Origin: Falsiroseomonas bella
GTDB taxonomy: Bacteria > Pseudomonadota > Alphaproteobacteria > Acetobacterales > Acetobacteraceae
Direction of reading: 5' to 3'
Length of the DNA stretch: 64,000 bases
Assembly (NCBI RefSeq): GCF_003173615.1
Contig: NZ_QGNA01000003.1
Coordinates: 558,001 to 622,000 of the forward strand
Shown: in pieces, positions 1 through 64,000 of the stretch
How the letters are laid out: each line of letters starts with the position of its first letter
How positions within the stretch are numbered: position 1 is the stretch's first letter
Position numbers and translations under genes: made by a program
The notes under the pieces: generated by a model
Database searches by the model: none
The model's input: the letters and a program-made list of their open reading frames with translations, nothing else
What the model was told of the DNA's origin: nothing

Positions 1-1
1 C

Positions 2-2020
2 GCCGGCCGCCGCGGCTTCGCCGCACCCGATCGCCTGCCCGACATGACCGTGGTGGAGGTCGTCGGCACCGACGCCGATGGCGACGCCATCGCGCGCCCG
101 GTGCAGTGGGACAAGGCAAACGGGCCGCCCCCCGCCATCTTCATGCGCCCCGAGGCGCGCGGCCAGCCCGCCCTCGCGCCGGGCGAGCGCGTCCTCGCGC
201 GGCTGAAATTCCTCGGCGGTACGAAATACGAAGGCCGCACCTTCAAGCGGCTCGCCGGCAGCGGCGCACCCGCCCGCATCCTCGGCGTCTTCGAGGAAGG
301 CAGGATCATCCCGACCGACCGCCGCCAGCGCGCCGACTGGATGGTCTCGCCCGCCGACGCGAACGGCGCCGCCGCGGGCGACATCGTGCTGGCCGAGCCC
401 CTGCCCCAGCACCGCGCCTTCGGCCCGCGCCCGGCCCGCATCGTCGAGGTGCTGGGCCGCATGGGCGAGCCGCGCAGCGTCTCCCTCGTCTGCATCCACG
501 CCCACGGCATCCCGGACATCTTTCCCGCCGAAGCGGTGCAGGAGGCCGAGCGCGCCAAGGGAGTGACCGTGCGCGGCCGCGAGGATCTGCGCGGCATCCC
601 CCTCGTCACCATCGACGGCGAGGATGCCCGCGACTTCGACGATGCCGTCTTCGCCGAGCCCGACGGGCATGGCTGGCGCGTGCTCGTCGCCATCGCCGAT
701 GTCGCCCACTACGTGAAGCCGGACTCGGCCCTGGACCGGGAGGCCTGGGCGCGCGGCAACAGCGTGTATTTCCCGGACCGCGTCGTGCCGATGCTGCCCG
801 AGGCGCTCTCGAATGGCTGGTGCAGCCTGCGGCCGAACGAGAATCGTGGCTGCCTGTTCGTGGAGATGCGCTTCGACAGGGCGGGCACCAAGACCGGCCA
901 CCGCTTCGGCCGCGGCCTGATGCGCAGCGCCGCCCGCCTCACCTACGAACAGGTGCAGGCCCACCACGATGCCGGCACCGATCCCGAAGGGCTGGAAGCC
1001 GGCCACGTCCAGAAGCTCTACGGCGCGTTCCGGGCGCTGCTGTCGGAGCGCGAGCGGCGCGGCACGCTGGATCTCGACGTGCCGGAACGCCGCGTACTGC
1101 TCGACTCCAGGGGCAATGTCCAGGCGGTGGTCCCGCGCGCCCGTCTCGACAGCCACAAGCTGATCGAAGAGTTCATGGTCGCCGCGAATGTCTGCGCGGC
1201 GGAGGAGCTGGAGCGGCTGCGCCAGCCCTGCATGTACCGCGTCCATGACCGCCCCAGCGACGAGAAGCTGGAAGGCCTGCGCCAGTTCCTGCAGGGCCTC
1301 GGCATCAAGCTGGCGCCGCGCGACCGCATCCACCCGCGGGACTTCTCCCAGGTGCTGGAGCTCGTGAAGGACCGGCCGGAGGCGCGGCTGGTGAACGAGG
1401 CGGTGCTGCGCGGCCAGTCCCAGGCGGCCTACAGCCCGGACAATATCGGCCATTTCGGCCTGGCGCTGGCGCGCTACGCCCATTTCACCAGCCCGATCCG
1501 GCGCTACGCCGACCTGCTGGTGCATCGCGCTCTGGTCAACGGCCTGAAGCTCGGCCGCGACGGCCTGGCGGAGGAGGAGGCCGCGCGCTTCCCCGACACG
1601 GGCGAGCACATCACCCAGACCGAGCGCCGCGCCGCCATGGCGGAACGCGATGCGGTGGACCGCTATCTCGCCGCCTGGATGGCGGACCGCGTCGGCGACA
1701 TGTTCGATGCGCGAATCAGTGGGGTGACTCGATTCGGTCTCTTCGTGACTGTAGAGGCGAATGGCGCGAGCGGAATCGTCCCGCTGGCGTCCTTGCCGGA
1801 CGACCGATGGCAGCTGGATGGAGCCGGGCACGCGATGACCGGCCAGAGAACGCGCCTCACCTTCAGCCTCGGCCAGGCGGTCGAGGTTCAACTCGTCTCC
1901 GCGACTCCGCGCACCGGCGGCATGGTGTTCCGGCTGATGCAGGGCGATCCGCGCGCCGGGCGCGGCCGCAAGCCTCCTTCCCATTCGGGTCGGCGTTCCG
2001 GGCCTTCGCGGCGGCGCTGA
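2..2020 (+). CDS. rnr: Ribonuclease R, 3' part (5' end outside window)
   Basis: Processive 3'-to-5' exoribonuclease of the RNB (RNase II/R) family, which degrades structured RNA in the cytoplasm. The reading frame is open from base 2, and the residues before the first ATG at 44 still look like RNase R, so the true start lies upstream of the window. Counting from that ATG, the metal-binding signature DGEDARDFDDA is at residues 191-201, the RNB domain fills roughly 180-520, and an S1 RNA-binding domain follows at about 560-640. The tail is short and rich in Arg and Ser, as usual for RNase R. The last 214 bases overlap the next gene in another frame. Confidence 0.95.
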   Translation, partial: AGRRGFAAPDRLPDMTVVEVVGTDADGDAIARPVQWDKANGPPPAIFMRPEARGQPALAPGERVLARLKFLGGTKYEGRTFKRLAGSGAPARILGVFEEGRIIPTDRRQRADWMVSPADANGAAAGDIVLAEPLPQHRAFGPRPARIVEVLGRMGEPRSVSLVCIHAHGIPDIFPAEAVQEAERAKGVTVRGREDLRGIPLVTIDGEDARDFDDAVFAEPDGHGWRVLVAIADVAHYVKPDSALDREAWARGNSVYFPDRVVPMLPEALSNGWCSLRPNENRGCLFVEMRFDRAGTKTGHRFGRGLMRSAARLTYEQVQAHHDAGTDPEGLEAGHVQKLYGAFRALLSERERRGTLDLDVPERRVLLDSRGNVQAVVPRARLDSHKLIEEFMVAANVCAAEELERLRQPCMYRVHDRPSDEKLEGLRQFLQGLGIKLAPRDRIHPRDFSQVLELVKDRPEARLVNEAVLRGQSQAAYSPDNIGHFGLALARYAHFTSPIRRYADLLVHRALVNGLKLGRDGLAEEEAARFPDTGEHITQTERRAAMAERDAVDRYLAAWMADRVGDMFDARISGVTRFGLFVTVEANGASGIVPLASLPDDRWQLDGAGHAMTGQRTRLTFSLGQAVEVQLVSATPRTGGMVFRLMQGDPRAGRGRKPPSHSGRRSGPSRRR

Positions 2021-3522
2021 GCCTCTGGCTTTTCGCGGCGCCGCTGCCGGCGCTGGCGGACGCCGAGGCGTTTCCCCGCCCGCTGGCGCAGCGCGTGATC
2101 GCCGAGGCGATGCGCCTCGTGCTGGAGCGTCACCTGGAAGGCGCGGCGATTCCCGACCTGGCGCTCTGGTCCTTGCGCGGCCTGGGCGTGCTCGACCCCC
2201 GATTCGACGTCGTCCAGCACGACGGTCAGCTGCGAGTGACGGTGGAGGACAAGCCGCTGGCGGCGTTTCCCCTCGCACGCCTTGCCGCCGCCGCCACACC
2301 CGAGGCGGCGGGCACCGCGCTCGGCGAGCTGCTCGCCGAGACCTACGAGGCGGCCTGGCGGGTCTCGCCGGTACTGCGCCGGGCCGGGGCGGACCGGGTG
2401 ATCGCGTCGGGCTTCGACGAGGTGTTCAACCACCTCGATCCCTACAGCCGCTACGTGACGGCCGCGGAGGCCCGTATCAGCCGCGAGCGGCGGGTCGGCC
2501 AGTCCGGACTCGGCCTGCGCATCGCGGTGCGCGGCAACGGGCTGCGGGTGGTCGCCGTCACCCAGGGCGGCCCGGCCGCGGAGGAAGGCGTGCGGGTCGG
2601 CGACCGGCTGCTCGCCGTGGACGGCCGGCGCCTCAGCGCCGCCGAGCCCGAGCGGGCCGCCGCCCTGCTCGAAGGGCCGGAAGGCTCGGCGGTGACCCTG
2701 ACGCTGGCGCGGGGCACGCGCCGCTTCGGGGTGACGCTGGTGCGTGAGCTGGTGGTGCCGGAGACCGTGAGCGTGGAGCGGCGGGACGACATCCTCTGGA
2801 TCAGCGTCAGCGGCTTCTCCTCCCAGACCGAGGACCGGATCATCGCGACGCTGGTGGAGGGTTTCGACGACCGCCCGCCCCGCGGCGTGGTGCTGGACCT
2901 GCGCGGCAACCGGGGCGGGCTGCTGACCCAGGCGGTGGCCGTGGCCGACGCCTTCCTCACCTCGGGCGAGGTTGCGCGCACCGAGGGAAGGCACCCCGAT
3001 GCGGCCCGACGCTACGTGGCGGGCGGGCGCGACCTGGCGCAGGGCAGACCGGTGGTCGTGCTGGTGGACGGCCGGACGGCCTCGGCGGCCGAGATCGTCG
3101 CCATGGCGCTGGCCGCGCGCCACCGGGCCGTGATCGTGGGCAGCGCCACCACGGGCAAGGGCCTGATCCAGCTGGTCGCGCCGCTGGCCAACGAGGCGGA
3201 GCTGCTGATCACCTGGTCGCAGGTGGTCTCGCCTTCCGGCTGGCCCGTGCAGGGCCTCGGCGTGCTGCCGGAGCTCTGCACCAGCCTGGGGCCGGAGGCG
3301 CTCGCCGCCGGCCTCGCGGAGCTCGCGGCCGGGCGCCCGCCCATGGCGGCGGCGCTGGCCCGGCAAAGGGCGGCGCGGCCGCCGGTGCTGCCTTCGGAGG
3401 TGGTCGCCCTGCGCGGCGCCTGCCCGCCGGCCGAGGGCCGGCCGGCCGATCTTGCGGCCGCGCGGGCCCTGATCGACAGCCCTCGCGCCTATGAGACGGC
3501 GCTGCGATCCCTGCCGCAGTAG
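1807..3522 (+). CDS. S41-family (C-terminal processing) peptidase, exported
   Basis: Serine protease of the S41/CtpA family, probably periplasmic. A hydrophobic export segment ([18 protein letters not shown]) is followed by a helical region, a PDZ domain (about residues 235-310) and the S41 protease core. The catalytic dyad is visible as Ser426 in RTASAAE and Lys451 in TTGKG, the 25-residue spacing seen in CtpA. The start is uncertain: the only ATG, GTG or TTG in frame before the signal segment is ATG 1807, which leaves an unusual Arg-rich leader of about 65 residues and a 214-base overlap with rnr. A CTG at 2017, just inside the signal segment, is the only other candidate I see. Confidence 0.85.
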
Positions 3523-3564
3523 GGCGCTTCGGCGGGCACCCGGTCCGCAGCCCGCCCTTTCGCC

Positions 3565-3592
3565 TTGACCTGCGGCGGCGCCCGACTATGTT
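3565..3592 (+). promoter_or_regulatory. Sigma-70-like promoter of rpmG
   Basis: TTGACC and TATGTT are separated by 16 bases, ending 67 bases before the rpmG start codon. It is the best-looking vegetative promoter in the window and fits a constitutively expressed ribosomal protein gene. Called by eye only. Confidence 0.55.
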
Positions 3593-3659
3593 CCGGCGTC
3601 CTGCCGGGCCACCGTCGGTGTGCGCGGTGCCCGCCATTTTATCCGCTGGAACCCTGACC

Positions 3660-3827
3660 ATGGCCAAGGCCAACACCGTCCTCATCAAGCTCGTGAGCAG
3701 CGCCGACACCGGCTACTTCTACGTGACGAAGAAGAACACCCGGACGGCCACGGGCAAGCTCGAGCTGAAGAAGTACGACCCGGTCGCGCGCAAGCACGTT
3801 CCGTTCCGCGAAGCCAAGATCAAGTGA
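3660..3827 (+). CDS. rpmG: 50S ribosomal protein L33
   Basis: A 55-residue basic protein of the large ribosomal subunit. The sequence begins [20 protein letters not shown] and contains the L33 signature ([21 protein letters not shown]). There are no Cys pairs, so this is the zinc-independent form typical of alphaproteobacteria. The ATG at 3660 was chosen because it gives the usual family length; the frame is open further upstream. It is a single-gene unit with its own promoter upstream and a terminator hairpin about 40 bases downstream. Confidence 0.97.
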
Positions 3828-3868
3828 TCCCGGCGGGCCTCCGGCCCGCTGCCCGGAACGGCATGGAG

Positions 3869-3897
3869 AGCCCGGCCCCTGGCCGGGCTTTCGACGT
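3869..3897 (+). terminator. Rho-independent terminator after rpmG
   Basis: Perfect 9-base stem AGCCCGGCC / GGCCGGGCT (3869-3877 and 3881-3889) with a 3-base loop, followed by TTCGACGTTT. A weaker GCGGGCC/GGCCCGC hairpin lies just before it. It sits between the convergent rpmG and the diguanylate cyclase gene, so it may serve both strands. Confidence 0.75.
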
Positions 3898-3908
3898 TTG
3901 CGGCCCCT

Positions 3909-5306
3909 TCAGATGCCGACGCGCGGGCGACGGTCGGTGATCGATTCGGGCGGCCAGTCCCGCGTCTCCGCCGCCTGCACCCGGTTCCGGCCGTTGTTCT
4001 TCGCCCGGTAGAGCGCCGCGTCGGCGGCGCCGATCACGTCGTCGCATGCGGCACCCGCGCCGCCGGAGGCGACGCCGACGCTCGCCGTGACGCTCAGCGA
4101 GTGCCCGTCCACCAGCACCGGGGAGGAGGCGATGGCGCCGCGCAGCCGCTCCGCCACCAGGCAGGCATCCTCGGTGCTGGCACCCGACATCACGACCATG
4201 AACTCCTCGCCGCCATAGCGCGCGACGACGTCGGCGGCGCGCAGATGCGCGCGGACGCGCTCGGCCACCTCACGCAGCACGAGGTCGCCCGCGGCATGGC
4301 CATAGGTGTCGTTCACCCGCTTGAAGTGATCCACGTCCAGCAGCAGCACTGCGGCCCCGGTGCCGCGCAGCACCGCATCCAGGTGGCGCCGCACGTAGCG
4401 GCGGTTGCGCAGGCCGGTCAGCGGATCGGTCACCGCCAGTTCCAGCGACCGGTCGAGTTCGGCCCGCAGCCGTTCCTGGTAGCGCTTGCGGCGGATCTGG
4501 TTGCGGATCCGGGCGCGGAGCTCGTTGCTGTCCACCGGGCGCAGCACATGATCATTGGCGCCCAGGTCGAAGCCCCGCAGCACGAGACCCTTTTGCGAGG
4601 CATCGGCGACCAGCACCACCGGCACGTCCCGGGTGAGTGTCTCCGCCCGGAGGCGGGAGGCGAAGCGCAGCGCATCCCCGCCATCGGGCGCGAGGCTGAT
4701 CAGCACCACGTCGGGCAGCTCGCGGCGAATCGCATCCCAGGCGCCGGCGATGTCGGCGGAGGCGCTCGCCTCGACCCCGTCGCGCCGCAGCATGTCGCCC
4801 AGCAGTTCCGCCTCGGCCGGCTCCCCGAGCACCAGCAGCGCGCGGGCACCGGCGACGGAGGCGGATGGCCCGGGCGTCGGCTCGAAGCCGAGGTCCCGTG
4901 CCGTCTCGGCGCGCAGGCGCCAGGCGTCGAGCACCTGCTTCATGCGCAGCAGGGCTCGCAGGCGCGCGAAGAGCGTGGCGTCGTCCACCGGCTTGGAGAG
5001 GAAGTCGTCCGCCCCCGCCTCCAGCCCCCGCACCCGCTCCGCCTGGTCGGTGAGCGCGGTCACCATCACGACCGGGATATGGGCAGTGGCCGATTGCGCC
5101 TTCAGCCGGCGGCAGACCTCATACCCGTCCATCCCCGGCATCATGACGTCCAGCAGCACGACATCGGGCTGCCAGCGCTGCACCAGCGCCAGCGCCTCCT
5201 GCCCGGAGCCGGCGACGGAAACCTCGTAGTACTCGTTCAGCAGCTTCGCCTCGAGCAGGCGGAGATTGGCGACGATGTCGTCCACCACGAGGACACGGGC
5301 GGTCAT
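3909..5306 (-). CDS. pleD: PleD-like response regulator diguanylate cyclase (REC-REC-GGDEF)
   Basis: Makes the second messenger c-di-GMP from two GTP when its receiver domain is phosphorylated. Domain order matches Caulobacter PleD: receiver 1 (residues 3-120, phosphoacceptor Asp53, conserved Lys105), receiver 2 (about 153-275), GGDEF (about 285-450). The active-site motif is intact as GGEEF at 365-369, and an inhibitory I-site RxxD (RAAD, 356-359) precedes it, so product feedback is expected. Receiver 2 has Ser204 where the phosphoacceptor Asp would be, a degenerate adaptor domain as in PleD. No divK or histidine kinase gene is adjacent. An EAL-domain gene lies at 20.9 kb. Confidence 0.9.
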   Translation of the reverse strand: MTARVLVVDDIVANLRLLEAKLLNEYYEVSVAGSGQEALALVQRWQPDVVLLDVMMPGMDGYEVCRRLKAQSATAHIPVVMVTALTDQAERVRGLEAGADDFLSKPVDDATLFARLRALLRMKQVLDAWRLRAETARDLGFEPTPGPSASVAGARALLVLGEPAEAELLGDMLRRDGVEASASADIAGAWDAIRRELPDVVLISLAPDGGDALRFASRLRAETLTRDVPVVLVADASQKGLVLRGFDLGANDHVLRPVDSNELRARIRNQIRRKRYQERLRAELDRSLELAVTDPLTGLRNRRYVRRHLDAVLRGTGAAVLLLDVDHFKRVNDTYGHAAGDLVLREVAERVRAHLRAADVVARYGGEEFMVVMSGASTEDACLVAERLRGAIASSPVLVDGHSLSVTASVGVASGGAGAACDDVIGAADAALYRAKNNGRNRVQAAETRDWPPESITDRRPRVGI

Positions 5307-5458
5307 CGGCGGCCTCGCGCGGGCGTGAGCCGGGGGGCGCGAACGCCCGGGGCCGTCAGCGACTTGTCACGCCACTGACGCCGATGCGTGCGCGCGCTGT
5401 CCCGGCGCGCCGGGTAGCGGTGCCGCCTGCCTGTCACGATTCTGTCGAGGAGAACCGC

Positions 5459-6088
5459 ATGTCGGACATCGCCGCGGATGGCCAACGCCCCGCAGAAGTG
5501 GGCCAGGGCGAGGGCCGCTCGCATGCCGAGGTCAGGAACACGGGCCTGTTCCTGCGCCGCTGGCTGGCCAATCCGTTGCAGATGGGCTCGGTCATCCCCT
5601 CCTCTCCCGCGCTCTGCCGGCGCATCGCGGCGCTGGTCCGGCGGGCCGAGGACGAGGTGGTGGTGGAGCTCGGCGCCGGCACCGGCGTGATCAGCCGCGC
5701 CCTGCTCGCCGCCGGCGTGCCGGCCGAGCGGCTGGTCGTGGTGGAGATCGTACGCGACATGGCCGACCACCTGCGCCAGGTCCTGCCCGGCGTGAACGTG
5801 ATCCAGGGCGACGCGTTCGAGCTGGCGCGCGACCTGCCCGAGCGGCTGCACGGCAAGGTGGGGACGGCGATCTGCGGCATCCCGCTGGTCATGCTGCCGC
5901 TGGAGCAGCAGCAGCGCTTCGTCGATGCGGTCGAGGCCGTGGCGCCCGGCAAGGGCTTCCTGCTCTACACCTATTGCATCACCTCGCCGCTGCCGTATCG
6001 CAAGCTGGGGCTCACGGCGAAGCGGGAGGCCTGGACACCGCTGAACCTGCCGCCCGCCAGCGTCTGGCGCTACCAGCCGATCCGGTGA
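5459..6088 (+). CDS. Class I SAM methyltransferase, PmtA-type phospholipid N-methyltransferase-like
   Basis: A 209-residue SAM-dependent methyltransferase. The segment NPLQMGSVIPSSPALCRRIA followed by the SAM motif VELGAGTGVIS and the later ICGIPLVMLP is characteristic of the bacterial PmtA/rRNA-dimethylase-like family, which includes enzymes methylating phosphatidylethanolamine to phosphatidylcholine. ATG 5459 was chosen because GAGGAG lies 7 bases upstream; the frame is open further up but the extra residues do not match the family. It is a single gene between two units on the minus strand. The substrate is inferred from family resemblance and could differ. Confidence 0.75.
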   Translation: MSDIAADGQRPAEVGQGEGRSHAEVRNTGLFLRRWLANPLQMGSVIPSSPALCRRIAALVRRAEDEVVVELGAGTGVISRALLAAGVPAERLVVVEIVRDMADHLRQVLPGVNVIQGDAFELARDLPERLHGKVGTAICGIPLVMLPLEQQQRFVDAVEAVAPGKGFLLYTYCITSPLPYRKLGLTAKREAWTPLNLPPASVWRYQPIR

Positions 6089-6234
6089 CGCGGCAAGCCG
6101 CAAGGGCATCCTGTTCCTTCCACTCACCCGCGGTGCGAAGAGCCTGAATTTACCATTACGGCGTGCGGGGGGCCATGCCTCTCGCAACCGGGCCGCCCCG
6201 CCGGGCGAAGGGCCGGCGGGCGGGGCAGGCCGGT

Positions 6235-6879
6235 TCAGGCGCTGGCGAGCACGGCCTCCGTGCCGTCGGCGCGGGTGAAGCGCGCCACCAGCCTGGCATG
6301 CGGGCTGCGGCGGAGCCGGATCGCCTCGTCCAGCCCGCGCCCGGCCAGAGCGAGGCGCACCGCGTCCACCTCCGGATGCTCGGCCTCGAGCGCGACCAGC
6401 CGGACGCCGGAATCAGCCAGCCGCGGCGCGGCACCCTTCCCATCGTCCCACTGGATCAGGGCGGGGATCAGGTTGCTCATGTCCTGGTTCTGCGGCGGCA
6501 TCGCCATCCGCCAGGAGAGCTTGCCACGCTTCATCGCGCGGATCTCGCCGGCATGGTGCGCGCCGAGGCGCGTCACCACGGCATCCAGCACGGGCGTGCG
6601 GGCCACCCAGGCGAGCAGCCGCGGCTCGGCGTCCAGCATCGTGCGCACACTGGGGCTGTCGAGGTCGAAGGGGCGCGGATGCGGCGGCTCGGGCTGGGCG
6701 GGATCGGGGGCGATCACCTCCAGGTAGCTGTTCCTGCCCAGGCCCAGCAGCAGGTTGTGCGTGCCCACGCCCTCATGCGTGCCGCCCGGGCCGGGCTTCA
6801 CGCCGAGATGCGCCTCGATATAGGCGGCCCCCTCCGCGAGGGTGCGGGCGCCGATGACGATGTGGTCGATTTCAGCCAT
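6235..6879 (-). CDS. Glyoxalase-like (VOC superfamily) protein
   Basis: A 214-residue protein with the start MAEIDHIVIGARTLAEGAAYIEAHLGV and the central GGTHEGVGTHNLLLGLG, typical of the large glyoxalase-like domain (Pfam Glyoxalase_3) found as a two-module vicinal-oxygen-chelate fold. His6, His35 and Glu54 are possible metal ligands. Substrates of this family are mostly unknown. It follows the glutathione transferase gene by three bases on the same strand, so the two are co-transcribed, perhaps in detoxification of electrophiles. Confidence 0.8.
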   Translation of the reverse strand: MAEIDHIVIGARTLAEGAAYIEAHLGVKPGPGGTHEGVGTHNLLLGLGRNSYLEVIAPDPAQPEPPHPRPFDLDSPSVRTMLDAEPRLLAWVARTPVLDAVVTRLGAHHAGEIRAMKRGKLSWRMAMPPQNQDMSNLIPALIQWDDGKGAAPRLADSGVRLVALEAEHPEVDAVRLALAGRGLDEAIRLRRSPHARLVARFTRADGTEAVLASA

Positions 6880-6882
6880 GGA

Positions 6883-7581
6883 TCAGCGTGCCTGGAACTG
6901 GGTTGCGCCGAACAGGATCTCCCGCTCGGCTTCGGTGATGCTGCCTTTGCGCTGGCGGTCGGCGAGGACCTGAACGCCGCGCTGCACCGCGGGGCGCGCG
7001 GCGATGGCGTCGTGCCAGCGCTTCACGTTCGGATAGTCGGCCAGGTTGATCGCTCGGCGTTCCGGCAGGCGGATCCAGGGGAAGGTCGCGATGTCGGCGA
7101 TCGAATACTCGGAGCCGGCGAGCCATTCGGCCTCGGCCAGGCGCTTGTCCAGCACGCGGTGCAGACGCCGCACCTCCTTGGCATAGCGATCCATCGCGTA
7201 GGGGATGCGCTCGGGCGCATAGGTGTGGAAATGGCCGTATTGCCCGAACATCGGGCCGACACCGCCCATCTGGAACATCAGCCATTGCAGGCAGGCGTAG
7301 CGCGCGGCGGGATCCTTCGGGATCAGCGCACCGGCCTTCTCGGCCAGGTAGATCAGGATCGCACCGGATTCGAACAGCGCCAGGCGCTGCCCGCCCGGCC
7401 CGTCCGGGTCCACGATGGCGGGGATGCGGTGGTTCGGCGTGATGGCCAGGAACTCCGGGCGGAACTGCTCGCCGGCACCGATGTTCACCGGCACCACCGT
7501 GTAGGGCAGCCCGAGTTCCTCCAGCGCGATATGGACCTTGTGCCCATTCGGCGTGGGCCAGGACCAGACCTCGATCGCCAT
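6883..7581 (-). CDS. Glutathione S-transferase (YghU/YfcG-like)
   Basis: A 232-residue cytoplasmic glutathione transferase. The N-terminal thioredoxin-like domain starts MAIEVWSWPTPNGHKVHIALEELGL and holds the TPNGxK motif and the ESGAILIYLAEK segment (glutathione-binding Glu-Ser) of the Nu/YghU-YfcG class, whose members act as disulfide-bond reductases. A helical C-terminal domain follows (about 100-215). ATG 7581 was chosen because GGAGGGAGG lies directly before it; a longer in-frame extension is not family-like. It is first in a two-gene unit with the glyoxalase-like gene. Confidence 0.9.
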   Translation of the reverse strand: MAIEVWSWPTPNGHKVHIALEELGLPYTVVPVNIGAGEQFRPEFLAITPNHRIPAIVDPDGPGGQRLALFESGAILIYLAEKAGALIPKDPAARYACLQWLMFQMGGVGPMFGQYGHFHTYAPERIPYAMDRYAKEVRRLHRVLDKRLAEAEWLAGSEYSIADIATFPWIRLPERRAINLADYPNVKRWHDAIAARPAVQRGVQVLADRQRKGSITEAEREILFGATQFQAR

Positions 7582-7708
7582 GCCGCCTCCCTCCATGCGA
7601 TGGCGAGCATGGCCCCGGCGCCGCGCGGCCGTCCAGCCTTGCTGGGGCCTGCTGGACGGCGGGCGGGGGATCGGTGTGTGATCCCGGGTGGACAGGGGAT
7701 GGCGCCGC

Positions 7709-7909
7709 ATGGGACGCAATGTCGGATCGCTCGACCGGACGCTCAGGATCGGGGTCGGCACGGCGATGGTGCTGATGTGGATCTTCGGGCCGCTCGGCTG
7801 GTGGGGCCTGATCGGCTTCCTGCCGCTGGTCACCGGCATCACGGGGGTCTGCCCGATCTATCCGCTGATCGGGGTCAACACCGCCGGCGCGGCACCCGAC
7901 CGGAGCTGA
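7709..7909 (+). CDS. Small DUF2892 (YgaP-like) inner-membrane protein
   Basis: A 66-residue protein, MGRNVGSLDRTLRIGVGTAM, with two hydrophobic segments and the family ending GITGVCPIYPLIGVNT. DUF2892 proteins are two-helix membrane proteins, sometimes fused to rhodanese domains; no precise function is known. ATG 7709 is preferred over a GTG at 7688 because AGGGGA lies about 9 bases before it. It ends 4 bases before the metallophosphoesterase gene, so the two are probably translated from one transcript. Confidence 0.8.
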   Translation: MGRNVGSLDRTLRIGVGTAMVLMWIFGPLGWWGLIGFLPLVTGITGVCPIYPLIGVNTAGAAPDRS

Positions 7910-7913
7910 GCCC

Positions 7914-8732
7914 TTGATCACGCTGCTGCAGGTTTCCGACGCGCATCTCTCGCCGCGCAGCCCGCTGTTCCGCGGCAACTTCGAGCGCGTGGCGCGTGCC
8001 GCCGCGGAGGTCGCGCCCGATCTCGTCGTCGCGACGGGCGATCTTTCGCTGGACGGCGCGGGCGGCGACGCCGACCTGGAATTCGCCGCCGCGGCGCATC
8101 GCGGCCTGCCGGGGCGGCTGATGGCCTTGCCCGGCAACCACGATGTCGGCAGCGAGGCGCGGCTTTCGGCGCGGCAGCCGGTGGATGATGCGCGGCTGGC
8201 GCGCTGGCGGCGGCATCTCGGCGCGGACCGCGCGGTGCTGGACCTGCCCGGCTGGCGCATCGTCGGCCTGAATTCGGAGGTGATGGGCAGCGGCCATGCG
8301 GAGGAAGCGGCGCAGGCCGCCTTCATCGCGGAGGCGGCGGCCGGCGCGGGTGAGCGGCGGATCGCGCTGTTCCTGCACAAGCCGCCCTTCCTCGCCACGC
8401 TGGACGAGGCCGCGTGGAATCCCTGGTCCGTCGCGCCGGAAGCGCGCGGCGCGCTGGCGCCGCTGCTGGACCATCCCGGCCTGCGGCTGGTCGCCTCCGG
8501 CCATATCCATCTGCATCACGAAGTCCGCCGCGGGCCCGTGCTGCATGCCTGGGCGCCGGCGCTCTCCTTCTATTGCGATCCGGCCGACCAGCCCGGCATG
8601 GCCGGCAGCCGCGGGCCCGGGGCGCTGATCCACCGGCTGCATGCCGACCATGTCGAGACCATCACCCTGGCCCCGCCCGGCCTGGAGCCCGTGCTGATCG
8701 AAGCCGTGCGGGACCAGACCTACCCGCGCTGA
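7914..8732 (+). CDS. Calcineurin-like metallophosphoesterase (3',5'-cAMP phosphodiesterase-like)
   Basis: A 272-residue dinuclear-metal phosphoesterase. All fold motifs are present: D9-x-H11, G42-D43, G74-N75-H76-D77, FLHKPPF and the C-terminal GHIHLHHE. The set resembles the CpdA/class III cyclic nucleotide phosphodiesterases, but substrate cannot be read from sequence. The start is TTG at 7914: there is no ATG or GTG before the essential DxH motif, and the stop of the small membrane protein gene is 4 bases upstream. Confidence 0.85.
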   Translation: MITLLQVSDAHLSPRSPLFRGNFERVARAAAEVAPDLVVATGDLSLDGAGGDADLEFAAAAHRGLPGRLMALPGNHDVGSEARLSARQPVDDARLARWRRHLGADRAVLDLPGWRIVGLNSEVMGSGHAEEAAQAAFIAEAAAGAGERRIALFLHKPPFLATLDEAAWNPWSVAPEARGALAPLLDHPGLRLVASGHIHLHHEVRRGPVLHAWAPALSFYCDPADQPGMAGSRGPGALIHRLHADHVETITLAPPGLEPVLIEAVRDQTYPR

Positions 8733-8742
8733 TCCGTCGGGC

Positions 8743-8771
8743 TTCCAGGCCCCTGCCCCCACCGATATAGA
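8743..8771 (+). promoter_or_regulatory. Possible promoter of the acyl-CoA synthetase gene
   Basis: TTCCAG and TATAGA with 17 bases between, 25 bases before the ATG at 8796. The -10 hexamer is good, the -35 poor. Called by eye. Confidence 0.3.
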
Positions 8772-8795
8772 CCAGCGTGCACACGGAGACGTCGC

Positions 8796-10313
8796 ATGAC
8801 CGCCTTTCGGACCGTCGCCCAACTGCTCGAACGCGGCGAGGCGCCGCATCCGGCGCTGCGCGCCACCGAGGGCCGCCCGCACCTGACCTATGGCGCGCTG
8901 CGCGAGCTGGCACGGAAAACGGTCGCTTCGCTCAACGGCATCGGCATCGGGCGCAACGACCGGGTGGCGATCGTGCTGCCGAACGGGCCGGAGATGGCGG
9001 CCGCCTTTGTCGCCATCGCCTGCGCCGCCACGACCGCACCGCTCAACCCCGCCTACCGCGAGGATGAGTTTTCTTTCTACATCGAGGACCTGAAGGCCAA
9101 GGCGCTCGTGGTGCTGAAGGGCTCCGAGACGCCGGCCCGCGCAGCTGCCCAGAAACTTGGCGTGCCGATCCTGGAGCTGATCCCGGGCGCCGCCGCGGGC
9201 GACTTCACGCTGGAAGGCGGCGCGCATGCCGCGGCGGCGAAGCCCGGCATGGCGGAGGAGGACGACGTCGCGCTGGTGCTGCACACCTCCGGCACCACGG
9301 CGCGGCCGAAGATCGTGCCGCTGAGCCACGGCAATGTCTGCGCCTCCGCCCGCCACATCGGCGCATCGCTGTCGCTGACATCGCGCGACGCGTGCCTCAA
9401 CGTGATGCCGCTCTTCCACATCCACGGCCTGATCGCGGCTGTGCTGAGCTCGCTCGGCGCCGGCGGTGCGGTGGTCTGCACGCCGGGCTTCGACGCGCTG
9501 CGCTTCTTCCGCTGGATGGACGAGGAGAAGCCGACCTGGTTCACCGCCGTGCCGACCATGCACCAGGCGATCCTTTCGCGGGCCGAGCGCAACAAGGAGA
9601 TCATCGAGCGCGTGAAGCTGCGCTTCATCCGCTCCTCCTCGGCCTCCCTGCCCGGCCCGGTGATGGAGCAGATGGAAAAGACCTTCGGCTGCCCGCTGGT
9701 CGAGAGCTATGGCATGACCGAGGCGAGCCACCAGATGTGCTCGAACCCGCTGGAAGGCCCGCGCAAGCCCGGCAAGGTCGGCCGCGCCGCAGGGCCCGAA
9801 GTGGCCATCATGGATGACGACGGCACCATCATGCCGCAGGGCGGGATCGGCGAGGTGGTGATCCGCGGCCCGAACGTCACCAAGGGCTACGAAGCGAACC
9901 CCGAAGCGAACGCGAAGGCCTTCACCAATGGCTGGTTCCGCACCGGCGACCAGGGGATGTTCGACGAGGACGGCTTCCTGATGCTGACGGGCCGCCTCAA
10001 GGAGCTGATCAACCGCGGCGGCGAGAAGGTGTCGCCGCTGGAAGTGGATGGCGTGCTCTCCGCGCATCCCGCCGTCGCGCAGGTTCTGTGCTTCGCCATC
10101 CCGCATCCGAAGCTCGGCGAGGAAGTGGGCGCGGCCGTGGTGCTGCGCGAGGGCTCCGAATGCACAGAGCGCGAGCTGCGCGATTTCTGCGCGAAGTCGC
10201 TCGCCGACTTCAAGGTGCCGCGCAAGGTGGTCTTCGTGCCGGAGATCCCGAAGGGCGCGACGGGCAAGCTGATGCGCATCGGCCTGGCCGAGAAGCTCGG
10301 CGTCACGGGCTGA
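8796..10313 (+). CDS. Acyl-CoA synthetase, oxalate--CoA ligase-like (ANL superfamily)
   Basis: A 505-residue adenylate-forming ligase that activates a carboxylic acid with ATP and joins it to CoA. Motifs: phosphate-binding HTSGTTARPK (163-172), YGMTEA (305-310), FRTGDQG (381-387), hinge GRLKELINRGGEKVSP (399-414) and the C-terminal catalytic Lys491 in PKGATGK. Overall it most resembles the plant AAE3/yeast Pcs60 oxalyl-CoA synthetase group. The panE-like gene follows 10 bases after the stop, indicating an operon. Oxalate as substrate is an inference; no oxalyl-CoA decarboxylase is nearby. Confidence 0.88.
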   Translation: MTAFRTVAQLLERGEAPHPALRATEGRPHLTYGALRELARKTVASLNGIGIGRNDRVAIVLPNGPEMAAAFVAIACAATTAPLNPAYREDEFSFYIEDLKAKALVVLKGSETPARAAAQKLGVPILELIPGAAAGDFTLEGGAHAAAAKPGMAEEDDVALVLHTSGTTARPKIVPLSHGNVCASARHIGASLSLTSRDACLNVMPLFHIHGLIAAVLSSLGAGGAVVCTPGFDALRFFRWMDEEKPTWFTAVPTMHQAILSRAERNKEIIERVKLRFIRSSSASLPGPVMEQMEKTFGCPLVESYGMTEASHQMCSNPLEGPRKPGKVGRAAGPEVAIMDDDGTIMPQGGIGEVVIRGPNVTKGYEANPEANAKAFTNGWFRTGDQGMFDEDGFLMLTGRLKELINRGGEKVSPLEVDGVLSAHPAVAQVLCFAIPHPKLGEEVGAAVVLREGSECTERELRDFCAKSLADFKVPRKVVFVPEIPKGATGKLMRIGLAEKLGVTG

Positions 10314-10323
10314 GGGACGCGCG

Positions 10324-11301
10324 ATGAAGCTCTGCGTATTCGGCGCCGGCGCGATCGGCGGCTTGATGGCGGCGAAGCTCGCCGCGAAGGGCGACGCCGA
10401 GGTCACGGTGATCGCGCGCGGGCCGCATCTGGCCGCGATGCAGGCCAAGGGCCTGACGCTGCGCAGCGAAGGCCAGGAGAGCGTGGTGCCGGTGCGCGCC
10501 GTCGGCTCGGCGGAGGAAGCGGGACCGCAGGATTATGTGGTGGTCACGCTGAAGGCGCATTCGCTGCCCGGCGCGGCGAAGCAGATGCAGCCGCTGCTCG
10601 GGCCGGAGACGGCGGTGGTCTCGGCCGTCAACGGCATTCCCTGGTGGTATTTTCACAAGCTTGCCGGCCCGCATGAGGGCCACCGCGTCGAGAGCGTGGA
10701 TCCCGGCGGCGTCGTTTCCGAACTGCTGCCGCCCGAGCGCGCGATAGGCTGCATCGTCTATCCGGCCGCCGAGGTGCCGGAGCCTGGCGTGATCGAGCAC
10801 ACCTATGGCGACCGCTTCACCCTCGGCGAGCCGGACGGCACCCGCACGCCGCGCATCGCGGCGCTGTCCGAGGCGCTGATCGCCGCGGGCTTCAAGGCGC
10901 CGGTGCGCCCGAAGATCCGCGACGAGATCTGGGTGAAGCTATGGGGCAACATGGCCTTCAACCCGATCTCCGCACTCACCACCGCGACGCTCGACGTGGT
11001 GATCGCGGATGACGGCCAGCGCGGCGTGGCGCGTGCGATGATGCTGGAAGGCCAGGAGGTGGCGCAGAAACTCGGCGTGCGCTTCGCGATCGACGTGGAC
11101 AAGCGCATCGCGGGCGCGGCGGAGGTGGGCGCGCACAAGACCTCCATGCTGCAGGATTTGGAGCGCGGACGGCCGATGGAGATCGACGCGCTGCTGGGCG
11201 TGGTGGTGGAGCTGGCGGAGCTGGTGGGCGTGGAGGTGCCGACCTGCCGGACCGTGCTGGCGCTGGTGCGCGCACGGGGGCGGGCTGCGGGCTGCTACTG
11301 A
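10324..11301 (+). CDS. panE: Ketopantoate reductase family protein (PanE/ApbA)
   Basis: A 325-residue NADP-dependent 2-oxoacid reductase. N-terminal Rossmann motif GAGAIGG at residues 7-13; the central LKAHSLP and NGIPWWYF and the C-terminal KLWGNMAFNPISALT and HKTSMLQDLERGRPMEIDAL are family signatures (Lys and Asn of the active site are in KLWGN and nearby). Classic PanE makes pantoate for CoA synthesis, but alphaproteobacteria carry several paralogues reducing other 2-keto acids, so the physiological substrate is open. It lies in an operon behind the acyl-CoA synthetase and is followed by a perfect terminator-like hairpin. Confidence 0.8.
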   Translation: MKLCVFGAGAIGGLMAAKLAAKGDAEVTVIARGPHLAAMQAKGLTLRSEGQESVVPVRAVGSAEEAGPQDYVVVTLKAHSLPGAAKQMQPLLGPETAVVSAVNGIPWWYFHKLAGPHEGHRVESVDPGGVVSELLPPERAIGCIVYPAAEVPEPGVIEHTYGDRFTLGEPDGTRTPRIAALSEALIAAGFKAPVRPKIRDEIWVKLWGNMAFNPISALTTATLDVVIADDGQRGVARAMMLEGQEVAQKLGVRFAIDVDKRIAGAAEVGAHKTSMLQDLERGRPMEIDALLGVVVELAELVGVEVPTCRTVLALVRARGRAAGCY

Positions 11302-11353
11302 GGGCGCCCCCTGGGCGTTTCTTGTCCGTAACGGAGTAGTATCGGACATTTTC

Positions 11354-11396
11354 TTGCAGGAGAACGCCGGTGTTCTTCACCGGCGTTCTCCTGCAA
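11354..11396. terminator. Perfect 19-base inverted repeat, transcription terminator
   Basis: Left arm TTGCAGGAGAACGCCGGTG (11354-11372), 5-base loop TTCTT, right arm its exact complement (11378-11396), followed by TTTC. On the other strand it is followed by GAAAA-type sequence. It separates panE from the RTX gene. An additional TGTCCG/CGGACA inverted pair (11323-11348) sits just before it. Confidence 0.8.
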
Positions 11397-11538
11397 TTTC
11401 TCTGTTCCGCAAGCACGACAAATTCGCTAACGGATCCTTGCCGCTGCGCTGAAGCCTGCCGGCCGCCCCTGAGCGTGGGCGGACGGCCACCGGAAGACCC
11501 GGATCGGCTTTCGCCGCATCGGCGGAGCCCGTTGCACC

Positions 11539-14500
11539 ATGTCGCAGACCATCCCCGGCACCCCGAATGCCGACACGCTGCCGGGTCGCGCCGACCTGCC
11601 GGACGAGATCTATGGCGATACCGGCGACGACTCCCTGACCGGACTCAGCGCCGGTACGGGCGGGACGGACCGGCTGTTCGGGGAGGACGGCAACGACACC
11701 CTCGTCACATCCGGCAGCGGCTTCGGCCTGCTCGATGGCGGCGAGGGCAATGACAGCATTGTCGCGGGCGCGTCGGGCATCGACAGCGGCGTGGGCGGGG
11801 CGGGCAACGACACGCTGATCGGCGACGCCGGCGCCGACTACCTGACCGGCGACGACTACGACATCTTCGGGGCGGGACCCTCCACCAGTAGCGGCAACGA
11901 CGTCATCGATGGCGGCGACGGAGACGACGTTATCAGCGGCGGGCCGGGCAACGATACGCTGGCGGCAGGCAGGTCCGACACCGGGCCGCGCGATCACGAC
12001 CAGGTCTTCGGGGGCGACGGCAACGACGTGCTCGCGCTGGAAGGCACGCCGCAATTCTACGCGGCCCCTCTCCTGTCGAGCTTCCTCGTCAACTTCCTGG
12101 GCATGGGGCCCGGCAGCGGCTTCAGGGCGGAGGTGGTGGACGTCGAGCAACTCGCCTTCGGCGTGACGGCGCAGGACCTGGCGAACGGGGCCGTGCCGCT
12201 CACGCTGGTCGACTGGTCCGCGATCTACGAGGGCAGCTCTGCCTCCGGCATCGGGCGCGCGCATTTCTCCTACAGCGACACCGTGCAGGGCGCGGCGGGC
12301 ACGCAGGAGGTCGCGATCAGCATCGCTGCCCTGCTGGCCAACGACTTCGACCCGGATGGCGACACGCTGACCTTCGATGCGATCCTGCCCGTCGCCGGGC
12401 CGGGGATCGCCTTCTTCTCCGTGCTGCGCGATGCCGCAGACATCGCCAACGCGGGCTACGAACCCGCCGAGTTTCCGGAAGGCCTGCTGCTGGCAGTCCT
12501 CGACAACCCGCTGACCGCGCCGCTGCGCTTCACGTACCGCACGCAGATGGAAGCGAACGGCTTCGTCGAGCTCGGCAGCACTGCGACCGTCACCATCGAG
12601 CCGGTCACGGCTCCGCCCGAGGCGCTGGACGACGTCGTGCGCGGCACCATCGGCGGCACGATCGTCATCCCCTTCGCGACGCTGCTGGCAAACGACCGTG
12701 GTGTGAGCGTCTCCGACGGCGCCTTCTTCAACGACGGCACCTTCATGCTCAGCATCGATCGGTCCGCGGAACTCTTCTACCTCACGGATTACCGCACGGC
12801 CGCGCGAACCGTCAGCTTCCAGTACGACGCCCAGGACACGGACGGGACCTTCTACAGCGCCTCCGTGCAGGTCACCCTCGCCAACCGAGTGCCCGTGGCG
12901 ACGGACCAGACGCTTTACGTCCAGCCAGGCGTCGCCAACAGCTTCGACTGGGGGCCCATCGTCCGCGCGCCCGGCAATGCCGATCCGGATGGCGATCCGG
13001 TCACCCTGGCCTTCTACAACGGCAGCGGCACGGGGCCGTTCGGAACGCTGGCCGGCTTCGGCAACAATGACCTCGGCGGCATCACCTTCACGCCGGTGGC
13101 CGACTACGCCGGCGGCTTTTCCATTACCTACGGCATCATCGACCAGCCCGACCTCGGCGGCGCCCAGCCGACCTTCCCGTATCCGAGCGCGACACTGCGA
13201 TTCGAGATCGCCGAGCCGCTGGAGGCGAATGCCGACACGATCCGCTGGAGCTTCGGGAAGACCGGCGTTCTGCCGGTCTCCGTGCTGCTCGGCAATGACG
13301 GCGGCAGCAGCCTGCAGCTCGTGAGCCCCGGCGCGGGGCCGGCTGATTTCGTGCTGACGCAGCTCGGGCGCGGCTTCTTCGGTCAGGAGATCGTCACGGG
13401 GTCGGGCATCCCGGGCGTCATCGGCTACGAGGCTGATCCGAATGCACAGGCGATCCCGTATCAGGACGAGGCCACCTACGCGGTGCGCGACGTCCTCGGC
13501 AACGTCGCCGCGGCCACCGTCACCATCCTGGTGGACAACACCGCGCCCGAAGCCGGCGACTTCGCGCTGACCCTTGCGCCCGGCGAGGTCATCACCCTGG
13601 AGATGCTCGAGGACGCGACCGTCGACGCGGATGGCGATGCGGTGCGCCACACCGGCTTCGGCAACTTCGTCGGCAGCTTCGAGGCGGTCCTCGACCCCGC
13701 CACCAACGAGACGCTGGGCTATCGCGTGTCACCCGATGTCGGCGGCAGCACCGGCAGCTTCGTCTACTTCATGGAGGACGACAGCGGCGCCGGCGGCAAC
13801 ACCGACCTCGGCCTGATCACCGTCACCTTCGCACCGACGGTCTACCGCCTGACCGGCAGCGGCTTCACCGTCGAGGAAGGCACGGGCACCGACGGCCAGT
13901 ACTTCTTCACGATCGCGCGCAGCGGCGTGCTGGACCAGGCCACGATCTTGTTCAGCATCGCCCCTGCGCTCGCCGGCGACAGCGCCGAGGAAGACGACAC
14001 CCGCGGCGGCTTCGAGCAGAACACGCAGGCGCAGTACACCTTCGCAGCCGGCGAGGCGGAGGCGCAATTCCTGATCCTGATTACCAGTGATTCGGTGGCG
14101 GAGGCGGACGAAGGCTTCACCGTCACCATTGACGGCCCGACAGGCGGCAATCCCGGCGCGGTGGACCCGCGCAACGCGCTGATCGAGGTGACGATCCTGG
14201 ACGACGACGCGCCGGGCACGGGCGTGGTGTATTTCGATCCGCCGACGGTCGTCAGCGCGGCCGAGGGCGACCTGCCCGGCTCCGCGCAGGGCGGGTCCAT
14301 GGTCTTCCGGCTGGTGCGCAGCGGCGACCTCTCGGGCAGCGCGACCGTCACCTTCTCGGTCGGCGGCGAGCTGAGCGGCGTCGCCGCGACGTCGGACGAT
14401 GTCGGCCTCGTCGCCGATGGCGGCGACGGCCTCGGCACCGGCTTCGGCATCTACACGGCGACCTTCGACCCAGGCCAGGACGCGACGAACATCACGATCT

Positions 14501-16716
14501 TCGCGCTCGGCGACGTGCTGCCCGAGGCCGACGAGAGCATCCGGCTGACCATCCTCTCGGCCAGCGGCGCCGCCCTGTCCACCACGCAGGCGCTGAACGC
14601 CACCGGCACCGTCACCAACGACGACGCCTACCCGGAGATCGCGCTGTCAGCCGCCAGCGCCGGCAGCATGCCGGAGGGCGACGCCATCGGCGGGCAGTTG
14701 CAGTTCGTCATCACCCGCACCAGCGACCTCGCCTACGCCTCGGTCGTGACATTCTCGGTCGGCGCGGGCGCGGGCGGCACCACCGCCGACGACGTCGCCA
14801 CCGTCGCCGATGGCGGCACAGGCCTCGGGGCCGGCTTCGGCAACTTCACGGTCACCTTCGACCCCGGCCAGGCCGATCGGACCATCACCGTCATCGCCGC
14901 CGGCGACACCGTGCCGGAGGCCGACGAGGGCGTGGTGCTGACGCTGCTCTCCGCCACCGGGGGAATGCTTTCCGCCACCGGACCGCTGAGCGCCACCGGC
15001 ACCTTCACCAACGACGACATCTACCCGGAAATCGCGCTGTCCTCCGCCAGCGCCGGCAGCGTGCCGGAGGGCGACGCCATCGGCGGGCAGTTGCAGTTCG
15101 TCATCACCCGCACCGGCGACCTCGCCTACGCCTCGGTCGTGACATTCTCGGTGGGTGCCGGCGCGGGCGGCACCACCGCCGACGACGTCGACACCGTCGC
15201 GGATGGCGGCACAGGCCTCGGCGCCGGCTTCGGCAACTTCACGGTCACCTTCGACCCCGGCGAGACGGAGCGCATCATCACCGTGATCGCCACCGGCGAC
15301 GCCGTGCCGGAAAATGTCGAAGGCATCGTGCTGACGCTGCTCTCCGCCACCGAGGGCACGCTGTCCGCGACCGGCCCGCTCTCGGCCACAGGCACCTTCG
15401 TCAACGACGACGTCTATCCGGAGATCGCGCTGTCCTCCGCCACCGCCGGCGTTGCGCCGGAGGGCGATGCGACCGGCGGGCTGTTGCAGTTCGTCATCAC
15501 CCGCACCGGCGACCTTGCCTACGCTTCGGTCGTGACATTCTCGATCGGCGGCAGCGGCGGCACCACCGCCGACGACATCGCCACCGTCGCCGATGGCGGC
15601 ACCGGCCTCGGCAACGGATTCGGTACCTTCGAGATCACCTTCGGCGCCGGCGAGACGCAGCGCTTCGTCAACGTGCTCGCCGCCGGCGACACGCGGCCGG
15701 AAGCCGACGAGCACGTGGTCCTGACACTGCTCTCGGCCAGCGAGGGCACCCTGTCCACCACTGGCCCGCTCTCGGCCACAGGCACCTTCGTCAACGACGA
15801 CGCCGGCAACCAGGCGCCCGACGACATCACGCTTTCGGACCAGCGGGTGGCGTCCTACCTGCCGCCAGGCAGCCTGGTGGCGCGGATCACGGCGACCGAC
15901 CCGGACGCGGGCGACAGCGTCTCGCTGTCCTTCGCGCCGGGCGGCAACCCGCGCGGCTTCTTCGCCATCGACGGCGATGCGCTGGAGATCGCGCGCCCCC
16001 TGCCCTTCACCAACGGTGCGCTGCTGAACCTGACGTTGCGCGCGACGGACCTCGCCGGGGCACCCCATGACGAGACCTTCGTCGTCGAGGTCGGCCGCGA
16101 CCGCAGCGGCACGCCGGCGGTCGACCGCATTGTCGGCAGGAACAGCGACGACCGGCTGCGCGGCCTCGATGGCAACGACGTGCTGCTGGGACGCGACGGG
16201 GACGACCTGCTGAAAGGCGGCCCCGGGGACGACTTTCTGGCCGGCGGCGAGGGTGCGGACACGCTGCAGGGCGACGCCGGAAGCGACCGCATGCTTGGTG
16301 GCGCCGGCGCGGATTCCATCTCGGGCGGGGCCGGCCTGGACGTGATCAGCGCCGGTGAGGGCGCGGACACGGTGATCGGCGGCGCTGACGGCGGCACGGC
16401 CATCCTGCGGGGGCCGGCCGGCGCGCAGCAGGTGCTGCTCACCGACCAGGACTACATCGATCTCCGCGGGCCTGGATCGGCGCTGCCCGATGGCGACCCG
16501 GACCTGCTGATCTATGTCGTCGGAACGGACGGCGTGGATCTGGTGCGCGGCTTCGAGGCCGGGCGCGACGCCATCCGCATCACGCTCAACGGCGACAGCC
16601 TGGCGGTGCGGGAAGTGGCGAACGGCACCTGGATCGGCTTCGCCAACGACCCTGGTGGCATTCTGCTGTTCGGCGTCACAGGGCTCGTGCAAGGCACCGA
16701 CATCCTGGTCGGCTGA
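11539..16716 (+). CDS. Large RTX / Calx-beta / cadherin-like repeat protein, probable type I secreted adhesin
   Basis: A 1725-residue acidic protein without an N-terminal signal peptide. Order: RTX calcium-binding nonapeptides (about residues 25-165, GGxGxDxL type), several cadherin/tandem-95 style domains (about 235-770, with DFDPDGDTLTF-like segments), five Calx-beta domains (about 775-1420, the last three nearly identical), another cadherin-like domain (about 1425-1525), a second RTX block (about 1530-1615) and a C-terminal region of about 110 residues expected to carry a type I secretion signal. Such proteins are exported by an ABC/MFP/TolC machine and act in adhesion or as S-layer-like material when Ca2+ folds them outside the cell. 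No secretion genes are in the window. ATG 11539 has only a weak upstream GGAG. Confidence 0.85.
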   Translation: MSQTIPGTPNADTLPGRADLPDEIYGDTGDDSLTGLSAGTGGTDRLFGEDGNDTLVTSGSGFGLLDGGEGNDSIVAGASGIDSGVGGAGNDTLIGDAGADYLTGDDYDIFGAGPSTSSGNDVIDGGDGDDVISGGPGNDTLAAGRSDTGPRDHDQVFGGDGNDVLALEGTPQFYAAPLLSSFLVNFLGMGPGSGFRAEVVDVEQLAFGVTAQDLANGAVPLTLVDWSAIYEGSSASGIGRAHFSYSDTVQGAAGTQEVAISIAALLANDFDPDGDTLTFDAILPVAGPGIAFFSVLRDAADIANAGYEPAEFPEGLLLAVLDNPLTAPLRFTYRTQMEANGFVELGSTATVTIEPVTAPPEALDDVVRGTIGGTIVIPFATLLANDRGVSVSDGAFFNDGTFMLSIDRSAELFYLTDYRTAARTVSFQYDAQDTDGTFYSASVQVTLANRVPVATDQTLYVQPGVANSFDWGPIVRAPGNADPDGDPVTLAFYNGSGTGPFGTLAGFGNNDLGGITFTPVADYAGGFSITYGIIDQPDLGGAQPTFPYPSATLRFEIAEPLEANADTIRWSFGKTGVLPVSVLLGNDGGSSLQLVSPGAGPADFVLTQLGRGFFGQEIVTGSGIPGVIGYEADPNAQAIPYQDEATYAVRDVLGNVAAATVTILVDNTAPEAGDFALTLAPGEVITLEMLEDATVDADGDAVRHTGFGNFVGSFEAVLDPATNETLGYRVSPDVGGSTGSFVYFMEDDSGAGGNTDLGLITVTFAPTVYRLTGSGFTVEEGTGTDGQYFFTIARSGVLDQATILFSIAPALAGDSAEEDDTRGGFEQNTQAQYTFAAGEAEAQFLILITSDSVAEADEGFTVTIDGPTGGNPGAVDPRNALIEVTILDDDAPGTGVVYFDPPTVVSAAEGDLPGSAQGGSMVFRLVRSGDLSGSATVTFSVGGELSGVAATSDDVGLVADGGDGLGTGFGIYTATFDPGQDATNITIFALGDVLPEADESIRLTILSASGAALSTTQALNATGTVTNDDAYPEIALSAASAGSMPEGDAIGGQLQFVITRTSDLAYASVVTFSVGAGAGGTTADDVATVADGGTGLGAGFGNFTVTFDPGQADRTITVIAAGDTVPEADEGVVLTLLSATGGMLSATGPLSATGTFTNDDIYPEIALSSASAGSVPEGDAIGGQLQFVITRTGDLAYASVVTFSVGAGAGGTTADDVDTVADGGTGLGAGFGNFTVTFDPGETERIITVIATGDAVPENVEGIVLTLLSATEGTLSATGPLSATGTFVNDDVYPEIALSSATAGVAPEGDATGGLLQFVITRTGDLAYASVVTFSIGGSGGTTADDIATVADGGTGLGNGFGTFEITFGAGETQRFVNVLAAGDTRPEADEHVVLTLLSASEGTLSTTGPLSATGTFVNDDAGNQAPDDITLSDQRVASYLPPGSLVARITATDPDAGDSVSLSFAPGGNPRGFFAIDGDALEIARPLPFTNGALLNLTLRATDLAGAPHDETFVVEVGRDRSGTPAVDRIVGRNSDDRLRGLDGNDVLLGRDGDDLLKGGPGDDFLAGGEGADTLQGDAGSDRMLGGAGADSISGGAGLDVISAGEGADTVIGGADGGTAILRGPAGAQQVLLTDQDYIDLRGPGSALPDGDPDLLIYVVGTDGVDLVRGFEAGRDAIRITLNGDSLAVREVANGTWIGFANDPGGILLFGVTGLVQGTDILVG
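14631..15800 (+). repeat. Three near-identical Calx-beta repeats within the RTX gene
   Basis: Units start at 14631, 15024 and 15417 (period 393 bases, 131 codons; the third unit is one codon shorter). Each begins PEIALS and contains QFVITRT, ASVVTFS, TTADD and VADGGTGLG. Identity holds at the DNA level over long runs, indicating recent duplication or gene conversion. A more diverged unit precedes them (about 14225-14630). Confidence 0.9.
16135..16400 (+). repeat. C-terminal RTX nonapeptide repeat block
   Basis: Repeated GGxGxD-type codons (for example LRGLDGNDVLLGRDGDDLL and GGPGDDFLAGGEGADTLQG). They form the parallel beta-roll that binds Ca2+. A similar block lies near the N-terminus at about 11610-12040. 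Confidence 0.85.
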
Positions 16717-16729
16717 GCGCGCCCGCAGC

Positions 16730-16758
16730 GGCGGGCGCTGGGGGTGGAAGCGCCCGCC
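16730..16758. terminator. Bidirectional terminator hairpin between convergent genes
   Basis: Perfect 10-base stem GGCGGGCGCT / AGCGCCCGCC (16730-16739 and 16749-16758) with a 9-base loop, in the 50-base gap between the RTX gene and the FAH-family gene. There is no U-tract, so termination strength is uncertain. Confidence 0.6.
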
Positions 16759-16766
16759 TCTGCCGC

Positions 16767-17552
16767 TCAGCCCGCTCCGACGGGGCCTTCGAAGACGTTC
16801 CGCAGTGTCCCGATGCCCTGGATCGTGACCTCCACGGCCATGCCGGGGCGCATCGGCAGCGCGCCCACGCTGGTCCCGCAGGCGATGACGTCGCCGGGCT
16901 CGAGCGTCATCTCACGCGAGAGCAGCGACACGATGCGCGCGGGCGGCAGGATCATGTCGCTGCACGGATAGTCCTGCCGCATGCGTCCGTTCAGCGTCAC
17001 CTGCACGCGCAGCGCGGACCAGTCGAGGCCGGTCGCGATCGCCGGGCCGATCGGGCCGAAGCTGTCGCAGCCCTTGGCGCGCGCCCACTGCGCGAAGGAA
17101 GGATCCGCGTTCAGCAGGTCGAGCGCGGTGACGTCGTTCACGCAGGTGAGGCCGAAGATCGCCGCCGCGGCGTCATCCTCATCCACGTCGTGCACGCGCC
17201 TGCCGATCACCAGGCCCAGCTCGCCTTCGTAGATCACACGGCCGGCGTAGGAGGGCGGCGGGCGGATCGGCGCCTCGGGCCCGATGACGCTGCGCGGCGA
17301 CTTCAGGAAGTAGAGCGGCGTCTCCGGGATCGCCAGGTTCTGCTTCGCCGCCGCCTCTCGGTAGTTGTTCCAGAGACCGACGAACAGGCCGGGCCGCACC
17401 GGCGGCAGCAGGGCGACATCGGCCCGCGCGATCGTCTCCTCGGTCGGCGTGGCGCCGGCGAAAAGATCGCCCGCATGTACGCGGATCGCCTCTCCCTCCA
17501 GCATGCCGAAACCCTCCGCGCCGTCATGCGCGTAGCGGACCCACAGGACCAT
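16767..17552 (-). CDS. Fumarylacetoacetate hydrolase (FAH) family protein
   Basis: A 261-residue enzyme of the FAH/HpcE superfamily, which cleaves C-C bonds in, or isomerises or decarboxylates, acylpyruvate-like and oxo-dicarboxylic acids with Mg2+. The metal motif is visible: YEGELGLVIGR (Glu-x-Glu) and later the VNDVTALDLL and KGCDSFGPIGPAI segments, ending with PGDVIACGTSVG. A short N-terminal lid domain (about 1-70) is present. It is transcribed divergently from the first tctCBA operon, which may bring in its substrate or a precursor; that link is positional only. Confidence 0.85.
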   Translation of the reverse strand: MVLWVRYAHDGAEGFGMLEGEAIRVHAGDLFAGATPTEETIARADVALLPPVRPGLFVGLWNNYREAAAKQNLAIPETPLYFLKSPRSVIGPEAPIRPPPSYAGRVIYEGELGLVIGRRVHDVDEDDAAAAIFGLTCVNDVTALDLLNADPSFAQWARAKGCDSFGPIGPAIATGLDWSALRVQVTLNGRMRQDYPCSDMILPPARIVSLLSREMTLEPGDVIACGTSVGALPMRPGMAVEVTIQGIGTLRNVFEGPVGAG

Positions 17553-17620
17553 GTCCCTTCCCCCGTTCTGCCGGCAGCGAACAGGCAGCAGCCGGATGCG
17601 CCCGGCAAGGCCCCCGCCAC

Positions 17621-17648
17621 GCTTTACACGATTTTCTTTGCTTTACAG
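17621..17648. promoter_or_regulatory. Direct repeat in the divergent promoter region of the FAH and tctCBA genes
   Basis: GCTTTACA occurs at 17621 and 17640, a 19-base spacing (about two helical turns), in the only AT-rich patch of the 192-base divergent gap. The pattern suits either promoter elements or an operator for a side-by-side bound regulator. No regulator gene is adjacent. Confidence 0.35.
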
Positions 17649-17744
17649 TGGTTTCCGCCCCATCCGTCGTGACACGCCACGGCCGCGAGGCCCTGGAGAT
17701 GGAAGCGCGGGCGCCCAGCGCGCCGCATGGAGGGAGTCGCACGG

Positions 17745-18761
17745 ATGTCGAAGCTGGTGTCGCGCCGGAGCCTGGCGCTGGGCCTTGGCGGCGGAGTGAG
17801 CATGGCGGCACTGGGCGGGCGCGGCGCGTCGGCCGCCGGTTGGGAACCGACGCGGCCGGTGCAGCTCATCGTCCCGGCCGGAACCGGAGGCGGTGCGGAC
17901 CAGATGGCGCGCGCCATCCAGGGCATCGTCTCCAAACACAACTTGCTGCGCCAGCCGATCGTGGTGGTGAACAAGGCCGGCGGCGCCGGTGCGGAAGGCT
18001 TCCTGGAAGCGAAGGGCGCGCGGCGCAACCCGCATGTACTGATCATCACCCTCTCCAACCTCTTCACCACGCCGATGGCCACCGGCGTGCCCTTCAGCTG
18101 GCGCGACCTCACGCCGATCCGAATGATGGCGCTGGACGAGTTCGTGCTGTGGGTGAACGCAGAGTCGCCCTGGAAGACCGTCGGCGAGTTCGTGGAGGCG
18201 GCGAAGGGCAGCCGCCTGCGCATGGGCGGCACCGGATCGAAGCAGGAAGATCAGATCATCACCGCCGCGATCACGCGCGCCACCGGCGCGCCCTTCAACT
18301 ACGTGCCCTTCCGTGGCGGCGGAGAGGTGGCGGTGCAGCTGGTCGGGCGGCACATCGACAGCACGGTCAACAACCCGATCGAGGCGGTGACGCACTGGCG
18401 CGCCGGTGCGTTGCGCCCGCTCTGCGTCTTCGACAGCCAGCGCCTGGCGGGCACCGAGAAGATGACCGAGACGATGGCGTGGCGCGACATCCCCACGGCG
18501 AAGGAATCCGGCCTCGATGTGGAATACCTGATGCTGCGCGGCATCATGGGCGCGCCCGGCATCACGCCCGCGCAGTTGGATTTCCACGCCGATCTCCTCG
18601 GCAAGGTGCGCGAGACGCCGGAATGGCGCGAGCTGATGGCGCAGGGCGCCTTCAACACCACCACCATGACCGGCGACGCCTTCGCCACCTGGCTCGCGCG
18701 CGAGGAGGAACGCCACCGGGCGCTGATGCAGGAAGCCGGCTTCCTCGCCGGCCAGAGCTGA
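17745..18761 (+). CDS. tctC: Tripartite tricarboxylate transporter receptor TctC (Bug family), copy 1
   Basis: A 338-residue periplasmic receptor that captures carboxylates for a TctAB importer. It begins MSKLVSRRSLALGLGGG, an Arg-Arg-Ser export signal that may use Tat. The mature part starts near WEPTRPVQLIVPAGTGGGADQMAR, the Bug hallmark. ATG 17745 was chosen over ATG 17727 because GGAGGGAG lies 7 bases before it. It heads a tctC-tctB-tctA operon: tctB starts inside the stop codon. It is an unusual Bug in that QEDQIITAAI replaces the common GSAGNGS loop, so ligand range may differ. Confidence 0.9.
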   Translation: MSKLVSRRSLALGLGGGVSMAALGGRGASAAGWEPTRPVQLIVPAGTGGGADQMARAIQGIVSKHNLLRQPIVVVNKAGGAGAEGFLEAKGARRNPHVLIITLSNLFTTPMATGVPFSWRDLTPIRMMALDEFVLWVNAESPWKTVGEFVEAAKGSRLRMGGTGSKQEDQIITAAITRATGAPFNYVPFRGGGEVAVQLVGRHIDSTVNNPIEAVTHWRAGALRPLCVFDSQRLAGTEKMTETMAWRDIPTAKESGLDVEYLMLRGIMGAPGITPAQLDFHADLLGKVRETPEWRELMAQGAFNTTTMTGDAFATWLAREEERHRALMQEAGFLAGQS

Positions 18762-19372
18762 TGCCCCTGGTGACGGGCGAGGAACCGCGCCATCCGCCGC
18801 GCGCGCCGGATGGCGCGGCGGCCGGCGCAGTCGGGATGGAGCTGCACGTGCCGCAGACCGCGGCGCACGGCGGCGTCGGCGTGGGAACGATGGAGGCGGT
18901 CGCCTCCCTCGGCTTCATGGCCGCCGGGGCCGCCGCGATCTGGGACAGCCTGCGGCTCGGTGCCGGCTGGGCCGCGGACGGGCCGCAGACCGGCTACTTC
19001 CCCTTCTGGATCGGCCTGTTGCTGGTGACCGCCTCGGCGATCAACCTGGTCGGCGTCGCGCTCGCGGCACGCCCGCGCGGGGGCGAGCTGCGCGGCCGCG
19101 CGGCACCGCTGTTCCTGAGCTGGGAGCAGTTGCGCACGGTCGCGACGGTCTTCGTGCCGACCGCGATCTATGTCGCGGCGATCCCCTTCATCGGGCTCTA
19201 TGTCGCCTCGGCGCTGCTCGTTGCCTGGTTCATGTGGCGCCTCGGCGGCTTCGGCCCGTTGCGGGCGACCGCCAGCGGCGTCGCAACGGCGCTGGTCGCC
19301 TTCGCGGTGTTCGAGATCTGGTTCCTCGTCGCGCTGCCGAAGGGACCGCTGGAGGAGCTTCTGGGCTACTGA
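18761..19372 (+). CDS. tctB: Tripartite tricarboxylate transporter small membrane subunit TctB
   Basis: A 203-residue inner-membrane protein with about four hydrophobic helices. The segment GPQTGYFPFWIGLLLVTASA is the typical TctB first-helix region. It pairs with TctA to form the secondary importer energised by ion gradients. The N-terminus carries a longer hydrophilic stretch (about 45 residues) than is usual. Its ATG overlaps the tctC stop (ATGA-like overlap), implying translational coupling. Confidence 0.87.
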   Translation: MPLVTGEEPRHPPRAPDGAAAGAVGMELHVPQTAAHGGVGVGTMEAVASLGFMAAGAAAIWDSLRLGAGWAADGPQTGYFPFWIGLLLVTASAINLVGVALAARPRGGELRGRAAPLFLSWEQLRTVATVFVPTAIYVAAIPFIGLYVASALLVAWFMWRLGGFGPLRATASGVATALVAFAVFEIWFLVALPKGPLEELLGY

Positions 19373-19408
19373 CCCGAGGCTCCCGACTCCCACGACATTC
19401 CGGAGCGG

Positions 19409-20914
19409 ATGATGGACGAGTTCGGCCTGCTGATGCAGGGCTTTGCCGTGGCCCTGCAGCCCGAGAACCTGGTGCTGATGCTGGTGGGCGTCGTGCTCGG
19501 CGTGCTGATCGGCGTGCTGCCCGGCCTCGGCGGCGCCAACGGTATCGCGATCCTGCTGCCGCTGACCTTTGCGATGCCGCCGGTTTCGGCGGTGATCATG
19601 CTCTCCTGCATCTACTGGGGCGCGCTGTTCGGCGGTGCCATCACCTCGATCCTGTTCAACATCCCCGGCGAGCCATGGAGCGTCGCCACCACTTTCGACG
19701 GCTATCCGATGGCGCAGCAGGGCCGCGCCGGGGAGGCGCTGACGGCGGCCTTCACCTCCTCCTTCGTCGGCGCCTTCGTCGCGGTGGTGATGATCACCTT
19801 CGTCGCGCCGGTGATCGCCGGCTTCGCGCTGCGCTTCGGCCCGCCGGAGTTCTTCGCGGTGATGTTCCTCTCCTTCGCCGCCTTCATCGGCATGGGCCGC
19901 GGCTCCGCGCTGAAGACCGTGATGGCGATGATGCTCGGCTTCCTGCTCGCCGCCGTCGGCATGGATGCGATGACCGGACAGCTCCGCCTGACCTTCGGCA
20001 GCACGGAGATGATCCGCGGCTTCGACTTCCTCGTCGCCGTGATCGGCCTGTTCGGCATCAGCGAGATCCTGATGTCCATCGAGGACGGGCTGCGCTTCCG
20101 CGGCCAGAAGGCGCGCATCGACCTGAAGGTGGTGCTGCGCACCTGGCGCGAGTTGCCGCGCCACTGGGCGATCGCGCTGCGCTCCGCGCTGATCGGCTGC
20201 TGGATGGGCATCACGCCTGCCGGCGCGACGCCCGCCTCCTTCATGTCCTATGGCGTGGCGCGCCGCATCTCGAAGCACCGCGCGGAGTTCGGCAAGGGAC
20301 GGATCGAGGGCGTGATCGCGCCGGAGACGGCAGCGCACGCCGCCGGCACCTCCGCGCTGCTGCCGATGCTGACGCTCGGCGTGCCGGGCTCGCCCACCGC
20401 GGCGGTGCTGCTCGGCGGCCTCATCATGTGGGGGCTGCAGCCGGGGCCGATGCTCTTCGTGGAGCAGGCGGACTTCGTCTGGGGGCTGATCGCCAGCATG
20501 TATCTCGGCAACATCGCCGGGCTGCTGATCGTGCTGGTCGCCGTGCCCTGGTTCGCGGCAATCCTGCGCGTACCTTTCGCGGTGATCGCGGCGATCATCC
20601 TGGTGGTCTGCGCGATCGGCGCCTACACCGTGAACAACGCCGAATTCGACATCGTGCTGATGCTGGCCTTCGGCGTGATCGGCTACGTCCTGAAGAAGCT
20701 GGACTACCCGCTGGCGCCGCTGGTGCTGGCGCTGGTGCTGGGCGACCGCACGGAGGAAGCCTTCCGCCAGTCGCTGCTGATCAGCGAGGGCGACCTGACG
20801 GTGTTCTTCCACAACTGGCTGTCGGGCTCGATCATGGCGGCCGGCATCGTGCTCGCGGCCTGGCCGCTGCTGTCGGCGCTGCGCCTGCGTCTCGCTCGGC
20901 CGGCCGTCGCGTGA
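19409..20914 (+). CDS. tctA: Tripartite tricarboxylate transporter large membrane subunit TctA
   Basis: A 501-residue permease with about 10-12 membrane helices. Family motifs: GVLIGVLPGLGGANGIAILLPLTF near the N-terminus, ILFNIPGEPWSVATTFDGYPMAQQG, and in the second half APETAAHAAGTSALLPMLTLGVPGSPTAAVLLGGLIMWG. These repeated G-P-G loops are thought to line the transport path. It is the third gene of the tctCBA operon, 36 bases after tctB, and ends in a palindrome shared with the convergent EAL gene. Confidence 0.93.
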   Translation: MMDEFGLLMQGFAVALQPENLVLMLVGVVLGVLIGVLPGLGGANGIAILLPLTFAMPPVSAVIMLSCIYWGALFGGAITSILFNIPGEPWSVATTFDGYPMAQQGRAGEALTAAFTSSFVGAFVAVVMITFVAPVIAGFALRFGPPEFFAVMFLSFAAFIGMGRGSALKTVMAMMLGFLLAAVGMDAMTGQLRLTFGSTEMIRGFDFLVAVIGLFGISEILMSIEDGLRFRGQKARIDLKVVLRTWRELPRHWAIALRSALIGCWMGITPAGATPASFMSYGVARRISKHRAEFGKGRIEGVIAPETAAHAAGTSALLPMLTLGVPGSPTAAVLLGGLIMWGLQPGPMLFVEQADFVWGLIASMYLGNIAGLLIVLVAVPWFAAILRVPFAVIAAIILVVCAIGAYTVNNAEFDIVLMLAFGVIGYVLKKLDYPLAPLVLALVLGDRTEEAFRQSLLISEGDLTVFFHNWLSGSIMAAGIVLAAWPLLSALRLRLARPAVA

Positions 20915-20927
20915 ACCGCCCGGTTCA
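20912..20927. terminator. Palindrome spanning both stop codons of convergent genes
   Basis: TGAACCG CC CGGTTCA: the first TGA is the tctA stop and the TCA is the complement of the EAL gene stop. The only spacer between the two genes is thus a hairpin. The stem is 7 bases with a very tight loop, so its role in termination is weakly supported. Confidence 0.4.
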
Positions 20928-22145
20928 GGCCGCGGCCGCCAGTGCGGGCCCGAGCAGGGCGGCCAGGGGCGCGGGGCGGCCGAGCAGGTAGCCCTGGCCC
21001 CGGTCCACCCCAAGGCTGCGCAGCGTGGCGAGTTCCGCCTCGGTCTCGATGCCTTCGGCCACCAGGATGGCCCGCGTTTCCCGCGCATAATAGGTCATCG
21101 CGCTGGCCAGCGCGCGGCGCGCCGGATCGGCATCGAGGCTGCGCGTCAGGCTCATGTCCATCTTGATGATGTCGGGCTGGAGCTGGATCAGGTGCTGCAG
21201 CCCGGAATAGCCGGCGCCCGCGTCATCCGCGGCGATCTTCAGCCCGCGATTCTTCAGCGGCGCCAGGATGGACTGCAGCGCGCCATAGTCCGGCACCATC
21301 GCATGCTCGGTCAGTTCCAGCACGGTGCGCGGCAGATGGCGGGCGATAAGCGCCTCCTCCAGCCGGCCGCTCAGGATGGTTTCGGGCGAGGCGTTGACCG
21401 ACAGCGTCACGGCTTGCGGCAATGCATCCAACGCCGCGAGCGCGCGCTCGATGACCATCAGTTCCAGATCCACGGCCAGTCCCGCCTCGGCCGCGTCCCG
21501 AAACCATTTGTCGGGCGACCGGTAGGGCTGCGGGCTGAAGCGGCAAAGCGCCTCGCAGGAGACGGTAGACATCCGCGCGAGGTCCATGATGGGCTGGAAC
21601 ACGACGGAGAAGTTGCTGCCCTGCATGACCGCATCGAGCGCCGCGCGGCGTGCCTGCCCCTGCCGCTGCGCTTCCAGCTCCGCATTCACCTGCCTCGCCG
21701 CGAGGCCCGCGAAGACCCGCATCGTCTCCAGGTCGCGCCGGTTCAGCGTCGGGTTCGGACGGGGGCTCAGGCAGCAGAACATGCCATAGGGCGAGCCGTC
21801 CGGAAGGCGTATCGGCAACGAGGCATGCGCGCCGATCGGCACGTTGCGCGTGATCGGCAGCGCCCGTGCCAGCGGTTCCGCCGCCGTATCCGGGATCAGC
21901 TCGGGCAGCCGGCCTTCCAGGATATGGGTGCAGTAGACATCGGCGAGCGGCATGCTGTCGCCCGGCTTGATCAGATGTTCGAGGCCCGGCGCGTCCACAT
22001 GACGGAAGACGGAGCGGTCTCCCAAGAATTCCGAGAGATACGCCACCTCCATCCCGAGATGGTTGCGGATGGCGATCAGCGCGTCCTGGATGACGTGCCG
22101 CCCCGGGAAGGCCGGGTCCGGCCATGCACTGGAGATCTTCGTCAT
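20925..22145 (-). CDS. GAF-EAL c-di-GMP phosphodiesterase
   Basis: A 406-residue cytoplasmic protein. Residues about 15-155 look like a GAF sensor domain (MEVAYLSEFLGDRSVFRHVDA, GMFCCLS), and 170-400 is an EAL domain. All catalytic and metal residues are present: EAL at 198-200, Asn251, Glu280 in ELTEH, Asp307-Asp308, Lys328, Glu364, Gln384. It should therefore hydrolyse c-di-GMP, opposing the PleD-like cyclase at 3.9-5.3 kb. GGGGAGGAG precedes the ATG and sits directly against a small hairpin. Close to GAF-EAL proteins found near blue-light and redox sensors; the ligand of the GAF domain is unknown. Confidence 0.88.
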   Translation of the reverse strand: MTKISSAWPDPAFPGRHVIQDALIAIRNHLGMEVAYLSEFLGDRSVFRHVDAPGLEHLIKPGDSMPLADVYCTHILEGRLPELIPDTAAEPLARALPITRNVPIGAHASLPIRLPDGSPYGMFCCLSPRPNPTLNRRDLETMRVFAGLAARQVNAELEAQRQGQARRAALDAVMQGSNFSVVFQPIMDLARMSTVSCEALCRFSPQPYRSPDKWFRDAAEAGLAVDLELMVIERALAALDALPQAVTLSVNASPETILSGRLEEALIARHLPRTVLELTEHAMVPDYGALQSILAPLKNRGLKIAADDAGAGYSGLQHLIQLQPDIIKMDMSLTRSLDADPARRALASAMTYYARETRAILVAEGIETEAELATLRSLGVDRGQGYLLGRPAPLAALLGPALAAAA

Positions 22146-22154
22146 GCACTCCTC

Positions 22155-22170
22155 CCCGGCTTTGGCCGGG
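22155..22170 (-). promoter_or_regulatory. Hairpin abutting the ribosome binding site of the EAL gene
   Basis: On the minus strand CCCGGC CAAA GCCGGG is followed immediately by GAGGAG and, 5 bases later, the ATG. It could be a weak terminator for the upstream aldo/keto reductase gene or restrict access to the ribosome site. Confidence 0.35.
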
Positions 22171-22219
22171 AAGGAAATGCCGCTTCAGGGACTAACGCCC
22201 GGCTAACTGGGCCGCGGTT

Positions 22220-23203
22220 TCAGATGAACACGCCTTTCATGCCGCCGGCGGGATAGCGCGTGCCGGCGGCGGCACCGGCCGGGATGGTGGCGGAGATGCG
22301 CGCCGCTTCCTCCGCCGTCAGCACCACATCCTGCGCGCCCAGATTCTCGTCGAACCGGCTGGCGCTGCGCGTGCCGGGGATGGGGAACACGTCGTCGCCC
22401 TGCGCCAGGAGCCAGGCCAAGCAGAGCTGCGCCGGCGTGCAGCCCTTCTCCCGCGCGAAATCGGCCACGCGCATCGCCAGCGCGTGGTTGTGCGCGAAAT
22501 TCTCCGGCAGGAAGCGCGGATGCTGCGCACGGCGGCCGCCAACATCCTCCAGCGTGTTGATGGTGCCGGAGAGGAAGCCGCGGCCAAGCGGCGCATAGGC
22601 GACGAAGGCGATGCCGAGTTCCTGAGTCACCTCCCGCGTCTGCTCCGCCTCCGTGCGGTAGAGCAGCGAGTATTCTGTCTGGATCGCGCTGATCGGATGC
22701 ACCGCATGCGCCCGGCGGATGCGATCCGGCGCGGCTTCCGACAGGCCGAGCCAGCGCACCTTGCCCTGCTCCACCAGCCGCGTCATCGCACCGACCGTCT
22801 CCTCCACCGGCACGTTCGGATCCACGCGGTGCTGGTAGTAGAGGTCGATGTGGTCCACGCCGAGGCGCTTCAGCGAAGCCTCGCAGGCCGCCGCGACATG
22901 CGCCGGCGATCCGTCGACGCCGTTGCCGCCGCCCTCGCGCCGGATCTGGCCGAACTTGGAGGCGAGAAAGACCTGGTCGCGGCGGCCCTTGATCGCGCGC
23001 CCGATCACCTCCTCGTTGTGGCCCCAGCCATACATGTCGGAGCTGTCGAGGTGGTTCACGCCCTGGTCCAGCACGTGATGGATCAGCTTCTCCGAGGCCG
23101 CGTCGTCGGCATCGCCATAGACGCCGGAGAGCGACATGCAGCCGAGCCCGATGCGCGACACGAGCGGGCCGTTGGCGCCGAGGGCGCGGCGTTGGGCGGT
23201 CAT
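22220..23203 (-). CDS. Aldo/keto reductase
   Basis: A 327-residue NADPH-dependent reductase with a TIM-barrel fold. The catalytic tetrad is readable: Asp53 and Tyr58 in HLDSSDMYGWGHNEE, Lys83 in ASKFGQ, His125 in YYQHRVDP. The C-terminal IPGTRSASRFDENLGA is the cofactor-binding segment of the YajO/AKR11-13-type enzymes. The ATG overlaps the stop of the preceding gene by 4 bases (ATGA), and it ends the operon that begins with the second tctCBA set. The natural carbonyl substrate is unknown. Confidence 0.9.
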   Translation of the reverse strand: MTAQRRALGANGPLVSRIGLGCMSLSGVYGDADDAASEKLIHHVLDQGVNHLDSSDMYGWGHNEEVIGRAIKGRRDQVFLASKFGQIRREGGGNGVDGSPAHVAAACEASLKRLGVDHIDLYYQHRVDPNVPVEETVGAMTRLVEQGKVRWLGLSEAAPDRIRRAHAVHPISAIQTEYSLLYRTEAEQTREVTQELGIAFVAYAPLGRGFLSGTINTLEDVGGRRAQHPRFLPENFAHNHALAMRVADFAREKGCTPAQLCLAWLLAQGDDVFPIPGTRSASRFDENLGAQDVVLTAEEAARISATIPAGAAAGTRYPAGGMKGVFI

Positions 23204-23880
23204 GGCGCTCTCTCCTGCCTGAAGCCAATGGCGTCCAGCGCATTGCGCATGGCGGGCGAGCCTAACATGGCCAGGATCGCCTCCGCCTGTGCGCCATCCG
23301 CGACCGGGGCCGCGGCATAGCCGGTGGCGAGGTCGTAGGGCGGCGGAAACTCGCCGAGCAGCGAGACACCGGGACGGTTCACGATCTCCGTCACCTGGCT
23401 GACCGCAAGCTCCACCTCGCCGCGGCCGCAGGCGGCGACGGCCTCGACGCCGAAGCGCACAAGCTTCGCCTTGGCCCGCACCGCATCGGCGATCCCCAGC
23501 TTTTCGATCACGGCCTCGAAGTGCTTGCCGGCGGTGGCGCCGCTGCTGCCCTCTGCCCAGCCGATGCTCTCGGCGGCGAGCAGCGCGGCGCGGAATGCGT
23601 CCGGCGTGTCGATGGGCCGGCGCGGCGCACCCTCGCGCAGCGCCAGGCCGGTGCCGGCGAGGCCGAGCTTGAGGATCGCTTCGCGCCGGATCAGCCCGCG
23701 CGCGGCGAGGCGTTCCAGCGCGTCGTCGCTGACCACGATCACCGCGGGGCGCTCACCCTCCAGCACGCGGTCGCGCAGCGCGCCCACCGTGCCCCAGGCG
23801 ATCTCCGGATGACCAGGCCAGTCCAGCCGCTCCACCGCCGTCTTGATCGCGCCGCAGAAGAAGGCCGGCGGCGTGGTCAT
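23200..23880 (-). CDS. ModA-like solute-binding-fold protein without export signal
   Basis: A 226-residue protein resembling molybdate-type (SBP_bac_11) binding proteins: KTAVERLDWPG, the VIVVSDDALERLAARGLI segment, the TGTGLALREG-like stretch and GVEAVAACGRGEVELAVSQVTEI. The start MTTPPAFFCGAIKTAV has no signal peptide, and the 4-base overlaps with both neighbours leave no room for one. No ModB or ModC gene is near. Similar signal-less proteins recur beside catabolic genes in related bacteria, so a cytoplasmic sensor, carrier or enzyme role is possible. Function unknown. Confidence 0.7.
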   Translation of the reverse strand: MTTPPAFFCGAIKTAVERLDWPGHPEIAWGTVGALRDRVLEGERPAVIVVSDDALERLAARGLIRREAILKLGLAGTGLALREGAPRRPIDTPDAFRAALLAAESIGWAEGSSGATAGKHFEAVIEKLGIADAVRAKAKLVRFGVEAVAACGRGEVELAVSQVTEIVNRPGVSLLGEFPPPYDLATGYAAAPVADGAQAEAILAMLGSPAMRNALDAIGFRQERAP

Positions 23881-25154
23881 GCCGTGCGCTCGAGGATTTC
23901 CAGGCCGCGGTTGCGGTCCAGCACATAGACCAGCCCGCGCGCGTCGGTGTCCACGTCGTTGGCCTGCGGGCTGCTCTGGCCGGGCGGCGGCTCCGCCAGC
24001 CAGTGCGCCACCTCCGTCGGCGCGGTCGGATCGGCGATGTCCACCACGCGCAGCCCGCCGCCGAACCAGGTGGTGTAGAGGCAGGTGTCCTCCATGTGCT
24101 CCTGGAACTGGTGCGCGCCGAAGCGGCCGCCGGCCTTGACGTAGGGATTGTCCAGCTCGGTCAGGTGCCACATGGACAGCGGCTGGATCTTCGCGGGGTC
24201 CGTCACGTCGAAGACCCAGAGGCCGCCATGCAACTGGCCCGCGACATGCTCGTGCTCCTCGTCCACGGCCACGGCGATGTCGCGGCCACCGATCTGGAAG
24301 GGCACGCGCATGAAGGTGTGCGTCGGCTCCGGGAAGGGTGGATGGTAGCGGTATTCGCCGACCACCTTCGGCCTCGTGATGTCGCTGACATCGAGGATGC
24401 GGCAGCCAGCATACCACACAGCGGCGAAGAGCTGGTCGCCATGGCGCAGCGTGTGGTGCAGGCGGTGCTGCTGCCCCTGCCAGGTCGGAACCTCGCCGGC
24501 GGCGACGTGCTGGCCCGGCATGTGCCAGCGCGAGACCTCCCGCGGCTTCGCCGGGTCGGCGATGTCGTAGATCACCAGGATGTTGCCGACATAGCCCTCC
24601 ATCTCGGTCGAGATGTAGGCGTAGCGCGCATCCAGGTCGAAGCGGTGCACGCCGATACCGCCGGTGAGCTGGTGCGTCAGCAGCTTCGGGTTGGAGCGGT
24701 CGCGGATATCCCAGACTCGGAAGCCGCCCTCGGCATAGGCGGGCTCGGTCAGCGAGGCGCGGGCACGCGGCAGGAAGCCGGGCTTCACCTTGATCGCGGC
24801 CGCGAGCTCCACATCGCTGATGGCGCGGCCATGCTGCGCGAGATAGGCAGCCTCGATCTCCGGGATGCGCTTTGCGCGGCGCAGCGCATGCCGCTGATCC
24901 TGCTCGACATTCGTGACCATGATGTCGCCAGCGACACGCACTTTGTGGGTGTGCGAGCCGCTCGACGGTGGGTCGAGGCGCGCGACGATGCGCGGGTTCC
25001 GCGGATCGGACACGTCCACGATGGAGGTGCCGTGCGGCGGCTCCATGTGCCCGATATAGGCGTAGCCTCCATCCACATAGACCTGGCCGCCGCCCGGCAT
25101 GTCCAGCCAGGCGATCCGCCTGAGGCCCTTCGCGGAAACCGCGCCCTCGCTCAT
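23877..25154 (-). CDS. LVIVD-repeat beta-propeller protein
   Basis: A 425-residue protein of repeated blades with the pattern xxVVDISDPxxP (for example SIVDVSDPRNPRIVARLD, LVIYDIADPAKPREVSRW, RILDVSDITRPKVVGEYRY, LRVVDIADPTAPTEVAHW). This LVIVD family forms a beta-propeller of unclear role, often described as choice-of-anchor or secreted. There is no obvious N-terminal signal (MSEGAVSAKGLRRIAWLD). An inserted helical segment (about residues 90-135) interrupts the propeller. It sits between tctA copy 2 and the ModA-like gene, with 13-base and 4-base-overlap junctions, so it is an operon member. Confidence 0.75.
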   Translation of the reverse strand: MSEGAVSAKGLRRIAWLDMPGGGQVYVDGGYAYIGHMEPPHGTSIVDVSDPRNPRIVARLDPPSSGSHTHKVRVAGDIMVTNVEQDQRHALRRAKRIPEIEAAYLAQHGRAISDVELAAAIKVKPGFLPRARASLTEPAYAEGGFRVWDIRDRSNPKLLTHQLTGGIGVHRFDLDARYAYISTEMEGYVGNILVIYDIADPAKPREVSRWHMPGQHVAAGEVPTWQGQQHRLHHTLRHGDQLFAAVWYAGCRILDVSDITRPKVVGEYRYHPPFPEPTHTFMRVPFQIGGRDIAVAVDEEHEHVAGQLHGGLWVFDVTDPAKIQPLSMWHLTELDNPYVKAGGRFGAHQFQEHMEDTCLYTTWFGGGLRVVDIADPTAPTEVAHWLAEPPPGQSSPQANDVDTDARGLVYVLDRNRGLEILERTA

Positions 25155-25167
25155 CCTGTGTCTTCCT

Positions 25168-26673
25168 TCAGGCAGCAGCGCGCCGCGCCAGCCGGCGCTC
25201 GCGCCAGATCGGCAGCACCACCGAGATCACCAGCAGCACCCACAGCGCATTCGCGATGGGCGAGGAGAACAGCACCATGATGTCCCCCTGCCCGATGCGC
25301 AGGCTGCGCAGCAGGTAGCGTTCGAAGATCGGGCCGAGCAGCACGCCGATCAGGATCGAGGTGACATGGTAGTTGGTCTTGACCGCGATGTACCCGATCA
25401 CGCCGAAGCCGAGCGCGAGCGCCATGTCGAACATGTATTCCCGGTCGGCGAAGGCGCCGATCACCGTCAGCCCCAGGATCAGCGGCACGATCACATGCAC
25501 CGGCACGGTCACCACCTTGGATGCGTAGCGCGCCATGGGCAGGATCAGCGGGATCATGAAGATGTAGGCGACCGTCATCATCACGAAGACGCCGTAGGCG
25601 ATGTTCGGGCTGTCCTGGAACAGCCGCGGCCCGAGCGTGATGCCCTGGTACTGCAGCACGATCATCATCACCGCGGCCGTCGAGCCGCCGGGGATGCCGA
25701 TGGCCATGGTCGGCACCAGCGTGCCGGAGGTGACGCCGTTGTTCGCGCTTTCCGGCGCGATCACGCCGGGGGCGAAGCCGGTGCCGTATTTCTCCGGCGT
25801 CTTGGAGAACAGCCGCGACTGCTGGTAGGCCACGAAGGACGCGATGTAGGCGCCCGCGCCCGGGATCACGCCGATGGCAAGCCCGAGGAAGGCGGTCCAG
25901 ACGATCTGCCACCAGTAGCGCAGGGAGAGCCGGATGCCGTCCAGCGTATCCGCCCATTGCGGGCGTTGCTGCGTGGCTGGCTTGCTGCCGCCGCCGAACT
26001 TCTCCTCCAGCATCACCAGGCATTCGCTGATGGCGAAGAGGCCGATGAGCACCGGCACCAGCGGCAGCCCGTCATACAGCTCCAGGAAGCCGAAGGTGGC
26101 GCGTGGCGTCGAATAGACCTGGTCGGTCCCGATTGCGCCGAGCATCAGGCCGAAGGCCCCGCCGATCAGGCCCTTCAGCATGTCCTTCGCGGCCAGCACC
26201 GCGATCAGCGTCAAGCCGAAGAGGATGATCACCACCATCTCGACCGAGCGCAGGATCAGGCCGAGTTCCGCAAGGAAGGGCAGGACGCCGAGCACGGCGA
26301 CGGAAGTGATCAGCCCGCCGGCCACCGATGCGATGAAGGACAGCATCAGCGCCTGCTGCGCCTGGCCCTTCTTCGTCATCTGGTAGCCGTCGATGCAGGT
26401 GGCGGCGGCACCCGCGCTGCCCGGAATGTTCACCAGGATCGCCGGGATGCCGCCCGACAGATGGTTGGCGCAGTAGAGCGAGATCATGAAGGCGAGCGCC
26501 GCCTCCACATCCATCGCCAGCGTCACGGGCAGCAGGATGATCAGCGTGTTCTGCGGCGAGAAGCCCGGCAGCACGCCGACCGCGAGGCCGAGCGCGATGC
26601 CCGGGATGATCGCCCACCAGAGCGAGAAGGACCGGCCGAAGAGATCGGCGATCGTCGCGAGGTCGAGTTCCAT
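25168..26673 (-). CDS. tctA: Tripartite tricarboxylate transporter permease TctA, copy 2
   Basis: A 501-residue membrane protein, about 25-30% similar by eye to copy 1. Motifs: LAVGVLPGFSPQNTLIILLPVTLA, ILVNIPGSAGAAATCIDGYQM, GVIPGAGAYIASFVAYQQSR, APESANNGVTSGTLVPTMAIGIPGGSTAAVMM. ATG 26673 was chosen because it sits inside the tctB stop (TGATG), the usual tctB-tctA coupling; upstream in-frame codons belong to another frame's gene. The substrate is presumably an organic acid handled by the adjacent hydrolases. Confidence 0.93.
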   Translation of the reverse strand: MELDLATIADLFGRSFSLWWAIIPGIALGLAVGVLPGFSPQNTLIILLPVTLAMDVEAALAFMISLYCANHLSGGIPAILVNIPGSAGAAATCIDGYQMTKKGQAQQALMLSFIASVAGGLITSVAVLGVLPFLAELGLILRSVEMVVIILFGLTLIAVLAAKDMLKGLIGGAFGLMLGAIGTDQVYSTPRATFGFLELYDGLPLVPVLIGLFAISECLVMLEEKFGGGSKPATQQRPQWADTLDGIRLSLRYWWQIVWTAFLGLAIGVIPGAGAYIASFVAYQQSRLFSKTPEKYGTGFAPGVIAPESANNGVTSGTLVPTMAIGIPGGSTAAVMMIVLQYQGITLGPRLFQDSPNIAYGVFVMMTVAYIFMIPLILPMARYASKVVTVPVHVIVPLILGLTVIGAFADREYMFDMALALGFGVIGYIAVKTNYHVTSILIGVLLGPIFERYLLRSLRIGQGDIMVLFSSPIANALWVLLVISVVLPIWRERRLARRAAA

Positions 26674-27185
26674 CAGTCCACCGGCCCGATGCCGAAGAGC
26701 GCTGCCATCGCATGCTCGAAGGGGCCGAGCGGGAAGCGCGTGCCCAGGATGACGATCAGCGTGGCCCAGACGAGCAGCGGCGTGATGACCGAGACGCCGA
26801 TCAGGCTCGGCCAGTGCCGACCGCCCAGCAGCCACATGCCGATGAAGAGCATCAGCCCGAGCGTGATGCTGGTGCCGAGCAGCGGCAGAACGACGAGGAA
26901 CGCCACCATCAGCGCCATCAGCATCAGGCGGACCCGATCCGTCTCGGGATCGCCCCCAAGCGTGAAGCGCAACGTGGCCTGCCGGTTCGCCACCCGCCAG
27001 CCCACGCGGAACAGCAGCAGCGCCACCAGCAGCAGGAGGATGGCGCCGATGACGATGCCGTTGGCCTTCGCCTCCCAGGCCAGTTCCTGCACCGTCCAGA
27101 AATAGTAGGCGGTGAAGCCGACCGCGAGGGCCGGAATGATCAGCTCCTGCCCGATCGGCGGAGGGTCGCTGCCTTGGCGTTGCAT
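26673..27185 (-). CDS. tctB: Tripartite tricarboxylate transporter TctB, copy 2
   Basis: A 170-residue membrane protein with four predicted helices (about residues 15-35, 45-65, 90-125 and 130-150), the standard TctB layout. The start MQRQGSDPPPIGQELIIPAL at ATG 27185 follows GGAGGAGG. It shares one base with the tctA start. It is paired with the receptor gene 27 bases upstream. Confidence 0.85.
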   Translation of the reverse strand: MQRQGSDPPPIGQELIIPALAVGFTAYYFWTVQELAWEAKANGIVIGAILLLLVALLLFRVGWRVANRQATLRFTLGGDPETDRVRLMLMALMVAFLVVLPLLGTSITLGLMLFIGMWLLGGRHWPSLIGVSVITPLLVWATLIVILGTRFPLGPFEHAMAALFGIGPVD

Positions 27186-27211
27186 TCGAACCTCCTCCGG
27201 CCGGGTTTGGG

Positions 27212-28228
27212 CTAGCGTTGCGCCGAAAGCTGCTGGCGGTAGCGGTTCGCCAGCTCGATCATCGCCAGGGCGTATTCCGTGCAGGTCGCGCGGTCGCCGA
27301 AGCGCAGCGTCTGCGCCGGCTGGCCGACCTTCTCCATCGACTCCTTGAACAGCGGATCGTCGAAGACCTTCTTCGCCGTGTCTTCCAGGATCTGGAAGCG
27401 GTCCGAGAAACGCTCGATGGCGCGGGTGTGGATCGCCCAGGCGCGCGAGGAATAGAGGTCCGGAATGCGGGTGCCGAACACCTGGTTGATGGTCGGCGCA
27501 TTCTCCGTCAGGTCGGCCAGCACGTTCTCGCGCGCGAAGACGCCGAGCACCTTGAGGCGCCCGCGCTGCAGCGTGAGGCCGCTGACCGGCAGCGCGCCGA
27601 TGTCGGCCTCGCTGTTCATCACCGCGACGAGCGTCGGGCTGCCGCCGCCATAGGGGATCAGGTTGAACCGCGCACCCTGCGCCTCGCCCAGCGCCAGCAT
27701 GCCGATGGAGGCCGGGTGCGGGATGCGGCTGACCGCGACGTTCAACGGCCGGCGCTTCGCCTCCGCAACGATGTCCTCGACCCGCCGGAAGGGCGAGTCG
27801 TTCTTCACGAAGATGGCGCTGTCGTCGATGTCGGTACGGCAGAAATAGGAGATGTCCTCGGGGAAGCGGAAGCGCGGCCGCTGGAGGGCATACATGATCA
27901 TCTCCGGCCCCATGTTGCCGAAGAGCAGGTTGTAGGCGTCCGGATCGCGCCGGTTGACGTAGAGCTCGTAGCCCACCTGGCCGGCCGCGCCCGGGAAGAA
28001 CTCGTATTCGAACTGCCGGCCGCCGAGCAGCTTCGACCACGCGTCGTCGAAGGCGCGCGCCAGGCGGTCCGCGCCGCCGCCCTGGCCGGTTGGGATCACC
28101 ACGCGGAAATTGCGCGTGGGGAAGCCGGACTGCGCTGATGCGCCGCGCGGCAACGCAGCGCCGAGCGCGGCGACGGCAGCGCCGGCCCCGAAGGCGCGGC
28201 GGCCGATCATGCGGTTGGTGAAGCCCAT
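27212..28228 (-). CDS. tctC: Bug/TctC receptor, copy 2 (cognate to TctAB copy 2)
   Basis: A 338-residue periplasmic receptor. Signal peptide MIGRRAFGAGAAVAALGAALPRGASA with a twin-Arg pair (possible Tat substrate), then FPTRNFRVVIPTGQGGGADRLARAF. It is an atypical Bug, like copy 1: the FGNMGPEMIMYALQRPRFRF region and ISYFCRTDIDDSAIFVKNDSPF replace common motifs. ATG 28228 has GGGAGGAG about 9 bases upstream. It heads the tctCBA-LVIVD-ModA-AKR operon. Confidence 0.88.
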   Translation of the reverse strand: MGFTNRMIGRRAFGAGAAVAALGAALPRGASAQSGFPTRNFRVVIPTGQGGGADRLARAFDDAWSKLLGGRQFEYEFFPGAAGQVGYELYVNRRDPDAYNLLFGNMGPEMIMYALQRPRFRFPEDISYFCRTDIDDSAIFVKNDSPFRRVEDIVAEAKRRPLNVAVSRIPHPASIGMLALGEAQGARFNLIPYGGGSPTLVAVMNSEADIGALPVSGLTLQRGRLKVLGVFARENVLADLTENAPTINQVFGTRIPDLYSSRAWAIHTRAIERFSDRFQILEDTAKKVFDDPLFKESMEKVGQPAQTLRFGDRATCTEYALAMIELANRYRQQLSAQR

Positions 28229-28272
28229 CGTCGTTGTCTCCTCCCGTTGGACCGGCGGCGCGCCGGCGACGT

Positions 28273-29199
28273 TCAGTGGCCTTCGGCCGCGCCCCGGTAG
28301 ACCGGGTCCGGCTGCGCGAAGAAGGATGCCAGGATGTGCTTCACCAGCGCGTGGTTCTTCTGCTGGAAGCTGGCATGCGAGATGCCGGGCATCACCGCGA
28401 ACTGCTTGTCCGCGTTGGGCAGGCGCCTGAAGAACTCGATCAGGTCGTCGAAGCCCGCGATGCCGTCGTACTGGCCGCGCATCACGATGGTCGGCACCGT
28501 GATCTTCGCCGGATCCACCACTGGCAGGTTCAGGCACATGTCCACATAGGTGCCGATCGGCACGCTGTCGTCGAGGGCGAGGATCGCGTCCGCGAAGGCC
28601 TCCACCAGGGTCTCGTCCCCGGTGCCGGGATGGTCGCGCGTGAAGATGGATCGCACGAAGTCGCGATCGATCGGGCGCCGCTTCCCGGCCGCCTGGTACT
28701 CCGGCAGCTTCTTCCGCCGCTGCTCCAGCGTCGGGCTGCCCTCCCCGGTCCAGACGAAGGCATCGAGCGCCAGGCGCTTCACGCGTTCCGGCCGGCGCTG
28801 CGCGAAGAGCGCCGCCTTCAGCGCGCCCGAGGAGATGCCATAGACCAGCAGGGGCTCAGGCCCGCGCTGCGCGGCGATGTATTCGGCCGCGCGCTCGATG
28901 TCGTCGGCGCCCGTCGCGATGTCGCAGATGATGTCGCGACGCTTCGAGGACCGGCCGTAGCCCTCATTGTCCAGGCACCAGGTGTCGTAGCCGGCACGCG
29001 CGAACAGATCCATCACCGAGGTGTCGTCGCGCCCCGGCACCTGCAGGTCGAAGGTGGGCTGGGAGCCCATGGAGGAGCCGTGGATGAAGAGGATGATCCC
29101 GCGCCGCGGACCCGGCGCCACCGAGCGCTTCTCCCAGAGGAAGAGACGGACATCGCCCTTGTCCGTCCAATGCTCGACGCCCGTCACAGGCTGCGTCAT
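28273..29199 (-). CDS. Alpha/beta hydrolase
   Basis: A 308-residue serine hydrolase. The oxyanion-loop motif FIHGSSMGSQPTF, the nucleophile elbow YGISSGA (Ser in G-x-S-x-G) and the C-terminal His in PGISHASFQ are present; an acidic residue in MRGQYDGIAG completes the triad. It resembles 2-hydroxymuconate-semialdehyde-hydrolase-like or ester hydrolases, but the substrate is not determinable. ATG 29199 was chosen over longer in-frame starts because family similarity begins at TGVEHWTDKGDVRLFLWE. It lies 44 bases before the tctC copy 2 gene on the same strand. Confidence 0.82.
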   Translation of the reverse strand: MTQPVTGVEHWTDKGDVRLFLWEKRSVAPGPRRGIILFIHGSSMGSQPTFDLQVPGRDDTSVMDLFARAGYDTWCLDNEGYGRSSKRRDIICDIATGADDIERAAEYIAAQRGPEPLLVYGISSGALKAALFAQRRPERVKRLALDAFVWTGEGSPTLEQRRKKLPEYQAAGKRRPIDRDFVRSIFTRDHPGTGDETLVEAFADAILALDDSVPIGTYVDMCLNLPVVDPAKITVPTIVMRGQYDGIAGFDDLIEFFRRLPNADKQFAVMPGISHASFQQKNHALVKHILASFFAQPDPVYRGAAEGH

Positions 29200-29234
29200 C
29201 CGGCACGTTCCCTTTCGCCGCGCAAGGGGCCGGC

Positions 29235-29257
29235 TTGCCGGGCCTCGGCCCGGGCAA
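29235..29257 (-). terminator. GC hairpin in the 153-base gap before the alpha/beta hydrolase gene
   Basis: TTGCCGGGCC / GGCCCGGGCAA with a single bulged base. It separates the aldolase-amidohydrolase operon from the hydrolase-tctCBA genes and may be a terminator or processing site. The rest of the gap shows nothing I can name. Confidence 0.4.
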
Positions 29258-29352
29258 TCCTGGAACATCCCTCGCGTCGTGGTTGCTTGATCTTGCTCGA
29301 TCATTCGGGCGTCGCCGCAGTCCCGTCAAGACCGGCCAGACGCTTGCAATCG

Positions 29353-30222
29353 TCAGAATCCGAATAGCGCCGCCGGATTGTCGACGAGGATCTTGCGGCG
29401 CATCGCCTCCTCAGGTGCCCAATCCTTGAGCAGGTTGAAGAGCTGCACGGAGCCGACCTGATCCGCGAAGGAGAGGTGCGGGTAGTCGCTGCCCCAGATG
29501 ATCCGGTCCGGCGCAGCCTCGATCACGGCACGCGCCATCGGCACCGCATCGGCGAAGCCGGGCGGCGTCGCCATGCGGTAAGTGCCGGTGAACTTGACAT
29601 AGCCCTGCACCGCGCCGCCGCGCACGATCTCCAGAAGCTTCAGGAAGCCCGGCTGGGCTGGCCCGTCCTTCGCCAGGAACATGCCCATATGCGCAACGCT
29701 GAAGGGGCAGCGCAGCGAGGCGAAGGTGGGCAGCAGCTCCTCCGTCAGCCAGCCCGGGCCGAGGAAATCGAGGTGCCAGCCGAGCTCGATGCACCGTGCC
29801 TCCAACCGGCGGATGCGCGGCAGCATGGTCGCGGAGAAGCCCGGCACATGCGGCTTCACGGGCGAGTAGTTGATCCGCACGCCGCGCACGCCGATTGCGT
29901 CCAGCTCCGCGAGGAGGACGTCGGGTGCGTCCTCCTCGATGTCCACGATGCCGCGGCAGCGCTGCGGCCCGATCTGCTTCATCGCGTCCAGCATGCAGGC
30001 ATTGTCGCGGCCATAGGCGCTGGGCTGGACGAAGACGAAACGCTCGATGCCGAGATGCCTTGCCAGCGCCATGTAGTCCGCAAGCTCCGCGACCGGGGGT
30101 GCGTAGCGCAGCGGCTCGGAGGACGCGTAGGGATAGCGCTCGGCCGGGCCGAATACGTGGAAATGCGCGTCGCAGGAGAGAGGCGGCGCGCGGAAGGCCG
30201 GCGGCGGTTCGTTCTCGTGCAA
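29353..30222 (-). CDS. LigI-like amidohydrolase (2-pyrone-4,6-dicarboxylate hydrolase family)
   Basis: A 289-residue metal-dependent or metal-independent TIM-barrel hydrolase of the amidohydrolase superfamily. The N-terminal CDAHFHVFGPAERYPY is the signature of the LigI/COG3618 lactonase group; further elements are FVFVQPSAYGRDN, GVRGVRINY, PFSVAHMGMF, and the C-terminal IIWGSDYPH with the catalytic Asp. These enzymes hydrolyse lactones or pyrone dicarboxylates from aromatic and sugar breakdown. It is co-directional with the Bug receptor 10 bases upstream. Confidence 0.85.
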   Translation of the reverse strand: MHENEPPPAFRAPPLSCDAHFHVFGPAERYPYASSEPLRYAPPVAELADYMALARHLGIERFVFVQPSAYGRDNACMLDAMKQIGPQRCRGIVDIEEDAPDVLLAELDAIGVRGVRINYSPVKPHVPGFSATMLPRIRRLEARCIELGWHLDFLGPGWLTEELLPTFASLRCPFSVAHMGMFLAKDGPAQPGFLKLLEIVRGGAVQGYVKFTGTYRMATPPGFADAVPMARAVIEAAPDRIIWGSDYPHLSFADQVGSVQLFNLLKDWAPEEAMRRKILVDNPAALFGF

Positions 30223-30232
30223 GCGGGCTCTC

Positions 30233-31198
30233 CTATTCCACCTTCACGCCCGCGCGGGCGATCACCTCTTTCCACAGCGCGACGTCGCGCGCGAGGAAGG
30301 CGCTCATTGCCTCGGGCGTGGAGGTCACGGGCACCGCGGCCTGCCGCGCGAACGCCTCGCGCAGCGCCGGCTTCTCGCAGGCCGCGACCACCTCCCTGTT
30401 CAACCGCGCGACGATCGGCGCGAGCGTGCCGGAGGCGACGGCGATGCCCCACCAATAGGACATGGTGTAGCCGGGCTGGCCGGCCTGGGCGAAGGTCGGC
30501 ACGTCGGGCAGCATCGCGCTGCGCGCATCGCCGCTGACGGCAAGGCCCAGCAGCGAGCCGCCGCGCACATGCGCGACACCGGAAGCGAGGCTCGCGATCG
30601 CCATGTCCACGCGCCCCGCGATCACCTCCTGGATCGCGGCCGCCACGCCGCGGAACGGCACGTGCAACGCGCGCATCCCCGCGACATTCAGCAGCAGCTC
30701 CATCGCGAGATGCGCGGAGGAGCCCTGCCCGCCCGAGCCGAAGGTGATCTCGCCCGGCTTCTGCTTCGCCAGGGCCACAAGCTCCGCCAGCGTCTTCGGC
30801 CCGAGGCCGGGACGCACCAGCAGGATGGAGGGCGAGGTCGCGATCTGGCTGACCTGCTGCAGGTCCTTGAGCGGATCGAAGGGCAGGTTGTTATAGAGGC
30901 CCGGCGAGATCGCCAGCGAATTGTCCGTCAGCAGCATGGTGTAGCCGTCGGCCGGGCTGCGCACGACGGCGGTGGCGCCGACCGTGCCGCCTGCGCCGGT
31001 CCGGTTCTCCACGATCACCTGCTGACCCAGCGGCCCGGACATCTCGGCCGCGACCAGGCGCGCGGAGGTGTCGGTGAAGGAACCGGGCGCGAAGGGCACG
31101 ACGATGCGCAGCGACCGATCCGGCCAGCCGGATTGCGCGAAGGCCGGCTTTGCGAGCGGCGCAGCGGCAAGTGCGCCGAGCAGGGTCCGACGGTTCAT
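30233..31198 (-). CDS. Bug/TctC-family receptor, copy 3 (no adjacent TctAB of its own)
   Basis: A 321-residue periplasmic solute receptor with a classic Bug sequence: signal peptide MNRRTLLGALAAAPLAKPAFA, then GWPDRSLRIVVPFAPGSFTDTSAR, VIVENRTGAGGTVGATAV and ITFGSGGQGSSAHLAMELL. The start ATG 31198 follows a purine-rich stretch; a longer in-frame ATG at 31219 is less likely. It sits between the signal-less binding protein and the LigI-like hydrolase, so it probably captures the compound processed by those enzymes. Confidence 0.9.
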   Translation of the reverse strand: MNRRTLLGALAAAPLAKPAFAQSGWPDRSLRIVVPFAPGSFTDTSARLVAAEMSGPLGQQVIVENRTGAGGTVGATAVVRSPADGYTMLLTDNSLAISPGLYNNLPFDPLKDLQQVSQIATSPSILLVRPGLGPKTLAELVALAKQKPGEITFGSGGQGSSAHLAMELLLNVAGMRALHVPFRGVAAAIQEVIAGRVDMAIASLASGVAHVRGGSLLGLAVSGDARSAMLPDVPTFAQAGQPGYTMSYWWGIAVASGTLAPIVARLNREVVAACEKPALREAFARQAAVPVTSTPEAMSAFLARDVALWKEVIARAGVKVE

Positions 31199-31215
31199 GG
31201 CGTGGTGTCCTCCCT

Positions 31216-32136
31216 TCACGCGTGTTTGCGGCCGACGGCTTCGCGCCAGCTTGAGAGCATCGCCTCGCGGTTCGCCGGGTCGAGCAGGCGCTCGAATCCC
31301 TGGTCCAGCGCGATCGAGGAGACGGGCTGCGCCGCCGCGCCGAGGAGCGGGTAGAGCCCCGCCGCGCCCAGTGCCGCCTGCCCTTCGGGCGAAACGAGAT
31401 GCGCGAGGAAGGCCGCGGCCGCTTCCGGGTTGGCGGCGCGGCGGGGGATGAAGGCGACGCGCGCCACCGCCGCCGGTGGCGCGGCGGAAGGCGCGACGGA
31501 CAGGTCGGGATGCGCCGCTGCCGCGCGCGCGGCATAGGCGCCAAGCACATGCAGCCCGAGCCCCGCCCCCTGCTCCATGGCGGCGGCAAGCTGCCCGATG
31601 GAGCCGACCGGGCGCGGCGCCACGGCGGCGAGCGCGTCCAGCATCGCTCCGAATTCCGGCGCCTCAAGGCTCCAGCGCAACATGGAAAGGAAGCCGAGGC
31701 CGTTCGCCTCGATGTCGGGCACCACCACCTGCCCGCGGAACCGCGGAGCCTGCGCGCGGAGCAGCGCGGCGAGTTCGCCCGGCGTGCCCGCCGGCGCGGG
31801 CGGGCCGCGCATCAGCGTGACGATCGGCTCCGCCGTCGTGGATAGCGCAAGGTCGCGATACGCTGCCCAGTGCGGCAGGCCATGCGCGACGCCATGCGGC
31901 TGCGCCTCGCCCTGCAGCACCAGGCCCATCTGCAGGTCCATGGCGCTGCTCCAGATAAGGTCGGCGGTCGCGTCGCCGGCGGCGAGCTCGGCCAGGAAGC
32001 GCTGGTGCAGGGAGGTGCTGATACCGAAGACGAAGTCGAGCTCCACCGCCGGATGGCGTGCCGCGAAGCTGGCGAGAAGCGGCTCGCAATAGCGTCGCTC
32101 GGCGGCCGAGAGCAGCGTGAGGCGACCGCGCGCCAT
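31216..32136 (-). CDS. ABC-type extracellular solute-binding-like protein lacking signal peptide
   Basis: A 306-residue protein with the fold of iron/spermidine-type binding proteins (SBP_bac_6/11): LTLLSAAERRYCEPLLASFAARHP, DLIWSSAMDLQMGLV, the central FRGQVVVPDIEANGLGFLSMLRW and the C-terminal ANPEAAAAFLAHLVSPEGQAALG, which is highly typical of such proteins. The start MARGRLTLLS has no export signal, nor does the longer in-frame version. It starts 1 base after the aldolase stop. No permease or ATPase gene is adjacent. Role unknown; possibly a cytoplasmic ligand sensor. Confidence 0.75.
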   Translation of the reverse strand: MARGRLTLLSAAERRYCEPLLASFAARHPAVELDFVFGISTSLHQRFLAELAAGDATADLIWSSAMDLQMGLVLQGEAQPHGVAHGLPHWAAYRDLALSTTAEPIVTLMRGPPAPAGTPGELAALLRAQAPRFRGQVVVPDIEANGLGFLSMLRWSLEAPEFGAMLDALAAVAPRPVGSIGQLAAAMEQGAGLGLHVLGAYAARAAAAHPDLSVAPSAAPPAAVARVAFIPRRAANPEAAAAFLAHLVSPEGQAALGAAGLYPLLGAAAQPVSSIALDQGFERLLDPANREAMLSSWREAVGRKHA

Positions 32137-32137
32137 C

Positions 32138-32938
32138 TCAGCCGCCGATGAGTTTCCGCAGCGTGGCGACATCCGCCCGCGCCGCACCCATCAGGTAGCC
32201 GACATCGTTGCCGGCGATGAGGAAGCGCGCGCCGAGGCCGATCAGGTCGCGCTGCAACTCCGCATCGCCGCGGATGCCGCCGACGCCCAGCAGCTTGCCA
32301 TGCTTTGCGCAGCCGGCTGCGACGCGCTCATAGGCGGCACGCAGATCGGGGTGACGGAGCTGGCCGGGAATCCCCATCTCCGTGCACAGATCGTTGGAGC
32401 CGATCAGCAGCACGTCCACGCCGGGAACGGCGGCGATGGCCTCGGCGTTCGCCACGCCCTCCGGCGTCTCGATCATGCAGACCAGGGTTGTGTTGGCGTT
32501 GAGCGCGGCATTGATCTCGCCGAGCGGCAACGCGCGATAGCGCACGCCCGGCCCCGCGCCCATCACGGAACGCCGGCCGAGCGGGGGGAAGCGCGCGGCG
32601 CGCACCAGCGCCTCGGCCTCGGCTGCCGTGTTCACATGCGGCACGATGAGGCCCTGCGCGCCGCCGTCCAGGATCCGCCCGATCCAGTCCGCGCCATGGC
32701 CGGGCGGCCGGACCAGCGGCGCGATACCGAGGCCGGCCGAGGCCACGCAGATCGCCGAGACCGTCTCGATCGAGAGCGGGCTGTGCTCCATGTCGAGATA
32801 CAGCGCGTCGAAGCCGCAGGCCGCAGCGATCTGGGCGATGTCGGGGGTGCGGGTCTGCCGCACGCCCATGCACAGGACGGTCCCGCCTTCGGCAAGCCTT
32901 CGCTGCGCCGGATTCGCGGCTCTATCCTGGGCCGTGAT
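32138..32938 (-). CDS. HpcH/HpaI (class II) aldolase, probably starting at ATC
   Basis: A 266-residue pyruvate-class aldolase that makes or cleaves 2-keto-3-deoxy or 4-hydroxy-2-oxo acids with a divalent metal. Motifs: FDALYLDMEHSPLS, MIETPEGVANAEAI (metal Glu), GVDVLLIGSNDLCTEMG (metal Asp), and GVGGIRGDAE. Family similarity extends through NPAQRRLAEGGTVLCMGV, upstream of the first ATG (32869). The only start with a good ribosome site (AGGAGG, 8 bases away) is an ATC at 32938, coding ITAQDRAANP where relatives have MTAQ. If ATC is not used, the protein starts at 32869 and loses conserved residues. The IclR gene is divergent, 78 bases away. Confidence 0.85.
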   Translation of the reverse strand: MTAQDRAANPAQRRLAEGGTVLCMGVRQTRTPDIAQIAAACGFDALYLDMEHSPLSIETVSAICVASAGLGIAPLVRPPGHGADWIGRILDGGAQGLIVPHVNTAAEAEALVRAARFPPLGRRSVMGAGPGVRYRALPLGEINAALNANTTLVCMIETPEGVANAEAIAAVPGVDVLLIGSNDLCTEMGIPGQLRHPDLRAAYERVAAGCAKHGKLLGVGGIRGDAELQRDLIGLGARFLIAGNDVGYLMGAARADVATLRKLIGG

Positions 32939-32957
32939 GACCGCTTCCTCCTGCCCG

Positions 32958-32979
32958 GCGGCGCCTTCCGCGGCGCCGC
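32958..32979. promoter_or_regulatory. Inverted repeat between the aldolase and IclR genes
   Basis: GCGGCGCC TTCCGC GGCGCCGC: 8-base perfect arms, 6-base spacer, in the 78-base divergent gap. It is a candidate IclR operator, but GC-rich inverted repeats arise easily at this base composition. Confidence 0.35.
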
Positions 32980-33016
32980 TTCGTGACCGCCGCCACGCTA
33001 GGGGGCCTGCGTTGGG

Positions 33017-33835
33017 ATGTCCAGCATGACGGGACTTTCTTCGCCGCGCCGCTCGGGCAGCAGCCTCGACCGCATGCTCGGCCTGCTGGATGTCTTCACC
33101 ACGGCGGCGCCGGCCTGGTCCACCGAGGACCTGATCCGCTACTCCGGCGCATCGCGCTCCACCCTCTACCGCTACCTGAAGGCGCTGCAGGCGGCGGGCC
33201 TGCTTTCTCCGGTGGCGGGCGGCGCCTGGATGCTGGGGCCGCGCATCATCGAGCTGGACCGCACGATGCGCCTCTGCGACCCGGTGAGCGCGGGCGGCGG
33301 CCCGCCCATGCGGCGCCTTGCGGCGGAGACAGGGTTCAGCGGGCTGCTCTGCCTGCTCTTCAGCGGCGCGGTGATGTGCGTGGACGACGTGCCGGCCGCG
33401 GGCGCGCCGGCCGGGCTGTTCAGCCGCGGCCAGAAGCGACCGCTCTTCGCCGGCGCGGCCTCCAAGGTGATCCTCGCGCATCTGCCGCCGCACCGGCTGC
33501 GCACGCTCTTCGTGAAGCACCGCACGACGATTGCCGCCGCCGGCCTTGGCGCGGATTGGGATGCGTTCCGCAACGCGCTGCGCCTGATCCGGGAGGCCGG
33601 GCATTGCGTGACGATCGGCGAGTTCCAGCCCGGCGTGCTTGGCATCGCTGCGCCCCTCTTCAACGCGCAGGGCGAGGTGTTGGGCAGCCTCGGCATCGCG
33701 ACGGAGGCCGGCCGCGTGCCGCCCTCCGCAAGGCCGGCACTGGCGGAGCGGGTGATGGCGGCCGCGCGCGAAGCCTGCACGCGACTGGTCGAGGAGCAGC
33801 CGCAGGCCGCGCGCCCGGCGCGCGCGGTGGGGTGA
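33017..33835 (+). CDS. IclR-family transcriptional regulator
   Basis: A 272-residue regulator. The N-terminal winged helix-turn-helix is at about residues 15-75 (SLDRMLGLLDVFTTAAPAWS, ASRSTLYRYLKALQAAGLL), followed by the effector-binding GAF-like domain (about 90-255). Transcribed divergently from the aldolase-led operon, so it is the likely local regulator of the aldolase, both receptors and the LigI-like hydrolase. Its stop lies 1 base from the end of the convergent cupin gene. ATG 33017 was preferred; a second ATG lies three codons later. Confidence 0.88.
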   Translation: MSSMTGLSSPRRSGSSLDRMLGLLDVFTTAAPAWSTEDLIRYSGASRSTLYRYLKALQAAGLLSPVAGGAWMLGPRIIELDRTMRLCDPVSAGGGPPMRRLAAETGFSGLLCLLFSGAVMCVDDVPAAGAPAGLFSRGQKRPLFAGAASKVILAHLPPHRLRTLFVKHRTTIAAAGLGADWDAFRNALRLIREAGHCVTIGEFQPGVLGIAAPLFNAQGEVLGSLGIATEAGRVPPSARPALAERVMAAAREACTRLVEEQPQAARPARAVG

Positions 33836-33836
33836 G

Positions 33837-34196
33837 CTACAGCGGCACCGTCACGACGATGAAGACCAGCCGGCCCATGCCGGTGTTCTGCAGCGCGTGC
33901 GGCACATGTGGAGGGATCAACGCGCAGTCGCCGGCGCGCACGACATGCGCGGCCTCACCCAGTTCCAGCAGGCCCTCGCCTTCCAGGAAATGGTAGATCT
34001 GCTCCTTCGTCTCATGCGCGTGGCGCGCCACATGCGCGCCGGGCGCGTAGGAGGAGATGCGGTAGTCGGTCAGCCGCGAGCCACCCTCCCCCGCCGCGAC
34101 CAGCACCTTGGACAGCGCACCACCGTGATGCCCCGGGCCTTCGATCCAGGGCACCGCGGCCGCATTGCGCAGCACGCCCGCCGACGCGGCGCTCAC
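33837..34196 (-). CDS. Cupin-domain protein
   Basis: A 119-residue single-domain cupin. Motif 1 is ARHAHETKEQIYHFLEGEG (metal His and Glu) and motif 2 is AGDCALIPPHVPHALQN (metal His). Small cupins of this kind bind a metal and act as isomerases, dioxygenases or sugar-binding proteins; no function is assignable. The start is GTG at 34196, overlapping the stop of the preceding Bug gene as GTGA; upstream in-frame codons lie inside that gene and were excluded. Confidence 0.8.
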   Translation of the reverse strand: MSAASAGVLRNAAAVPWIEGPGHHGGALSKVLVAAGEGGSRLTDYRISSYAPGAHVARHAHETKEQIYHFLEGEGLLELGEAAHVVRAGDCALIPPHVPHALQNTGMGRLVFIVVTVPL

Positions 34197-35158
34197 TGCG
34201 CGACCTCGAAGCGGACATGCTTCGCGAGGTCGTCCCAGCGCCGCAGCTCGCTGTCGAGATGCGTGGCGAGCGTTGCGGGATCGCTGCCCTGCGCTTCCAC
34301 CCCGATGCCCTTCAGCCGTTCCGCGATTGCCGGATCCCGCACGGCGGCGACGGCGGCCTGGTGCAGCCGCGCGAGCACCGGCTCCGGCAAACCTGCGGGC
34401 CCGAGCAGGCCGAGCCACTCGTACAGCGCGAAGCCGGGCAGCACCGTCTCCGCCACCGTCGGCACGCTGGGCACCGCATCGCTACGGGTGCGGCCAGTGA
34501 CCGCGAGCGCGCGCAGCGAGCCATCCAGGATGAAGGGCCGCGCCGTCGGCAGCACGGCGAAGACGAACTCGACGCGGCCGGCGACGAGGTCCGTCATCAC
34601 CTGCCCGCCGCCGCGGTAGGGCACATGCGTCGCGCGGATGCCGGCGGCGTGCATGAACATCTCGGTCGTCAGGTGATTGCCGCTGCCATTGCCGGCGGAG
34701 CCGTAGTTCATCTGCCCGTCGCGCCGCTTCGCCAGGGCCACGAACTCCGCGATGGAGTTCGCCGGCGCGTTGCGCGGCACCACCAGCACCATGGGCACCA
34801 GCCCGACCAGGCTGACCGGCGTGAAGTCGCGCCGCGCATCATAGGGTATGTCGCGGAACAGCACGGGGTTCGCCGCCAGCGCGGTGGTGGCCAGCACCAG
34901 CGTGTGCCCATCGGCCGGGGCGCGCGCCGTCATGCCGAAGCCCAGCATCGCCGCGCCGCCCGGCCGGTTGTCCACCACGACCTGCTGGCCGAGCTGATCG
35001 CCCAGCGCGGGCGCGATGATGCGGGCCGTGATGTCCGTGATGCCGCCGGGGCCGTAGGGCACGATCAGGCGGATCGGCCGGTCGGGGAAGGCAATCGCCG
35101 CCGGCGCAACACCGAACAGCAGGGCGGCGCCGAGCACCGCGGCAAGCAGCCGTCGCAT
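34193..35158 (-). CDS. Bug/TctC-family receptor, copy 4
   Basis: A 321-residue periplasmic receptor. Signal peptide MRRLLAAVLGAALLFGVAPAAIA, then FPDRPIRLIVPYGPGGITDITAR, VVVDNRPGGAAMLGFGM, MNYGSAGNGSGNHLTTEMF and ATHVPYRGGGQVMTDLVAGRV, all canonical Bug motifs. It heads a two-gene unit with the cupin, which is translationally coupled through GTGA. No membrane subunits adjoin. It is divergent from the NIPSNAP gene. Confidence 0.92.
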   Translation of the reverse strand: MRRLLAAVLGAALLFGVAPAAIAFPDRPIRLIVPYGPGGITDITARIIAPALGDQLGQQVVVDNRPGGAAMLGFGMTARAPADGHTLVLATTALAANPVLFRDIPYDARRDFTPVSLVGLVPMVLVVPRNAPANSIAEFVALAKRRDGQMNYGSAGNGSGNHLTTEMFMHAAGIRATHVPYRGGGQVMTDLVAGRVEFVFAVLPTARPFILDGSLRALAVTGRTRSDAVPSVPTVAETVLPGFALYEWLGLLGPAGLPEPVLARLHQAAVAAVRDPAIAERLKGIGVEAQGSDPATLATHLDSELRRWDDLAKHVRFEVAQ

Positions 35159-35241
35159 GCGTTTCCTCCTTTTGCCGCGCGTTGCGGCATCCGGAAGAAT
35201 GTCCCACCATACGGCAATCGATCAAGCACGAGATCGCGCAC

Positions 35242-35844
35242 ATGGTGGACGAACTCCGCATCTACACCCTCCGGCCCGGCGCGATGGCCCGCTACATGGA
35301 GCTGGCGGAGAAGGTCGCGGTGCCGGTCCGCGGCGACCGGTTCGGCGTGCTGCTGGGCTTCTGGGCGGGCGAGGTCGGCGCCGCCAACACGGTCTTCAAC
35401 CTGTGGCGCCACGAGGACCTGGAAACGCGCCGCAAGCTGCGGCTGGAGCTGGAGGCGCTGCCCGCCTGGCGCGAGCAGTACCTGGCGCATGTCCGACCTC
35501 TGATGCTGCGCCAGGTGGTGCGCTTCATGGACGCGGTGCTGCCGCTGCGCCCGCCGCCCGCGCCCTCACGCCTCTACGAGTTCCGCCTGATCCGCAGCGT
35601 GGCCGGCGGCGCGGGCGAGCTGGCGCGCGCCGTGGCGGCCGATGGCGAGGCGGGCACGCTCGGCGTCTGGGTCACGACGGCGGGGCCGATCAACGAGGTC
35701 GTGCAGCTTCTTGCGCACGCCGACGCGTCCGCGCGCTTCGCCCGCTCCTGGCACCAGGACAGCGTGCTGGCGCGGCACGGATCGCTGGTGGAGGAGGTCG
35801 AGAGCAGCCTGGTGCTGGCCGCGCCGCACTCCCCGCTGCGCTGA
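35242..35844 (+). CDS. NIPSNAP-family protein
   Basis: A 200-residue protein made of two ferredoxin-like NIPSNAP modules: MVDELRIYTLRPGAMARYME with FNLWRHEDLETRRKLR (1-105) and SRLYEFRLIRS with SWHQDSVLARHGSLVEEVESSLV (110-195). NIPSNAP proteins have unknown biochemical function and are common in degradation gene clusters. ATG 35242 was chosen because the family begins at VDELRIYTL; a longer in-frame ATG exists at 35182. The ribosome site is weak. It is a single gene between minus-strand operons. Confidence 0.82.
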   Translation: MVDELRIYTLRPGAMARYMELAEKVAVPVRGDRFGVLLGFWAGEVGAANTVFNLWRHEDLETRRKLRLELEALPAWREQYLAHVRPLMLRQVVRFMDAVLPLRPPPAPSRLYEFRLIRSVAGGAGELARAVAADGEAGTLGVWVTTAGPINEVVQLLAHADASARFARSWHQDSVLARHGSLVEEVESSLVLAAPHSPLR

Positions 35845-35867
35845 TCCGCCCCCGTGGCGGGAAGCGG

Positions 35868-36557
35868 CTACGCCGCCGCGCGCTGCTGCATCACCTGTCG
35901 CGCCTGCCAGGCCGTAGCGCTGATCGAGGACAGCGCGGGCTTGCCGAAACGCTTCGCCAGGCCATCCAGCACCGCATGGGTCGGCAGCTGCGAGCAGCCG
36001 ATGAACAGCGCATCCACGTCATCGCCCATGGTGCGTTCCGCGAGGTCCCGCACCTCCTCCGCCGTGATGCGACCGAGGGCATGCACATCCGCGGCGCGGA
36101 AACTGTCCAGCCGCTCCACCGCGATGCCGCCATCCTCAAGAAAGGCGGTGAGCTGCGCATTCACGGCAGCATGATAGGGCGTCACCACCGCGATCCGCTG
36201 CGCGCCCGCGGCCTGCAGCGCGAGGACCATGGACCGCGCGGTCGTCACCACCGGCAGCCCGGTCACCCGCGCGAGTTCCGCCGCCAGCTCCGCATCGCCC
36301 GCCGGGCCGGAGATGAAGCCCGCGGCCGTGCAGCCATAGGCCACCAGGTCATGCGTCGCCGGCGAGAAGCTTTGGGCCGCCAGCGCGATCGCCGTGTCGC
36401 GATAGGCCGGCATCGTCTCCTTCGTCAGCAGCCCGGCGCCGCGGGGAATGCCGACGCGCGTGATCTGCGCACCGGGCGGCAGCCAGGCCGCCAGCTCGCC
36501 TTCCATCGTGGTGTTGTTCGCCGGCACCATCAGGCCGACGCGCAATGTCTGACTCAT
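35868..36557 (-). CDS. Maleate isomerase / arylmalonate decarboxylase family protein (Asp/Glu racemase superfamily)
   Basis: A 229-residue enzyme of the Asp/Glu racemase fold. Both catalytic cysteines are present: Cys76 in YGCTAAG and Cys188 in IGCSQLP, the spacing seen in maleate cis-trans isomerase and arylmalonate decarboxylase. N-terminal VGLMVPANNTTME is the carboxylate-binding loop. Cys at both places favours isomerase or racemase chemistry over decarboxylation. It is the last gene of a three-gene unit with 4-base overlaps (ATGA) at each junction. Confidence 0.85.
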   Translation of the reverse strand: MSQTLRVGLMVPANNTTMEGELAAWLPPGAQITRVGIPRGAGLLTKETMPAYRDTAIALAAQSFSPATHDLVAYGCTAAGFISGPAGDAELAAELARVTGLPVVTTARSMVLALQAAGAQRIAVVTPYHAAVNAQLTAFLEDGGIAVERLDSFRAADVHALGRITAEEVRDLAERTMGDDVDALFIGCSQLPTHAVLDGLAKRFGKPALSSISATAWQARQVMQQRAAA

Positions 36558-37126
36558 GCGGCACCTCTCGGCAGCGGTTGCAGCGGCGGCGCGGTGCCAT
36601 CGGGCAGCGGCGGCCGCGCCGTGTTCAGCACCATCGCGAGCATCGCATAGTAGCCGCAGAGCGCCAGCAGATCGAGGATCGCGGCCCTGCCGAATCGCGC
36701 CTCCGCCGCCGCGAACAGCGCATCGGGCAGGTCGCCGCTGTCATGCGCGGCCAGCGCGACGTCATAGACCAGCCGCTCATCCTCCTGCATCGGGTCGGGG
36801 CGCCGGCCGAGGCGGATCGCCTCGATGATGTGCTCCGGCACGCCCTCGTTCCGCGCAATGCGGGAATGCGCGACCCATTCGTAGTGGCAGGTCCAGTGCC
36901 GCGCCGTGGCCAGCACCACGATCTCCACCAGGCGCTGCGGCAGGCCCGTGCCGAAGCGCAGATGCTCGCCCAGCGCCTGGACGCGATGCGCAAGCTTCGG
37001 GTTGTGCAGCAGCGCCAGGAACGGCCCGCGCACACCGCCGCGCGGCCCGCCGGCGATCTCGGCCACCAGGGCGCACTGCGCCTCGTCCATCGCCTCCGGC
37101 GGGACGGCGGGAAATCGTGCGCTCAT
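36554..37126 (-). CDS. Carboxymuconolactone decarboxylase (CMD) family protein
   Basis: A 190-residue helical protein of the CMD/AhpD fold. The signature ATARHWTCHYEWVAHSRIARNEGV (Cys, Glu and His as proton relay) is followed by a helical repeat ending in LLALCGYYAMLAMVLNTA. Only one of the two CxxC cysteines of AhpD is present, which fits the lactone-decarboxylase-like rather than peroxidase subgroup. ATG 37126 overlaps the preceding gene's stop. Its partners are a maleate-isomerase-like enzyme and a BNR-repeat protein. Confidence 0.83.
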   Translation of the reverse strand: MSARFPAVPPEAMDEAQCALVAEIAGGPRGGVRGPFLALLHNPKLAHRVQALGEHLRFGTGLPQRLVEIVVLATARHWTCHYEWVAHSRIARNEGVPEHIIEAIRLGRRPDPMQEDERLVYDVALAAHDSGDLPDALFAAAEARFGRAAILDLLALCGYYAMLAMVLNTARPPLPDGTAPPLQPLPRGAA

Positions 37127-38196
37127 GCCGCCTTCCAGCCCAACTGCACGGCCTTCAGCGTCGGCCGCGTGATCGAATGCGCCGCCTGCCGCGTGCCCTT
37201 CGGCAGCGACCGCCAGTGCAACGCGCGCAATTCGCCGAAGACATGCGGCAGGCGCGTCCAGCTCTCCCCGCCATCGGTGCTGCGGAACAGCTCGCCGAGA
37301 TTGGTGCAGACGAAGATCAGCATGGGATCGGCGGGATCCGTCGCGATGCACCACACGCTGCTCTCCAGCGCGCCCGGCAGCTTCGCATCCTCCCAGCTCC
37401 GGCCATGGTCGCGCGAGCGCAGCAGGAAGCCGTCATTGCCCGGCGGGCCGTTGCCATTGGCCAGGAACACCACGCCCGAATTATCGGCGCGCGGCTGCAC
37501 CCCGCGGGTGTAGGGCCAGGGCGAGGGCAGCTCCTGCAGGTGCCAGCTCTCGCCATCGTCCTCGCTGCGGTGCAGCCCGCGATTGGTGGTCGCGAGCAGC
37601 GCCTTGCCGCCACCCGGCAGCGCGATCACGGCCAGACCATGGACGTCGCCGGAAACGAGGCCGGAGTCCTTCCTCTCCCAGGTCCGGCCGCGATCCTTGC
37701 TGCGGTAGATGCTGCCGATCTCGACCGAGGCCCAGACCGTGCCGTCATTCACCGGATCGAACAGGATCTGCGTCACGCGCGTCGGCCCCATGTTCTGCTC
37801 GGAGAACTGCGCGAGGCCCGGTGCCTGCAACTGGTGCCAGCTCCTGCCCGCATCCGCGGAACGCCAGAAGGAGGCCGGCCGCGTGCCGGCGATCAGCACA
37901 TCCGGGTCCTTCGGATCGATCGCGACGGCCCAGACATCCTGCATCGGCGAGTCGAGCGCAGCCCAGCGCGCCGTCGCCTCGTCCCAGCGATAGAGGCCCA
38001 TGTCGGTGCCTGCGAACAGGCGCTCGGGCCGCGCCGGATGGCTGGCCAGCGACCACACGCGTGCCTCCAGATACATGCCGGAATGGCTGTTCGGATGGAC
38101 CCAGCTCTCGCCCAGATCGTCGCTGAACCAGGCCGAGTGGCCGGCAGTCCCGGCATAGACATGCACTTCGCGCGTCGCGTCGCGTGCGGCTCCCAA
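37123..38196 (-). CDS. BNR/sialidase-like beta-propeller protein
   Basis: A 357-residue propeller with multiple Asp-box (S-x-D-x-G-x-T/S-W) blades: WFSDDLGESW, WRSADAGRSW, YRSKDRGRTW, HRSEDDGESW, LRSRDHGRSW and FRSTDGGESW. Asp-box propellers include sialidases and VPS10-like binding proteins; the sialidase catalytic residues are not evident, so the frequent label exo-alpha-sialidase is doubtful. The start is uncertain. TTG 38196, five bases after AGGAGG, gives MGAARDATREVHVYAGT and is preferred over GTG 38220 and ATG 38259. No signal peptide is seen. Confidence 0.7.
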   Translation of the reverse strand: MGAARDATREVHVYAGTAGHSAWFSDDLGESWVHPNSHSGMYLEARVWSLASHPARPERLFAGTDMGLYRWDEATARWAALDSPMQDVWAVAIDPKDPDVLIAGTRPASFWRSADAGRSWHQLQAPGLAQFSEQNMGPTRVTQILFDPVNDGTVWASVEIGSIYRSKDRGRTWERKDSGLVSGDVHGLAVIALPGGGKALLATTNRGLHRSEDDGESWHLQELPSPWPYTRGVQPRADNSGVVFLANGNGPPGNDGFLLRSRDHGRSWEDAKLPGALESSVWCIATDPADPMLIFVCTNLGELFRSTDGGESWTRLPHVFGELRALHWRSLPKGTRQAAHSITRPTLKAVQLGWKAA

Positions 38197-38312
38197 CGTT
38201 CCCTCCTGCCCGGTCGTCACGGCTCGCCCTTGACCGGCCGCACAAACTAATCCCAGCATGCGACAAATCTCAACAGCCCGGCGACGATCCGGCATAAGCG
38301 GGAGGAAGCGAG

Positions 38313-39290
38313 ATGGAAATGCGCGCGACGCGACGGGGCCTGCTGCTGTCGGCCTGCGCCCTGCCCTTCCTCGGCCGCGGCGCCGCCGCGCAAGCCTGGG
38401 CGCCGAACCGGCCCGTGCGCATCGTGATCGGCTTCCCGCCCGGTGGCGGCATCGACATCCTGGCGCGCCTGATGGCGCCGAAGATGTCGGAGAAGCTCGG
38501 CCAGCCCGTCGTGGTGGAGAACCGCCCCGGCGCAAACGGCCTGCTCTCCACCGAGACCGTGACGCGCGGCGAGGCGGACGGCCACGCGATCCTGTTCGGC
38601 ACGACGGGCGTGCTGGCGGTCAACCAGGCGCTGTATCCCGACAAGGTGGACCTGCTGCGCGACCTCGCGCCGCTGTCGCATGTCGCCTCGCTGGATTTCG
38701 TGCTGGTGGTGAACCCGGCCGTGCCGGCGCAGACCCTGCCGGAGTTCATCGCGCTGGCGAAGGCAAAGCCCGGCGAGCTGAATTTCGGCTCCTCCGGCAA
38801 CGGCGGCCTGCCGCATCTTTCGGGCGAGCTGCTCAACGCGCAGGCAGCCATCCGCACGGTGCACGTGCCGTATCGCGGCAGCGCGCCGGCCTATGCCGAC
38901 CTCATCGGCGGGCGCGTGCAGTTCATGTTCGACGCCTTCGCCATCGGCCAGCCGCATATCGAGGCCGGGCGCGTGCGCGCTCTCGCCACCACGGGACCGA
39001 AGCGCATGGCGGCGCTGCCCGACGTGCCGACGCTGAAGGAGACGCTGCCGGAATTCGAGGTGCAGAACTGGTACGGCATGTCCGTCCGCGCCGGCACGCC
39101 GGAGGCCGCCATCGCCCGGCTGCAGCAGGAAGTCGCCGCGTCGTTGCGCGACCGGGAGGTGGCGGAGCGCTCGGCCACGCTCGGGCTCGACCTCGTCGGC
39201 AGCACCGCCGCGCAGTTCGCCGCCTTCCAGCGCGCCGAGATAGCGAAATGGGGCGGTGTGATCCGCGCCGCCGGGATCAAGGCCGAGTAG
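38313..39290 (+). CDS. Bug/TctC-family receptor, copy 5
   Basis: A 325-residue periplasmic receptor. Signal peptide MEMRATRRGLLLSACALPFLGRGAAA (twin Arg), then WAPNRPVRIVIGFPPGGGIDILAR, VVVENRPGANGLLSTE, LNFGSSGNGGLPHLSGELL and TVHVPYRGSAPAYADLIGGRV, all canonical. GGGAGGAAG is 6-14 bases before the ATG. It stands alone between the divergent propeller gene and the TRAP operon, with a hairpin downstream, so it is an orphan receptor. Confidence 0.92.
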   Translation: MEMRATRRGLLLSACALPFLGRGAAAQAWAPNRPVRIVIGFPPGGGIDILARLMAPKMSEKLGQPVVVENRPGANGLLSTETVTRGEADGHAILFGTTGVLAVNQALYPDKVDLLRDLAPLSHVASLDFVLVVNPAVPAQTLPEFIALAKAKPGELNFGSSGNGGLPHLSGELLNAQAAIRTVHVPYRGSAPAYADLIGGRVQFMFDAFAIGQPHIEAGRVRALATTGPKRMAALPDVPTLKETLPEFEVQNWYGMSVRAGTPEAAIARLQQEVAASLRDREVAERSATLGLDLVGSTAAQFAAFQRAEIAKWGGVIRAAGIKAE

Positions 39291-39330
39291 GCTCCCAGGC
39301 CCGGCTTCCCTGCCGGCCCGCCCTGCGGCA

Positions 39331-39351
39331 CTCTCCCGAGCCTTGGGAGAG
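39331..39351 (+). terminator. Hairpin after Bug receptor copy 5
   Basis: CTCTCCC GAGCCTT GGGAGAG, perfect 7-base stem, 40 bases after the receptor stop and 68 before the TRAP receptor start. There is no U-tract. Confidence 0.45.
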
Positions 39352-39418
39352 CGAGTCCACGGCATCGGCCTTGCTTATGTTGGCCATGCCGAGAGACGGA
39401 CGGGAGAGGGATCGAAGC

Positions 39419-40492
39419 ATGACCAGGATCGGGACGATGTGCCGCGCATTGCTGGGCGCGGCGCTTGGCATGGCGATGCTTGCCGGGCCGGCCCAGGCGC
39501 AGGGCCAAGTGAACATTCAGGCAGTGACGCAGCCCTCGCCGGGCATTCCACAGTGGACCCGTGTGGACATCCCGATGCTGCGCGAGGGCCTGCCGCAGCG
39601 GAGCAACGGGCGCATCCGCGTCACCCTCGCCTCCTGGCCGGAGCGGAACCTGAACGGGCCCGAGATCGTGCGCCTTGTGCGCTCGGGCCAGGTGGATATC
39701 GGCGCGGTGCCGCTGAACACCGTGGCGGGCGACGTGCCGCTGCTGGACATGCCGGACCTCGCGGGCCTGAACCCGGATATCGGCCAGGCGCGCCGCGTCG
39801 CGGAAGCGCTGACGCCCGAGCTGAACCGTGGGCTCGAGCGCATCGGCGTGCGCATCATCGCCACCGCGCCCTACCCGGCGCAGGTGCTGTTCTGCCGCGA
39901 CAAGGTGAACAGCCTGGCCGATCTGCGCGGCAAGCGCATCCGCACCGGTGGCGGCTCGATCAACGACTTCGTCACCGCAGTCGGCGGCCAGGCCGTCGGG
40001 ATCGGATTCCCCGAGGTCTACGGCGCTCTGGAGCGCGGCGTGGTGGATTGCGCCATCACGGGCACCGGCAGCGGCAACGGCGCGCGCTGGTACGAGGTGA
40101 CCACCCATATGTATGCCCTGCCCGTCGCCTGGTCGACCTTCGGCTACTTCGTGAACCTGAACTGGTGGAACCGCCTGGACGCGCCCACGCGCGACCTGAT
40201 CACCACGACCTTCGCCGAACTGCAGGACGCGCAGTGGAAGCTCGGCGAGGAAGCGACCGAGGACGGCATCGCCTGCAACATCGGACAGCGCCAGGGCTGC
40301 TCCATCGGCCGGCTGGTGGAGAACCGCCCGATGACGGTCACCCGCGCGACGCCGGAGGACCTGCAGACGCTGCGCGGCATCCTGACCAACAACGTGCTGC
40401 CCGCCTTCGTGCGCCGCTGCGGCGCCGCCTGCGGCGAGACCTACAACCGCGTCGTCGCCCCGATCTCCGGCGTGCGGTACGAGGCGCGGTGA
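39419..40492 (+). CDS. TRAP transporter solute receptor (DctP family), system 1
   Basis: A 357-residue periplasmic receptor for a TRAP importer. Signal peptide MTRIGTMCRALLGAALGMAMLAGPAQA; mature protein from about residue 25. Family features: PEIVRLVRSGQVDIGAVPL, the RGKRIRTGGGS ligand-contact stretch (Arg that grips the carboxylate), and GVVDCAITGTGSGNGARWYEV. Four Cys in the C-terminal part (CNIGQRQGC, RRCGAACG) suggest disulfides, which is unusual for DctP. Start ATG 39419 follows GGGAGAGGGA. It heads a dctP-dctQ-dctM operon. Confidence 0.87.
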   Translation: MTRIGTMCRALLGAALGMAMLAGPAQAQGQVNIQAVTQPSPGIPQWTRVDIPMLREGLPQRSNGRIRVTLASWPERNLNGPEIVRLVRSGQVDIGAVPLNTVAGDVPLLDMPDLAGLNPDIGQARRVAEALTPELNRGLERIGVRIIATAPYPAQVLFCRDKVNSLADLRGKRIRTGGGSINDFVTAVGGQAVGIGFPEVYGALERGVVDCAITGTGSGNGARWYEVTTHMYALPVAWSTFGYFVNLNWWNRLDAPTRDLITTTFAELQDAQWKLGEEATEDGIACNIGQRQGCSIGRLVENRPMTVTRATPEDLQTLRGILTNNVLPAFVRRCGAACGETYNRVVAPISGVRYEAR

Positions 40493-40504
40493 CGCGCGCG
40501 CCCA

Positions 40505-40530
40505 GGGCCCTCCCGCGTCGGGGAGGGCCC
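40505..40530 (+). promoter_or_regulatory. Intra-operon hairpin between TRAP receptor and membrane genes
   Basis: GGGCCCTCCC GCGTCG GGGAGGGCCC, perfect 10-base stem, 12 bases after the receptor stop and 5 before the dctQ start codon, where the ribosome binding site should be. Similar hairpins elsewhere allow far more receptor than membrane protein to be made. Confidence 0.55.
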
Positions 40531-40535
40531 GTCGG

Positions 40536-41135
40536 ATGCTGAAGGCGGCCACGGCGCTCCGCCGCGGCATCACCCTCGTCGCCACCGTGATGGGCGTGGT
40601 CGCGGGCTGGGGCTTCGTGCTCTGCGCCTTCTTCATCGCCTTCGAGGTCCTGGCGCGCGCCTTCCTGGGTTTCAGCACCGGCTCGACGGTGGAAATCTCC
40701 GGCTACATGCTCGCCTTCGGCCTCTCCTGGGGGCTGGCGCATGGCCTGGCCCAGCGGGGCCACGTCCGGATCGACGTGCTGATCAACCACCTGCCGCGCC
40801 CGGTCAGGGTCTGGCTGCACCTGCTCTCGCTCGCGCTGCTGGGATTCCTGATGGCGTTCCTGGCGAAGGGTGCCTGGGACCTGGTGGATGAGAGCCTGCT
40901 GTTCAACGCCACCGACATCAGCGCCCTGCGCACACCACTCGCCGTCCCGCAGGGGCTTTGGGCCGCAGGGCTGATCGTGTTCCTGCTGCTGATCGTGGCA
41001 ATGCTGCTGGAAAACCTGCTGCTCGCCCTGGCCGGCGACGCGCGCCAGGTGGAGCGCAACCTCTCCTCCCGCAGCTACACCGAGGAGGCGGAGGAAGCGC
41101 TCGTCGCGATCAAGACGCCGGGCGCGTCGCAGTGA
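40536..41135 (+). CDS. TRAP transporter small membrane subunit (DctQ), system 1
   Basis: A 199-residue protein with four membrane helices (about residues 12-38, 50-72, 92-112 and 138-162) and the family motif RGHVRIDVLINHLP in the cytoplasmic loop. It couples DctP to DctM. The C-terminus carries a charged tail (about 165-199) longer than typical. The upstream hairpin covers its ribosome site. Its stop overlaps the dctM GTG start as GTGA. Confidence 0.88.
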   Translation: MLKAATALRRGITLVATVMGVVAGWGFVLCAFFIAFEVLARAFLGFSTGSTVEISGYMLAFGLSWGLAHGLAQRGHVRIDVLINHLPRPVRVWLHLLSLALLGFLMAFLAKGAWDLVDESLLFNATDISALRTPLAVPQGLWAAGLIVFLLLIVAMLLENLLLALAGDARQVERNLSSRSYTEEAEEALVAIKTPGASQ

Positions 41136-42505
41136 TCGCCGTCGTCTTCATCCTCCTGCTGCTCGGCGTCTTCATCGGCCTGTCCTTCTTCGGCATGGCA
41201 GATGCCGGGTCGCTGCCGATCGGGCCGATCCTCGTCGTGCTCGGCATCTTCTGCGCCTTCTTCGCGGCTGGCATCTATATCGGCGCCGCGCTCGGTGTGC
41301 TCGGCATCCTGATGGGCTTCGCCTTTTCCGACCGCCCGTTCTGGAGCTTCCTCGGCCAGACCATCTGGGGCCCCTCCTCCTCCTTCGTGCTCGTCTCGGT
41401 GCCGCTGTTCCTGCTGATGGGCGAGATCCTGCTGCGCGCCGGCCTCTCCGAACGCCTCTATCGCGCGCTGAATGTCTGGCTGGACCGCATGCCGGGAGGG
41501 CTGCTGCACACGAACATCGTGGCCTCCGGCGTGTTCTCGGCGATCTCCGGCTCCTCGGTGGCGACGGCGGCGGCCATGGGCTCGGTCGCGATGCCCTTCT
41601 TCCAGGGCAAGGGTTACGACCCGCGCATGGTCATGGGCTCGCTTGCGGCGGGCGGCGCGCTCGGCAACCTGATCCCGCCCGGGATCACCTTCATCATCTA
41701 CGCGCTGATCACGGAAACCAGCGTCGGCGCATTGTATCTCGCCGCGCTCGGCCCGGCGCTGATGGTTGTGGCGTTCTTCATCGTCGTCATCCTGCTGAAA
41801 CGGGCCGCGGCACCGCCACCCGGCCCGCCGATCCCGCTGCGGGAGAAGCTGCGCGCGCTGGTCGGGCTGATCCCGACGCTGCTGCTGATCTTCGTCGTGC
41901 TGGGAACGATCTATGCCGGCCTGGCGACGCCCACCGAGTCCGCCGCGCTCGGCGTCGTCGCCGCGATCGCGATAGCGGTCGCCGAGGGCCGCTTCTCCTT
42001 CCGCATGCTGCACAACAGCGCGGAGGCGACGGCACGCAACACGGCGATGATCGGCCTGATCCTGATGGGCGCCTATGTGCTGAACTACGTCATCGGCCTG
42101 CTCGGCGTGCCGCAGATGATGGCGCAGGCGGTCGGTGCGCTGCCTTTGCCGGCCTGGGTCGTCATGGCGCTGATCATCGGCTTCTACCTGGCGATGGGCA
42201 CCTTCATGGAGGGGTTCTCCATGATCATCACCACCGTCCCGGTGATCTTCCCGGTCGTCATGGCGCTCGGCTACGACCCCATCTGGTTCGGCGTGGTGGT
42301 GACGATGCTGGTGGAGATCGCGCTGATCAGCCCGCCGGACGGCACCGTGCTCTATGTGCTGCAGGGGCTGCGCCGCGACGGCGGGCCGATCAGCCACGTC
42401 TTCTCCGGCGTGCTGCCCTTCGTGCTGGTCTACATCCTCGCGATCGCGGTGCTGATGGTCTTTCCGGGAATAGCGTTGTGGCTGCCCTCCGTCGCGGGGC
42501 CGTGA
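41132..42505 (+). CDS. TRAP transporter large membrane subunit (DctM), system 1
   Basis: A 457-residue permease with about 12-13 helices. Motifs: VPLFLLMGEILLRAGLSERLY, GVFSAISGSSVATAAAMGSVAMP, GNLIPPGITFIIYALITE, GLATPTESAALGVV and the C-terminal DGTVLYVLQG. It uses an ion gradient to import the carboxylate delivered by DctP. The start is GTG 41132 within the dctQ stop; earlier in-frame codons lie in dctQ. A GntR-type palindrome follows 9 bases after the stop. Confidence 0.92.
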   Translation: MIAVVFILLLLGVFIGLSFFGMADAGSLPIGPILVVLGIFCAFFAAGIYIGAALGVLGILMGFAFSDRPFWSFLGQTIWGPSSSFVLVSVPLFLLMGEILLRAGLSERLYRALNVWLDRMPGGLLHTNIVASGVFSAISGSSVATAAAMGSVAMPFFQGKGYDPRMVMGSLAAGGALGNLIPPGITFIIYALITETSVGALYLAALGPALMVVAFFIVVILLKRAAAPPPGPPIPLREKLRALVGLIPTLLLIFVVLGTIYAGLATPTESAALGVVAAIAIAVAEGRFSFRMLHNSAEATARNTAMIGLILMGAYVLNYVIGLLGVPQMMAQAVGALPLPAWVVMALIIGFYLAMGTFMEGFSMIITTVPVIFPVVMALGYDPIWFGVVVTMLVEIALISPPDGTVLYVLQGLRRDGGPISHVFSGVLPFVLVYILAIAVLMVFPGIALWLPSVAGP

Positions 42506-42513
42506 CGGGCGAG

Positions 42514-42525
42514 TTGTCCGGACAA
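42514..42525. promoter_or_regulatory. Operator palindrome A, TTGTCCGGACAA
   Basis: Perfect 12-base palindrome centred at 42519/42520, 47 bases before the maleate-isomerase-like gene. Its TTGTCC could itself be the -35 of a promoter whose -10 would be near CTAGCC (42536). One of five such sites. Confidence 0.7.
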
Positions 42526-42566
42526 AAGCGGCGCGCTAGCCTGCGGGCGACGGGAAGGATCGCCCC

Positions 42567-43316
42567 ATGACGGACAGCCTCGGCTGGCGCCGCAAGTTCG
42601 GCGTCATCGCGCCCTCCACCAACACCTCCGTGCAGCCGGAATTCGACGCCATGCGGCCCCCCGGCGTCACGAACCATTTCGGCCGCATCAGCATCCCCAA
42701 CATGAAGCTCGCCAACGACCCGGATTTCAGCGCGCTGATGGACGCGATCCGCGGCACCATCATGGATTGCGTGGATTCCGTGATGTCCTGCGAGCCCGAC
42801 TACCTGGTCATGGGCATGTCCGCCGAGACCTTCTGGGACGGGCTCGAAGGCTCGGTCGAGCTCGAGAAGCGCATCGAGGCGCGGGCCGGCGTGAAGGTGG
42901 CGATGGGCTCCGACGCCTGCCGCGCCGCGCTGCGCACGCTCGGGCCGGACATCACCCGCATCGCGGTGATCACCCCCTACCAACCCGTGGGTGACAGGCA
43001 GGTGGTGCGGTTCTTCAACGACTGCGGCTACGAGGTGGCGGCACTGAAGGGGCTGAAATGCGAGAGCCCGGTCGCCATCGCCCATGTCTCCGAACGCACG
43101 CTGCGCGACGCCATCCTGGAGCTGAACGATTCCTCGGTGCAGGCGATCGTGCAGGTCGGCACCAACCTGGCCATGGCGCGCCTTGCCGCCATCGCCGAGT
43201 TCTGGCTCGACAAGCCGGTGATCGCCATCAACACGGCCACCTATTGGTGGGCGCTGCGGCAGAACGGCATCCAGGACAAGGTCCAGGGCTTCGGAGCCCT
43301 GCTCGAGAAGCACTGA
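42567..43316 (+). CDS. Maleate isomerase / AMDase family protein lacking both catalytic cysteines
   Basis: A 249-residue member of the same superfamily as the gene at 35.9 kb: N-terminal FGVIAPSTNTSVQPEF, ITRIAVITPYQPVGDRQVVRFF, and NTATYWWALRQNGI are typical. The two active-site positions differ: where the family has G-C-T/S the sequence is G83-M84-S85, and the second Cys site reads V197-G198-T199-N200. Racemase or isomerase chemistry needing two cysteines is therefore unlikely; hydrolytic or binding roles are possible. It is followed 5 bases later by the GntR gene and preceded by operator A, so it is autoregulated with the regulator. Confidence 0.82.
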   Translation: MTDSLGWRRKFGVIAPSTNTSVQPEFDAMRPPGVTNHFGRISIPNMKLANDPDFSALMDAIRGTIMDCVDSVMSCEPDYLVMGMSAETFWDGLEGSVELEKRIEARAGVKVAMGSDACRAALRTLGPDITRIAVITPYQPVGDRQVVRFFNDCGYEVAALKGLKCESPVAIAHVSERTLRDAILELNDSSVQAIVQVGTNLAMARLAAIAEFWLDKPVIAINTATYWWALRQNGIQDKVQGFGALLEKH

Positions 43317-43321
43317 GACGC

Positions 43322-44062
43322 ATGTCGCCGCGCGACGTCACGCCGCGCGCCCCGCTCTACGCCCGCATCGAGCAGCGGCTGCGCGACGCGATCGCCGAAG
43401 GGCGGTATGGCGTGGGTGCGCTGCTGCCCACAGAGGCCGAGCTCTGCGCCACGCTCAAGGTCTCCCGCCACACCGTGCGGGAGGCGCTGCGTCGCCTGGT
43501 GGAAGCCGGGCTGGTCGAGCGGCGGCAGGGTGCCGGCAGCATCGTCATCGCACGCGAGCCGCCGCGCGGTGAGGTCTTCGGCATTCCCAGCATCGACGGC
43601 TTGATGCGCTACGGCGACGACACGCGGCTGCTGATCAACCACCGCGGCATGGCCCCGCTCGGCCGTGAGGAAGCGGCGCTGGCCCAGGGCGAGGTCGGTG
43701 AGATGTGGCTTTCGGTGCAAGGGCTGCGCATCGGCCAGGATGGACGGCCGCTCGCCACCACCGACATCCTGATCCATCCGCGCTTCGCCGCGATCGGGCC
43801 GGACCTGCCGGAGCGCGGCGCGATCCACCACGCCATCGAACGGCGCTTCGGCGTGGAGGTCGCGGAAGTCGTCCAGGAGATCTCGGCCGGCCCCCTCCCC
43901 GCCGCCGCCGCCGACGCGCTGCGCCGCAAGAGACGGGCGACCGGCATGCTGCTGATGCGGCGCCACGTGCTGACGGATGGGCAGACGCTGCTGGTCTCGC
44001 GCAACTGGCACCCGGCGGAGGGCTTCACCTACGCCATGCGGCTGCGCCGGCAGGAGGGCTGA
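43322..44062 (+). CDS. GntR-family regulator, HutC/UTRA subfamily
   Basis: A 246-residue repressor-type regulator. Winged helix-turn-helix at about residues 11-76 (PLYARIEQRLRDAIAEGRYG, PTEAELCATLKVSRHTVREALRRL), then a UTRA ligand domain (about 90-240) with typical LFVTRNWHPA-like ending (LLVSRNWHPAEGFTYAMRLR). It lies 5 bases after the isomerase-like gene and just before operator B. It is the only regulator gene between 34 and 64 kb, so it is the best candidate to bind the five palindromes. ATG 43322 was chosen as the first with full family similarity. Confidence 0.9.
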   Translation: MSPRDVTPRAPLYARIEQRLRDAIAEGRYGVGALLPTEAELCATLKVSRHTVREALRRLVEAGLVERRQGAGSIVIAREPPRGEVFGIPSIDGLMRYGDDTRLLINHRGMAPLGREEAALAQGEVGEMWLSVQGLRIGQDGRPLATTDILIHPRFAAIGPDLPERGAIHHAIERRFGVEVAEVVQEISAGPLPAAAADALRRKRRATGMLLMRRHVLTDGQTLLVSRNWHPAEGFTYAMRLRRQEG

Positions 44063-44094
44063 GACTTCACGCGCGGCGCGCCGCGCGCTAGGCA

Positions 44095-44106
44095 ATGTCC
44101 GGACAA
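44095..44106. promoter_or_regulatory. Operator palindrome B, ATGTCCGGACAA
   Basis: Core TGTCCGGACA perfect (44096-44105), centred at 44100/44101, 23 bases before the deacetylase start codon. Preceded by GCTAGGCAAT, a possible -10 region. Confidence 0.7.
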
Positions 44107-44123
44107 GTTCCGGGGAACCCGCC

Positions 44124-44996
44124 ATGTGGCCGGATGAGGCGCGCCTCGCGCTCAGCATCGTGGTGAATGTCGAGGAAGGGGCCGAGATGTCGCTGCGCGA
44201 CGGCGACAAGGGGCCGGAGCCGGTTGACGAGCTCGGCGTCCACCTCAAGGTGCCGATCCGCAACTTCGCGAACGAGTCCAACTACGAATACGGCATCCGC
44301 GCCGGCTGGCCGCGCGTGGACGCCATCCTGAAGAAGCACGCCATCCCCGCCACCTTCACCGCCGCGGCGATGGCGCTGGAACGCGCGCCGCAGATCGGCC
44401 GCGCCATCGCAGCCGGTGGCCACGAGCCCTGCAGCCATGGCTGGCGCTGGATCCACCAGTTCTCCTACAACGAGGAACGCGAGCGCGACTTCGTGCGCAA
44501 GGCGGTGGAGAGCATCCGCGCCACCACGGGCGAACGCCCGCTCGGCTGGCTGTCGCGCTACCTGCATTCGCCGCGCCTGCGCCGCACGCTGGCGGAGGAA
44601 GGTTTTCTGTACCACATGGACGACTTCTCGGACGACGTGCCGCGCTGGGATGTCGTGGAGACGGATGCCGGGCCGCGCGCCATCATGCTCGTGCCCTATG
44701 CGCTCGACACCAACGACATGAAGTTCTGGCTTGCGCCCGGCTACACGCCGGAGCAGTGGCTGGACTACGCCGTCGAGACCTTCGAGGTGCTGTGGGAGGA
44801 AGGCGCATCGGCGCCGCGCATGATGTCGCTCGGCCTGCATCTGCGCATCATCGGCCGCCCCGGACGCATCCGCGCCTTCGACCGCTTCGTGCAGCACGCG
44901 CGCAGCAAGGCCGGCGTGTGGTTCGCCACCCGGCTGCAGATCGCGCGCGCCTTCGCCGCCCACACCCCCGCCCCCGCGGAGCCCGCCGCACGATGA
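44124..44996 (+). CDS. Polysaccharide-deacetylase-fold hydrolase (PuuE / cyclic imide hydrolase type)
   Basis: A 290-residue metal-dependent hydrolase. The sequence LSIVVNVEEGAEMSLRDGD, the NYEYGIRAGWPRVDAILKKHAIPATFTAAAMALER stretch and HEPCSHGWRWI match the subgroup containing allantoinase PuuE and the cyclic imide hydrolase, which open ring amides, rather than chitin deacetylases. Metal His residues lie in HEPCSHGW. A start within operator B's control region at ATG 44124 gives family length. Its stop overlaps the MmgE/PrpD start (ATGA). Confidence 0.8.
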   Translation: MWPDEARLALSIVVNVEEGAEMSLRDGDKGPEPVDELGVHLKVPIRNFANESNYEYGIRAGWPRVDAILKKHAIPATFTAAAMALERAPQIGRAIAAGGHEPCSHGWRWIHQFSYNEERERDFVRKAVESIRATTGERPLGWLSRYLHSPRLRRTLAEEGFLYHMDDFSDDVPRWDVVETDAGPRAIMLVPYALDTNDMKFWLAPGYTPEQWLDYAVETFEVLWEEGASAPRMMSLGLHLRIIGRPGRIRAFDRFVQHARSKAGVWFATRLQIARAFAAHTPAPAEPAAR

Positions 44997-46378
44997 GCTA
45001 CGACGTCACCGAAGCCCTGGCGCAGCACGCGGCGCGCGTGCGCTTCGCGGATCTCAGCGCGTCAGCCATCGCGCGCGCGAAAACCTTCCTCCTGGACACC
45101 ATCGGCGTCGGTGTCGCCGGCAGCTCCGGCACGGGCGTCGCGCAGGTGCTCGAACTCGCGCGCTCCTGGGGACCGGGCGACGAGGCGACCGCCTGGGTCG
45201 GCGGGCACCGCATGTCGGCGGGATCGGCCGCCATCGCCAATGCCTATCTGATCCACTGCCTGGAATTCGACTGCGTCCATGAAGGCGCGGTGGTGCATCC
45301 GATGGCGACGCTGCTGTCCGCGCTGATGGCCTGGTCGGAACGCGAGGCCGCGCGCGGCCGTCCCGTGGACGGCAAGCGCTTCCTGGCCGCGATGGCGGTC
45401 GGCGTGGATGTCGCGGGCAATCTCGGCATGGCGACGGATGCGCCGCTGCGCTTCTTCCGCCCCGCCACCGCCGGCGGCTTCGGCGCCACCGCGGCGATCG
45501 GCAACCTCGCCGGCTTCGACGCCGGGACGATCCGCAGCGCCTTCGGCCACATGTACGCCCAGACCTGCGGCACGATGCAGGCGCATGTCGAGGGCTCGCC
45601 GGCGCTGGGGCTGCAGATCGGCTACAATGCGCGGGGCGCGATCGGGGCCACGGACCTCGCCGCGGCGGGCCTGACAGGCCCGCTCGACATCTTCCACGGC
45701 CGCTACGGCTACTACGTGCTGATCGAGGACGGGCAGTTCCACCCGGAACGCGTCGCGGAACGCCTCGGCAAGCGCTGGGAGATCGAGCAGCTTTCGCACA
45801 AGCCCTTCCCCTCCGGCCGCCTGACGCATGGCCTGGTGCACGCGCTGCGCGACATGATGCGCGAGCACGGCTTTGCCGCCGACGACGTCGCGGAGGTGGT
45901 CTGCTACGCGCCGCCGCTGGTGCGCCGCCTGGTCGGCCGCCCGCTCGTGCCCGACCCGGCGTCGAACTACGCCAAGCTCTGCCTGCCCTTCGTCGGCGGC
46001 GTCTGGCTGGCGCATGGCGCCTGCGACGTGCCGCATTTCCGCGGCGAGGCGCTGCGCGATCCCCGCGTGCACGCCTATGCCGCGCGCATCCGCCACGAGC
46101 CGGACGGCAACACCAACGAGAACGCGCTGGACCCGCAACGCTTCGTGATCACGCTGAACTCCGGCGCCGTGCATGAGATGCTGCTGCCGCATGCCTATGG
46201 CCACCCGAAGGCGGCCCTCACCGAGGCAGAAAACGAAGAAAAGTTCCTGCGCTGCTGGGGCCATGCGGAGCCTGCGCTGCCACGCGACCGCGCGCATCGC
46301 GTGATCGAGATGATCGCGGGCATCGAGGCGGTGCCCGACATCGCCGCCCTGCCCGCGGTGCTCGCGGGCCGCGATTGA
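44993..46378 (+). CDS. MmgE/PrpD family protein, copy 1
   Basis: A 461-residue protein of the family that includes 2-methylcitrate dehydratase PrpD, cis-aconitate decarboxylase and iminodisuccinate epimerase. Typical stretches: FLLDTIGVGVAG, ANAYLIHCLEFDCVHEGAVVHP, AMAVGVDVAGNLGMA, RFFRPATAGGFGATAAIGNLAG, SHKPFPSGRLTHG, and the C-terminal HPKAALTEAENEEKFLRCWG. The reaction is not predictable from sequence; substrates are usually tri- or dicarboxylic acids. Coupled to the deacetylase by overlap. Confidence 0.87.
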   Translation: MSYDVTEALAQHAARVRFADLSASAIARAKTFLLDTIGVGVAGSSGTGVAQVLELARSWGPGDEATAWVGGHRMSAGSAAIANAYLIHCLEFDCVHEGAVVHPMATLLSALMAWSEREAARGRPVDGKRFLAAMAVGVDVAGNLGMATDAPLRFFRPATAGGFGATAAIGNLAGFDAGTIRSAFGHMYAQTCGTMQAHVEGSPALGLQIGYNARGAIGATDLAAAGLTGPLDIFHGRYGYYVLIEDGQFHPERVAERLGKRWEIEQLSHKPFPSGRLTHGLVHALRDMMREHGFAADDVAEVVCYAPPLVRRLVGRPLVPDPASNYAKLCLPFVGGVWLAHGACDVPHFRGEALRDPRVHAYAARIRHEPDGNTNENALDPQRFVITLNSGAVHEMLLPHAYGHPKAALTEAENEEKFLRCWGHAEPALPRDRAHRVIEMIAGIEAVPDIAALPAVLAGRD

Positions 46379-46414
46379 CCGCCCGCCGGGGCGCGCTAAT
46401 TTGTCCGGACAAAT
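46375..46414 (+). promoter_or_regulatory. Promoter with operator palindrome C, ATTTGTCCGGACAAAT
   Basis: The best of the five sites: a perfect 16-base palindrome at 46399-46414, centred 24 bases before the acyl-CoA dehydrogenase start. A promoter TTGACC (46375-46380) with TAATTT (46397-46402, 16-base spacer) overlaps it, so a bound protein would block the -10 region. Confidence 0.75.
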
Positions 46415-46430
46415 GCCGCGGGAGGCCGCC

Positions 46431-47591
46431 ATGGACGTGAACATCGCCCGCCAGTCCGAGGAGGACGACGCCCTTCTCGACGTGATCGAGAAATGGCTGG
46501 AACGCGACGTGCGGCCGCATGTGCTGCGGCTGGAGCATGCGGACGAATACCCGCATGAGATGGTCGCGCAGATGAAGGAGCTCGGCCTGTTCGGCGCGAC
46601 CATCCCGGTCGAGTATGGCGGCCTCGGCCTGTCTGCCACGACCTACGCCAAGATCGTCGAGAAGATCGCCGAGACCTGGATGTCACTCTCCGGGATCTTC
46701 AACAGCCACCTCATCATGGCCGCCATCGTCACCCGCATGGGGACGGAGGAGCAGAAGCGGCAGTGGCTGCCAAAATTCGCCGCCGGCGAGATCCGCGGCG
46801 GCCTCGCGCTGACCGAGCCGGACTGCGGCACGGACCTTCAGGCGATCCGCACGCGCGCGCGGCGCAGCAACGAAGGCTATGTGATCAACGGCACCAAGAC
46901 CTGGATCAGCAACGGCATCGAGGGCACCTGCTTCGCCCTGCTGGTGAAGACCAACCCGGAAGCCGAGCCGCGCCACAAGGGCATGTCCATGGTGCTGGCG
47001 CCGAAGGGTCCCGGCTTCCGCGTCGGCCGCAAGCTCGAGAAGCTCGGCTACAAGGGCATCGATTCCGCGGAGCTGGTCTTCGAAGACTACGCCGTGCCCG
47101 CCGAGAACCTGATCGGCGGCGAAGGCAAGGGGCTGCAGGCGGCGCTGTCCGGCCTGGAGCTCGGCCGCATCAACGTCGCCGCGCGCGGCTGTGGCCTCGC
47201 TTCCGCGGCGCTGAAGGATTCCGTGCGCTACAGCCAGATCCGCCGCACCATGGGCAAGCCGATCTGCGAGCACCAGGCGATCCAGCTGAAGCTCGGCGAG
47301 ATGGCGACGCGGCTGCAGGCGGCACGCCTGCTGACCTATGACGCCGCGCGCGCCTACGACAAGGGCGAGCGCTGCGACATGGAAGCCGGCATGGCGAAGT
47401 ATTTCGCCAGCGAGGCCGCGGTCGAGAACAGCATGGAAGCGATGCGCATCCATGGCGGCTACGGCTACTCGAAGGAATACCACGTGGAGCGCTACTACCG
47501 CGACGCGCCGCTGATGTGCATCGGCGAGGGCACGAACGAGATGCAGCGCATCATCATCGCGAAGCAACTCATCGCGCGGAACCCGGTATGA
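46431..47591 (+). CDS. Acyl-CoA dehydrogenase
   Basis: A 386-residue FAD enzyme that puts an alpha-beta double bond into an acyl-CoA. Motifs: ALTEPDCGTDLQAIRTRAR (130-145, flavin contact), TWISNG (157-162), RRTMGKPICEHQAIQLKLGEMA, and the catalytic base Glu366 in IGEGTNEMQ. Electrons would go to electron-transfer flavoprotein. ATG 46431 follows GGGAGG; a TTG at 46401 lies inside the operator and is not the start. It heads a long operon with the CoA-transferase, MmgE/PrpD copy 2, the CoA ligase and the amidase. Confidence 0.93.
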   Translation: MDVNIARQSEEDDALLDVIEKWLERDVRPHVLRLEHADEYPHEMVAQMKELGLFGATIPVEYGGLGLSATTYAKIVEKIAETWMSLSGIFNSHLIMAAIVTRMGTEEQKRQWLPKFAAGEIRGGLALTEPDCGTDLQAIRTRARRSNEGYVINGTKTWISNGIEGTCFALLVKTNPEAEPRHKGMSMVLAPKGPGFRVGRKLEKLGYKGIDSAELVFEDYAVPAENLIGGEGKGLQAALSGLELGRINVAARGCGLASAALKDSVRYSQIRRTMGKPICEHQAIQLKLGEMATRLQAARLLTYDAARAYDKGERCDMEAGMAKYFASEAAVENSMEAMRIHGGYGYSKEYHVERYYRDAPLMCIGEGTNEMQRIIIAKQLIARNPV

Positions 47592-48718
47592 AGCTGCAAG
47601 GCGTCCGTGTCCTCGACCTTTCGCTGTTCCTGCCGGGGCCGTATCTCACCACGGTCATGGCCGATCACGGCGCCGAGGTGATCAAGGTGGAGCCGCCCGC
47701 GGGCGAGCCGGTGCGCAGCATCGGGCTGCGCGCGAATGGCGAGAGCGTGTGGTTCCGCAACACCCATCGCGGCAAGAAGTCCGTCGTCCTGAACCTCAAG
47801 GATCCCGCTGATCTCGCGGCGCTGCACGATCTCGCGCGCAGCTGCGACGTGATGCTGGAATCCTTCCGCCCGGGCGTCGCCGATCGCCTCGGCATCGGCG
47901 CGACGGCGATGACCGCGCTCAACCCTCGGCTTGTCTACTGCTCCATCTCCGCCTTCGGCCAGGACGGCCCGCTCCGCGACCGCCCCGCGCATGACCTGGC
48001 CGTGGAGGCGCTGGCCGGCACCGTCTCGATCAGCCTCGGGCAGGACGGCAAGCCGACGCATCCGAACGTCCCGCTGGCCGACGTCACCGCCTCCCTGCTC
48101 GCGCTCTCTGCCATCCTGATGGCGCTGTATCGCCGCGAGACGACCGGGCGCGGCGACGTGATCGACATGGCGATGTTCGACGCCACGCTCTCCTGGCTGC
48201 CCAACGCCACCGGCGCCGTCTTCGCCGAGGACCGCCCCCCGCGGGTGAAGGAGGAACGCCAGTGGGGCGGCGGCGCCTTCTACAACATCTACGACACGAA
48301 GGACGGCAAGTGGGTCGTGCTCGGCGGCAGCGAGCACAAGTTCGTCGAGACCCTGCTGCATGCGCTCGGCCGCGCCGACCTGATCCCCGCCGCCTCCGGC
48401 CCGCCTGGCCCCGCGCACAAGCTGACGGAGACCTTCCTGCGAGAGACCTTCGCGACGAAGACCCGCGACGAGTGGGAAGCCTGGTTCGCCGGCCGCGATG
48501 TCTGCTTTGCGCCGGTGCTCGACCTGCGCGAGGCGCTGCACCAGCCGCACAGCCTCGCGCGCCGGATGCTCGTTCGCGATGAGGAAGGCAACCTGCATCT
48601 CGGCCTGCCGATCAAGTTCCGCGATGAACCCGGCACGCTGAACCCCAAGCTGCCGAAGCTCGGCGAGCATACGGCGGAGGCGATTGCCGAGGCGCGCAAA
48701 CGCCTGGCCGATGGCTGA
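47588..48718 (+). CDS. Class III CoA-transferase / alpha-methylacyl-CoA racemase family protein
   Basis: A 376-residue member of the CaiB/BaiF/AMACR family. Start MKLQGVRVLDLSLFLPGPYLT, CoA-contact RGKKSVVLNLK, and the active-site region AHDLAVEALAG. His135-Asp136 followed by Asp165 in VPLADVTAS resembles the racemase arrangement (GHD then Asp) as much as the transferase Asp, so either CoA transfer to a dicarboxylate or epimerisation of a methyl-branched acyl-CoA is possible. ATG overlaps the dehydrogenase stop (ATGA). Confidence 0.85.
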   Translation: MKLQGVRVLDLSLFLPGPYLTTVMADHGAEVIKVEPPAGEPVRSIGLRANGESVWFRNTHRGKKSVVLNLKDPADLAALHDLARSCDVMLESFRPGVADRLGIGATAMTALNPRLVYCSISAFGQDGPLRDRPAHDLAVEALAGTVSISLGQDGKPTHPNVPLADVTASLLALSAILMALYRRETTGRGDVIDMAMFDATLSWLPNATGAVFAEDRPPRVKEERQWGGGAFYNIYDTKDGKWVVLGGSEHKFVETLLHALGRADLIPAASGPPGPAHKLTETFLRETFATKTRDEWEAWFAGRDVCFAPVLDLREALHQPHSLARRMLVRDEEGNLHLGLPIKFRDEPGTLNPKLPKLGEHTAEAIAEARKRLADG

Positions 48719-50048
48719 GGCCTCGCTCACCGAAGGCCTCGTCGCACTGCTGGCGCGGCCCGTCGCGCCGGCGGACCGCAGGCGCGCGGTGCTGCATCTG
48801 CTGGACTGGATCGGTTGTGCTTCGGCCGGCGCGGCAAGCGAGACGGGCGCCGTGTTCCGCCGCCACGCGGCCGTGCAGCCCGCCGGTTCCGCGCGCGTGA
48901 TCCGTGGCGGCCGCACCACCGCGCGCGAGGCCGCCTTCGCGAACGGTTCCTTCGGCAACGTTCTCGAGATGGACGACGTCCACCGCGAGGCGATCCTGCA
49001 CCCCGGCCCGGTCGTGATGCCTGCGGCCCTCGCACTGGCCGCGGAGCTCGGCGCCGGCGGCCTGGCGCTGCTCGACGCCATCCTGCGCGGCTACGAGGCC
49101 GAGATCCGGATCGGCCGCGCCATGGGCGGCGCGCATTACGCGCGCTTCCACCCGACCGCGACCATGGGCCCCTTCGGCGCCGCCGCCGCCTGCGCGTCGC
49201 TGCTGTATCTCGACGCGGCCGCGACGGCCTGGGCGCTCGGCAATGCCGGCACGCAGGCCGGCGGCGTGTGGCAGTGCCGGCACGAGCCGGTGATGACGAA
49301 GCAGTTGCATACCGCCCGCGCGGCCGCGATGGGCCTGGAGGCGGCGGAGCTCGCGGCGCTGGGCCTGACCGGCCCTCGCCATATTCTTGAAGGCCCGCAG
49401 GGTGTCTTCGCGGGGCTGGCGCCCGATGCGCGACCGGAGCGCGTGCTGGCAGAGCCCGACGCCGCCTGGCTGGTGCATGCGACCAGCTTCAAGCCCTGGC
49501 CCGCCTGCCGCCACGCGCATCCGACGATCGACGCCGCGCTGGCCCTGCGCCCGAAGGTGATAGGCCGCGCCATCGCAGGCGTCACCGTCGAGAGCTATGC
49601 CGACGCGCTGGCCTTCTGCGACCGTCCCGCGCCGCGTGACACCATCGCAGCGAAGTTCTCCCTCCAGCATGCCGTGGCGGTCTGCCTGCTGGACGGCCCG
49701 CCGCCGCTCGCCGCCTTCGACCCGCCGGCGCTCGACCGCGCCGACATCACCGCGCTCCGCGGCCGCGTCACGGCGCAGGAATCGCCAGCCTTCACCACCG
49801 CCTATCCGGCGCATTTCGGCGCCGCCGTCACGCTGCGCCTGGATGACGGCACCTTGCTGCGCGAAAGCGTCGCCGATGCGCTCGGCGATCCCGAGAACCC
49901 GCTGGCCGAGGACGCCATCCTCGCCAAGGCACGCATGCTGATGGACAGCGCCGGCGTGGATGCGCAGCGTGCGGATGCGGTGATCGCGGCCGCCTTCGCC
50001 CTGCTGGACGACGCGCCCGCGATCCGCCTGAACGACCTCCTGCCCTGA
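48711..50048 (+). CDS. MmgE/PrpD family protein, copy 2
   Basis: A 445-residue second member of the PrpD-like family, clearly diverged from copy 1. Family parts: HLLDWIGCASAGAASETG, ANGSFGNVLEMDDVHREAILHPGPVVMP, YARFHPTATMGPFGAAAACASLL, TQAGGVWQ, TSFKPWPACRHAHPTIDAAL and the C-terminal GDPENPLAEDAILAKARML. His and Asp in EMDDVHREA are near the presumed active site. ATG 48711 overlaps the preceding stop by 8 bases; a TTG-type extension was rejected as running into the transferase gene. Confidence 0.86.
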   Translation: MAEASLTEGLVALLARPVAPADRRRAVLHLLDWIGCASAGAASETGAVFRRHAAVQPAGSARVIRGGRTTAREAAFANGSFGNVLEMDDVHREAILHPGPVVMPAALALAAELGAGGLALLDAILRGYEAEIRIGRAMGGAHYARFHPTATMGPFGAAAACASLLYLDAAATAWALGNAGTQAGGVWQCRHEPVMTKQLHTARAAAMGLEAAELAALGLTGPRHILEGPQGVFAGLAPDARPERVLAEPDAAWLVHATSFKPWPACRHAHPTIDAALALRPKVIGRAIAGVTVESYADALAFCDRPAPRDTIAAKFSLQHAVAVCLLDGPPPLAAFDPPALDRADITALRGRVTAQESPAFTTAYPAHFGAAVTLRLDDGTLLRESVADALGDPENPLAEDAILAKARMLMDSAGVDAQRADAVIAAAFALLDDAPAIRLNDLLP

Positions 50049-50060
50049 CCGGAGCCGCGC

Positions 50061-51452
50061 ATGGCCGTCTTCGACTACGTCACCGCGATGGACCCCGAGG
50101 GCCTGCGGCGCGACTACCCGATCGGCCCCGACTTTCCCGGCGCGCTGCGCGGCCTCTCGCGTGACGAACTCCGCGCGCGACAGGAACGCGACTTCCGGAA
50201 GGTGATGGCCTTCGCCTGGAAGGTGCCGTTCTACCAGCGGCTCTGGGGTACGAAGGGCATCGAGCCTGGCGACATAGGCGGGCTCGATGACCTCCCGAAG
50301 CTGCCCAGCTACGACAAGGCCGACATCATGGCGAGCGTGGCGGAGCACCCGCCCATCGGCGACTTCCACGGCCAGGATGCGCATCCGCCGGAGCGCCGGC
50401 CGCAGATCATCTTCCACACCACCAGCGGCACCACCGGCAAGCCACAGCCCCTGCTGTTCGGCCCGAAGAGCCGCGAGGTGCAGAACCGCCTGCTCGCCCG
50501 ACTCTACCTGGCCGCCGGCATGACGCGCGACGACGTCGTGCACAGCGTCTACGGCCACGGCCTGATCAATGGCGGCCATTACGTGCGGGAGACGGTGCAA
50601 CACTGGGTCGGCGCCCGCTTCATGTCGGCAGGCACGGGCACGGAGACGCGCAGCGCGCAGCAGGTCTTCATCATGAAGGAATTCGGCGCAACCTGCCTCA
50701 TCGGCTTCGCAGACTACATCAAGCGGCTTTCCGAAGTGGCGCGCGAGGAAGGCTTCGTCCCCGGCCGCGACATCCCCATCCGCCTGATCTGCGCCCATCT
50801 CGGCAGCGAGAGCCAGGCGAGCCTCTCGGCCGCCTGGGGCGGTGCCGCGGTGTATGACTGGTACGGCGTCGGCGACACCGGCATCATCGCCGGCGAGTTC
50901 CCGGACCGCACGGGCATGCATGTGATGGAGGATGCGCATGCGCTGGAGATCGCGGACCCCGACACCGGCCAGCCGGTGGAGCGCGGCCGCCTCGGCGACA
51001 TGATCTGCACCTGCCTCTTCAAGGACGACATCTTCCCGATCATCCGCTTCAACACGCATGACGTGACGGAGGAAGTGGCGGGCGCGAGCCCCCTCGGCAT
51101 CCCCTTCCGGCGCATCAAGGGCTTCCTCGGCCGCAGCGACAACATGGTGAAGCTCCGCGGCATCAACCTGTTCCCAACCGGCATCGGCGCCCTGCTGGTC
51201 GAGCATTGCGAGGCCGCGACCGGCGAGTTCATCTGCCGCGTGCGGCGCGACGGCGCGCGCGATGCGATGACGGCGCATCTCGAAGTCCGCGGCGAGCGCG
51301 CGGACGGCCTGCGCGAGACGCTCGAGGCGGTGCTGAAGACGCGCCTCGGCGTGGAGGTGGCGGTTGCGCTGGAAGCGCCCGGCAGCCTCGCCGCGCTGAC
51401 CCAGGTGGAAAGCCGCCAGAAGCCCATCCGCCTGCTGGACGAGCGCAAGTGA
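50061..51452 (+). CDS. Phenylacetate-CoA ligase-like AMP-dependent synthetase
   Basis: A 463-residue adenylate-forming enzyme of the PaaK type: FRKVMAFAWKVPFYQRLW, phosphate loop HTTSGTTGKPQPLLFGP, ICAHLGSESQASLSAAWGG, WYGVGDTGIIAGE, then DDIFPIIRFNTHDVT and IKGFLGRSDNMVKLRGINLFPTGI. Such enzymes attach CoA to aryl or other carboxylic acids with ATP. It would be the committing step for the acyl-CoA dehydrogenase and hydratases here. No ring-hydroxylating paa genes are in the window, so phenylacetate itself is not implied. ATG 50061 lies 12 bases after the previous stop. Confidence 0.87.
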   Translation: MAVFDYVTAMDPEGLRRDYPIGPDFPGALRGLSRDELRARQERDFRKVMAFAWKVPFYQRLWGTKGIEPGDIGGLDDLPKLPSYDKADIMASVAEHPPIGDFHGQDAHPPERRPQIIFHTTSGTTGKPQPLLFGPKSREVQNRLLARLYLAAGMTRDDVVHSVYGHGLINGGHYVRETVQHWVGARFMSAGTGTETRSAQQVFIMKEFGATCLIGFADYIKRLSEVAREEGFVPGRDIPIRLICAHLGSESQASLSAAWGGAAVYDWYGVGDTGIIAGEFPDRTGMHVMEDAHALEIADPDTGQPVERGRLGDMICTCLFKDDIFPIIRFNTHDVTEEVAGASPLGIPFRRIKGFLGRSDNMVKLRGINLFPTGIGALLVEHCEAATGEFICRVRRDGARDAMTAHLEVRGERADGLRETLEAVLKTRLGVEVAVALEAPGSLAALTQVESRQKPIRLLDERK

Positions 51453-52639
51453 TGCACGATCGCTGGGGCATCTTCTGGCACTACGCACCACAGCCCGCGA
51501 CGGACGGGCCGCTCGCCGGCCTGACCCTGGCCGTGAAGGACAATGTGGACGTCGTCGGCATGCCGACGACGGCCGGCTTCGCCGTCCACACCGCGCGCAT
51601 GGCGACGCGGGACGCGCCCTGCGTCGCCGGGCTGCGCGCGGGGGGCGCTGCCATCCTGGGCAAGGTCGCGATGCATGAAGGCGCGCTCGGCGCCATCACG
51701 GACGAGCCGCGGCTCTGCCACAACCCGCTGCGCCATGGCTTCACGCCCGGCGGATCGTCGGGCGGATCTGGCGCGGCCATCGCCGCGGGGCTTGCGGATC
51801 TCGCCATCGGCACGGACACGATGGGCAGCGTGCGCATTCCCGCCGCCTATTGCGGCGTGGTCGGGCTGAAGCCGACGACGGGGCTCGTTTCGCGCAGCGG
51901 CGTCGTGCCGCTGTCCCCGGCCTTCGATCATGTCGGGATGCTCGCGCGCACGCCGCGTCTCGCCGCCCGCGGGCTGGAGGCGATGGTCTCCGACGACCCG
52001 ACCGACCCCGCCAGCCGGCCAGCCCCCGATGGCTGGCACGCCGTGCCGAAGGCCGCGCCCGATCTTGCCCGACTGCGCATCGGCCTGCCGGAGCCGATCC
52101 TCGCCGCGCCCATGGAACCCGCGGTCCGCGCCGCTTGGGAGGCAGCCGCGCAGCGCCTGCGCGACGCCGGCGCCATCGTCGCACCCGTCGCCGTGCGGGG
52201 CTGGGAGCCCGGCGCCGCGCGCCGGGCCGGCCTGCTGCTGATCGAAGCGGAGGCCGCCGCGCTGCACGAAGCGCTGATCGCCGACCCCACCGCGACCACG
52301 CCGGGCTTCCGCGCCGCGCTGCAATACGGGCGCGAAGCCGGCACGGTGCGGCTCGCGCGCGCGATGTTCCGACTGGCGGAGGTGCGCGCGGGCGCGCTCC
52401 GTGCGCTCGACGCCTGCGACCTGCTGCTGATGCCCACGGCGCCGCAGCGCGCCTTCGCCTTCGGCGCGGCGCCGCCGCCGGACCAGGCGGATTTCACCGC
52501 GCTTGCCAATATCGCCGGCCTGCCGGCCATCGCGCTTCCCTGGCCGACGGAGGATCTGCCCGCCTCCGTCCAGCTCGTCAGCCACGCCTACACCGAGGCA
52601 CTGCTGGTCGGCGTGGCGGAGGCGCTCAGCGCGCCCTGA
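51452..52639 (+). CDS. Amidase (amidase-signature family)
   Basis: A 395-residue Ser-Ser-Lys amidase. Catalytic Lys29 in AVKDN, the glycine-serine loop GGSSGGSGAA (100-109, cis-Ser103) and nucleophile Ser126 in DTMGSVRIPAAYCG are all present. These enzymes hydrolyse carboxamides such as half-amides of dicarboxylic acids. It starts in the stop codon of the CoA ligase gene (TGATG) and ends the operon; its last 14 bases overlap the 3' end of the convergent crotonase gene. With the imide-hydrolase-like protein it suggests an amide or imide substrate. Confidence 0.9.
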   Translation: MHDRWGIFWHYAPQPATDGPLAGLTLAVKDNVDVVGMPTTAGFAVHTARMATRDAPCVAGLRAGGAAILGKVAMHEGALGAITDEPRLCHNPLRHGFTPGGSSGGSGAAIAAGLADLAIGTDTMGSVRIPAAYCGVVGLKPTTGLVSRSGVVPLSPAFDHVGMLARTPRLAARGLEAMVSDDPTDPASRPAPDGWHAVPKAAPDLARLRIGLPEPILAAPMEPAVRAAWEAAAQRLRDAGAIVAPVAVRGWEPGAARRAGLLLIEAEAAALHEALIADPTATTPGFRAALQYGREAGTVRLARAMFRLAEVRAGALRALDACDLLLMPTAPQRAFAFGAAPPPDQADFTALANIAGLPAIALPWPTEDLPASVQLVSHAYTEALLVGVAEALSAP

Positions 52640-53405
52640 ACACCGGCGCGCGCTTCGCGAGGAAGGCTTCGTAGCCTTCCCGGAAATCGTCCCCGGCGAA
52701 GGCCTCGTCGAACATCGTGCGCAACTCGGCCGACTCCCATTCGGCACCATCCTCGATGGCATTCGCCACGGCCTTGATGGCCCGCAGTGCGGGGCGCGAT
52801 CCGGCGACCATCGGCGCGATGCGCTGCGCCACGAAATCCTCCAGCGCCTCGGCCGCGCAGACCTCCTCGACCAGGCCGATGCGCAGCGCCTCCGCGGCCT
52901 CGACCAGCCGTGCCGTGAACAGCAGGTCCTTCGCGCGCGCCGCGCCCACCGCGCGCATCAGCCGCGTGGCGTCGGCCTGGCTGTAGATCAGCCCGAGCTT
53001 CGCCGGCGTCACCGCGAACCGCGCATCATCGGCCGCAAAGCGCAGATCGCAGGCCAGTGCCAGTGCGACGCCACCGCCGACGCAGGCGCCACGGATGACA
53101 GCGACGGCCGGCTTCGGGAAGGCCGCGAGCGCCTCGACGGCCGCGCCGATCTCCGCATTCGCCCGTGTGGTGTTTTCGAGCGTCGCATAGGTCTCTGCGA
53201 ACTCGCTGATGTCCGCGCCGCCGCAAAAATGCCCGCCCGCGCCTTCCAGCCGCAGCACAGCCACCGACGCGTCCCGCGCGGCCTCTGCCACCAGCGCCGG
53301 CAGTGTGCGCCACATCGCACGCGTCATCGCGTTCCGCCGCGCCGGCTGGTCCAGCAGCAGCGTCGCCACGGCGCCCTGGCGCAGCAGGCGCACCGCGCCG
53401 CTCAT
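52626..53405 (-). CDS. Crotonase-fold (enoyl-CoA hydratase family) protein with altered catalytic residues
   Basis: A 259-residue crotonase superfamily protein. CoA and oxyanion-hole stretches are present: GGHFCGGADISEF and KPAVAVIRGACVGGGVALALACDLRFA. The two glutamates of true enoyl-CoA hydratase (in GGGCE and PE) are replaced (GGGVA and TPAKLG), so hydratase activity is doubtful. Other crotonases with this pattern act as isomerases, decarboxylases or hydrolases. ATG 53405 overlaps the CMD gene's stop as ATGA, while the divergent TRAP operon begins just beyond. Confidence 0.85.
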   Translation of the reverse strand: MSGAVRLLRQGAVATLLLDQPARRNAMTRAMWRTLPALVAEAARDASVAVLRLEGAGGHFCGGADISEFAETYATLENTTRANAEIGAAVEALAAFPKPAVAVIRGACVGGGVALALACDLRFAADDARFAVTPAKLGLIYSQADATRLMRAVGAARAKDLLFTARLVEAAEALRIGLVEEVCAAEALEDFVAQRIAPMVAGSRPALRAIKAVANAIEDGAEWESAELRTMFDEAFAGDDFREGYEAFLAKRAPVFRAR

Positions 53406-53764
53406 GCCGAAAGCTCCTCGACGCGCTTCATAACCGCTGCCCCGGCCCGCGCCCAGCATTGATGGCCGTGGATGAGAATGGCGATGGACAGCGCCTCCAT
53501 GATCTGCCCCGGCGTCAGCCCGGCGCGCAGCCCTGCCTCCGCATGAGCCACCGCGCCCTCCACATGGCCGGCGGCCACGTCCAGCACGATGAAGACGAGC
53601 TCCTTCTGGGCCAGCGGCAGGTGGCCTTCGGGCGGCGGGCGATACGCCGCCTCGCGGGCCGCCAGATAGGCCGCGAAGGCCTCCGGCGCGTGGCGCCGCA
53701 ACAGCGCGACGCTCTCCGGCACCTGGCCGATGGTGCCGTCGAAATGCCGTTCCGCCTCATTCAT
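53402..53764 (-). CDS. Small CMD/AhpD-like protein
   Basis: A 120-residue protein of the carboxymuconolactone decarboxylase fold: LPLAQKELVFIVLDVAAGHVEGAVAHAEAGLRAGLTPGQIMEALSIAILIHGHQCWARAG. The usual CxxC is absent; only one Cys (in GHQCW) remains, so it is probably not an AhpD peroxidase partner. It is the first gene of a two-gene unit with the crotonase, transcribed divergently from TRAP system 2 across operator D. Confidence 0.8.
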   Translation of the reverse strand: MNEAERHFDGTIGQVPESVALLRRHAPEAFAAYLAAREAAYRPPPEGHLPLAQKELVFIVLDVAAGHVEGAVAHAEAGLRAGLTPGQIMEALSIAILIHGHQCWARAGAAVMKRVEELSA

Positions 53765-53835
53765 GGGCTGTCCCCGCCTGCCTTACCGGCAACCTATCCG
53801 CCCCGCGCTCCGCGGCGCCAGACGGCGCGGGCGAT

Positions 53836-53847
53836 TTGTCCGAACAA
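53836..53847. promoter_or_regulatory. Operator palindrome D, TTGTCCGAACAA (one mismatch)
   Basis: Centre 53841/53842 in the 144-base divergent gap between the CMD-crotonase unit and TRAP system 2, so one site can serve both. A promoter-like TTGTCA (53851) with TTAGGT (53874) follows, pointing to the TRAP genes. Confidence 0.65.
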
Positions 53848-53908
53848 CCGTTGTCAGCGCCAGGGACGCATGGTTAGGTCTGGCCAGGGAGATCCAGGAG
53901 GACGAGAC

Positions 53909-54910
53909 ATGCAGCGACGCGACCTCATGCGGGCGGCCGGCGGCCTGAGCCTGGCCGGCGTTATCGGCGGCAAGGCGTCCGCGCAGTCCGCGACGCGCTG
54001 GGATGTGTCCATTCCCTGGGGCCCCTCGGAATTCCATACCGTCAATGCCGGCCGCTTCGCGACTGCCGTGCGGGAAGCGACGAACGGCGCGGTGCAGATG
54101 ACCGTGCATGCCGGCGGCTCGCTCGGCGTCCGCGCGAACGAGACGGTGCGCGCCGTGGGCGACGGCGTGGTGCCCATGGCGGAGATGGCGGGCTTCCAGA
54201 ATGTCGGCGACGTGCCGATGCTCGGCATCGAAAGCATCCCCTTCCTGATCGCCAGCTACGACGAGCTGGCGACCATGCATTCCCTCGTCCGCCCCACCTG
54301 GGAGCGCGAGCTGGAGCGTCGGAACAACGTCGTGCTCTACGTCGTGCCCTGGCCGATGCAGTGCATGTATTTCAAGAAGCCGATCAACACCGCGGCCGAC
54401 CTGCGCGGCATCCGCATGCGCACCTACGACCGGGTGACGGCGGAGATGGTCACGCGCCTCGGCATGGTGCCGCAGCAGCTCACCAACCCCGATGTCGTGC
54501 CGGCGCTCGCCTCCGGCCGCGTGGATGCGGTGATGACCAGCGGCACCACCGCCGTCGCGCAGCGCTACTGGGAATTCCTGAAGCACACCTACGTCACCAA
54601 CCACCTCTGGGCGTCCAACCTGATGGTGGTGAACCGGGAGAGCTGGAACCGTCTGCCGCAGGCCACGCGCGACACCATCATGCAGCTCGCGAAGCGCATG
54701 GAGCCGGAATTCTGGAACGTCTCGAAGGGCGAGCACGACCTGCGCATGGAGGAGCTGAAGCGCAACGGCATGACGGTGGCGCAGCCCGCCCCCGCCCTGC
54801 TGCAGGCGCTGCGCCAGGCCACCGCCACGATGGCGGATGACTTCGCCCGCACGAACGCGCCGGCCGGCCCGATCATCCAGCAGTTCCGCCAGCGCGTCGG
54901 CCGGGCGTGA
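53909..54910 (+). CDS. TRAP transporter solute receptor (DctP family), system 2
   Basis: A 333-residue periplasmic receptor. Signal peptide MQRRDLMRAAGGLSLAGVIGGKASA with an Arg-Arg pair (possible Tat export). Features: IPWGPSEFHTVNAGRFATAV, LGVRANETVRAVGDGVVPMAEM, LRGIRMRTYDRVTAEMVTRLGM (ligand-binding Arg), PALASGRVDAVMTSG. GGAGGACGAG precedes the ATG. It heads dctP-dctQ-dctM and a symporter gene, all overlapping by 4 bases. Divergent in sequence from receptor 1. Confidence 0.88.
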   Translation: MQRRDLMRAAGGLSLAGVIGGKASAQSATRWDVSIPWGPSEFHTVNAGRFATAVREATNGAVQMTVHAGGSLGVRANETVRAVGDGVVPMAEMAGFQNVGDVPMLGIESIPFLIASYDELATMHSLVRPTWERELERRNNVVLYVVPWPMQCMYFKKPINTAADLRGIRMRTYDRVTAEMVTRLGMVPQQLTNPDVVPALASGRVDAVMTSGTTAVAQRYWEFLKHTYVTNHLWASNLMVVNRESWNRLPQATRDTIMQLAKRMEPEFWNVSKGEHDLRMEELKRNGMTVAQPAPALLQALRQATATMADDFARTNAPAGPIIQQFRQRVGRA

Positions 54911-55467
54911 CGAGCGGCGATGACGCGCGCGCCGCGCCGCCCCCCCTGGCGGCGCTGCTGCGCGGCATCGACCTGCTCTGCGCCGCCGGCGCGGTGGTCG
55001 CCGCCGTCTCGGCGGCGCTGCTGGCGCTGATCCTGATCACCGAGGTGATCGCGACATCCTTCCTCGGCTGGTCGCAGCCCTGGGCGGTGGAATACGCGAT
55101 CTACCTGCAATGCTTCGTGCTGTTCTGCGGCGCGGGCTGGACGCTGCGGCAGGGCGGGCATATCCGCGTCGGCATCCTGCTACAGGCGCTGGGGCCCGGC
55201 GCGGCCAGGCTACTCGACCTGCTCGGCACCACCTTCGCCCTCGGGATCCTGGGCTTCGCAACCTGGGCGCTGTGGCAGCAGCTGCTGCGCACGGTGGAGT
55301 TCGGCTCGACCTCCTACTACCCGATGGGCACGCCGCTCTGGATCCCGCAGGCGCTGCTGACGCTCGGTGTCACGCTGCTGCTGCTCGCCTTCTTCGCGCG
55401 GCTCTTGCGGCTGCTGGTCGGCCTGCGGCCCGACCTCGGCGCGGGCTATGGCGGCGGCGCCGAATGA
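54907..55467 (+). CDS. TRAP transporter small membrane subunit (DctQ), system 2
   Basis: A 186-residue four-helix membrane protein (helices at about 18-40, 55-78, 98-118, 138-160), with the loop LRQGGHIRVGILLQALGPGA typical of DctQ. GTG start at 54907 overlaps the receptor stop as GTGA. No hairpin separates it from its receptor gene, unlike system 1. Confidence 0.87.
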   Translation: MTSGDDARAAPPPLAALLRGIDLLCAAGAVVAAVSAALLALILITEVIATSFLGWSQPWAVEYAIYLQCFVLFCGAGWTLRQGGHIRVGILLQALGPGAARLLDLLGTTFALGILGFATWALWQQLLRTVEFGSTSYYPMGTPLWIPQALLTLGVTLLLLAFFARLLRLLVGLRPDLGAGYGGGAE

Positions 55468-56759
55468 CGGGTCCGCTCGCCCTCGTCCTCGGCATGCTCG
55501 TCGTCACCCTGGCGGGTGGCGTGTGGGTCGGCGTTGCGTTGATGTCCATCGGAGTCGTCGCGCTCGAGACCTTCCGCGACATGCGGGTGGACCGATTCCT
55601 CGCGGGCGACATCTGGTCCAGCAGCACGGCGGTGGAGCTCATCACCCTGCCGCTCTTCATCCTGATGGGTGAGTTGCTGTTCCACACGCGCCTGTCGGAG
55701 AACCTGTTCCGCGGCCTCTCGCCCTGGACGCGGCGGCTGCCGGGGCGGCTCGTGCATGTGAACGTGCTGGGCTGCACGCTGTTCGCCGCCGTCTCCGGCA
55801 GCAGCGCCGCCACCACGGCGACGGTCGGGCGTATCACGCTGCAGGAGCTGCTCGCACGCGGCTACGACCGGCGGCTCGCGGTGGCCTCGCTGGCTGGCGC
55901 GGGAACGCTCGGCTTCCTCATCCCGCCCTCGATCCCCCTGATCGTGTATGGCGTCGTCGCTGATGTCTCGATCCTGGAGCTGTTCATCGCCGGACTGGTG
56001 CCTGGCCTGCTGCTGGCCGCGATGTTCATGGGCTGGATCGCCTTCCGTGCCTGGCGCGACCCTTCGCTCGTGCCCCCGCAGGAGCCCGCCATCCCGCGCG
56101 CCGAGGCGATCCGGTCGCTCGCGAACCTCATCCCGATCGTCTTCCTGATCGGCTTCGTGATGGGCAGCCTCTATTTCGGCTTCGCCTCCATCACGGAAGC
56201 GGCAGCCATCGGCGTGCTGGGGGCGCTGTTCGTCGCGATCGGCCAGCGCACGCTGACGCTGCACGGCCTGTGGCAGGCGCTGCTCGGCACAGTGAAGACC
56301 TGTTCGATGATCGGCCTGATCCTGGTGGGCGCGCTGTTCCTCTCCAAGGCAATGGCGCGCCTCGGCCTGCCGGCCGAGGTTGCGAACGAGATCCAGTCCT
56401 GGGGACTGCATCCCTACACGCTGATCCTCGTGCTGCTGCTGTTCTACCTGCTGCTGGGCTGCGTGCTGGACGGGCTCTCGGCCATCGTGATGACGCTGCC
56501 CGTCACGCTGCCGCTGGCCGTCGCGGCCGGTTTCGACCCGGTCTGGTTCGGCGTCTTCCTCATCATCACCATCGAGATGGCGCAGATCACCCCGCCGGTC
56601 GGCTTCAACCTGTTCGTCATCCAGGGCCTGACACGCGACGGCATCTTCCGCATCGCCGGCTGGGCCTGGCCCTTCTGCGCGATCATGATGGTCTTCACCG
56701 CGCTGATCACCGTCTTCCCGGAGATCGTGACCTTCCTGCCGCATTCCACGCGCGGATGA
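55464..56759 (+). CDS. TRAP transporter large membrane subunit (DctM), system 2
   Basis: A 431-residue permease with about 12 helices. Motifs: TLPLFILMGELLFHTRLSENLFRG, GCTLFAAVSGSSAATTATVGRI, GAGTLGFLIPPSIPLIVYGVV, TEAAAIGVLGALF, MAQITPPVGFNLFVIQG. ATG 55464 overlaps the dctQ stop (ATGA). It is coupled to the downstream symporter gene by the same kind of overlap. Confidence 0.92.
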   Translation: MTGPLALVLGMLVVTLAGGVWVGVALMSIGVVALETFRDMRVDRFLAGDIWSSSTAVELITLPLFILMGELLFHTRLSENLFRGLSPWTRRLPGRLVHVNVLGCTLFAAVSGSSAATTATVGRITLQELLARGYDRRLAVASLAGAGTLGFLIPPSIPLIVYGVVADVSILELFIAGLVPGLLLAAMFMGWIAFRAWRDPSLVPPQEPAIPRAEAIRSLANLIPIVFLIGFVMGSLYFGFASITEAAAIGVLGALFVAIGQRTLTLHGLWQALLGTVKTCSMIGLILVGALFLSKAMARLGLPAEVANEIQSWGLHPYTLILVLLLFYLLLGCVLDGLSAIVMTLPVTLPLAVAAGFDPVWFGVFLIITIEMAQITPPVGFNLFVIQGLTRDGIFRIAGWAWPFCAIMMVFTALITVFPEIVTFLPHSTRG

Positions 56760-57676
56760 GCGCGCTGATCCGGCGCCATGGCATGGCGCTGATCGCGGCG
56801 GGGGCGCTGCTCGGCATCGCGGTGCCACCGCTTGCCGCCACGATGCGGCCCTGGCTGCTCTGGATCTCGCTGGCCGTGATGACACTTGCGCTGCTGCGGG
56901 TGGAGCCGGCGGCGCTCGTCGGCGTGCTGCGGCGGCCGCGCCTGGCGCTGCTGGTGCTGGCCTGGGTGACACTCGGCGTGCCGGCGCTGGTCTATGCGCT
57001 GCTGGCGCCCTTGCTGGCAGGCGGCAGCGCCTTCCTCGCCGCGGCCGTGCTGATCGCCGCGACACCCTCCGTGATGTCGGCCGCGGTTTTCGCGATCCTG
57101 CTCGGCGCCGATGCCGCGCTGCTGACGGTCGTGGCGATACCCTCGAATGCCTTGGCGCCGGTCTTGCTGCCGGCCGTCGCAGCCTTCATGGGTGTGTCCG
57201 CGCAGGTGGATCCCTGGGGGATGGCGCTGCGCCTGGCCGTGCTGGTCTTCGGCAGCTTCGCGCTGGCGGGGCTCGCGATCCGGCTTGCCGGGCGCCCTGC
57301 GCTGCGCAGCGCCGCACCCGTGCTCGACACCTGGATCGTCGTGCTGGTGACGGCCTCGGCGATCCCCTGCATGGACGGCGTGGGCGAGGCGCTGGCGGCG
57401 CGCCCGCTCGGCTTCCTGCTGATGCTGGGCTTCGCGCTCGGGCTGAACCTGGCGCTGCAGGCCATCGGCTTCGTGGTGTTCCTGCCGGCCCCGCGGGAGG
57501 GCGCGCTCTCCGCCGGCCTGGTCAGCGGCACGCGCAACATGGTGCTGCTGCTGGCGGCACTGGGCGATCCCGGGGAGAGCGACATCGGCCTGATCGTCGC
57601 GGCGGCGCAGCTTGCGCTCTTCGTCATGCCGGTGCTGGTCGCGCCCGCCTATCGCCGGTTGCGCCGCCGCACTTGA
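56756..57676 (+). CDS. Putative membrane transporter, bile acid:sodium symporter-like
   Basis: A 306-residue hydrophobic protein with about nine or ten helices, resembling the SBF/BART superfamily (for example AAATPSVMSAAVFAILLGADAALLTVVAIPSNALAPVL and SAGLVSGTRNMVLLLAALG, the crossed-helix motif region). Its ATG overlaps the dctM stop, so it belongs to the TRAP system 2 operon. A second secondary transporter behind a TRAP set may serve export or a related substrate. Family assignment is by pattern only. Confidence 0.65.
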   Translation: MSALIRRHGMALIAAGALLGIAVPPLAATMRPWLLWISLAVMTLALLRVEPAALVGVLRRPRLALLVLAWVTLGVPALVYALLAPLLAGGSAFLAAAVLIAATPSVMSAAVFAILLGADAALLTVVAIPSNALAPVLLPAVAAFMGVSAQVDPWGMALRLAVLVFGSFALAGLAIRLAGRPALRSAAPVLDTWIVVLVTASAIPCMDGVGEALAARPLGFLLMLGFALGLNLALQAIGFVVFLPAPREGALSAGLVSGTRNMVLLLAALGDPGESDIGLIVAAAQLALFVMPVLVAPAYRRLRRRT

Positions 57677-57701
57677 CGCCGCGCACAGCCGGCGGCACGG
57701 A

Positions 57702-57716
57702 ATTGTCCGGACAAAT
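57702..57716. promoter_or_regulatory. Operator palindrome E, ATTGTCCGGACAAAT
   Basis: Core TTGTCCGGACAA perfect (57703-57714), centre 57708/57709, 23 bases before the MaoC start. A TTGACG at 57673 may be the -35. Confidence 0.7.
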
Positions 57717-57731
57717 CGAGAGGGGGACGCC

Positions 57732-58250
57732 TTGGTCCAGACCCACAAGGAAGTCGCGCCCGGCCGCTTCCGCGAGACCTTCGGCCGCTATTTCGAGGAT
57801 TTCGAGCCCGGCCACATCTACGAGCACCGCCCCAACCGCACGATCACGGAGACGGAGAACACCTGGTTCACGCTGCTGACGATGAACCAGCACCCGATGC
57901 ATTTCGACGCGGAATACGCGAAGCATTCCGAGTTCGGCCGCTGCATCATCTGCTCCCCCTTCACCGTCGCGCTGATGGTGGGGATGAGCGTCTCCGACGT
58001 GTCGCAGAAGGCGATCGCCAATCTCGGCTGGAAGGAGATCAAGCTCACCTACCCGCTCTTCGCCGGCGACACGCTTTCCGCCGAGAGCGAGGTGCTGGAC
58101 AAGCGGGAGAGCAAGTCGCGCCCGAATGCAGGGATCGTCACCATCCGCACGCGCGGCTTCAACCAGGATGGCAAGCTGGTCTGCGAGTTCGACCGCACCA
58201 TGCTGATCGCGAAGCGCGGCTTCGAGGTGGAAGCGAAGGCCGGGTACTAG
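57732..58250 (+). CDS. MaoC-family (hot-dog) acyl-CoA hydratase
   Basis: A 172-residue hydratase adding water to a 2-enoyl-CoA. The segment RETFGRYFEDFEPGHIYEHRPNRTITETENTWFTLLTMNQHPMHFDAEYAKHSEFGR is close to the mesaconyl/itaconyl-CoA hydratase-like MaoC group; Asp and His of the catalytic pair lie in MHFDAEYAKHSEFG. The start is TTG 57732, 5 bases after GAGAGGGGGA; upstream in-frame codons lie in the symporter gene. Alone behind operator E; its stop overlaps the convergent carbamoylase gene by 4 bases. Confidence 0.87.
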   Translation: MVQTHKEVAPGRFRETFGRYFEDFEPGHIYEHRPNRTITETENTWFTLLTMNQHPMHFDAEYAKHSEFGRCIICSPFTVALMVGMSVSDVSQKAIANLGWKEIKLTYPLFAGDTLSAESEVLDKRESKSRPNAGIVTIRTRGFNQDGKLVCEFDRTMLIAKRGFEVEAKAGY

Positions 58251-59182
58251 GCAGGCGGCTCGGCCCCGGTCCTCTCCACGATCATCCGGTAATGCTCCGG
58301 TCGGCGGTGGCGGGCGAAGTTGAAGATGTTGCGCTTGATCGGGTTCGCGGCGTCCAGGTCGCAACGCGCCATCACCAGCTCGTCGCCCGCCGTGATGGCC
58401 TGCGCCACGATCTCCCCGGTCGGCGCGATGATGCAGCTGCCGCCGATCTGCTCGATGCCTTCCTCCACGCCGGCCTTGGCCACGCCCACCACCCAGCAGC
58501 CATTCTGGTAGGCGCCGGCCTGCATGGAGAGGTGGTTGTGGAACTCGGCCAGCCGGTCGTGCTGCGGCGTCGTGGGATCGTGGCGCGGCGTGTTGTAGCC
58601 CAGCAGCACGAGCTCCGCCCCCTGCAGCCCCAGCACGCGCCAGGCTTCCGGCCAGCGGCGGTCGTTGCAGATCATCATCCCCGTGACGCCGCCGAAGGCG
58701 CGCCACACAGGCCAGCCGAGATTCCCAACTTCAAAGTAGCGCTTCTCCAGGTTCTGGAAGGGCCGCCAGGGCTCGTGCTCCGCATGGCCCGGCAGGTGGA
58801 TCTTGCGGTATTTCCCGATCACCTGCCCGTCCTTGCCGACGAGGATCGCGGTGTTGAAGCGGCGCTGCCGCCCCTCCTCCTCGACCAGCTCGCAGTAGCC
58901 GAGATGGAAGCCGACGCCGAGGCGACGCGCCTCGTTGAACAGCGGCGCCGTCTCGTTGGAAGGCATCTCGCGCTCGAACCAGGCATCCAGTTCGGCCGCG
59001 TCCTCGATCCACCAATGCGGGAAGAACGCCGTCAGCGTCGCCTCGGGGAAGACGACCAGCTCGCAGCCCGTGGCGGCGCCCTGGCGCAGCAGCGCGATCA
59101 GGCGCTCCACCACCTGGGGGCGTGACTCGCTGCGCGCGATGGGGCCCATCTGCGCCGCGCCGATGGTGACGATCCTGGGCAT
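58247..59182 (-). CDS. N-carbamoyl-D-amino-acid hydrolase (D-carbamoylase)
   Basis: A 311-residue nitrilase-superfamily enzyme that removes the carbamoyl group from N-carbamoyl amino acids, giving the amino acid, CO2 and ammonia. The catalytic triad is exactly spaced as in the Agrobacterium enzyme: Glu47 in VVFPEATLT, Lys127 in KYRKIHLPGH, Cys172 in MMICNDRRWPE. Further matches are NTAILVGKDGQVIGKYRK and YNTPRHDPTTPQHD. Usual partner is a hydantoinase; none is in the window. It is the last gene of the ABC-kinase operon, 17 bases after the ATPase gene. Confidence 0.9.
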   Translation of the reverse strand: MPRIVTIGAAQMGPIARSESRPQVVERLIALLRQGAATGCELVVFPEATLTAFFPHWWIEDAAELDAWFEREMPSNETAPLFNEARRLGVGFHLGYCELVEEEGRQRRFNTAILVGKDGQVIGKYRKIHLPGHAEHEPWRPFQNLEKRYFEVGNLGWPVWRAFGGVTGMMICNDRRWPEAWRVLGLQGAELVLLGYNTPRHDPTTPQHDRLAEFHNHLSMQAGAYQNGCWVVGVAKAGVEEGIEQIGGSCIIAPTGEIVAQAITAGDELVMARCDLDAANPIKRNIFNFARHRRPEHYRMIVERTGAEPPA

Positions 59183-59199
59183 GTCGCAAAGAACCTCCG

Positions 59200-59934
59200 T
59201 CAGGCCGCGCGCTGCATGATCATCGCGGCGAGGTCGCCCGCGGTCAGCCCCGCCACCGGCCGGTCCTGCACCTTGCGGCCACCGCGCAGGATCACCACGC
59301 GGTCAGCCACCGCGACCACATCCTGCATGGCGTGGCTGACCAGGATGACCGTGTGCTTCTCCGCTTGCAGGCGCCGGATCAGTTCCAGCACCTGCGCCGT
59401 CTCCTTCACGCCGAGAGCCGCGGTCGGCTCGTCCATGATGATGATGCGCGCGTCCCAGCGCAGCGCCCGGCAGATCGCGACCGCCTGCCGCTGCCCGCCG
59501 GAGAGGCGCTCCACCGGGGTCTCCATGTCCGCGATGTCCACGGCAAGGCGTGCAAGGAAGCCGCGGCTCATCTCCGCCATGCGGCGCTTGTCGAGCAGCC
59601 CGAAAGGCGGGCGCGTCAGCTCCGATCCGAGGAACACGTTCTGCCAGATAGAGAGCCGCGGCGCGACCGCGAGGTCCTGGTAGATCGTCGCGATTCCCTT
59701 CCGCAGCGCATCCTGCGGATCGCGGAATTTTTCGTTCGCGCCATCCAGCGCGATGCTGCCGGCGGTCGGCGCCTGCGCCCCGGCCAGGATCTTCACCAGC
59801 GAGGATTTTCCCGCGCCGTTGTCGCCGCAGAGCGCGACCACCTCGCCCGCGCCGATGTCGAAGTCCACGTCGCGCAGCGCGGTGACAGCGCCATAGGACA
59901 TGCCGATGCCGCGGAGGGAGAGAAGCGGGGTCAC
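59200..59934 (-). CDS. Sugar-type ABC transporter ATP-binding protein, single domain
   Basis: A 244-residue ATPase. Walker A GDNGAGKSS (37-45), Q-loop in IYQDLAVAPRLSIWQNVFLG, signature LSGGQRQ (144-150), Walker B IIIMDEPTAA (Asp168-Glu169), switch His201. The sequence GIATIYQDLA and GVKETAQV belong to the RbsA/FrcA carbohydrate class, but the usual second ATPase half is missing, as in FrcA. The start is probably GTG 59934, since the upstream in-frame residues are not family-like; the upstream region also carries a repeat. Confidence 0.85.
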   Translation of the reverse strand: MTPLLSLRGIGMSYGAVTALRDVDFDIGAGEVVALCGDNGAGKSSLVKILAGAQAPTAGSIALDGANEKFRDPQDALRKGIATIYQDLAVAPRLSIWQNVFLGSELTRPPFGLLDKRRMAEMSRGFLARLAVDIADMETPVERLSGGQRQAVAICRALRWDARIIIMDEPTAALGVKETAQVLELIRRLQAEKHTVILVSHAMQDVVAVADRVVILRGGRKVQDRPVAGLTAGDLAAMIMQRAA

Positions 59935-60026
59935 GGGTGGAGACACCCGCACCCCGACCAGCCCGCGGCCTCGCGGCGATGCCGCAAGCCCCCGCTCCGC
60001 GGCAGAGGGAGCAGCATGCACGACTT

Positions 60027-60064
60027 CTCCCTCTCCCGCTTGCGCGGAAGGGTCGGGGTGGGGG
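60027..60064. repeat. Dispersed GC-rich repeat element, copy 1
   Basis: 38 bases with 35 identical to copy 2 at 62014-62051, containing CCGCTTGCG flanked by pyrimidine and purine runs and ending GGGTCGGGGTGGGGG. An inverted partial copy (ACCCGCACCCCGACC) lies at 59945-59959. Intergenic position, between ATPase and binding protein genes. Confidence 0.75.
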
Positions 60065-60077
60065 TAATCCGCATCTC

Positions 60078-61031
60078 CTACAGGAACCGCCGCACGTTGT
60101 TCCCATCGACCAGGAACGCATCCATGAACAGATACGGCCCGGAGGTGATCGCGCCCTTAGGCTCGCCCTTCGCCACGATGCGCTCGACGGCGTCCACCGC
60201 CTTCGTCCCCATCTCCTCGAAGGGGATCGTCACCGTCGCCATCAGCGTGCTCTCGGGATCGGCGATGCGGCGATAGGTCTCGGCGCCGCCATCGATCGAG
60301 ACGAACTTGACCTGGCCCTTCTTCGCGCCGCGCGCCTTCAGCAGGTCGTCGATCACGAAGGCCTGGCCGTCGAAGCTCGCCCAGATGCCCTGTGTCTGCG
60401 CGCCGTGGCGCAGCAGCAGCGCCTGGAAGCCCTGGCGCACGTCGTCGCGCCAGCTTGCCGTGCGCGCCATGGTGTGGCTGCCCAGCACGCGCACGCCGGT
60501 GTTCTCGCTCAGCACCACGTCCAGCACCTTGCCGCGGATGCGCGTGCCGACATTGCCCTCGAAGCGCTGCGTCAGGATGTTGCCCTGATAGCCAAGCTCG
60601 CCCAGCAGCCACAGCGCCGCCTCCGCTCCCACCTTGTACTCGTTCACCTGGATGTCGAAGAGCGTGTCGTTGGACGCGCCGGACATGATGGTGACCACCG
60701 GGACATTGGCCGCCTTGGCGCGCTGGAACTGCGCTTCCGCCTCCACCGGCTTGCCCATGCAGACGATGATCGCCTTCGGCCGGCGGCCGATCAGCGTGTC
60801 CAGCTGCTCGGCATGGCGCGGCAGCGATCCCTCGCTGTTCAGCACCGTCGCGTTCCAGCCCTTGGCGCGCGCGGCCGCCGCCGCGGCGTTGGCGGCGCGG
60901 GCATGCGTCTCGCTGCTCATCTGGAAGCCGATGATCGCGACATCCATCGCCTGCGCCAGCGCCGGCCGAGCCAGGGTCGCCGCCAGCGCCGCACCGCCGA
61001 GCATCAGGCCGCGCTTCGTGATCTGCTGCAT
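60078..61031 (-). CDS. Periplasmic sugar-binding protein (RbsB/FrcB-type)
   Basis: A 317-residue type I periplasmic binding protein. Signal peptide MQQITKRGLMLGGAALAATLARPALA; mature part starts MDVAIIGFQMSSETHARAANAAAAAARAKGWNATVLNSEG. Ligand-side stretches include IVCMGKPVEAEAQF, GASNDTLFDIQVNEYKVG and SFDGQAFVIDDLLKARG. ATG 61031 follows GGGAGAGAACG. It lies 10 bases after the permease. The sugar cannot be named. Confidence 0.88.
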   Translation of the reverse strand: MQQITKRGLMLGGAALAATLARPALAQAMDVAIIGFQMSSETHARAANAAAAAARAKGWNATVLNSEGSLPRHAEQLDTLIGRRPKAIIVCMGKPVEAEAQFQRAKAANVPVVTIMSGASNDTLFDIQVNEYKVGAEAALWLLGELGYQGNILTQRFEGNVGTRIRGKVLDVVLSENTGVRVLGSHTMARTASWRDDVRQGFQALLLRHGAQTQGIWASFDGQAFVIDDLLKARGAKKGQVKFVSIDGGAETYRRIADPESTLMATVTIPFEEMGTKAVDAVERIVAKGEPKGAITSGPYLFMDAFLVDGNNVRRFL

Positions 61032-61041
61032 CGTTCTCTCC

Positions 61042-62004
61042 CTACCTGCGGACATTCAGCTTCTTGACGAAAGGCGCCTTGCCCGTCCCGGTCGCGGACA
61101 GCGCCACGGAAAGCAGGATGATCGTGCCGAGGATGATGTCCTGCCAATAGTATTCGGCGCCAAGCAGCACCAGGCCATTGCCCAGCACCTTCAGCGTGAA
61201 GGCGGCGAAGAGCGTGCCTGGGATGTTCGGCCGGCCCGGCTCGAACATGCTCATCCCCAGCAGCACGGCGGCGATGGCGTAGAGGAAATGGTCGTTCGCC
61301 ATCGCCGGCGCGGCGGAGGAGAGCGAGGAGGCCAGCAGCACTGCCGTCAGCCCCGCGCAGGCGCCCGCCAGCGTCAGCGCGAGCCGCTTCATGGACCGCG
61401 TGCGGATGCCGGCCAGGCGCGCTGCCTCGTCCGCCTCACCCGTCGCGACGAGATGCGCGCCGAGCCGCGTCCATTTCACCAGCAGCCAGGCCGCGAAGCC
61501 GATGCCGGCAAGCCACCAGATCAGGTTCGGCACGCCGAGCAGCGTCCCGCGCGCCAGGCCGGTGAAGGAGGCGGGCCAGCGGCCGACGAAGGCCACGCCC
61601 TGCGTGAGCATGAACGACAGGCCCTTTGCGATCGCCGCCACGCCGAGCGTCGCGATCAGCGATGGCACGTTCAGCACCGTCACCGCGACGCCGTTCGCCG
61701 CGCCGCACAGCGTGCCGACGGCCAGCCCGGCCGCGATGGCGATCCACGGATCGGTGCCGCCATGCACCAGCGCGCCCGTCACCACCGCGGCGAGCGACGC
61801 CACCTCGGCGACGGAGAGGTCGATCTCCGCGGTGACGAGCGCCAGGGTGAAGCCGATCGCCAGGATGCCGAGGAAGGCGGTCTCCTTCAGGATCAGCGCG
61901 ATGTTGTCGGGCGTAAGGAAGACCGGGCTGGTGACCGCGAAGATGGCGAAGAGCCCGACGCCGGCCAGGGCGGTGCCGTAGCGCGCGAGGATGCGGCGGG
62001 TCAT
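61042..62004 (-). CDS. Sugar ABC transporter permease (RbsC-type)
   Basis: A 320-residue membrane protein with about nine helices. The family motif GFTLALVTAEIDLSVAEVASLAAVVTGAL and the later GVAAIAKGLSFMLTQGVAF, plus MSMFEPGRPNIPGTLFAAFTLKVLGNGLVLLG, are characteristic of ribose/xylose permeases. ATG 62004 was chosen because family similarity begins at RRILARYGTALAG; a longer frame runs into the kinase gene. A repeat copy lies immediately upstream. Confidence 0.9.
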   Translation of the reverse strand: MTRRILARYGTALAGVGLFAIFAVTSPVFLTPDNIALILKETAFLGILAIGFTLALVTAEIDLSVAEVASLAAVVTGALVHGGTDPWIAIAAGLAVGTLCGAANGVAVTVLNVPSLIATLGVAAIAKGLSFMLTQGVAFVGRWPASFTGLARGTLLGVPNLIWWLAGIGFAAWLLVKWTRLGAHLVATGEADEAARLAGIRTRSMKRLALTLAGACAGLTAVLLASSLSSAAPAMANDHFLYAIAAVLLGMSMFEPGRPNIPGTLFAAFTLKVLGNGLVLLGAEYYWQDIILGTIILLSVALSATGTGKAPFVKKLNVRR

Positions 62005-62013
62005 CGGGCGCGC

Positions 62014-62051
62014 CTCCCTCCCCCGCTTGCGGGGGAGGGTCGGGGTGGGGG
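62014..62051. repeat. Dispersed GC-rich repeat element, copy 2
   Basis: Palindromic core CCCCCGC TT GCGGGGG (62020-62035) and tail GGGTCGGGGTGGGGG. Sits 10 bases before the permease start, so it overlaps its ribosome site region. The stem could act as a terminator for the kinase gene or an mRNA stabiliser. Confidence 0.75.
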
Positions 62052-62113
62052 CAGCGCGCGCTGCCTCAGACGAGCGACGAAACGCATCGCCCCAGCTTTC
62101 CCCAGCCGGCGCC

Positions 62114-63517
62114 CTACGAAAACCCCGCCAGCGCGCGCGACACCGGCGCCACGGCCTCTTCCGCCTGCCGGAACAGCGCATGCAGCCGAGTCGCCATCGC
62201 ATGCCGCCGCGGATCGGGCGCAAACTGCGCCGCTGTCCGCACCAGCCGCGCCTGCATCACCTCCAGCGGAACGTCCTCCAGCGCCGCGAAGGCTGCGACC
62301 GCGCAGCCGAGCAGTCCCGGCTCGCGCCCTTCCGTCAGCACCACGGGCCGTCCCAGCACATCGGCGCGCAGCTGTGCCCAGCCCGGCATCGCGCCGCCGC
62401 CGCCCAGACGCAGCTCCTCCGCCGCGCGTCCGGTCGCGGCCTCGGCGCGCTCCAGGACGGTGCGGTTGTTCAGCGCGACACCCTGCATCACCGCGCGCCG
62501 CATCTCCGCCGCACCATGCTCGCGCGCCAGGCCAAGGAAGGCGCCGCGCAGCGCCGGGTCCCAATGCGGCACGCGCTCGCCGGCCAGCGTCGGCAGAAAC
62601 AGCAGCGGCAAGGGATCGCCCGGCGGCGCTTCCTCCGCGGCCACGCCCATCGCGGCGAGCCAGGCGAGCAGGTCCGCGCCGTGCTGGCTCGGCCCGCCGA
62701 GCTGCCACAGCCCGCCCCAATCCACAGTCAGCAGCCCCGGCGCGACGGCGGGCGCGTCATGCAGCAGCCCCAGCACCTCCGTGGTGCCGGAGATGCAATA
62801 GGCGCAGCCAGCGCGCATCGCGCCCAGCCCCAGCACCGCCGCCCAGCTGTCATGCGCCATCGCCATCACGGGCAGCCCGGCGAGACGTGCAAGCGCGCCC
62901 GGCAGCCCGGCCCGCACATGCCCCATGACCTCCCCCGGCCGGTTCAGCGGCGGCAGCAGCGCGGGCAGTCCCGCCGACGCGAACAAGGTCGCCGACGCGG
63001 CCAGCCGCGCCGAGGAGATCACATCGGATGCCACCGCGCCGGTCAGGCAGGCATTCAGGTAGTCCTTCGGCTCGATGGCGGCCGCCGCGCGCGACAGCAC
63101 CCCTGGCTCCTCGCCTGCGAGCCAGAACAGCCGGGCGAGCGGATGGAAGGCGCTGATCTGCGCCGTCTCCGCATGCCCGTCGGGCAGCCGGGCATGCAGC
63201 GCCGGCAGCCTCGCCTCGGCGCGCGTGTCGCCCCACAGGATCGCCGGGCGGAGTACCGCGCCCGCACGGTCCACCAGCACCAGGCTGCGCGTGAAGGCGC
63301 TGACGGCGACGGCGCGCAGCGTGGCGAAGCCGGCGGGATCGGCCGCAAGCAGCGCCTCGGCGCCCGCCTGCACCGCGCGCCACCAATCCTCCGGCTCCGC
63401 CTCTGCGCCGCTGCGCTGCGGCAGCGCATGCAGCGCGCGGATCCCGCCCTCTCCGCCGACCAGCGCGACGCGCAGGCTGGACCCGCCGAGGTCCACCGCC
63501 AGCACGGTGCCGCGCAT
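62114..63517 (-). CDS. FGGY-family carbohydrate kinase
   Basis: A 467-residue sugar kinase. N-terminal phosphate-1 motif VLAVDLGGSSLRVALV; middle WGDTRAEARLPALHARLP; AHDSWAAVLGLGAM with the catalytic Asp; CISGTTEVLGLL phosphate-2; the ATP-binding GGGGAMPGWAQLRADVLGRPV and the FGGY C-terminal region. It phosphorylates a pentose, ketose or polyol imported by the ABC system of the same operon. Xylulose-like, erythritol-like and other members cannot be told apart here. It is upstream of the permease on the same strand. Confidence 0.87.
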   Translation of the reverse strand: MRGTVLAVDLGGSSLRVALVGGEGGIRALHALPQRSGAEAEPEDWWRAVQAGAEALLAADPAGFATLRAVAVSAFTRSLVLVDRAGAVLRPAILWGDTRAEARLPALHARLPDGHAETAQISAFHPLARLFWLAGEEPGVLSRAAAAIEPKDYLNACLTGAVASDVISSARLAASATLFASAGLPALLPPLNRPGEVMGHVRAGLPGALARLAGLPVMAMAHDSWAAVLGLGAMRAGCAYCISGTTEVLGLLHDAPAVAPGLLTVDWGGLWQLGGPSQHGADLLAWLAAMGVAAEEAPPGDPLPLLFLPTLAGERVPHWDPALRGAFLGLAREHGAAEMRRAVMQGVALNNRTVLERAEAATGRAAEELRLGGGGAMPGWAQLRADVLGRPVVLTEGREPGLLGCAVAAFAALEDVPLEVMQARLVRTAAQFAPDPRRHAMATRLHALFRQAEEAVAPVSRALAGFS

Positions 63518-63527
63518 GACGACGGCG

Positions 63528-64000
63528 CTAGCTCACCCGCAGCCCGGCGGCCTCGATCACGCGCGTCCACTTCGCATCCTCGGCGCGCACGAAGGGCTCG
63601 AACTCCGCCGAGGGAAGGAAGGCCGCCGTGCAGCCCTGGTTGGCGAGCGCCGCCGCCACGGCGGGCTGCGCCAGCGCCTGGCCCAGGGCGCCCGACAGCT
63701 TCTCCAGCGCCGCGCCCGGCACGCCCGTCGGCGCGACGATGCCCCACCAGGGCGCGATGGCGAAGCCGGGCAGCCCGGCCTCGCCGAGCGTCGGCACCTC
63801 CGGCGCCTGTGGCGCGCGGGTCGGCGTGCTGACGCCGAGGATGCGGATGCGGCCGGCCGCAGCGTGCTCCTGCACGGTGCTGAAGGCGTCGAAATAGTAG
63901 TCCACGCGCCCCGCCACCAGGTCGGTCATCGCCGGCGCGGAGCCGCGATAGGGCACATGCGTCGCCTGGATGCCCGCCGCGGTGTTGAACGCCTCCGCCG
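63528..64000 (-). CDS. Bug/TctC-family receptor, copy 6, C-terminal part (5' end beyond right edge)
   Basis: The reading frame is open to the right end of the window and reads into AEAFNTAAGIQATHVPYRGSA, the canonical Bug segment; the N-terminal half and signal peptide lie outside. C-terminal features: AGRVDYYFDAFSTVQEHAAAGRIRILGV, PTLGEAGLPGFAIAPWWGIVAPTGVPGAA. It ends 11 bases before the kinase start, so it is the upstream gene of the kinase-ABC operon. Confidence 0.88.
   Translation of the reverse strand, partial: AEAFNTAAGIQATHVPYRGSAPAMTDLVAGRVDYYFDAFSTVQEHAAAGRIRILGVSTPTRAPQAPEVPTLGEAGLPGFAIAPWWGIVAPTGVPGAALEKLSGALGQALAQPAVAAALANQGCTAAFLPSAEFEPFVRAEDAKWTRVIEAAGLRVS

Follow-up and report, generated by a model that had tools for sequence, protein, structure and literature searches.

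Very probably, the GntR/UTRA protein of the gene at 43322-44062 in the 64-kb stretch of DNA analyzed here (the window) uses the palindrome TTGTCCGGACAA as its operator, a judgment that takes in the repressor and module explanation set out below. Our best reading is that this protein would be a HutC-type repressor that is released by a ligand, controls its own gene, and represses a dicarboxylate module akin to itaconate/methylsuccinate degradation. Genome comparison shows that the site is under selection, that it lies in promoter gaps, and that genomes have or lack it along with this regulator. Relatives without the protein are also without the site, and for this reason the regulator very probably docks at the palindrome.

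RESULTS

Five copies of the palindrome in a catabolic gene cluster

At ≤1 mismatch, the 64-kb window holds five copies of TTGTCCGGACAA, each in the gap preceding a gene, and none beyond these. Exact copies start at 42514, 46401, and 57703, and the one-mismatch copies lie at 44095 (ATGTCCGGACAA) and 53836 (TTGTCCGAACAA). A sequence-only reading had described a five-site palindrome with no further copy in the window, which is borne out at this threshold; its positions 42514, 44095, 46399, and 53836 stand, and 57702 is corrected to 57703. At ≤3 mismatches the window gave 14 matches versus a chance mean of 12.4, and because that count equals chance, only copies with ≤1 mismatch carry weight. The sites (unstranded) and genes are as follows.

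42514..42525: site A, TTGTCCGGACAA; precedes the amdase-like gene and gntR; overlaps -35-like TTGTCC, with CTAGCC 16 bases further
42567..43316, + strand: amdase/maleate-isomerase-like protein, target A
43322..44062, + strand: GntR/UTRA (HutC-type) regulator, 246 aa (GntR, 80.2 bits, cutoff 27; UTRA, 46.5 bits, cutoff 23.8)
44095..44106: site B, ATGTCCGGACAA; gap between gntR and the PuuE-like gene, just after a CTAG-type -10-like box
44124..44996, + strand: PuuE-like polysaccharide-deacetylase-family protein, target B (257.7 bits, cutoff 424.6)
44993..46378, + strand: MmgE/PrpD protein 1
46399..46414: site C, perfect 16-base palindrome ATTTGTCCGGACAAAT; precedes the acyl-CoA dehydrogenase operon and adjoins a -10-like box behind TTGACC
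46431..47591, + strand: acyl-CoA dehydrogenase, target C
47588..48718, + strand: CaiB-type CoA transferase
48702..50048, + strand: MmgE/PrpD protein 2 (start may be 48711)
50061..51452, + strand: PaaK-like CoA ligase
51449..52639, + strand: amidase-family protein
52626..53459, - strand: crotonase (enoyl-CoA hydratase/isomerase family; start uncertain)
53402..53764, - strand: CMD-family protein
53836..53847: site D, TTGTCCGAACAA; gap of the divergent cmd/ech and dctP2 operons, immediately 5' of -35-like TTGTCA on the + strand
53909..54910, + strand: TRAP substrate-binding protein DctP2, target D
54907..56759, + strand: TRAP DctQ2 and DctM2
56756..57676, + strand: protein without a Pfam match, kept in the same place in relatives
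57703..57714: site E, TTGTCCGGACAA; precedes the maoC gene
57732..58250, + strand: MaoC hydratase, closest to RipB/Ich, target E (237 bits, cutoff 340)

The GntR/UTRA protein had been called the only regulator near, and it is indeed the sole one among the window proteins scanned (42.5 to 59.2 kb).

Position of the probable operator at promoters

At sites B, C, and E, the palindrome center precedes the predicted start (44124, 46431, and 57732) by 23.5, 24.5, and 23.5 bases, respectively, in agreement with the spacing reported earlier. In an alignment of promoters, the 12 bases were constant while the flanks varied between sites. The -10 and -35 readings come from this alignment as judged by eye, with 56 of 57 oriented rows counted; the site C row of G152, truncated where its stretch ends, was left out, and some divergent sites were entered in both directions. 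On the best reading of these sequences, the operator would adjoin or overlap promoter-like elements.

A dimer seated on the two half-sites may, without ligand, block RNA polymerase, and a catabolic intermediate binding the UTRA domain would then release the regulator from DNA. Site A precedes the amdase-gntR pair and site B lies directly behind gntR, which makes control of gntR itself and of the neighboring genes by the protein probable. Whether it represses or activates was considered from the same alignment. An operator just 5' of the -35-like box, as at site D and at the promoter of an unlinked ABC-transporter operon, occupies a place where activators can work, and these two arrangements, which could permit activation, count against plain repression. 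At A, however, the putative operator overlaps the -35-like box, and at B and C it adjoins the -10-like box; HutC-type proteins such as NagR are, moreover, described as repressors in the available text of PMC4333415. We therefore regard a mainly activating or dual role as unlikely.

Sites elsewhere in the genome

The 5.94-Mb genome contains 10 sites (4 exact and 6 with one mismatch; reversed control, 0), nearly all of them in promoter gaps, and the random scatter that would have spoken against a regulon was not seen. Five of the 10 cluster within 15.2 kb (probability bound, about 8e-7). The remaining five lie on other contigs, ahead of transport and catabolic operons, so the description of the regulon as "compact" does not hold. 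Extending the regulon to ≤2 mismatches was rejected, as this gave 37 genomic matches versus 75 for the control.

Co-occurrence of site and regulator in related genomes

The site was kept in every orthologous gap present in four relatives: all 4 have it in gaps A, B, C, and E, and the 3 whose contigs contain gap D have it there too. This conservation in the same gaps had been put forward as a way to check the regulon. Among 249 family genomes, the 5 with a close GntR/UTRA ortholog (≥55% identity) hold 23 exact sites (control, 0), and the other 244 hold 22 versus 20 for the control. Within the genus, 11 genomes with the regulator have 179 sites at ≤1 mismatch (control, 24), and the 4 without it, among which G250 was counted with a match of only 36%, have 9 (control, 16). 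Three of the relatives' one-mismatch matches are copies of one another, located at contig ends within a transposase-like frame.

One genome, G231, has neither regulator nor cluster and cannot separate the two because both are missing; the unlinked ABC operon was therefore used for a genus-wide test. This target gene is present in all 15 genus genomes, and the operator stands ahead of it in 11/11 genomes with the regulator and in 0/4 without. The four genomes without the regulator are scattered across the gene tree, with 2 independent losses forced and 4 on the best tree, too few for significance in a paired test. That test was run with one label used twice, since the regulator and the operator agree in each of the 15 rows; with two supported pairs only, significance was out of reach. 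The proposal that the gene at 43322 encodes the regulator of the regulon thus gains support from gap conservation, from regulator-site co-occurrence, and from the missing operator of an unlinked target where the regulator is missing.

The outlying sites might instead serve a paralog that recognizes the same operator, with this GntR protein limited to the window cluster. Distant homologs of 34 to 45% identity also have such sites, and in four genus members there is a second homolog (38 to 40%) that may share sites. Yet the genome of the window, with its five outlying sites, has a single match at E <= 1e-20, and the outlying ABC-operon site tracks this ortholog in 15/15 genomes. A role for a paralog is accordingly improbable.

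Sites beside distant homologs

Among the best 80 of at least 445 confirmed relatives of the regulator, 47 loci show a site between -250 and +150 relative to gntR (control, 0) and 8 have none; the 80 loci are not independent, as close relatives and near-identical bins are among them. The pattern NTGTNCGNACAN was picked after variants had been seen, and it was reversed, with its degeneracy unchanged, to serve as the control. The symmetry filter used 12-mers, 16-mers having proved too strict. Across homologs the operator core is MCGK.

These loci also bear on whether the palindrome is bound by another regulator, for example a FadR-type protein encoded elsewhere or one of the other four UTRA proteins, with gntR merely among its targets. 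The genome has five UTRA genes in all, and 4 exact sites occur in a family genome, G006, that has no close ortholog and whose 7 UTRA genes lie on contigs other than those of the sites. The G006 sites and the 8 site-less loci among the best 80 count against our preferred explanation as well. In the window's genome, however, no site has one of the other four UTRA genes within 100 kb, the sites track this ortholog across the 15 genus genomes, and they adjoin its homologs in the 47 loci counted above. FadR-type operators resemble the palindrome in their TKGT/ACMA-like half-sites but have a GT-AC distance of mostly 3 and in some cases 2 bases (available text of PMC4494728) rather than the four found here, where the protein has a UTRA domain instead. 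We consider control by another regulator improbable. Origin by chance or from a dispersed repeat, to which the noise at ≥2 mismatches and the three transposase-associated copies might point, is rejected for the ≤1-mismatch copies and has only a minute probability, given the zero genome control, the varying flanks around 12 constant bases, the conservation in gaps, and the covariation of the ABC-operon site with a regulator.

DISCUSSION

The protein resembles the HutC subfamily (HutC, NagR/YvoA, and DasR) in having a GntR helix-turn-helix followed by a UTRA domain, in its putative palindromic operator, and in a site that adjoins its own gene. Most HutC-type operators have GT and AC four bases apart, with exceptions, according to the available text of PMC4494728, and the GT-N4-AC spacing is seen here too. 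The core, in contrast, is CCGG rather than the usual MTAK; this departure of CG from TA counts against the preferred explanation, although a TA core is not a defining feature. Positions 28 and 39 of the residue-base rule in that same text correspond, as placed by eye, to Ala39 and His50. The protein is unlike HutC proper, the histidine utilization repressor, in scoring far below the equivalog cutoff of TIGR02018 (89.4 of 220 bits). Searches of a PMC text library found no bacterial operator with the sequence TTGTCCGGACAA, and searches of that library by operator strings, module, and host listed no publication on this regulon.

The itaconate/methylsuccinate cluster of Cupriavidus necator and Pseudomonas aeruginosa comprises ich, mcd, mmgE, ict, and ccl (available text of PMC12290011). 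MaoC, acyl-CoA dehydrogenase, MmgE/PrpD, and CaiB families are shared with the cluster described here, and relatives have a CitE-like lyase, though the lyase scores below the Ccl cutoff. The present cluster differs in that its MaoC, matched over the full length, falls below the Ich (NF038241) cutoff (237 of 340 bits) and in its extra PuuE-like, amdase-like, PaaK-like, and amidase genes. No Ccl lyase (NF038242) was found in the window's cluster; the best score in the genome, on another contig, was 255 of 375 bits. Regulation of the published cluster appears untreated in PMC12290011, as "LysR" and "regulator" are absent from its main text.

The module would take up a dicarboxylate, perhaps arriving as an imide or amide, through the TRAP system and break it down in steps that resemble methylsuccinate/itaconate degradation, with CaiB for CoA transfer, acyl-CoA dehydrogenase for dehydrogenation, and MaoC for hydration. 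Five additional promoters elsewhere in the genome bear the site. Imide or amide, maleate-like, and methylsuccinate-like compounds are candidate substrates. Among the matches listed for cyclic imides in PMC, all were chemistry work.

On a wider view, for which we see roughly even chances, a widespread and uncharacterized HutC-type branch with an operator of roughly WTGTMCGKACAW would govern an itaconate/methylsuccinate-like (2-substituted succinate) module in alpha-, beta-, and gammaproteobacteria. The local repressor may, in Falsiroseomonas and its relatives, have come to coordinate organic-acid uptake through 10 to 23 sites per genome, and unlinked promoters would lose the operator upon loss of the regulator. 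A large group of unnamed GntR/UTRA proteins would gain an operator, which would allow their regulons to be read from genome sequence. The finding also provides a natural example of the joint absence of a regulator and an unlinked operator. One signal would tie together uncharacterized MmgE/PrpD, CaiB, acyl-CoA dehydrogenase, and TRAP or TctC-type genes and narrow the search for their substrate.

Distribution of the palindrome in the genome

The sequence-only reading had described five palindrome sites, with no other copy in the 64 kb, as what looked like a compact regulon, with the nearby GntR/UTRA gene as the only regulator close by. A search of the window for TTGTCCGGACAA bore out the five sites and, at up to one mismatch, found no sixth copy. 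The features are as follows.

43322..44062 (+), gntR (GntR/UTRA, HutC-type)
42514, site A, exact
44095, site B, one mismatch
46401, site C (12-mer core), exact
53836, site D, one mismatch
57703, site E, exact

The host genome (5,944,573 bases in 14 contigs) holds 4 exact and 6 one-mismatch sites, versus none for the reversed control pattern, and 5 of these 10 are packed into a 15.2-kb stretch inside the window (probability bound, ~8e-7). The other five are on other contigs, so the predicted regulon extends beyond the cluster and the description “compact” does not hold. Allowing two mismatches gave 37 genomic matches, fewer than the 75 of the control; thus, no extra regulon members are to be read from such sites.

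Palindrome sites on other contigs (C7, C9, and C14) of the same genome. Gene labels without Pfam confirmation are translations judged by eye.
C7:170750, between an OYE-type flavin oxidoreductase and an FAD oxidoreductase (both Pfam confirmed)
C7:419624, between an amino-acid-type ABC binding protein and a thiamine-diphosphate enzyme (both Pfam confirmed)
C9:335880, between a peptide-type ABC operon and an OYE-type gene, followed by hydantoinase-like genes (labels by eye); the ORF caller places this site inside a long frame, taken as spurious
C9:520943, before an ABC operon including MmgE/PrpD and hydantoinase B genes (both proteins and the amino-acid-type binding protein Pfam confirmed)
C14:18391, between a tripartite tricarboxylate transporter operon and an M20 amidohydrolase (M20 Pfam confirmed)

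Co-occurrence of regulator and proposed operator

Among 249 family genomes, the 5 in which a GntR ortholog reaches 55% identity or more carry 4, 3, 5, 6, and 5 exact sites (23 in all; control, 0), whereas the other 244 are at background, with 22 exact sites versus 20 for the control (4 in G006 and 1 each in eighteen genomes). In the genus, the 11 of 15 genomes with a 65 to 100% ortholog contain 179 sites at up to one mismatch (control, 24), and the 4 without it contain 9 (control, 16). The sharpest test of this co-occurrence is a target unlinked to gntR, the ABC binding-protein gene of C9:521031, which is present in all 15 genus genomes (83 to 100% identity); the operator lies upstream of it in 11/11 genomes with the regulator and in 0/4 without. 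By simple counting, the chance of this split is 1 in 1365, but independent events are few: the four regulator-less genomes are scattered on the gene tree, where the best tree requires 4 changes and well-supported branches force 2. Promoter-like elements near the operator's place are visible by eye in those four genomes, and the counts fit either gain or loss of the operator. Both the family counts and the split at the ABC gene favor the earlier proposal that GntR regulates the palindrome sites.

The 4 exact palindromes of G006 precede amidase, isochorismatase-like, and ABC genes (L078 to L081); its GntR homologs reach just 35 to 37%, and its 7 UTRA genes are on contigs other than those of the sites. 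Four genus genomes (G257, G254, G252, and G249; L236 to L239) have a second GntR homolog (38 to 40%), in G249 with an exact site less than 1 kb away, and two regulators may share one operator in these genomes.

Conservation of the sites in relatives

Four relatives have a close GntR ortholog (G095, 75% identity; G195, 69%; G152, 65%; G087, 55%). The sites in gaps A, B, C, and E are kept in all four, and that in gap D is kept in all three whose fetched contigs include the gap. In G195 and G152, which lack the amdase gene, site A stands directly before gntR, and in two of the four relatives a sixth site precedes mmgE2. In aligned promoters the 12 bases are constant while the flanking sequence varies; the site D core reads CCGAAC in the host genome and G095 and CCGTAC in G195 and G152. 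Outside the window, the five regulator-bearing genomes have 61 sites at up to one mismatch, 57 intergenic and 4 inside genes according to the ORF caller, although coding sequence makes up 92% of what was fetched. Among the 57 are three that share identical flanks and lie at contig ends in an apparent transposase frame, so ~54 is the fairer count. In G231, of the same genus and without the regulator, both matches are inside called genes.

A one-mismatch site lies upstream of TRAP system 1 in relatives (L067:9048; L125 to L127, ~4.7 kb before gntR), and none with up to one mismatch does so in the window. All ten nearest relatives listed (L121 to L130; compare L067:17519-18709) have a second CaiB gene between acyl-CoA dehydrogenase and CaiB; it is missing in the window (CaiB, 47588-48718), where those two genes overlap. 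A 306-aa protein encoded at 56756-57676, which separates the TRAP genes from site E, has no Pfam match but is conserved at 66 to 81% identity in three relatives. Additional amdase/maleate-isomerase-like proteins, recognized by eye from their likeness to the window's, immediately follow outlying sites in G195 (L095:3298-4041), G152 (L098:4058-4822), and G087 (L105:766-1554), hinting at a shared substrate class; two of the three genes are divergent from TctC-like binding proteins.

Regulator homologs beyond the genus

Scanning GTDB genomes with regulator peptides, not with the motif, gave at least 445 confirmed relatives; the analysis used the 80 best loci among them, drawn from Falsiroseomonas, Roseomonas, Methylobacterium, Azospirillum, Burkholderiales, Pseudomonas, and others. 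In these best 80, NTGTNCGNACAN has 130 matches in 1.33 Mb (reversed control, 10), occurring in 72 loci (control, 9) and, in 47, within −250 to +150 bases of gntR (control, 0); it is absent from L133, L135, L139, L161, L163, L177, L180, and L200. Recurring neighbors, with several loci being short, are CaiB (67/80), acyl-CoA dehydrogenase (59/80), MaoC (39/80), and mmgE2-like genes (33/80). Annotated plasmids show the same families. The Azospirillum brasilense locus encodes a CoA ester lyase, MaoC, MmgE/PrpD, acyl-CoA dehydrogenase, CoA transferase, and GntR; one site falls between the lyase and MaoC genes, and another precedes dctP. In Tistrella mobilis, there are sites ahead of the polysaccharide-deacetylase gene and of the acyl-CoA dehydrogenase gene; a second locus there, next to a 41% homolog, has one between MmgE/PrpD and a CoA transferase. 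Pseudosulfitobacter has one site before MaoC. Two more, looser matches there are inside genes.

Bins titled Klebsiella pneumoniae, Phormidium willei, “Candidatus Marinimicrobia,” and “Candidatus Planktophila” (L188, L163, L144, L177, and L185) also carry the regulator, with typical proteobacterial neighbors or high G+C; these bins may be mistitled, or the contigs may be contaminants.

Placement of the proposed operators and predicted mode of action

Promoter elements were judged by eye in aligned promoters, in which base A occupies position −2 in 39/56 rows. In most rows a TTGAC-like −35 precedes operator C, which abuts a −10-like box. Operators B and E abut a CTAG-type box in 4/5 and 3/5 genomes, respectively, B with a poorer −35. 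In 4/5 genomes, operator A overlaps a −35-like TTGTCC that is followed 16 bases later by a CTAGC(C/T)-like box. This abutting and overlapping of promoter-like boxes would suit a repressor at most promoters. Operator D and the ABC-operon site each lie just before a −35-like box, and activation there is left open. Because site A precedes the amdase-gntR pair and site B lies behind gntR, GntR likely controls its own gene. According to PMC4494728, HutC-type operators mostly have a 4-base GT/AC spacing, which TTGTCCGGACAA fits, and usually a TA center, where TTGTCCGGACAA has CG instead.

A HutC-type catabolic regulon is, as a kind, well known; the operator, module, and breadth described here appear unreported in the literature searched. 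PMC text searches found no bacterial operator of TTGTCCGGACAA, a variant, or the inner 10-mer, although supplementary tables and regulon databases, outside the search, may list one: the 12-mer appears in one unrelated Drosophila article, the variant in none, and the inner 10-mer in 18, all nonbacterial judging by title. The searches also found no article joining Roseomonas, GntR, and regulon; of two that combine “itaconate degradation” with GntR, neither, judged by title, concerns such a regulator.

Relation to itaconate/methylsuccinate degradation

An itaconate/methylsuccinate cluster has been characterized in Cupriavidus necator and Pseudomonas aeruginosa (PMC12290011) and shares with the module the MaoC, CitE-like (in relatives), CaiB, acyl-CoA dehydrogenase, and MmgE/PrpD families. 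The module misses the equivalog cut-offs: the window MaoC, closest to the itaconyl-CoA hydratase RipB/Ich, reaches 237 bits against a cut-off of 340, and the CitE-like proteins, closest to RipC/Ccl, reach 229.5 bits (G087) and 227.3 bits (A. brasilense) against 375. No lyase was found in the window's cluster, the genome's best lying elsewhere (255 of 375 bits), and PuuE-like, amdase-like, PaaK-like, and amidase genes are present in addition. The module is a relative of the characterized cluster and, given these differences, may serve another pathway. One known cyclic-imide hydrolase is a polysaccharide-deacetylase family member. We infer that the substrate would enter via a cyclic imide or amide.
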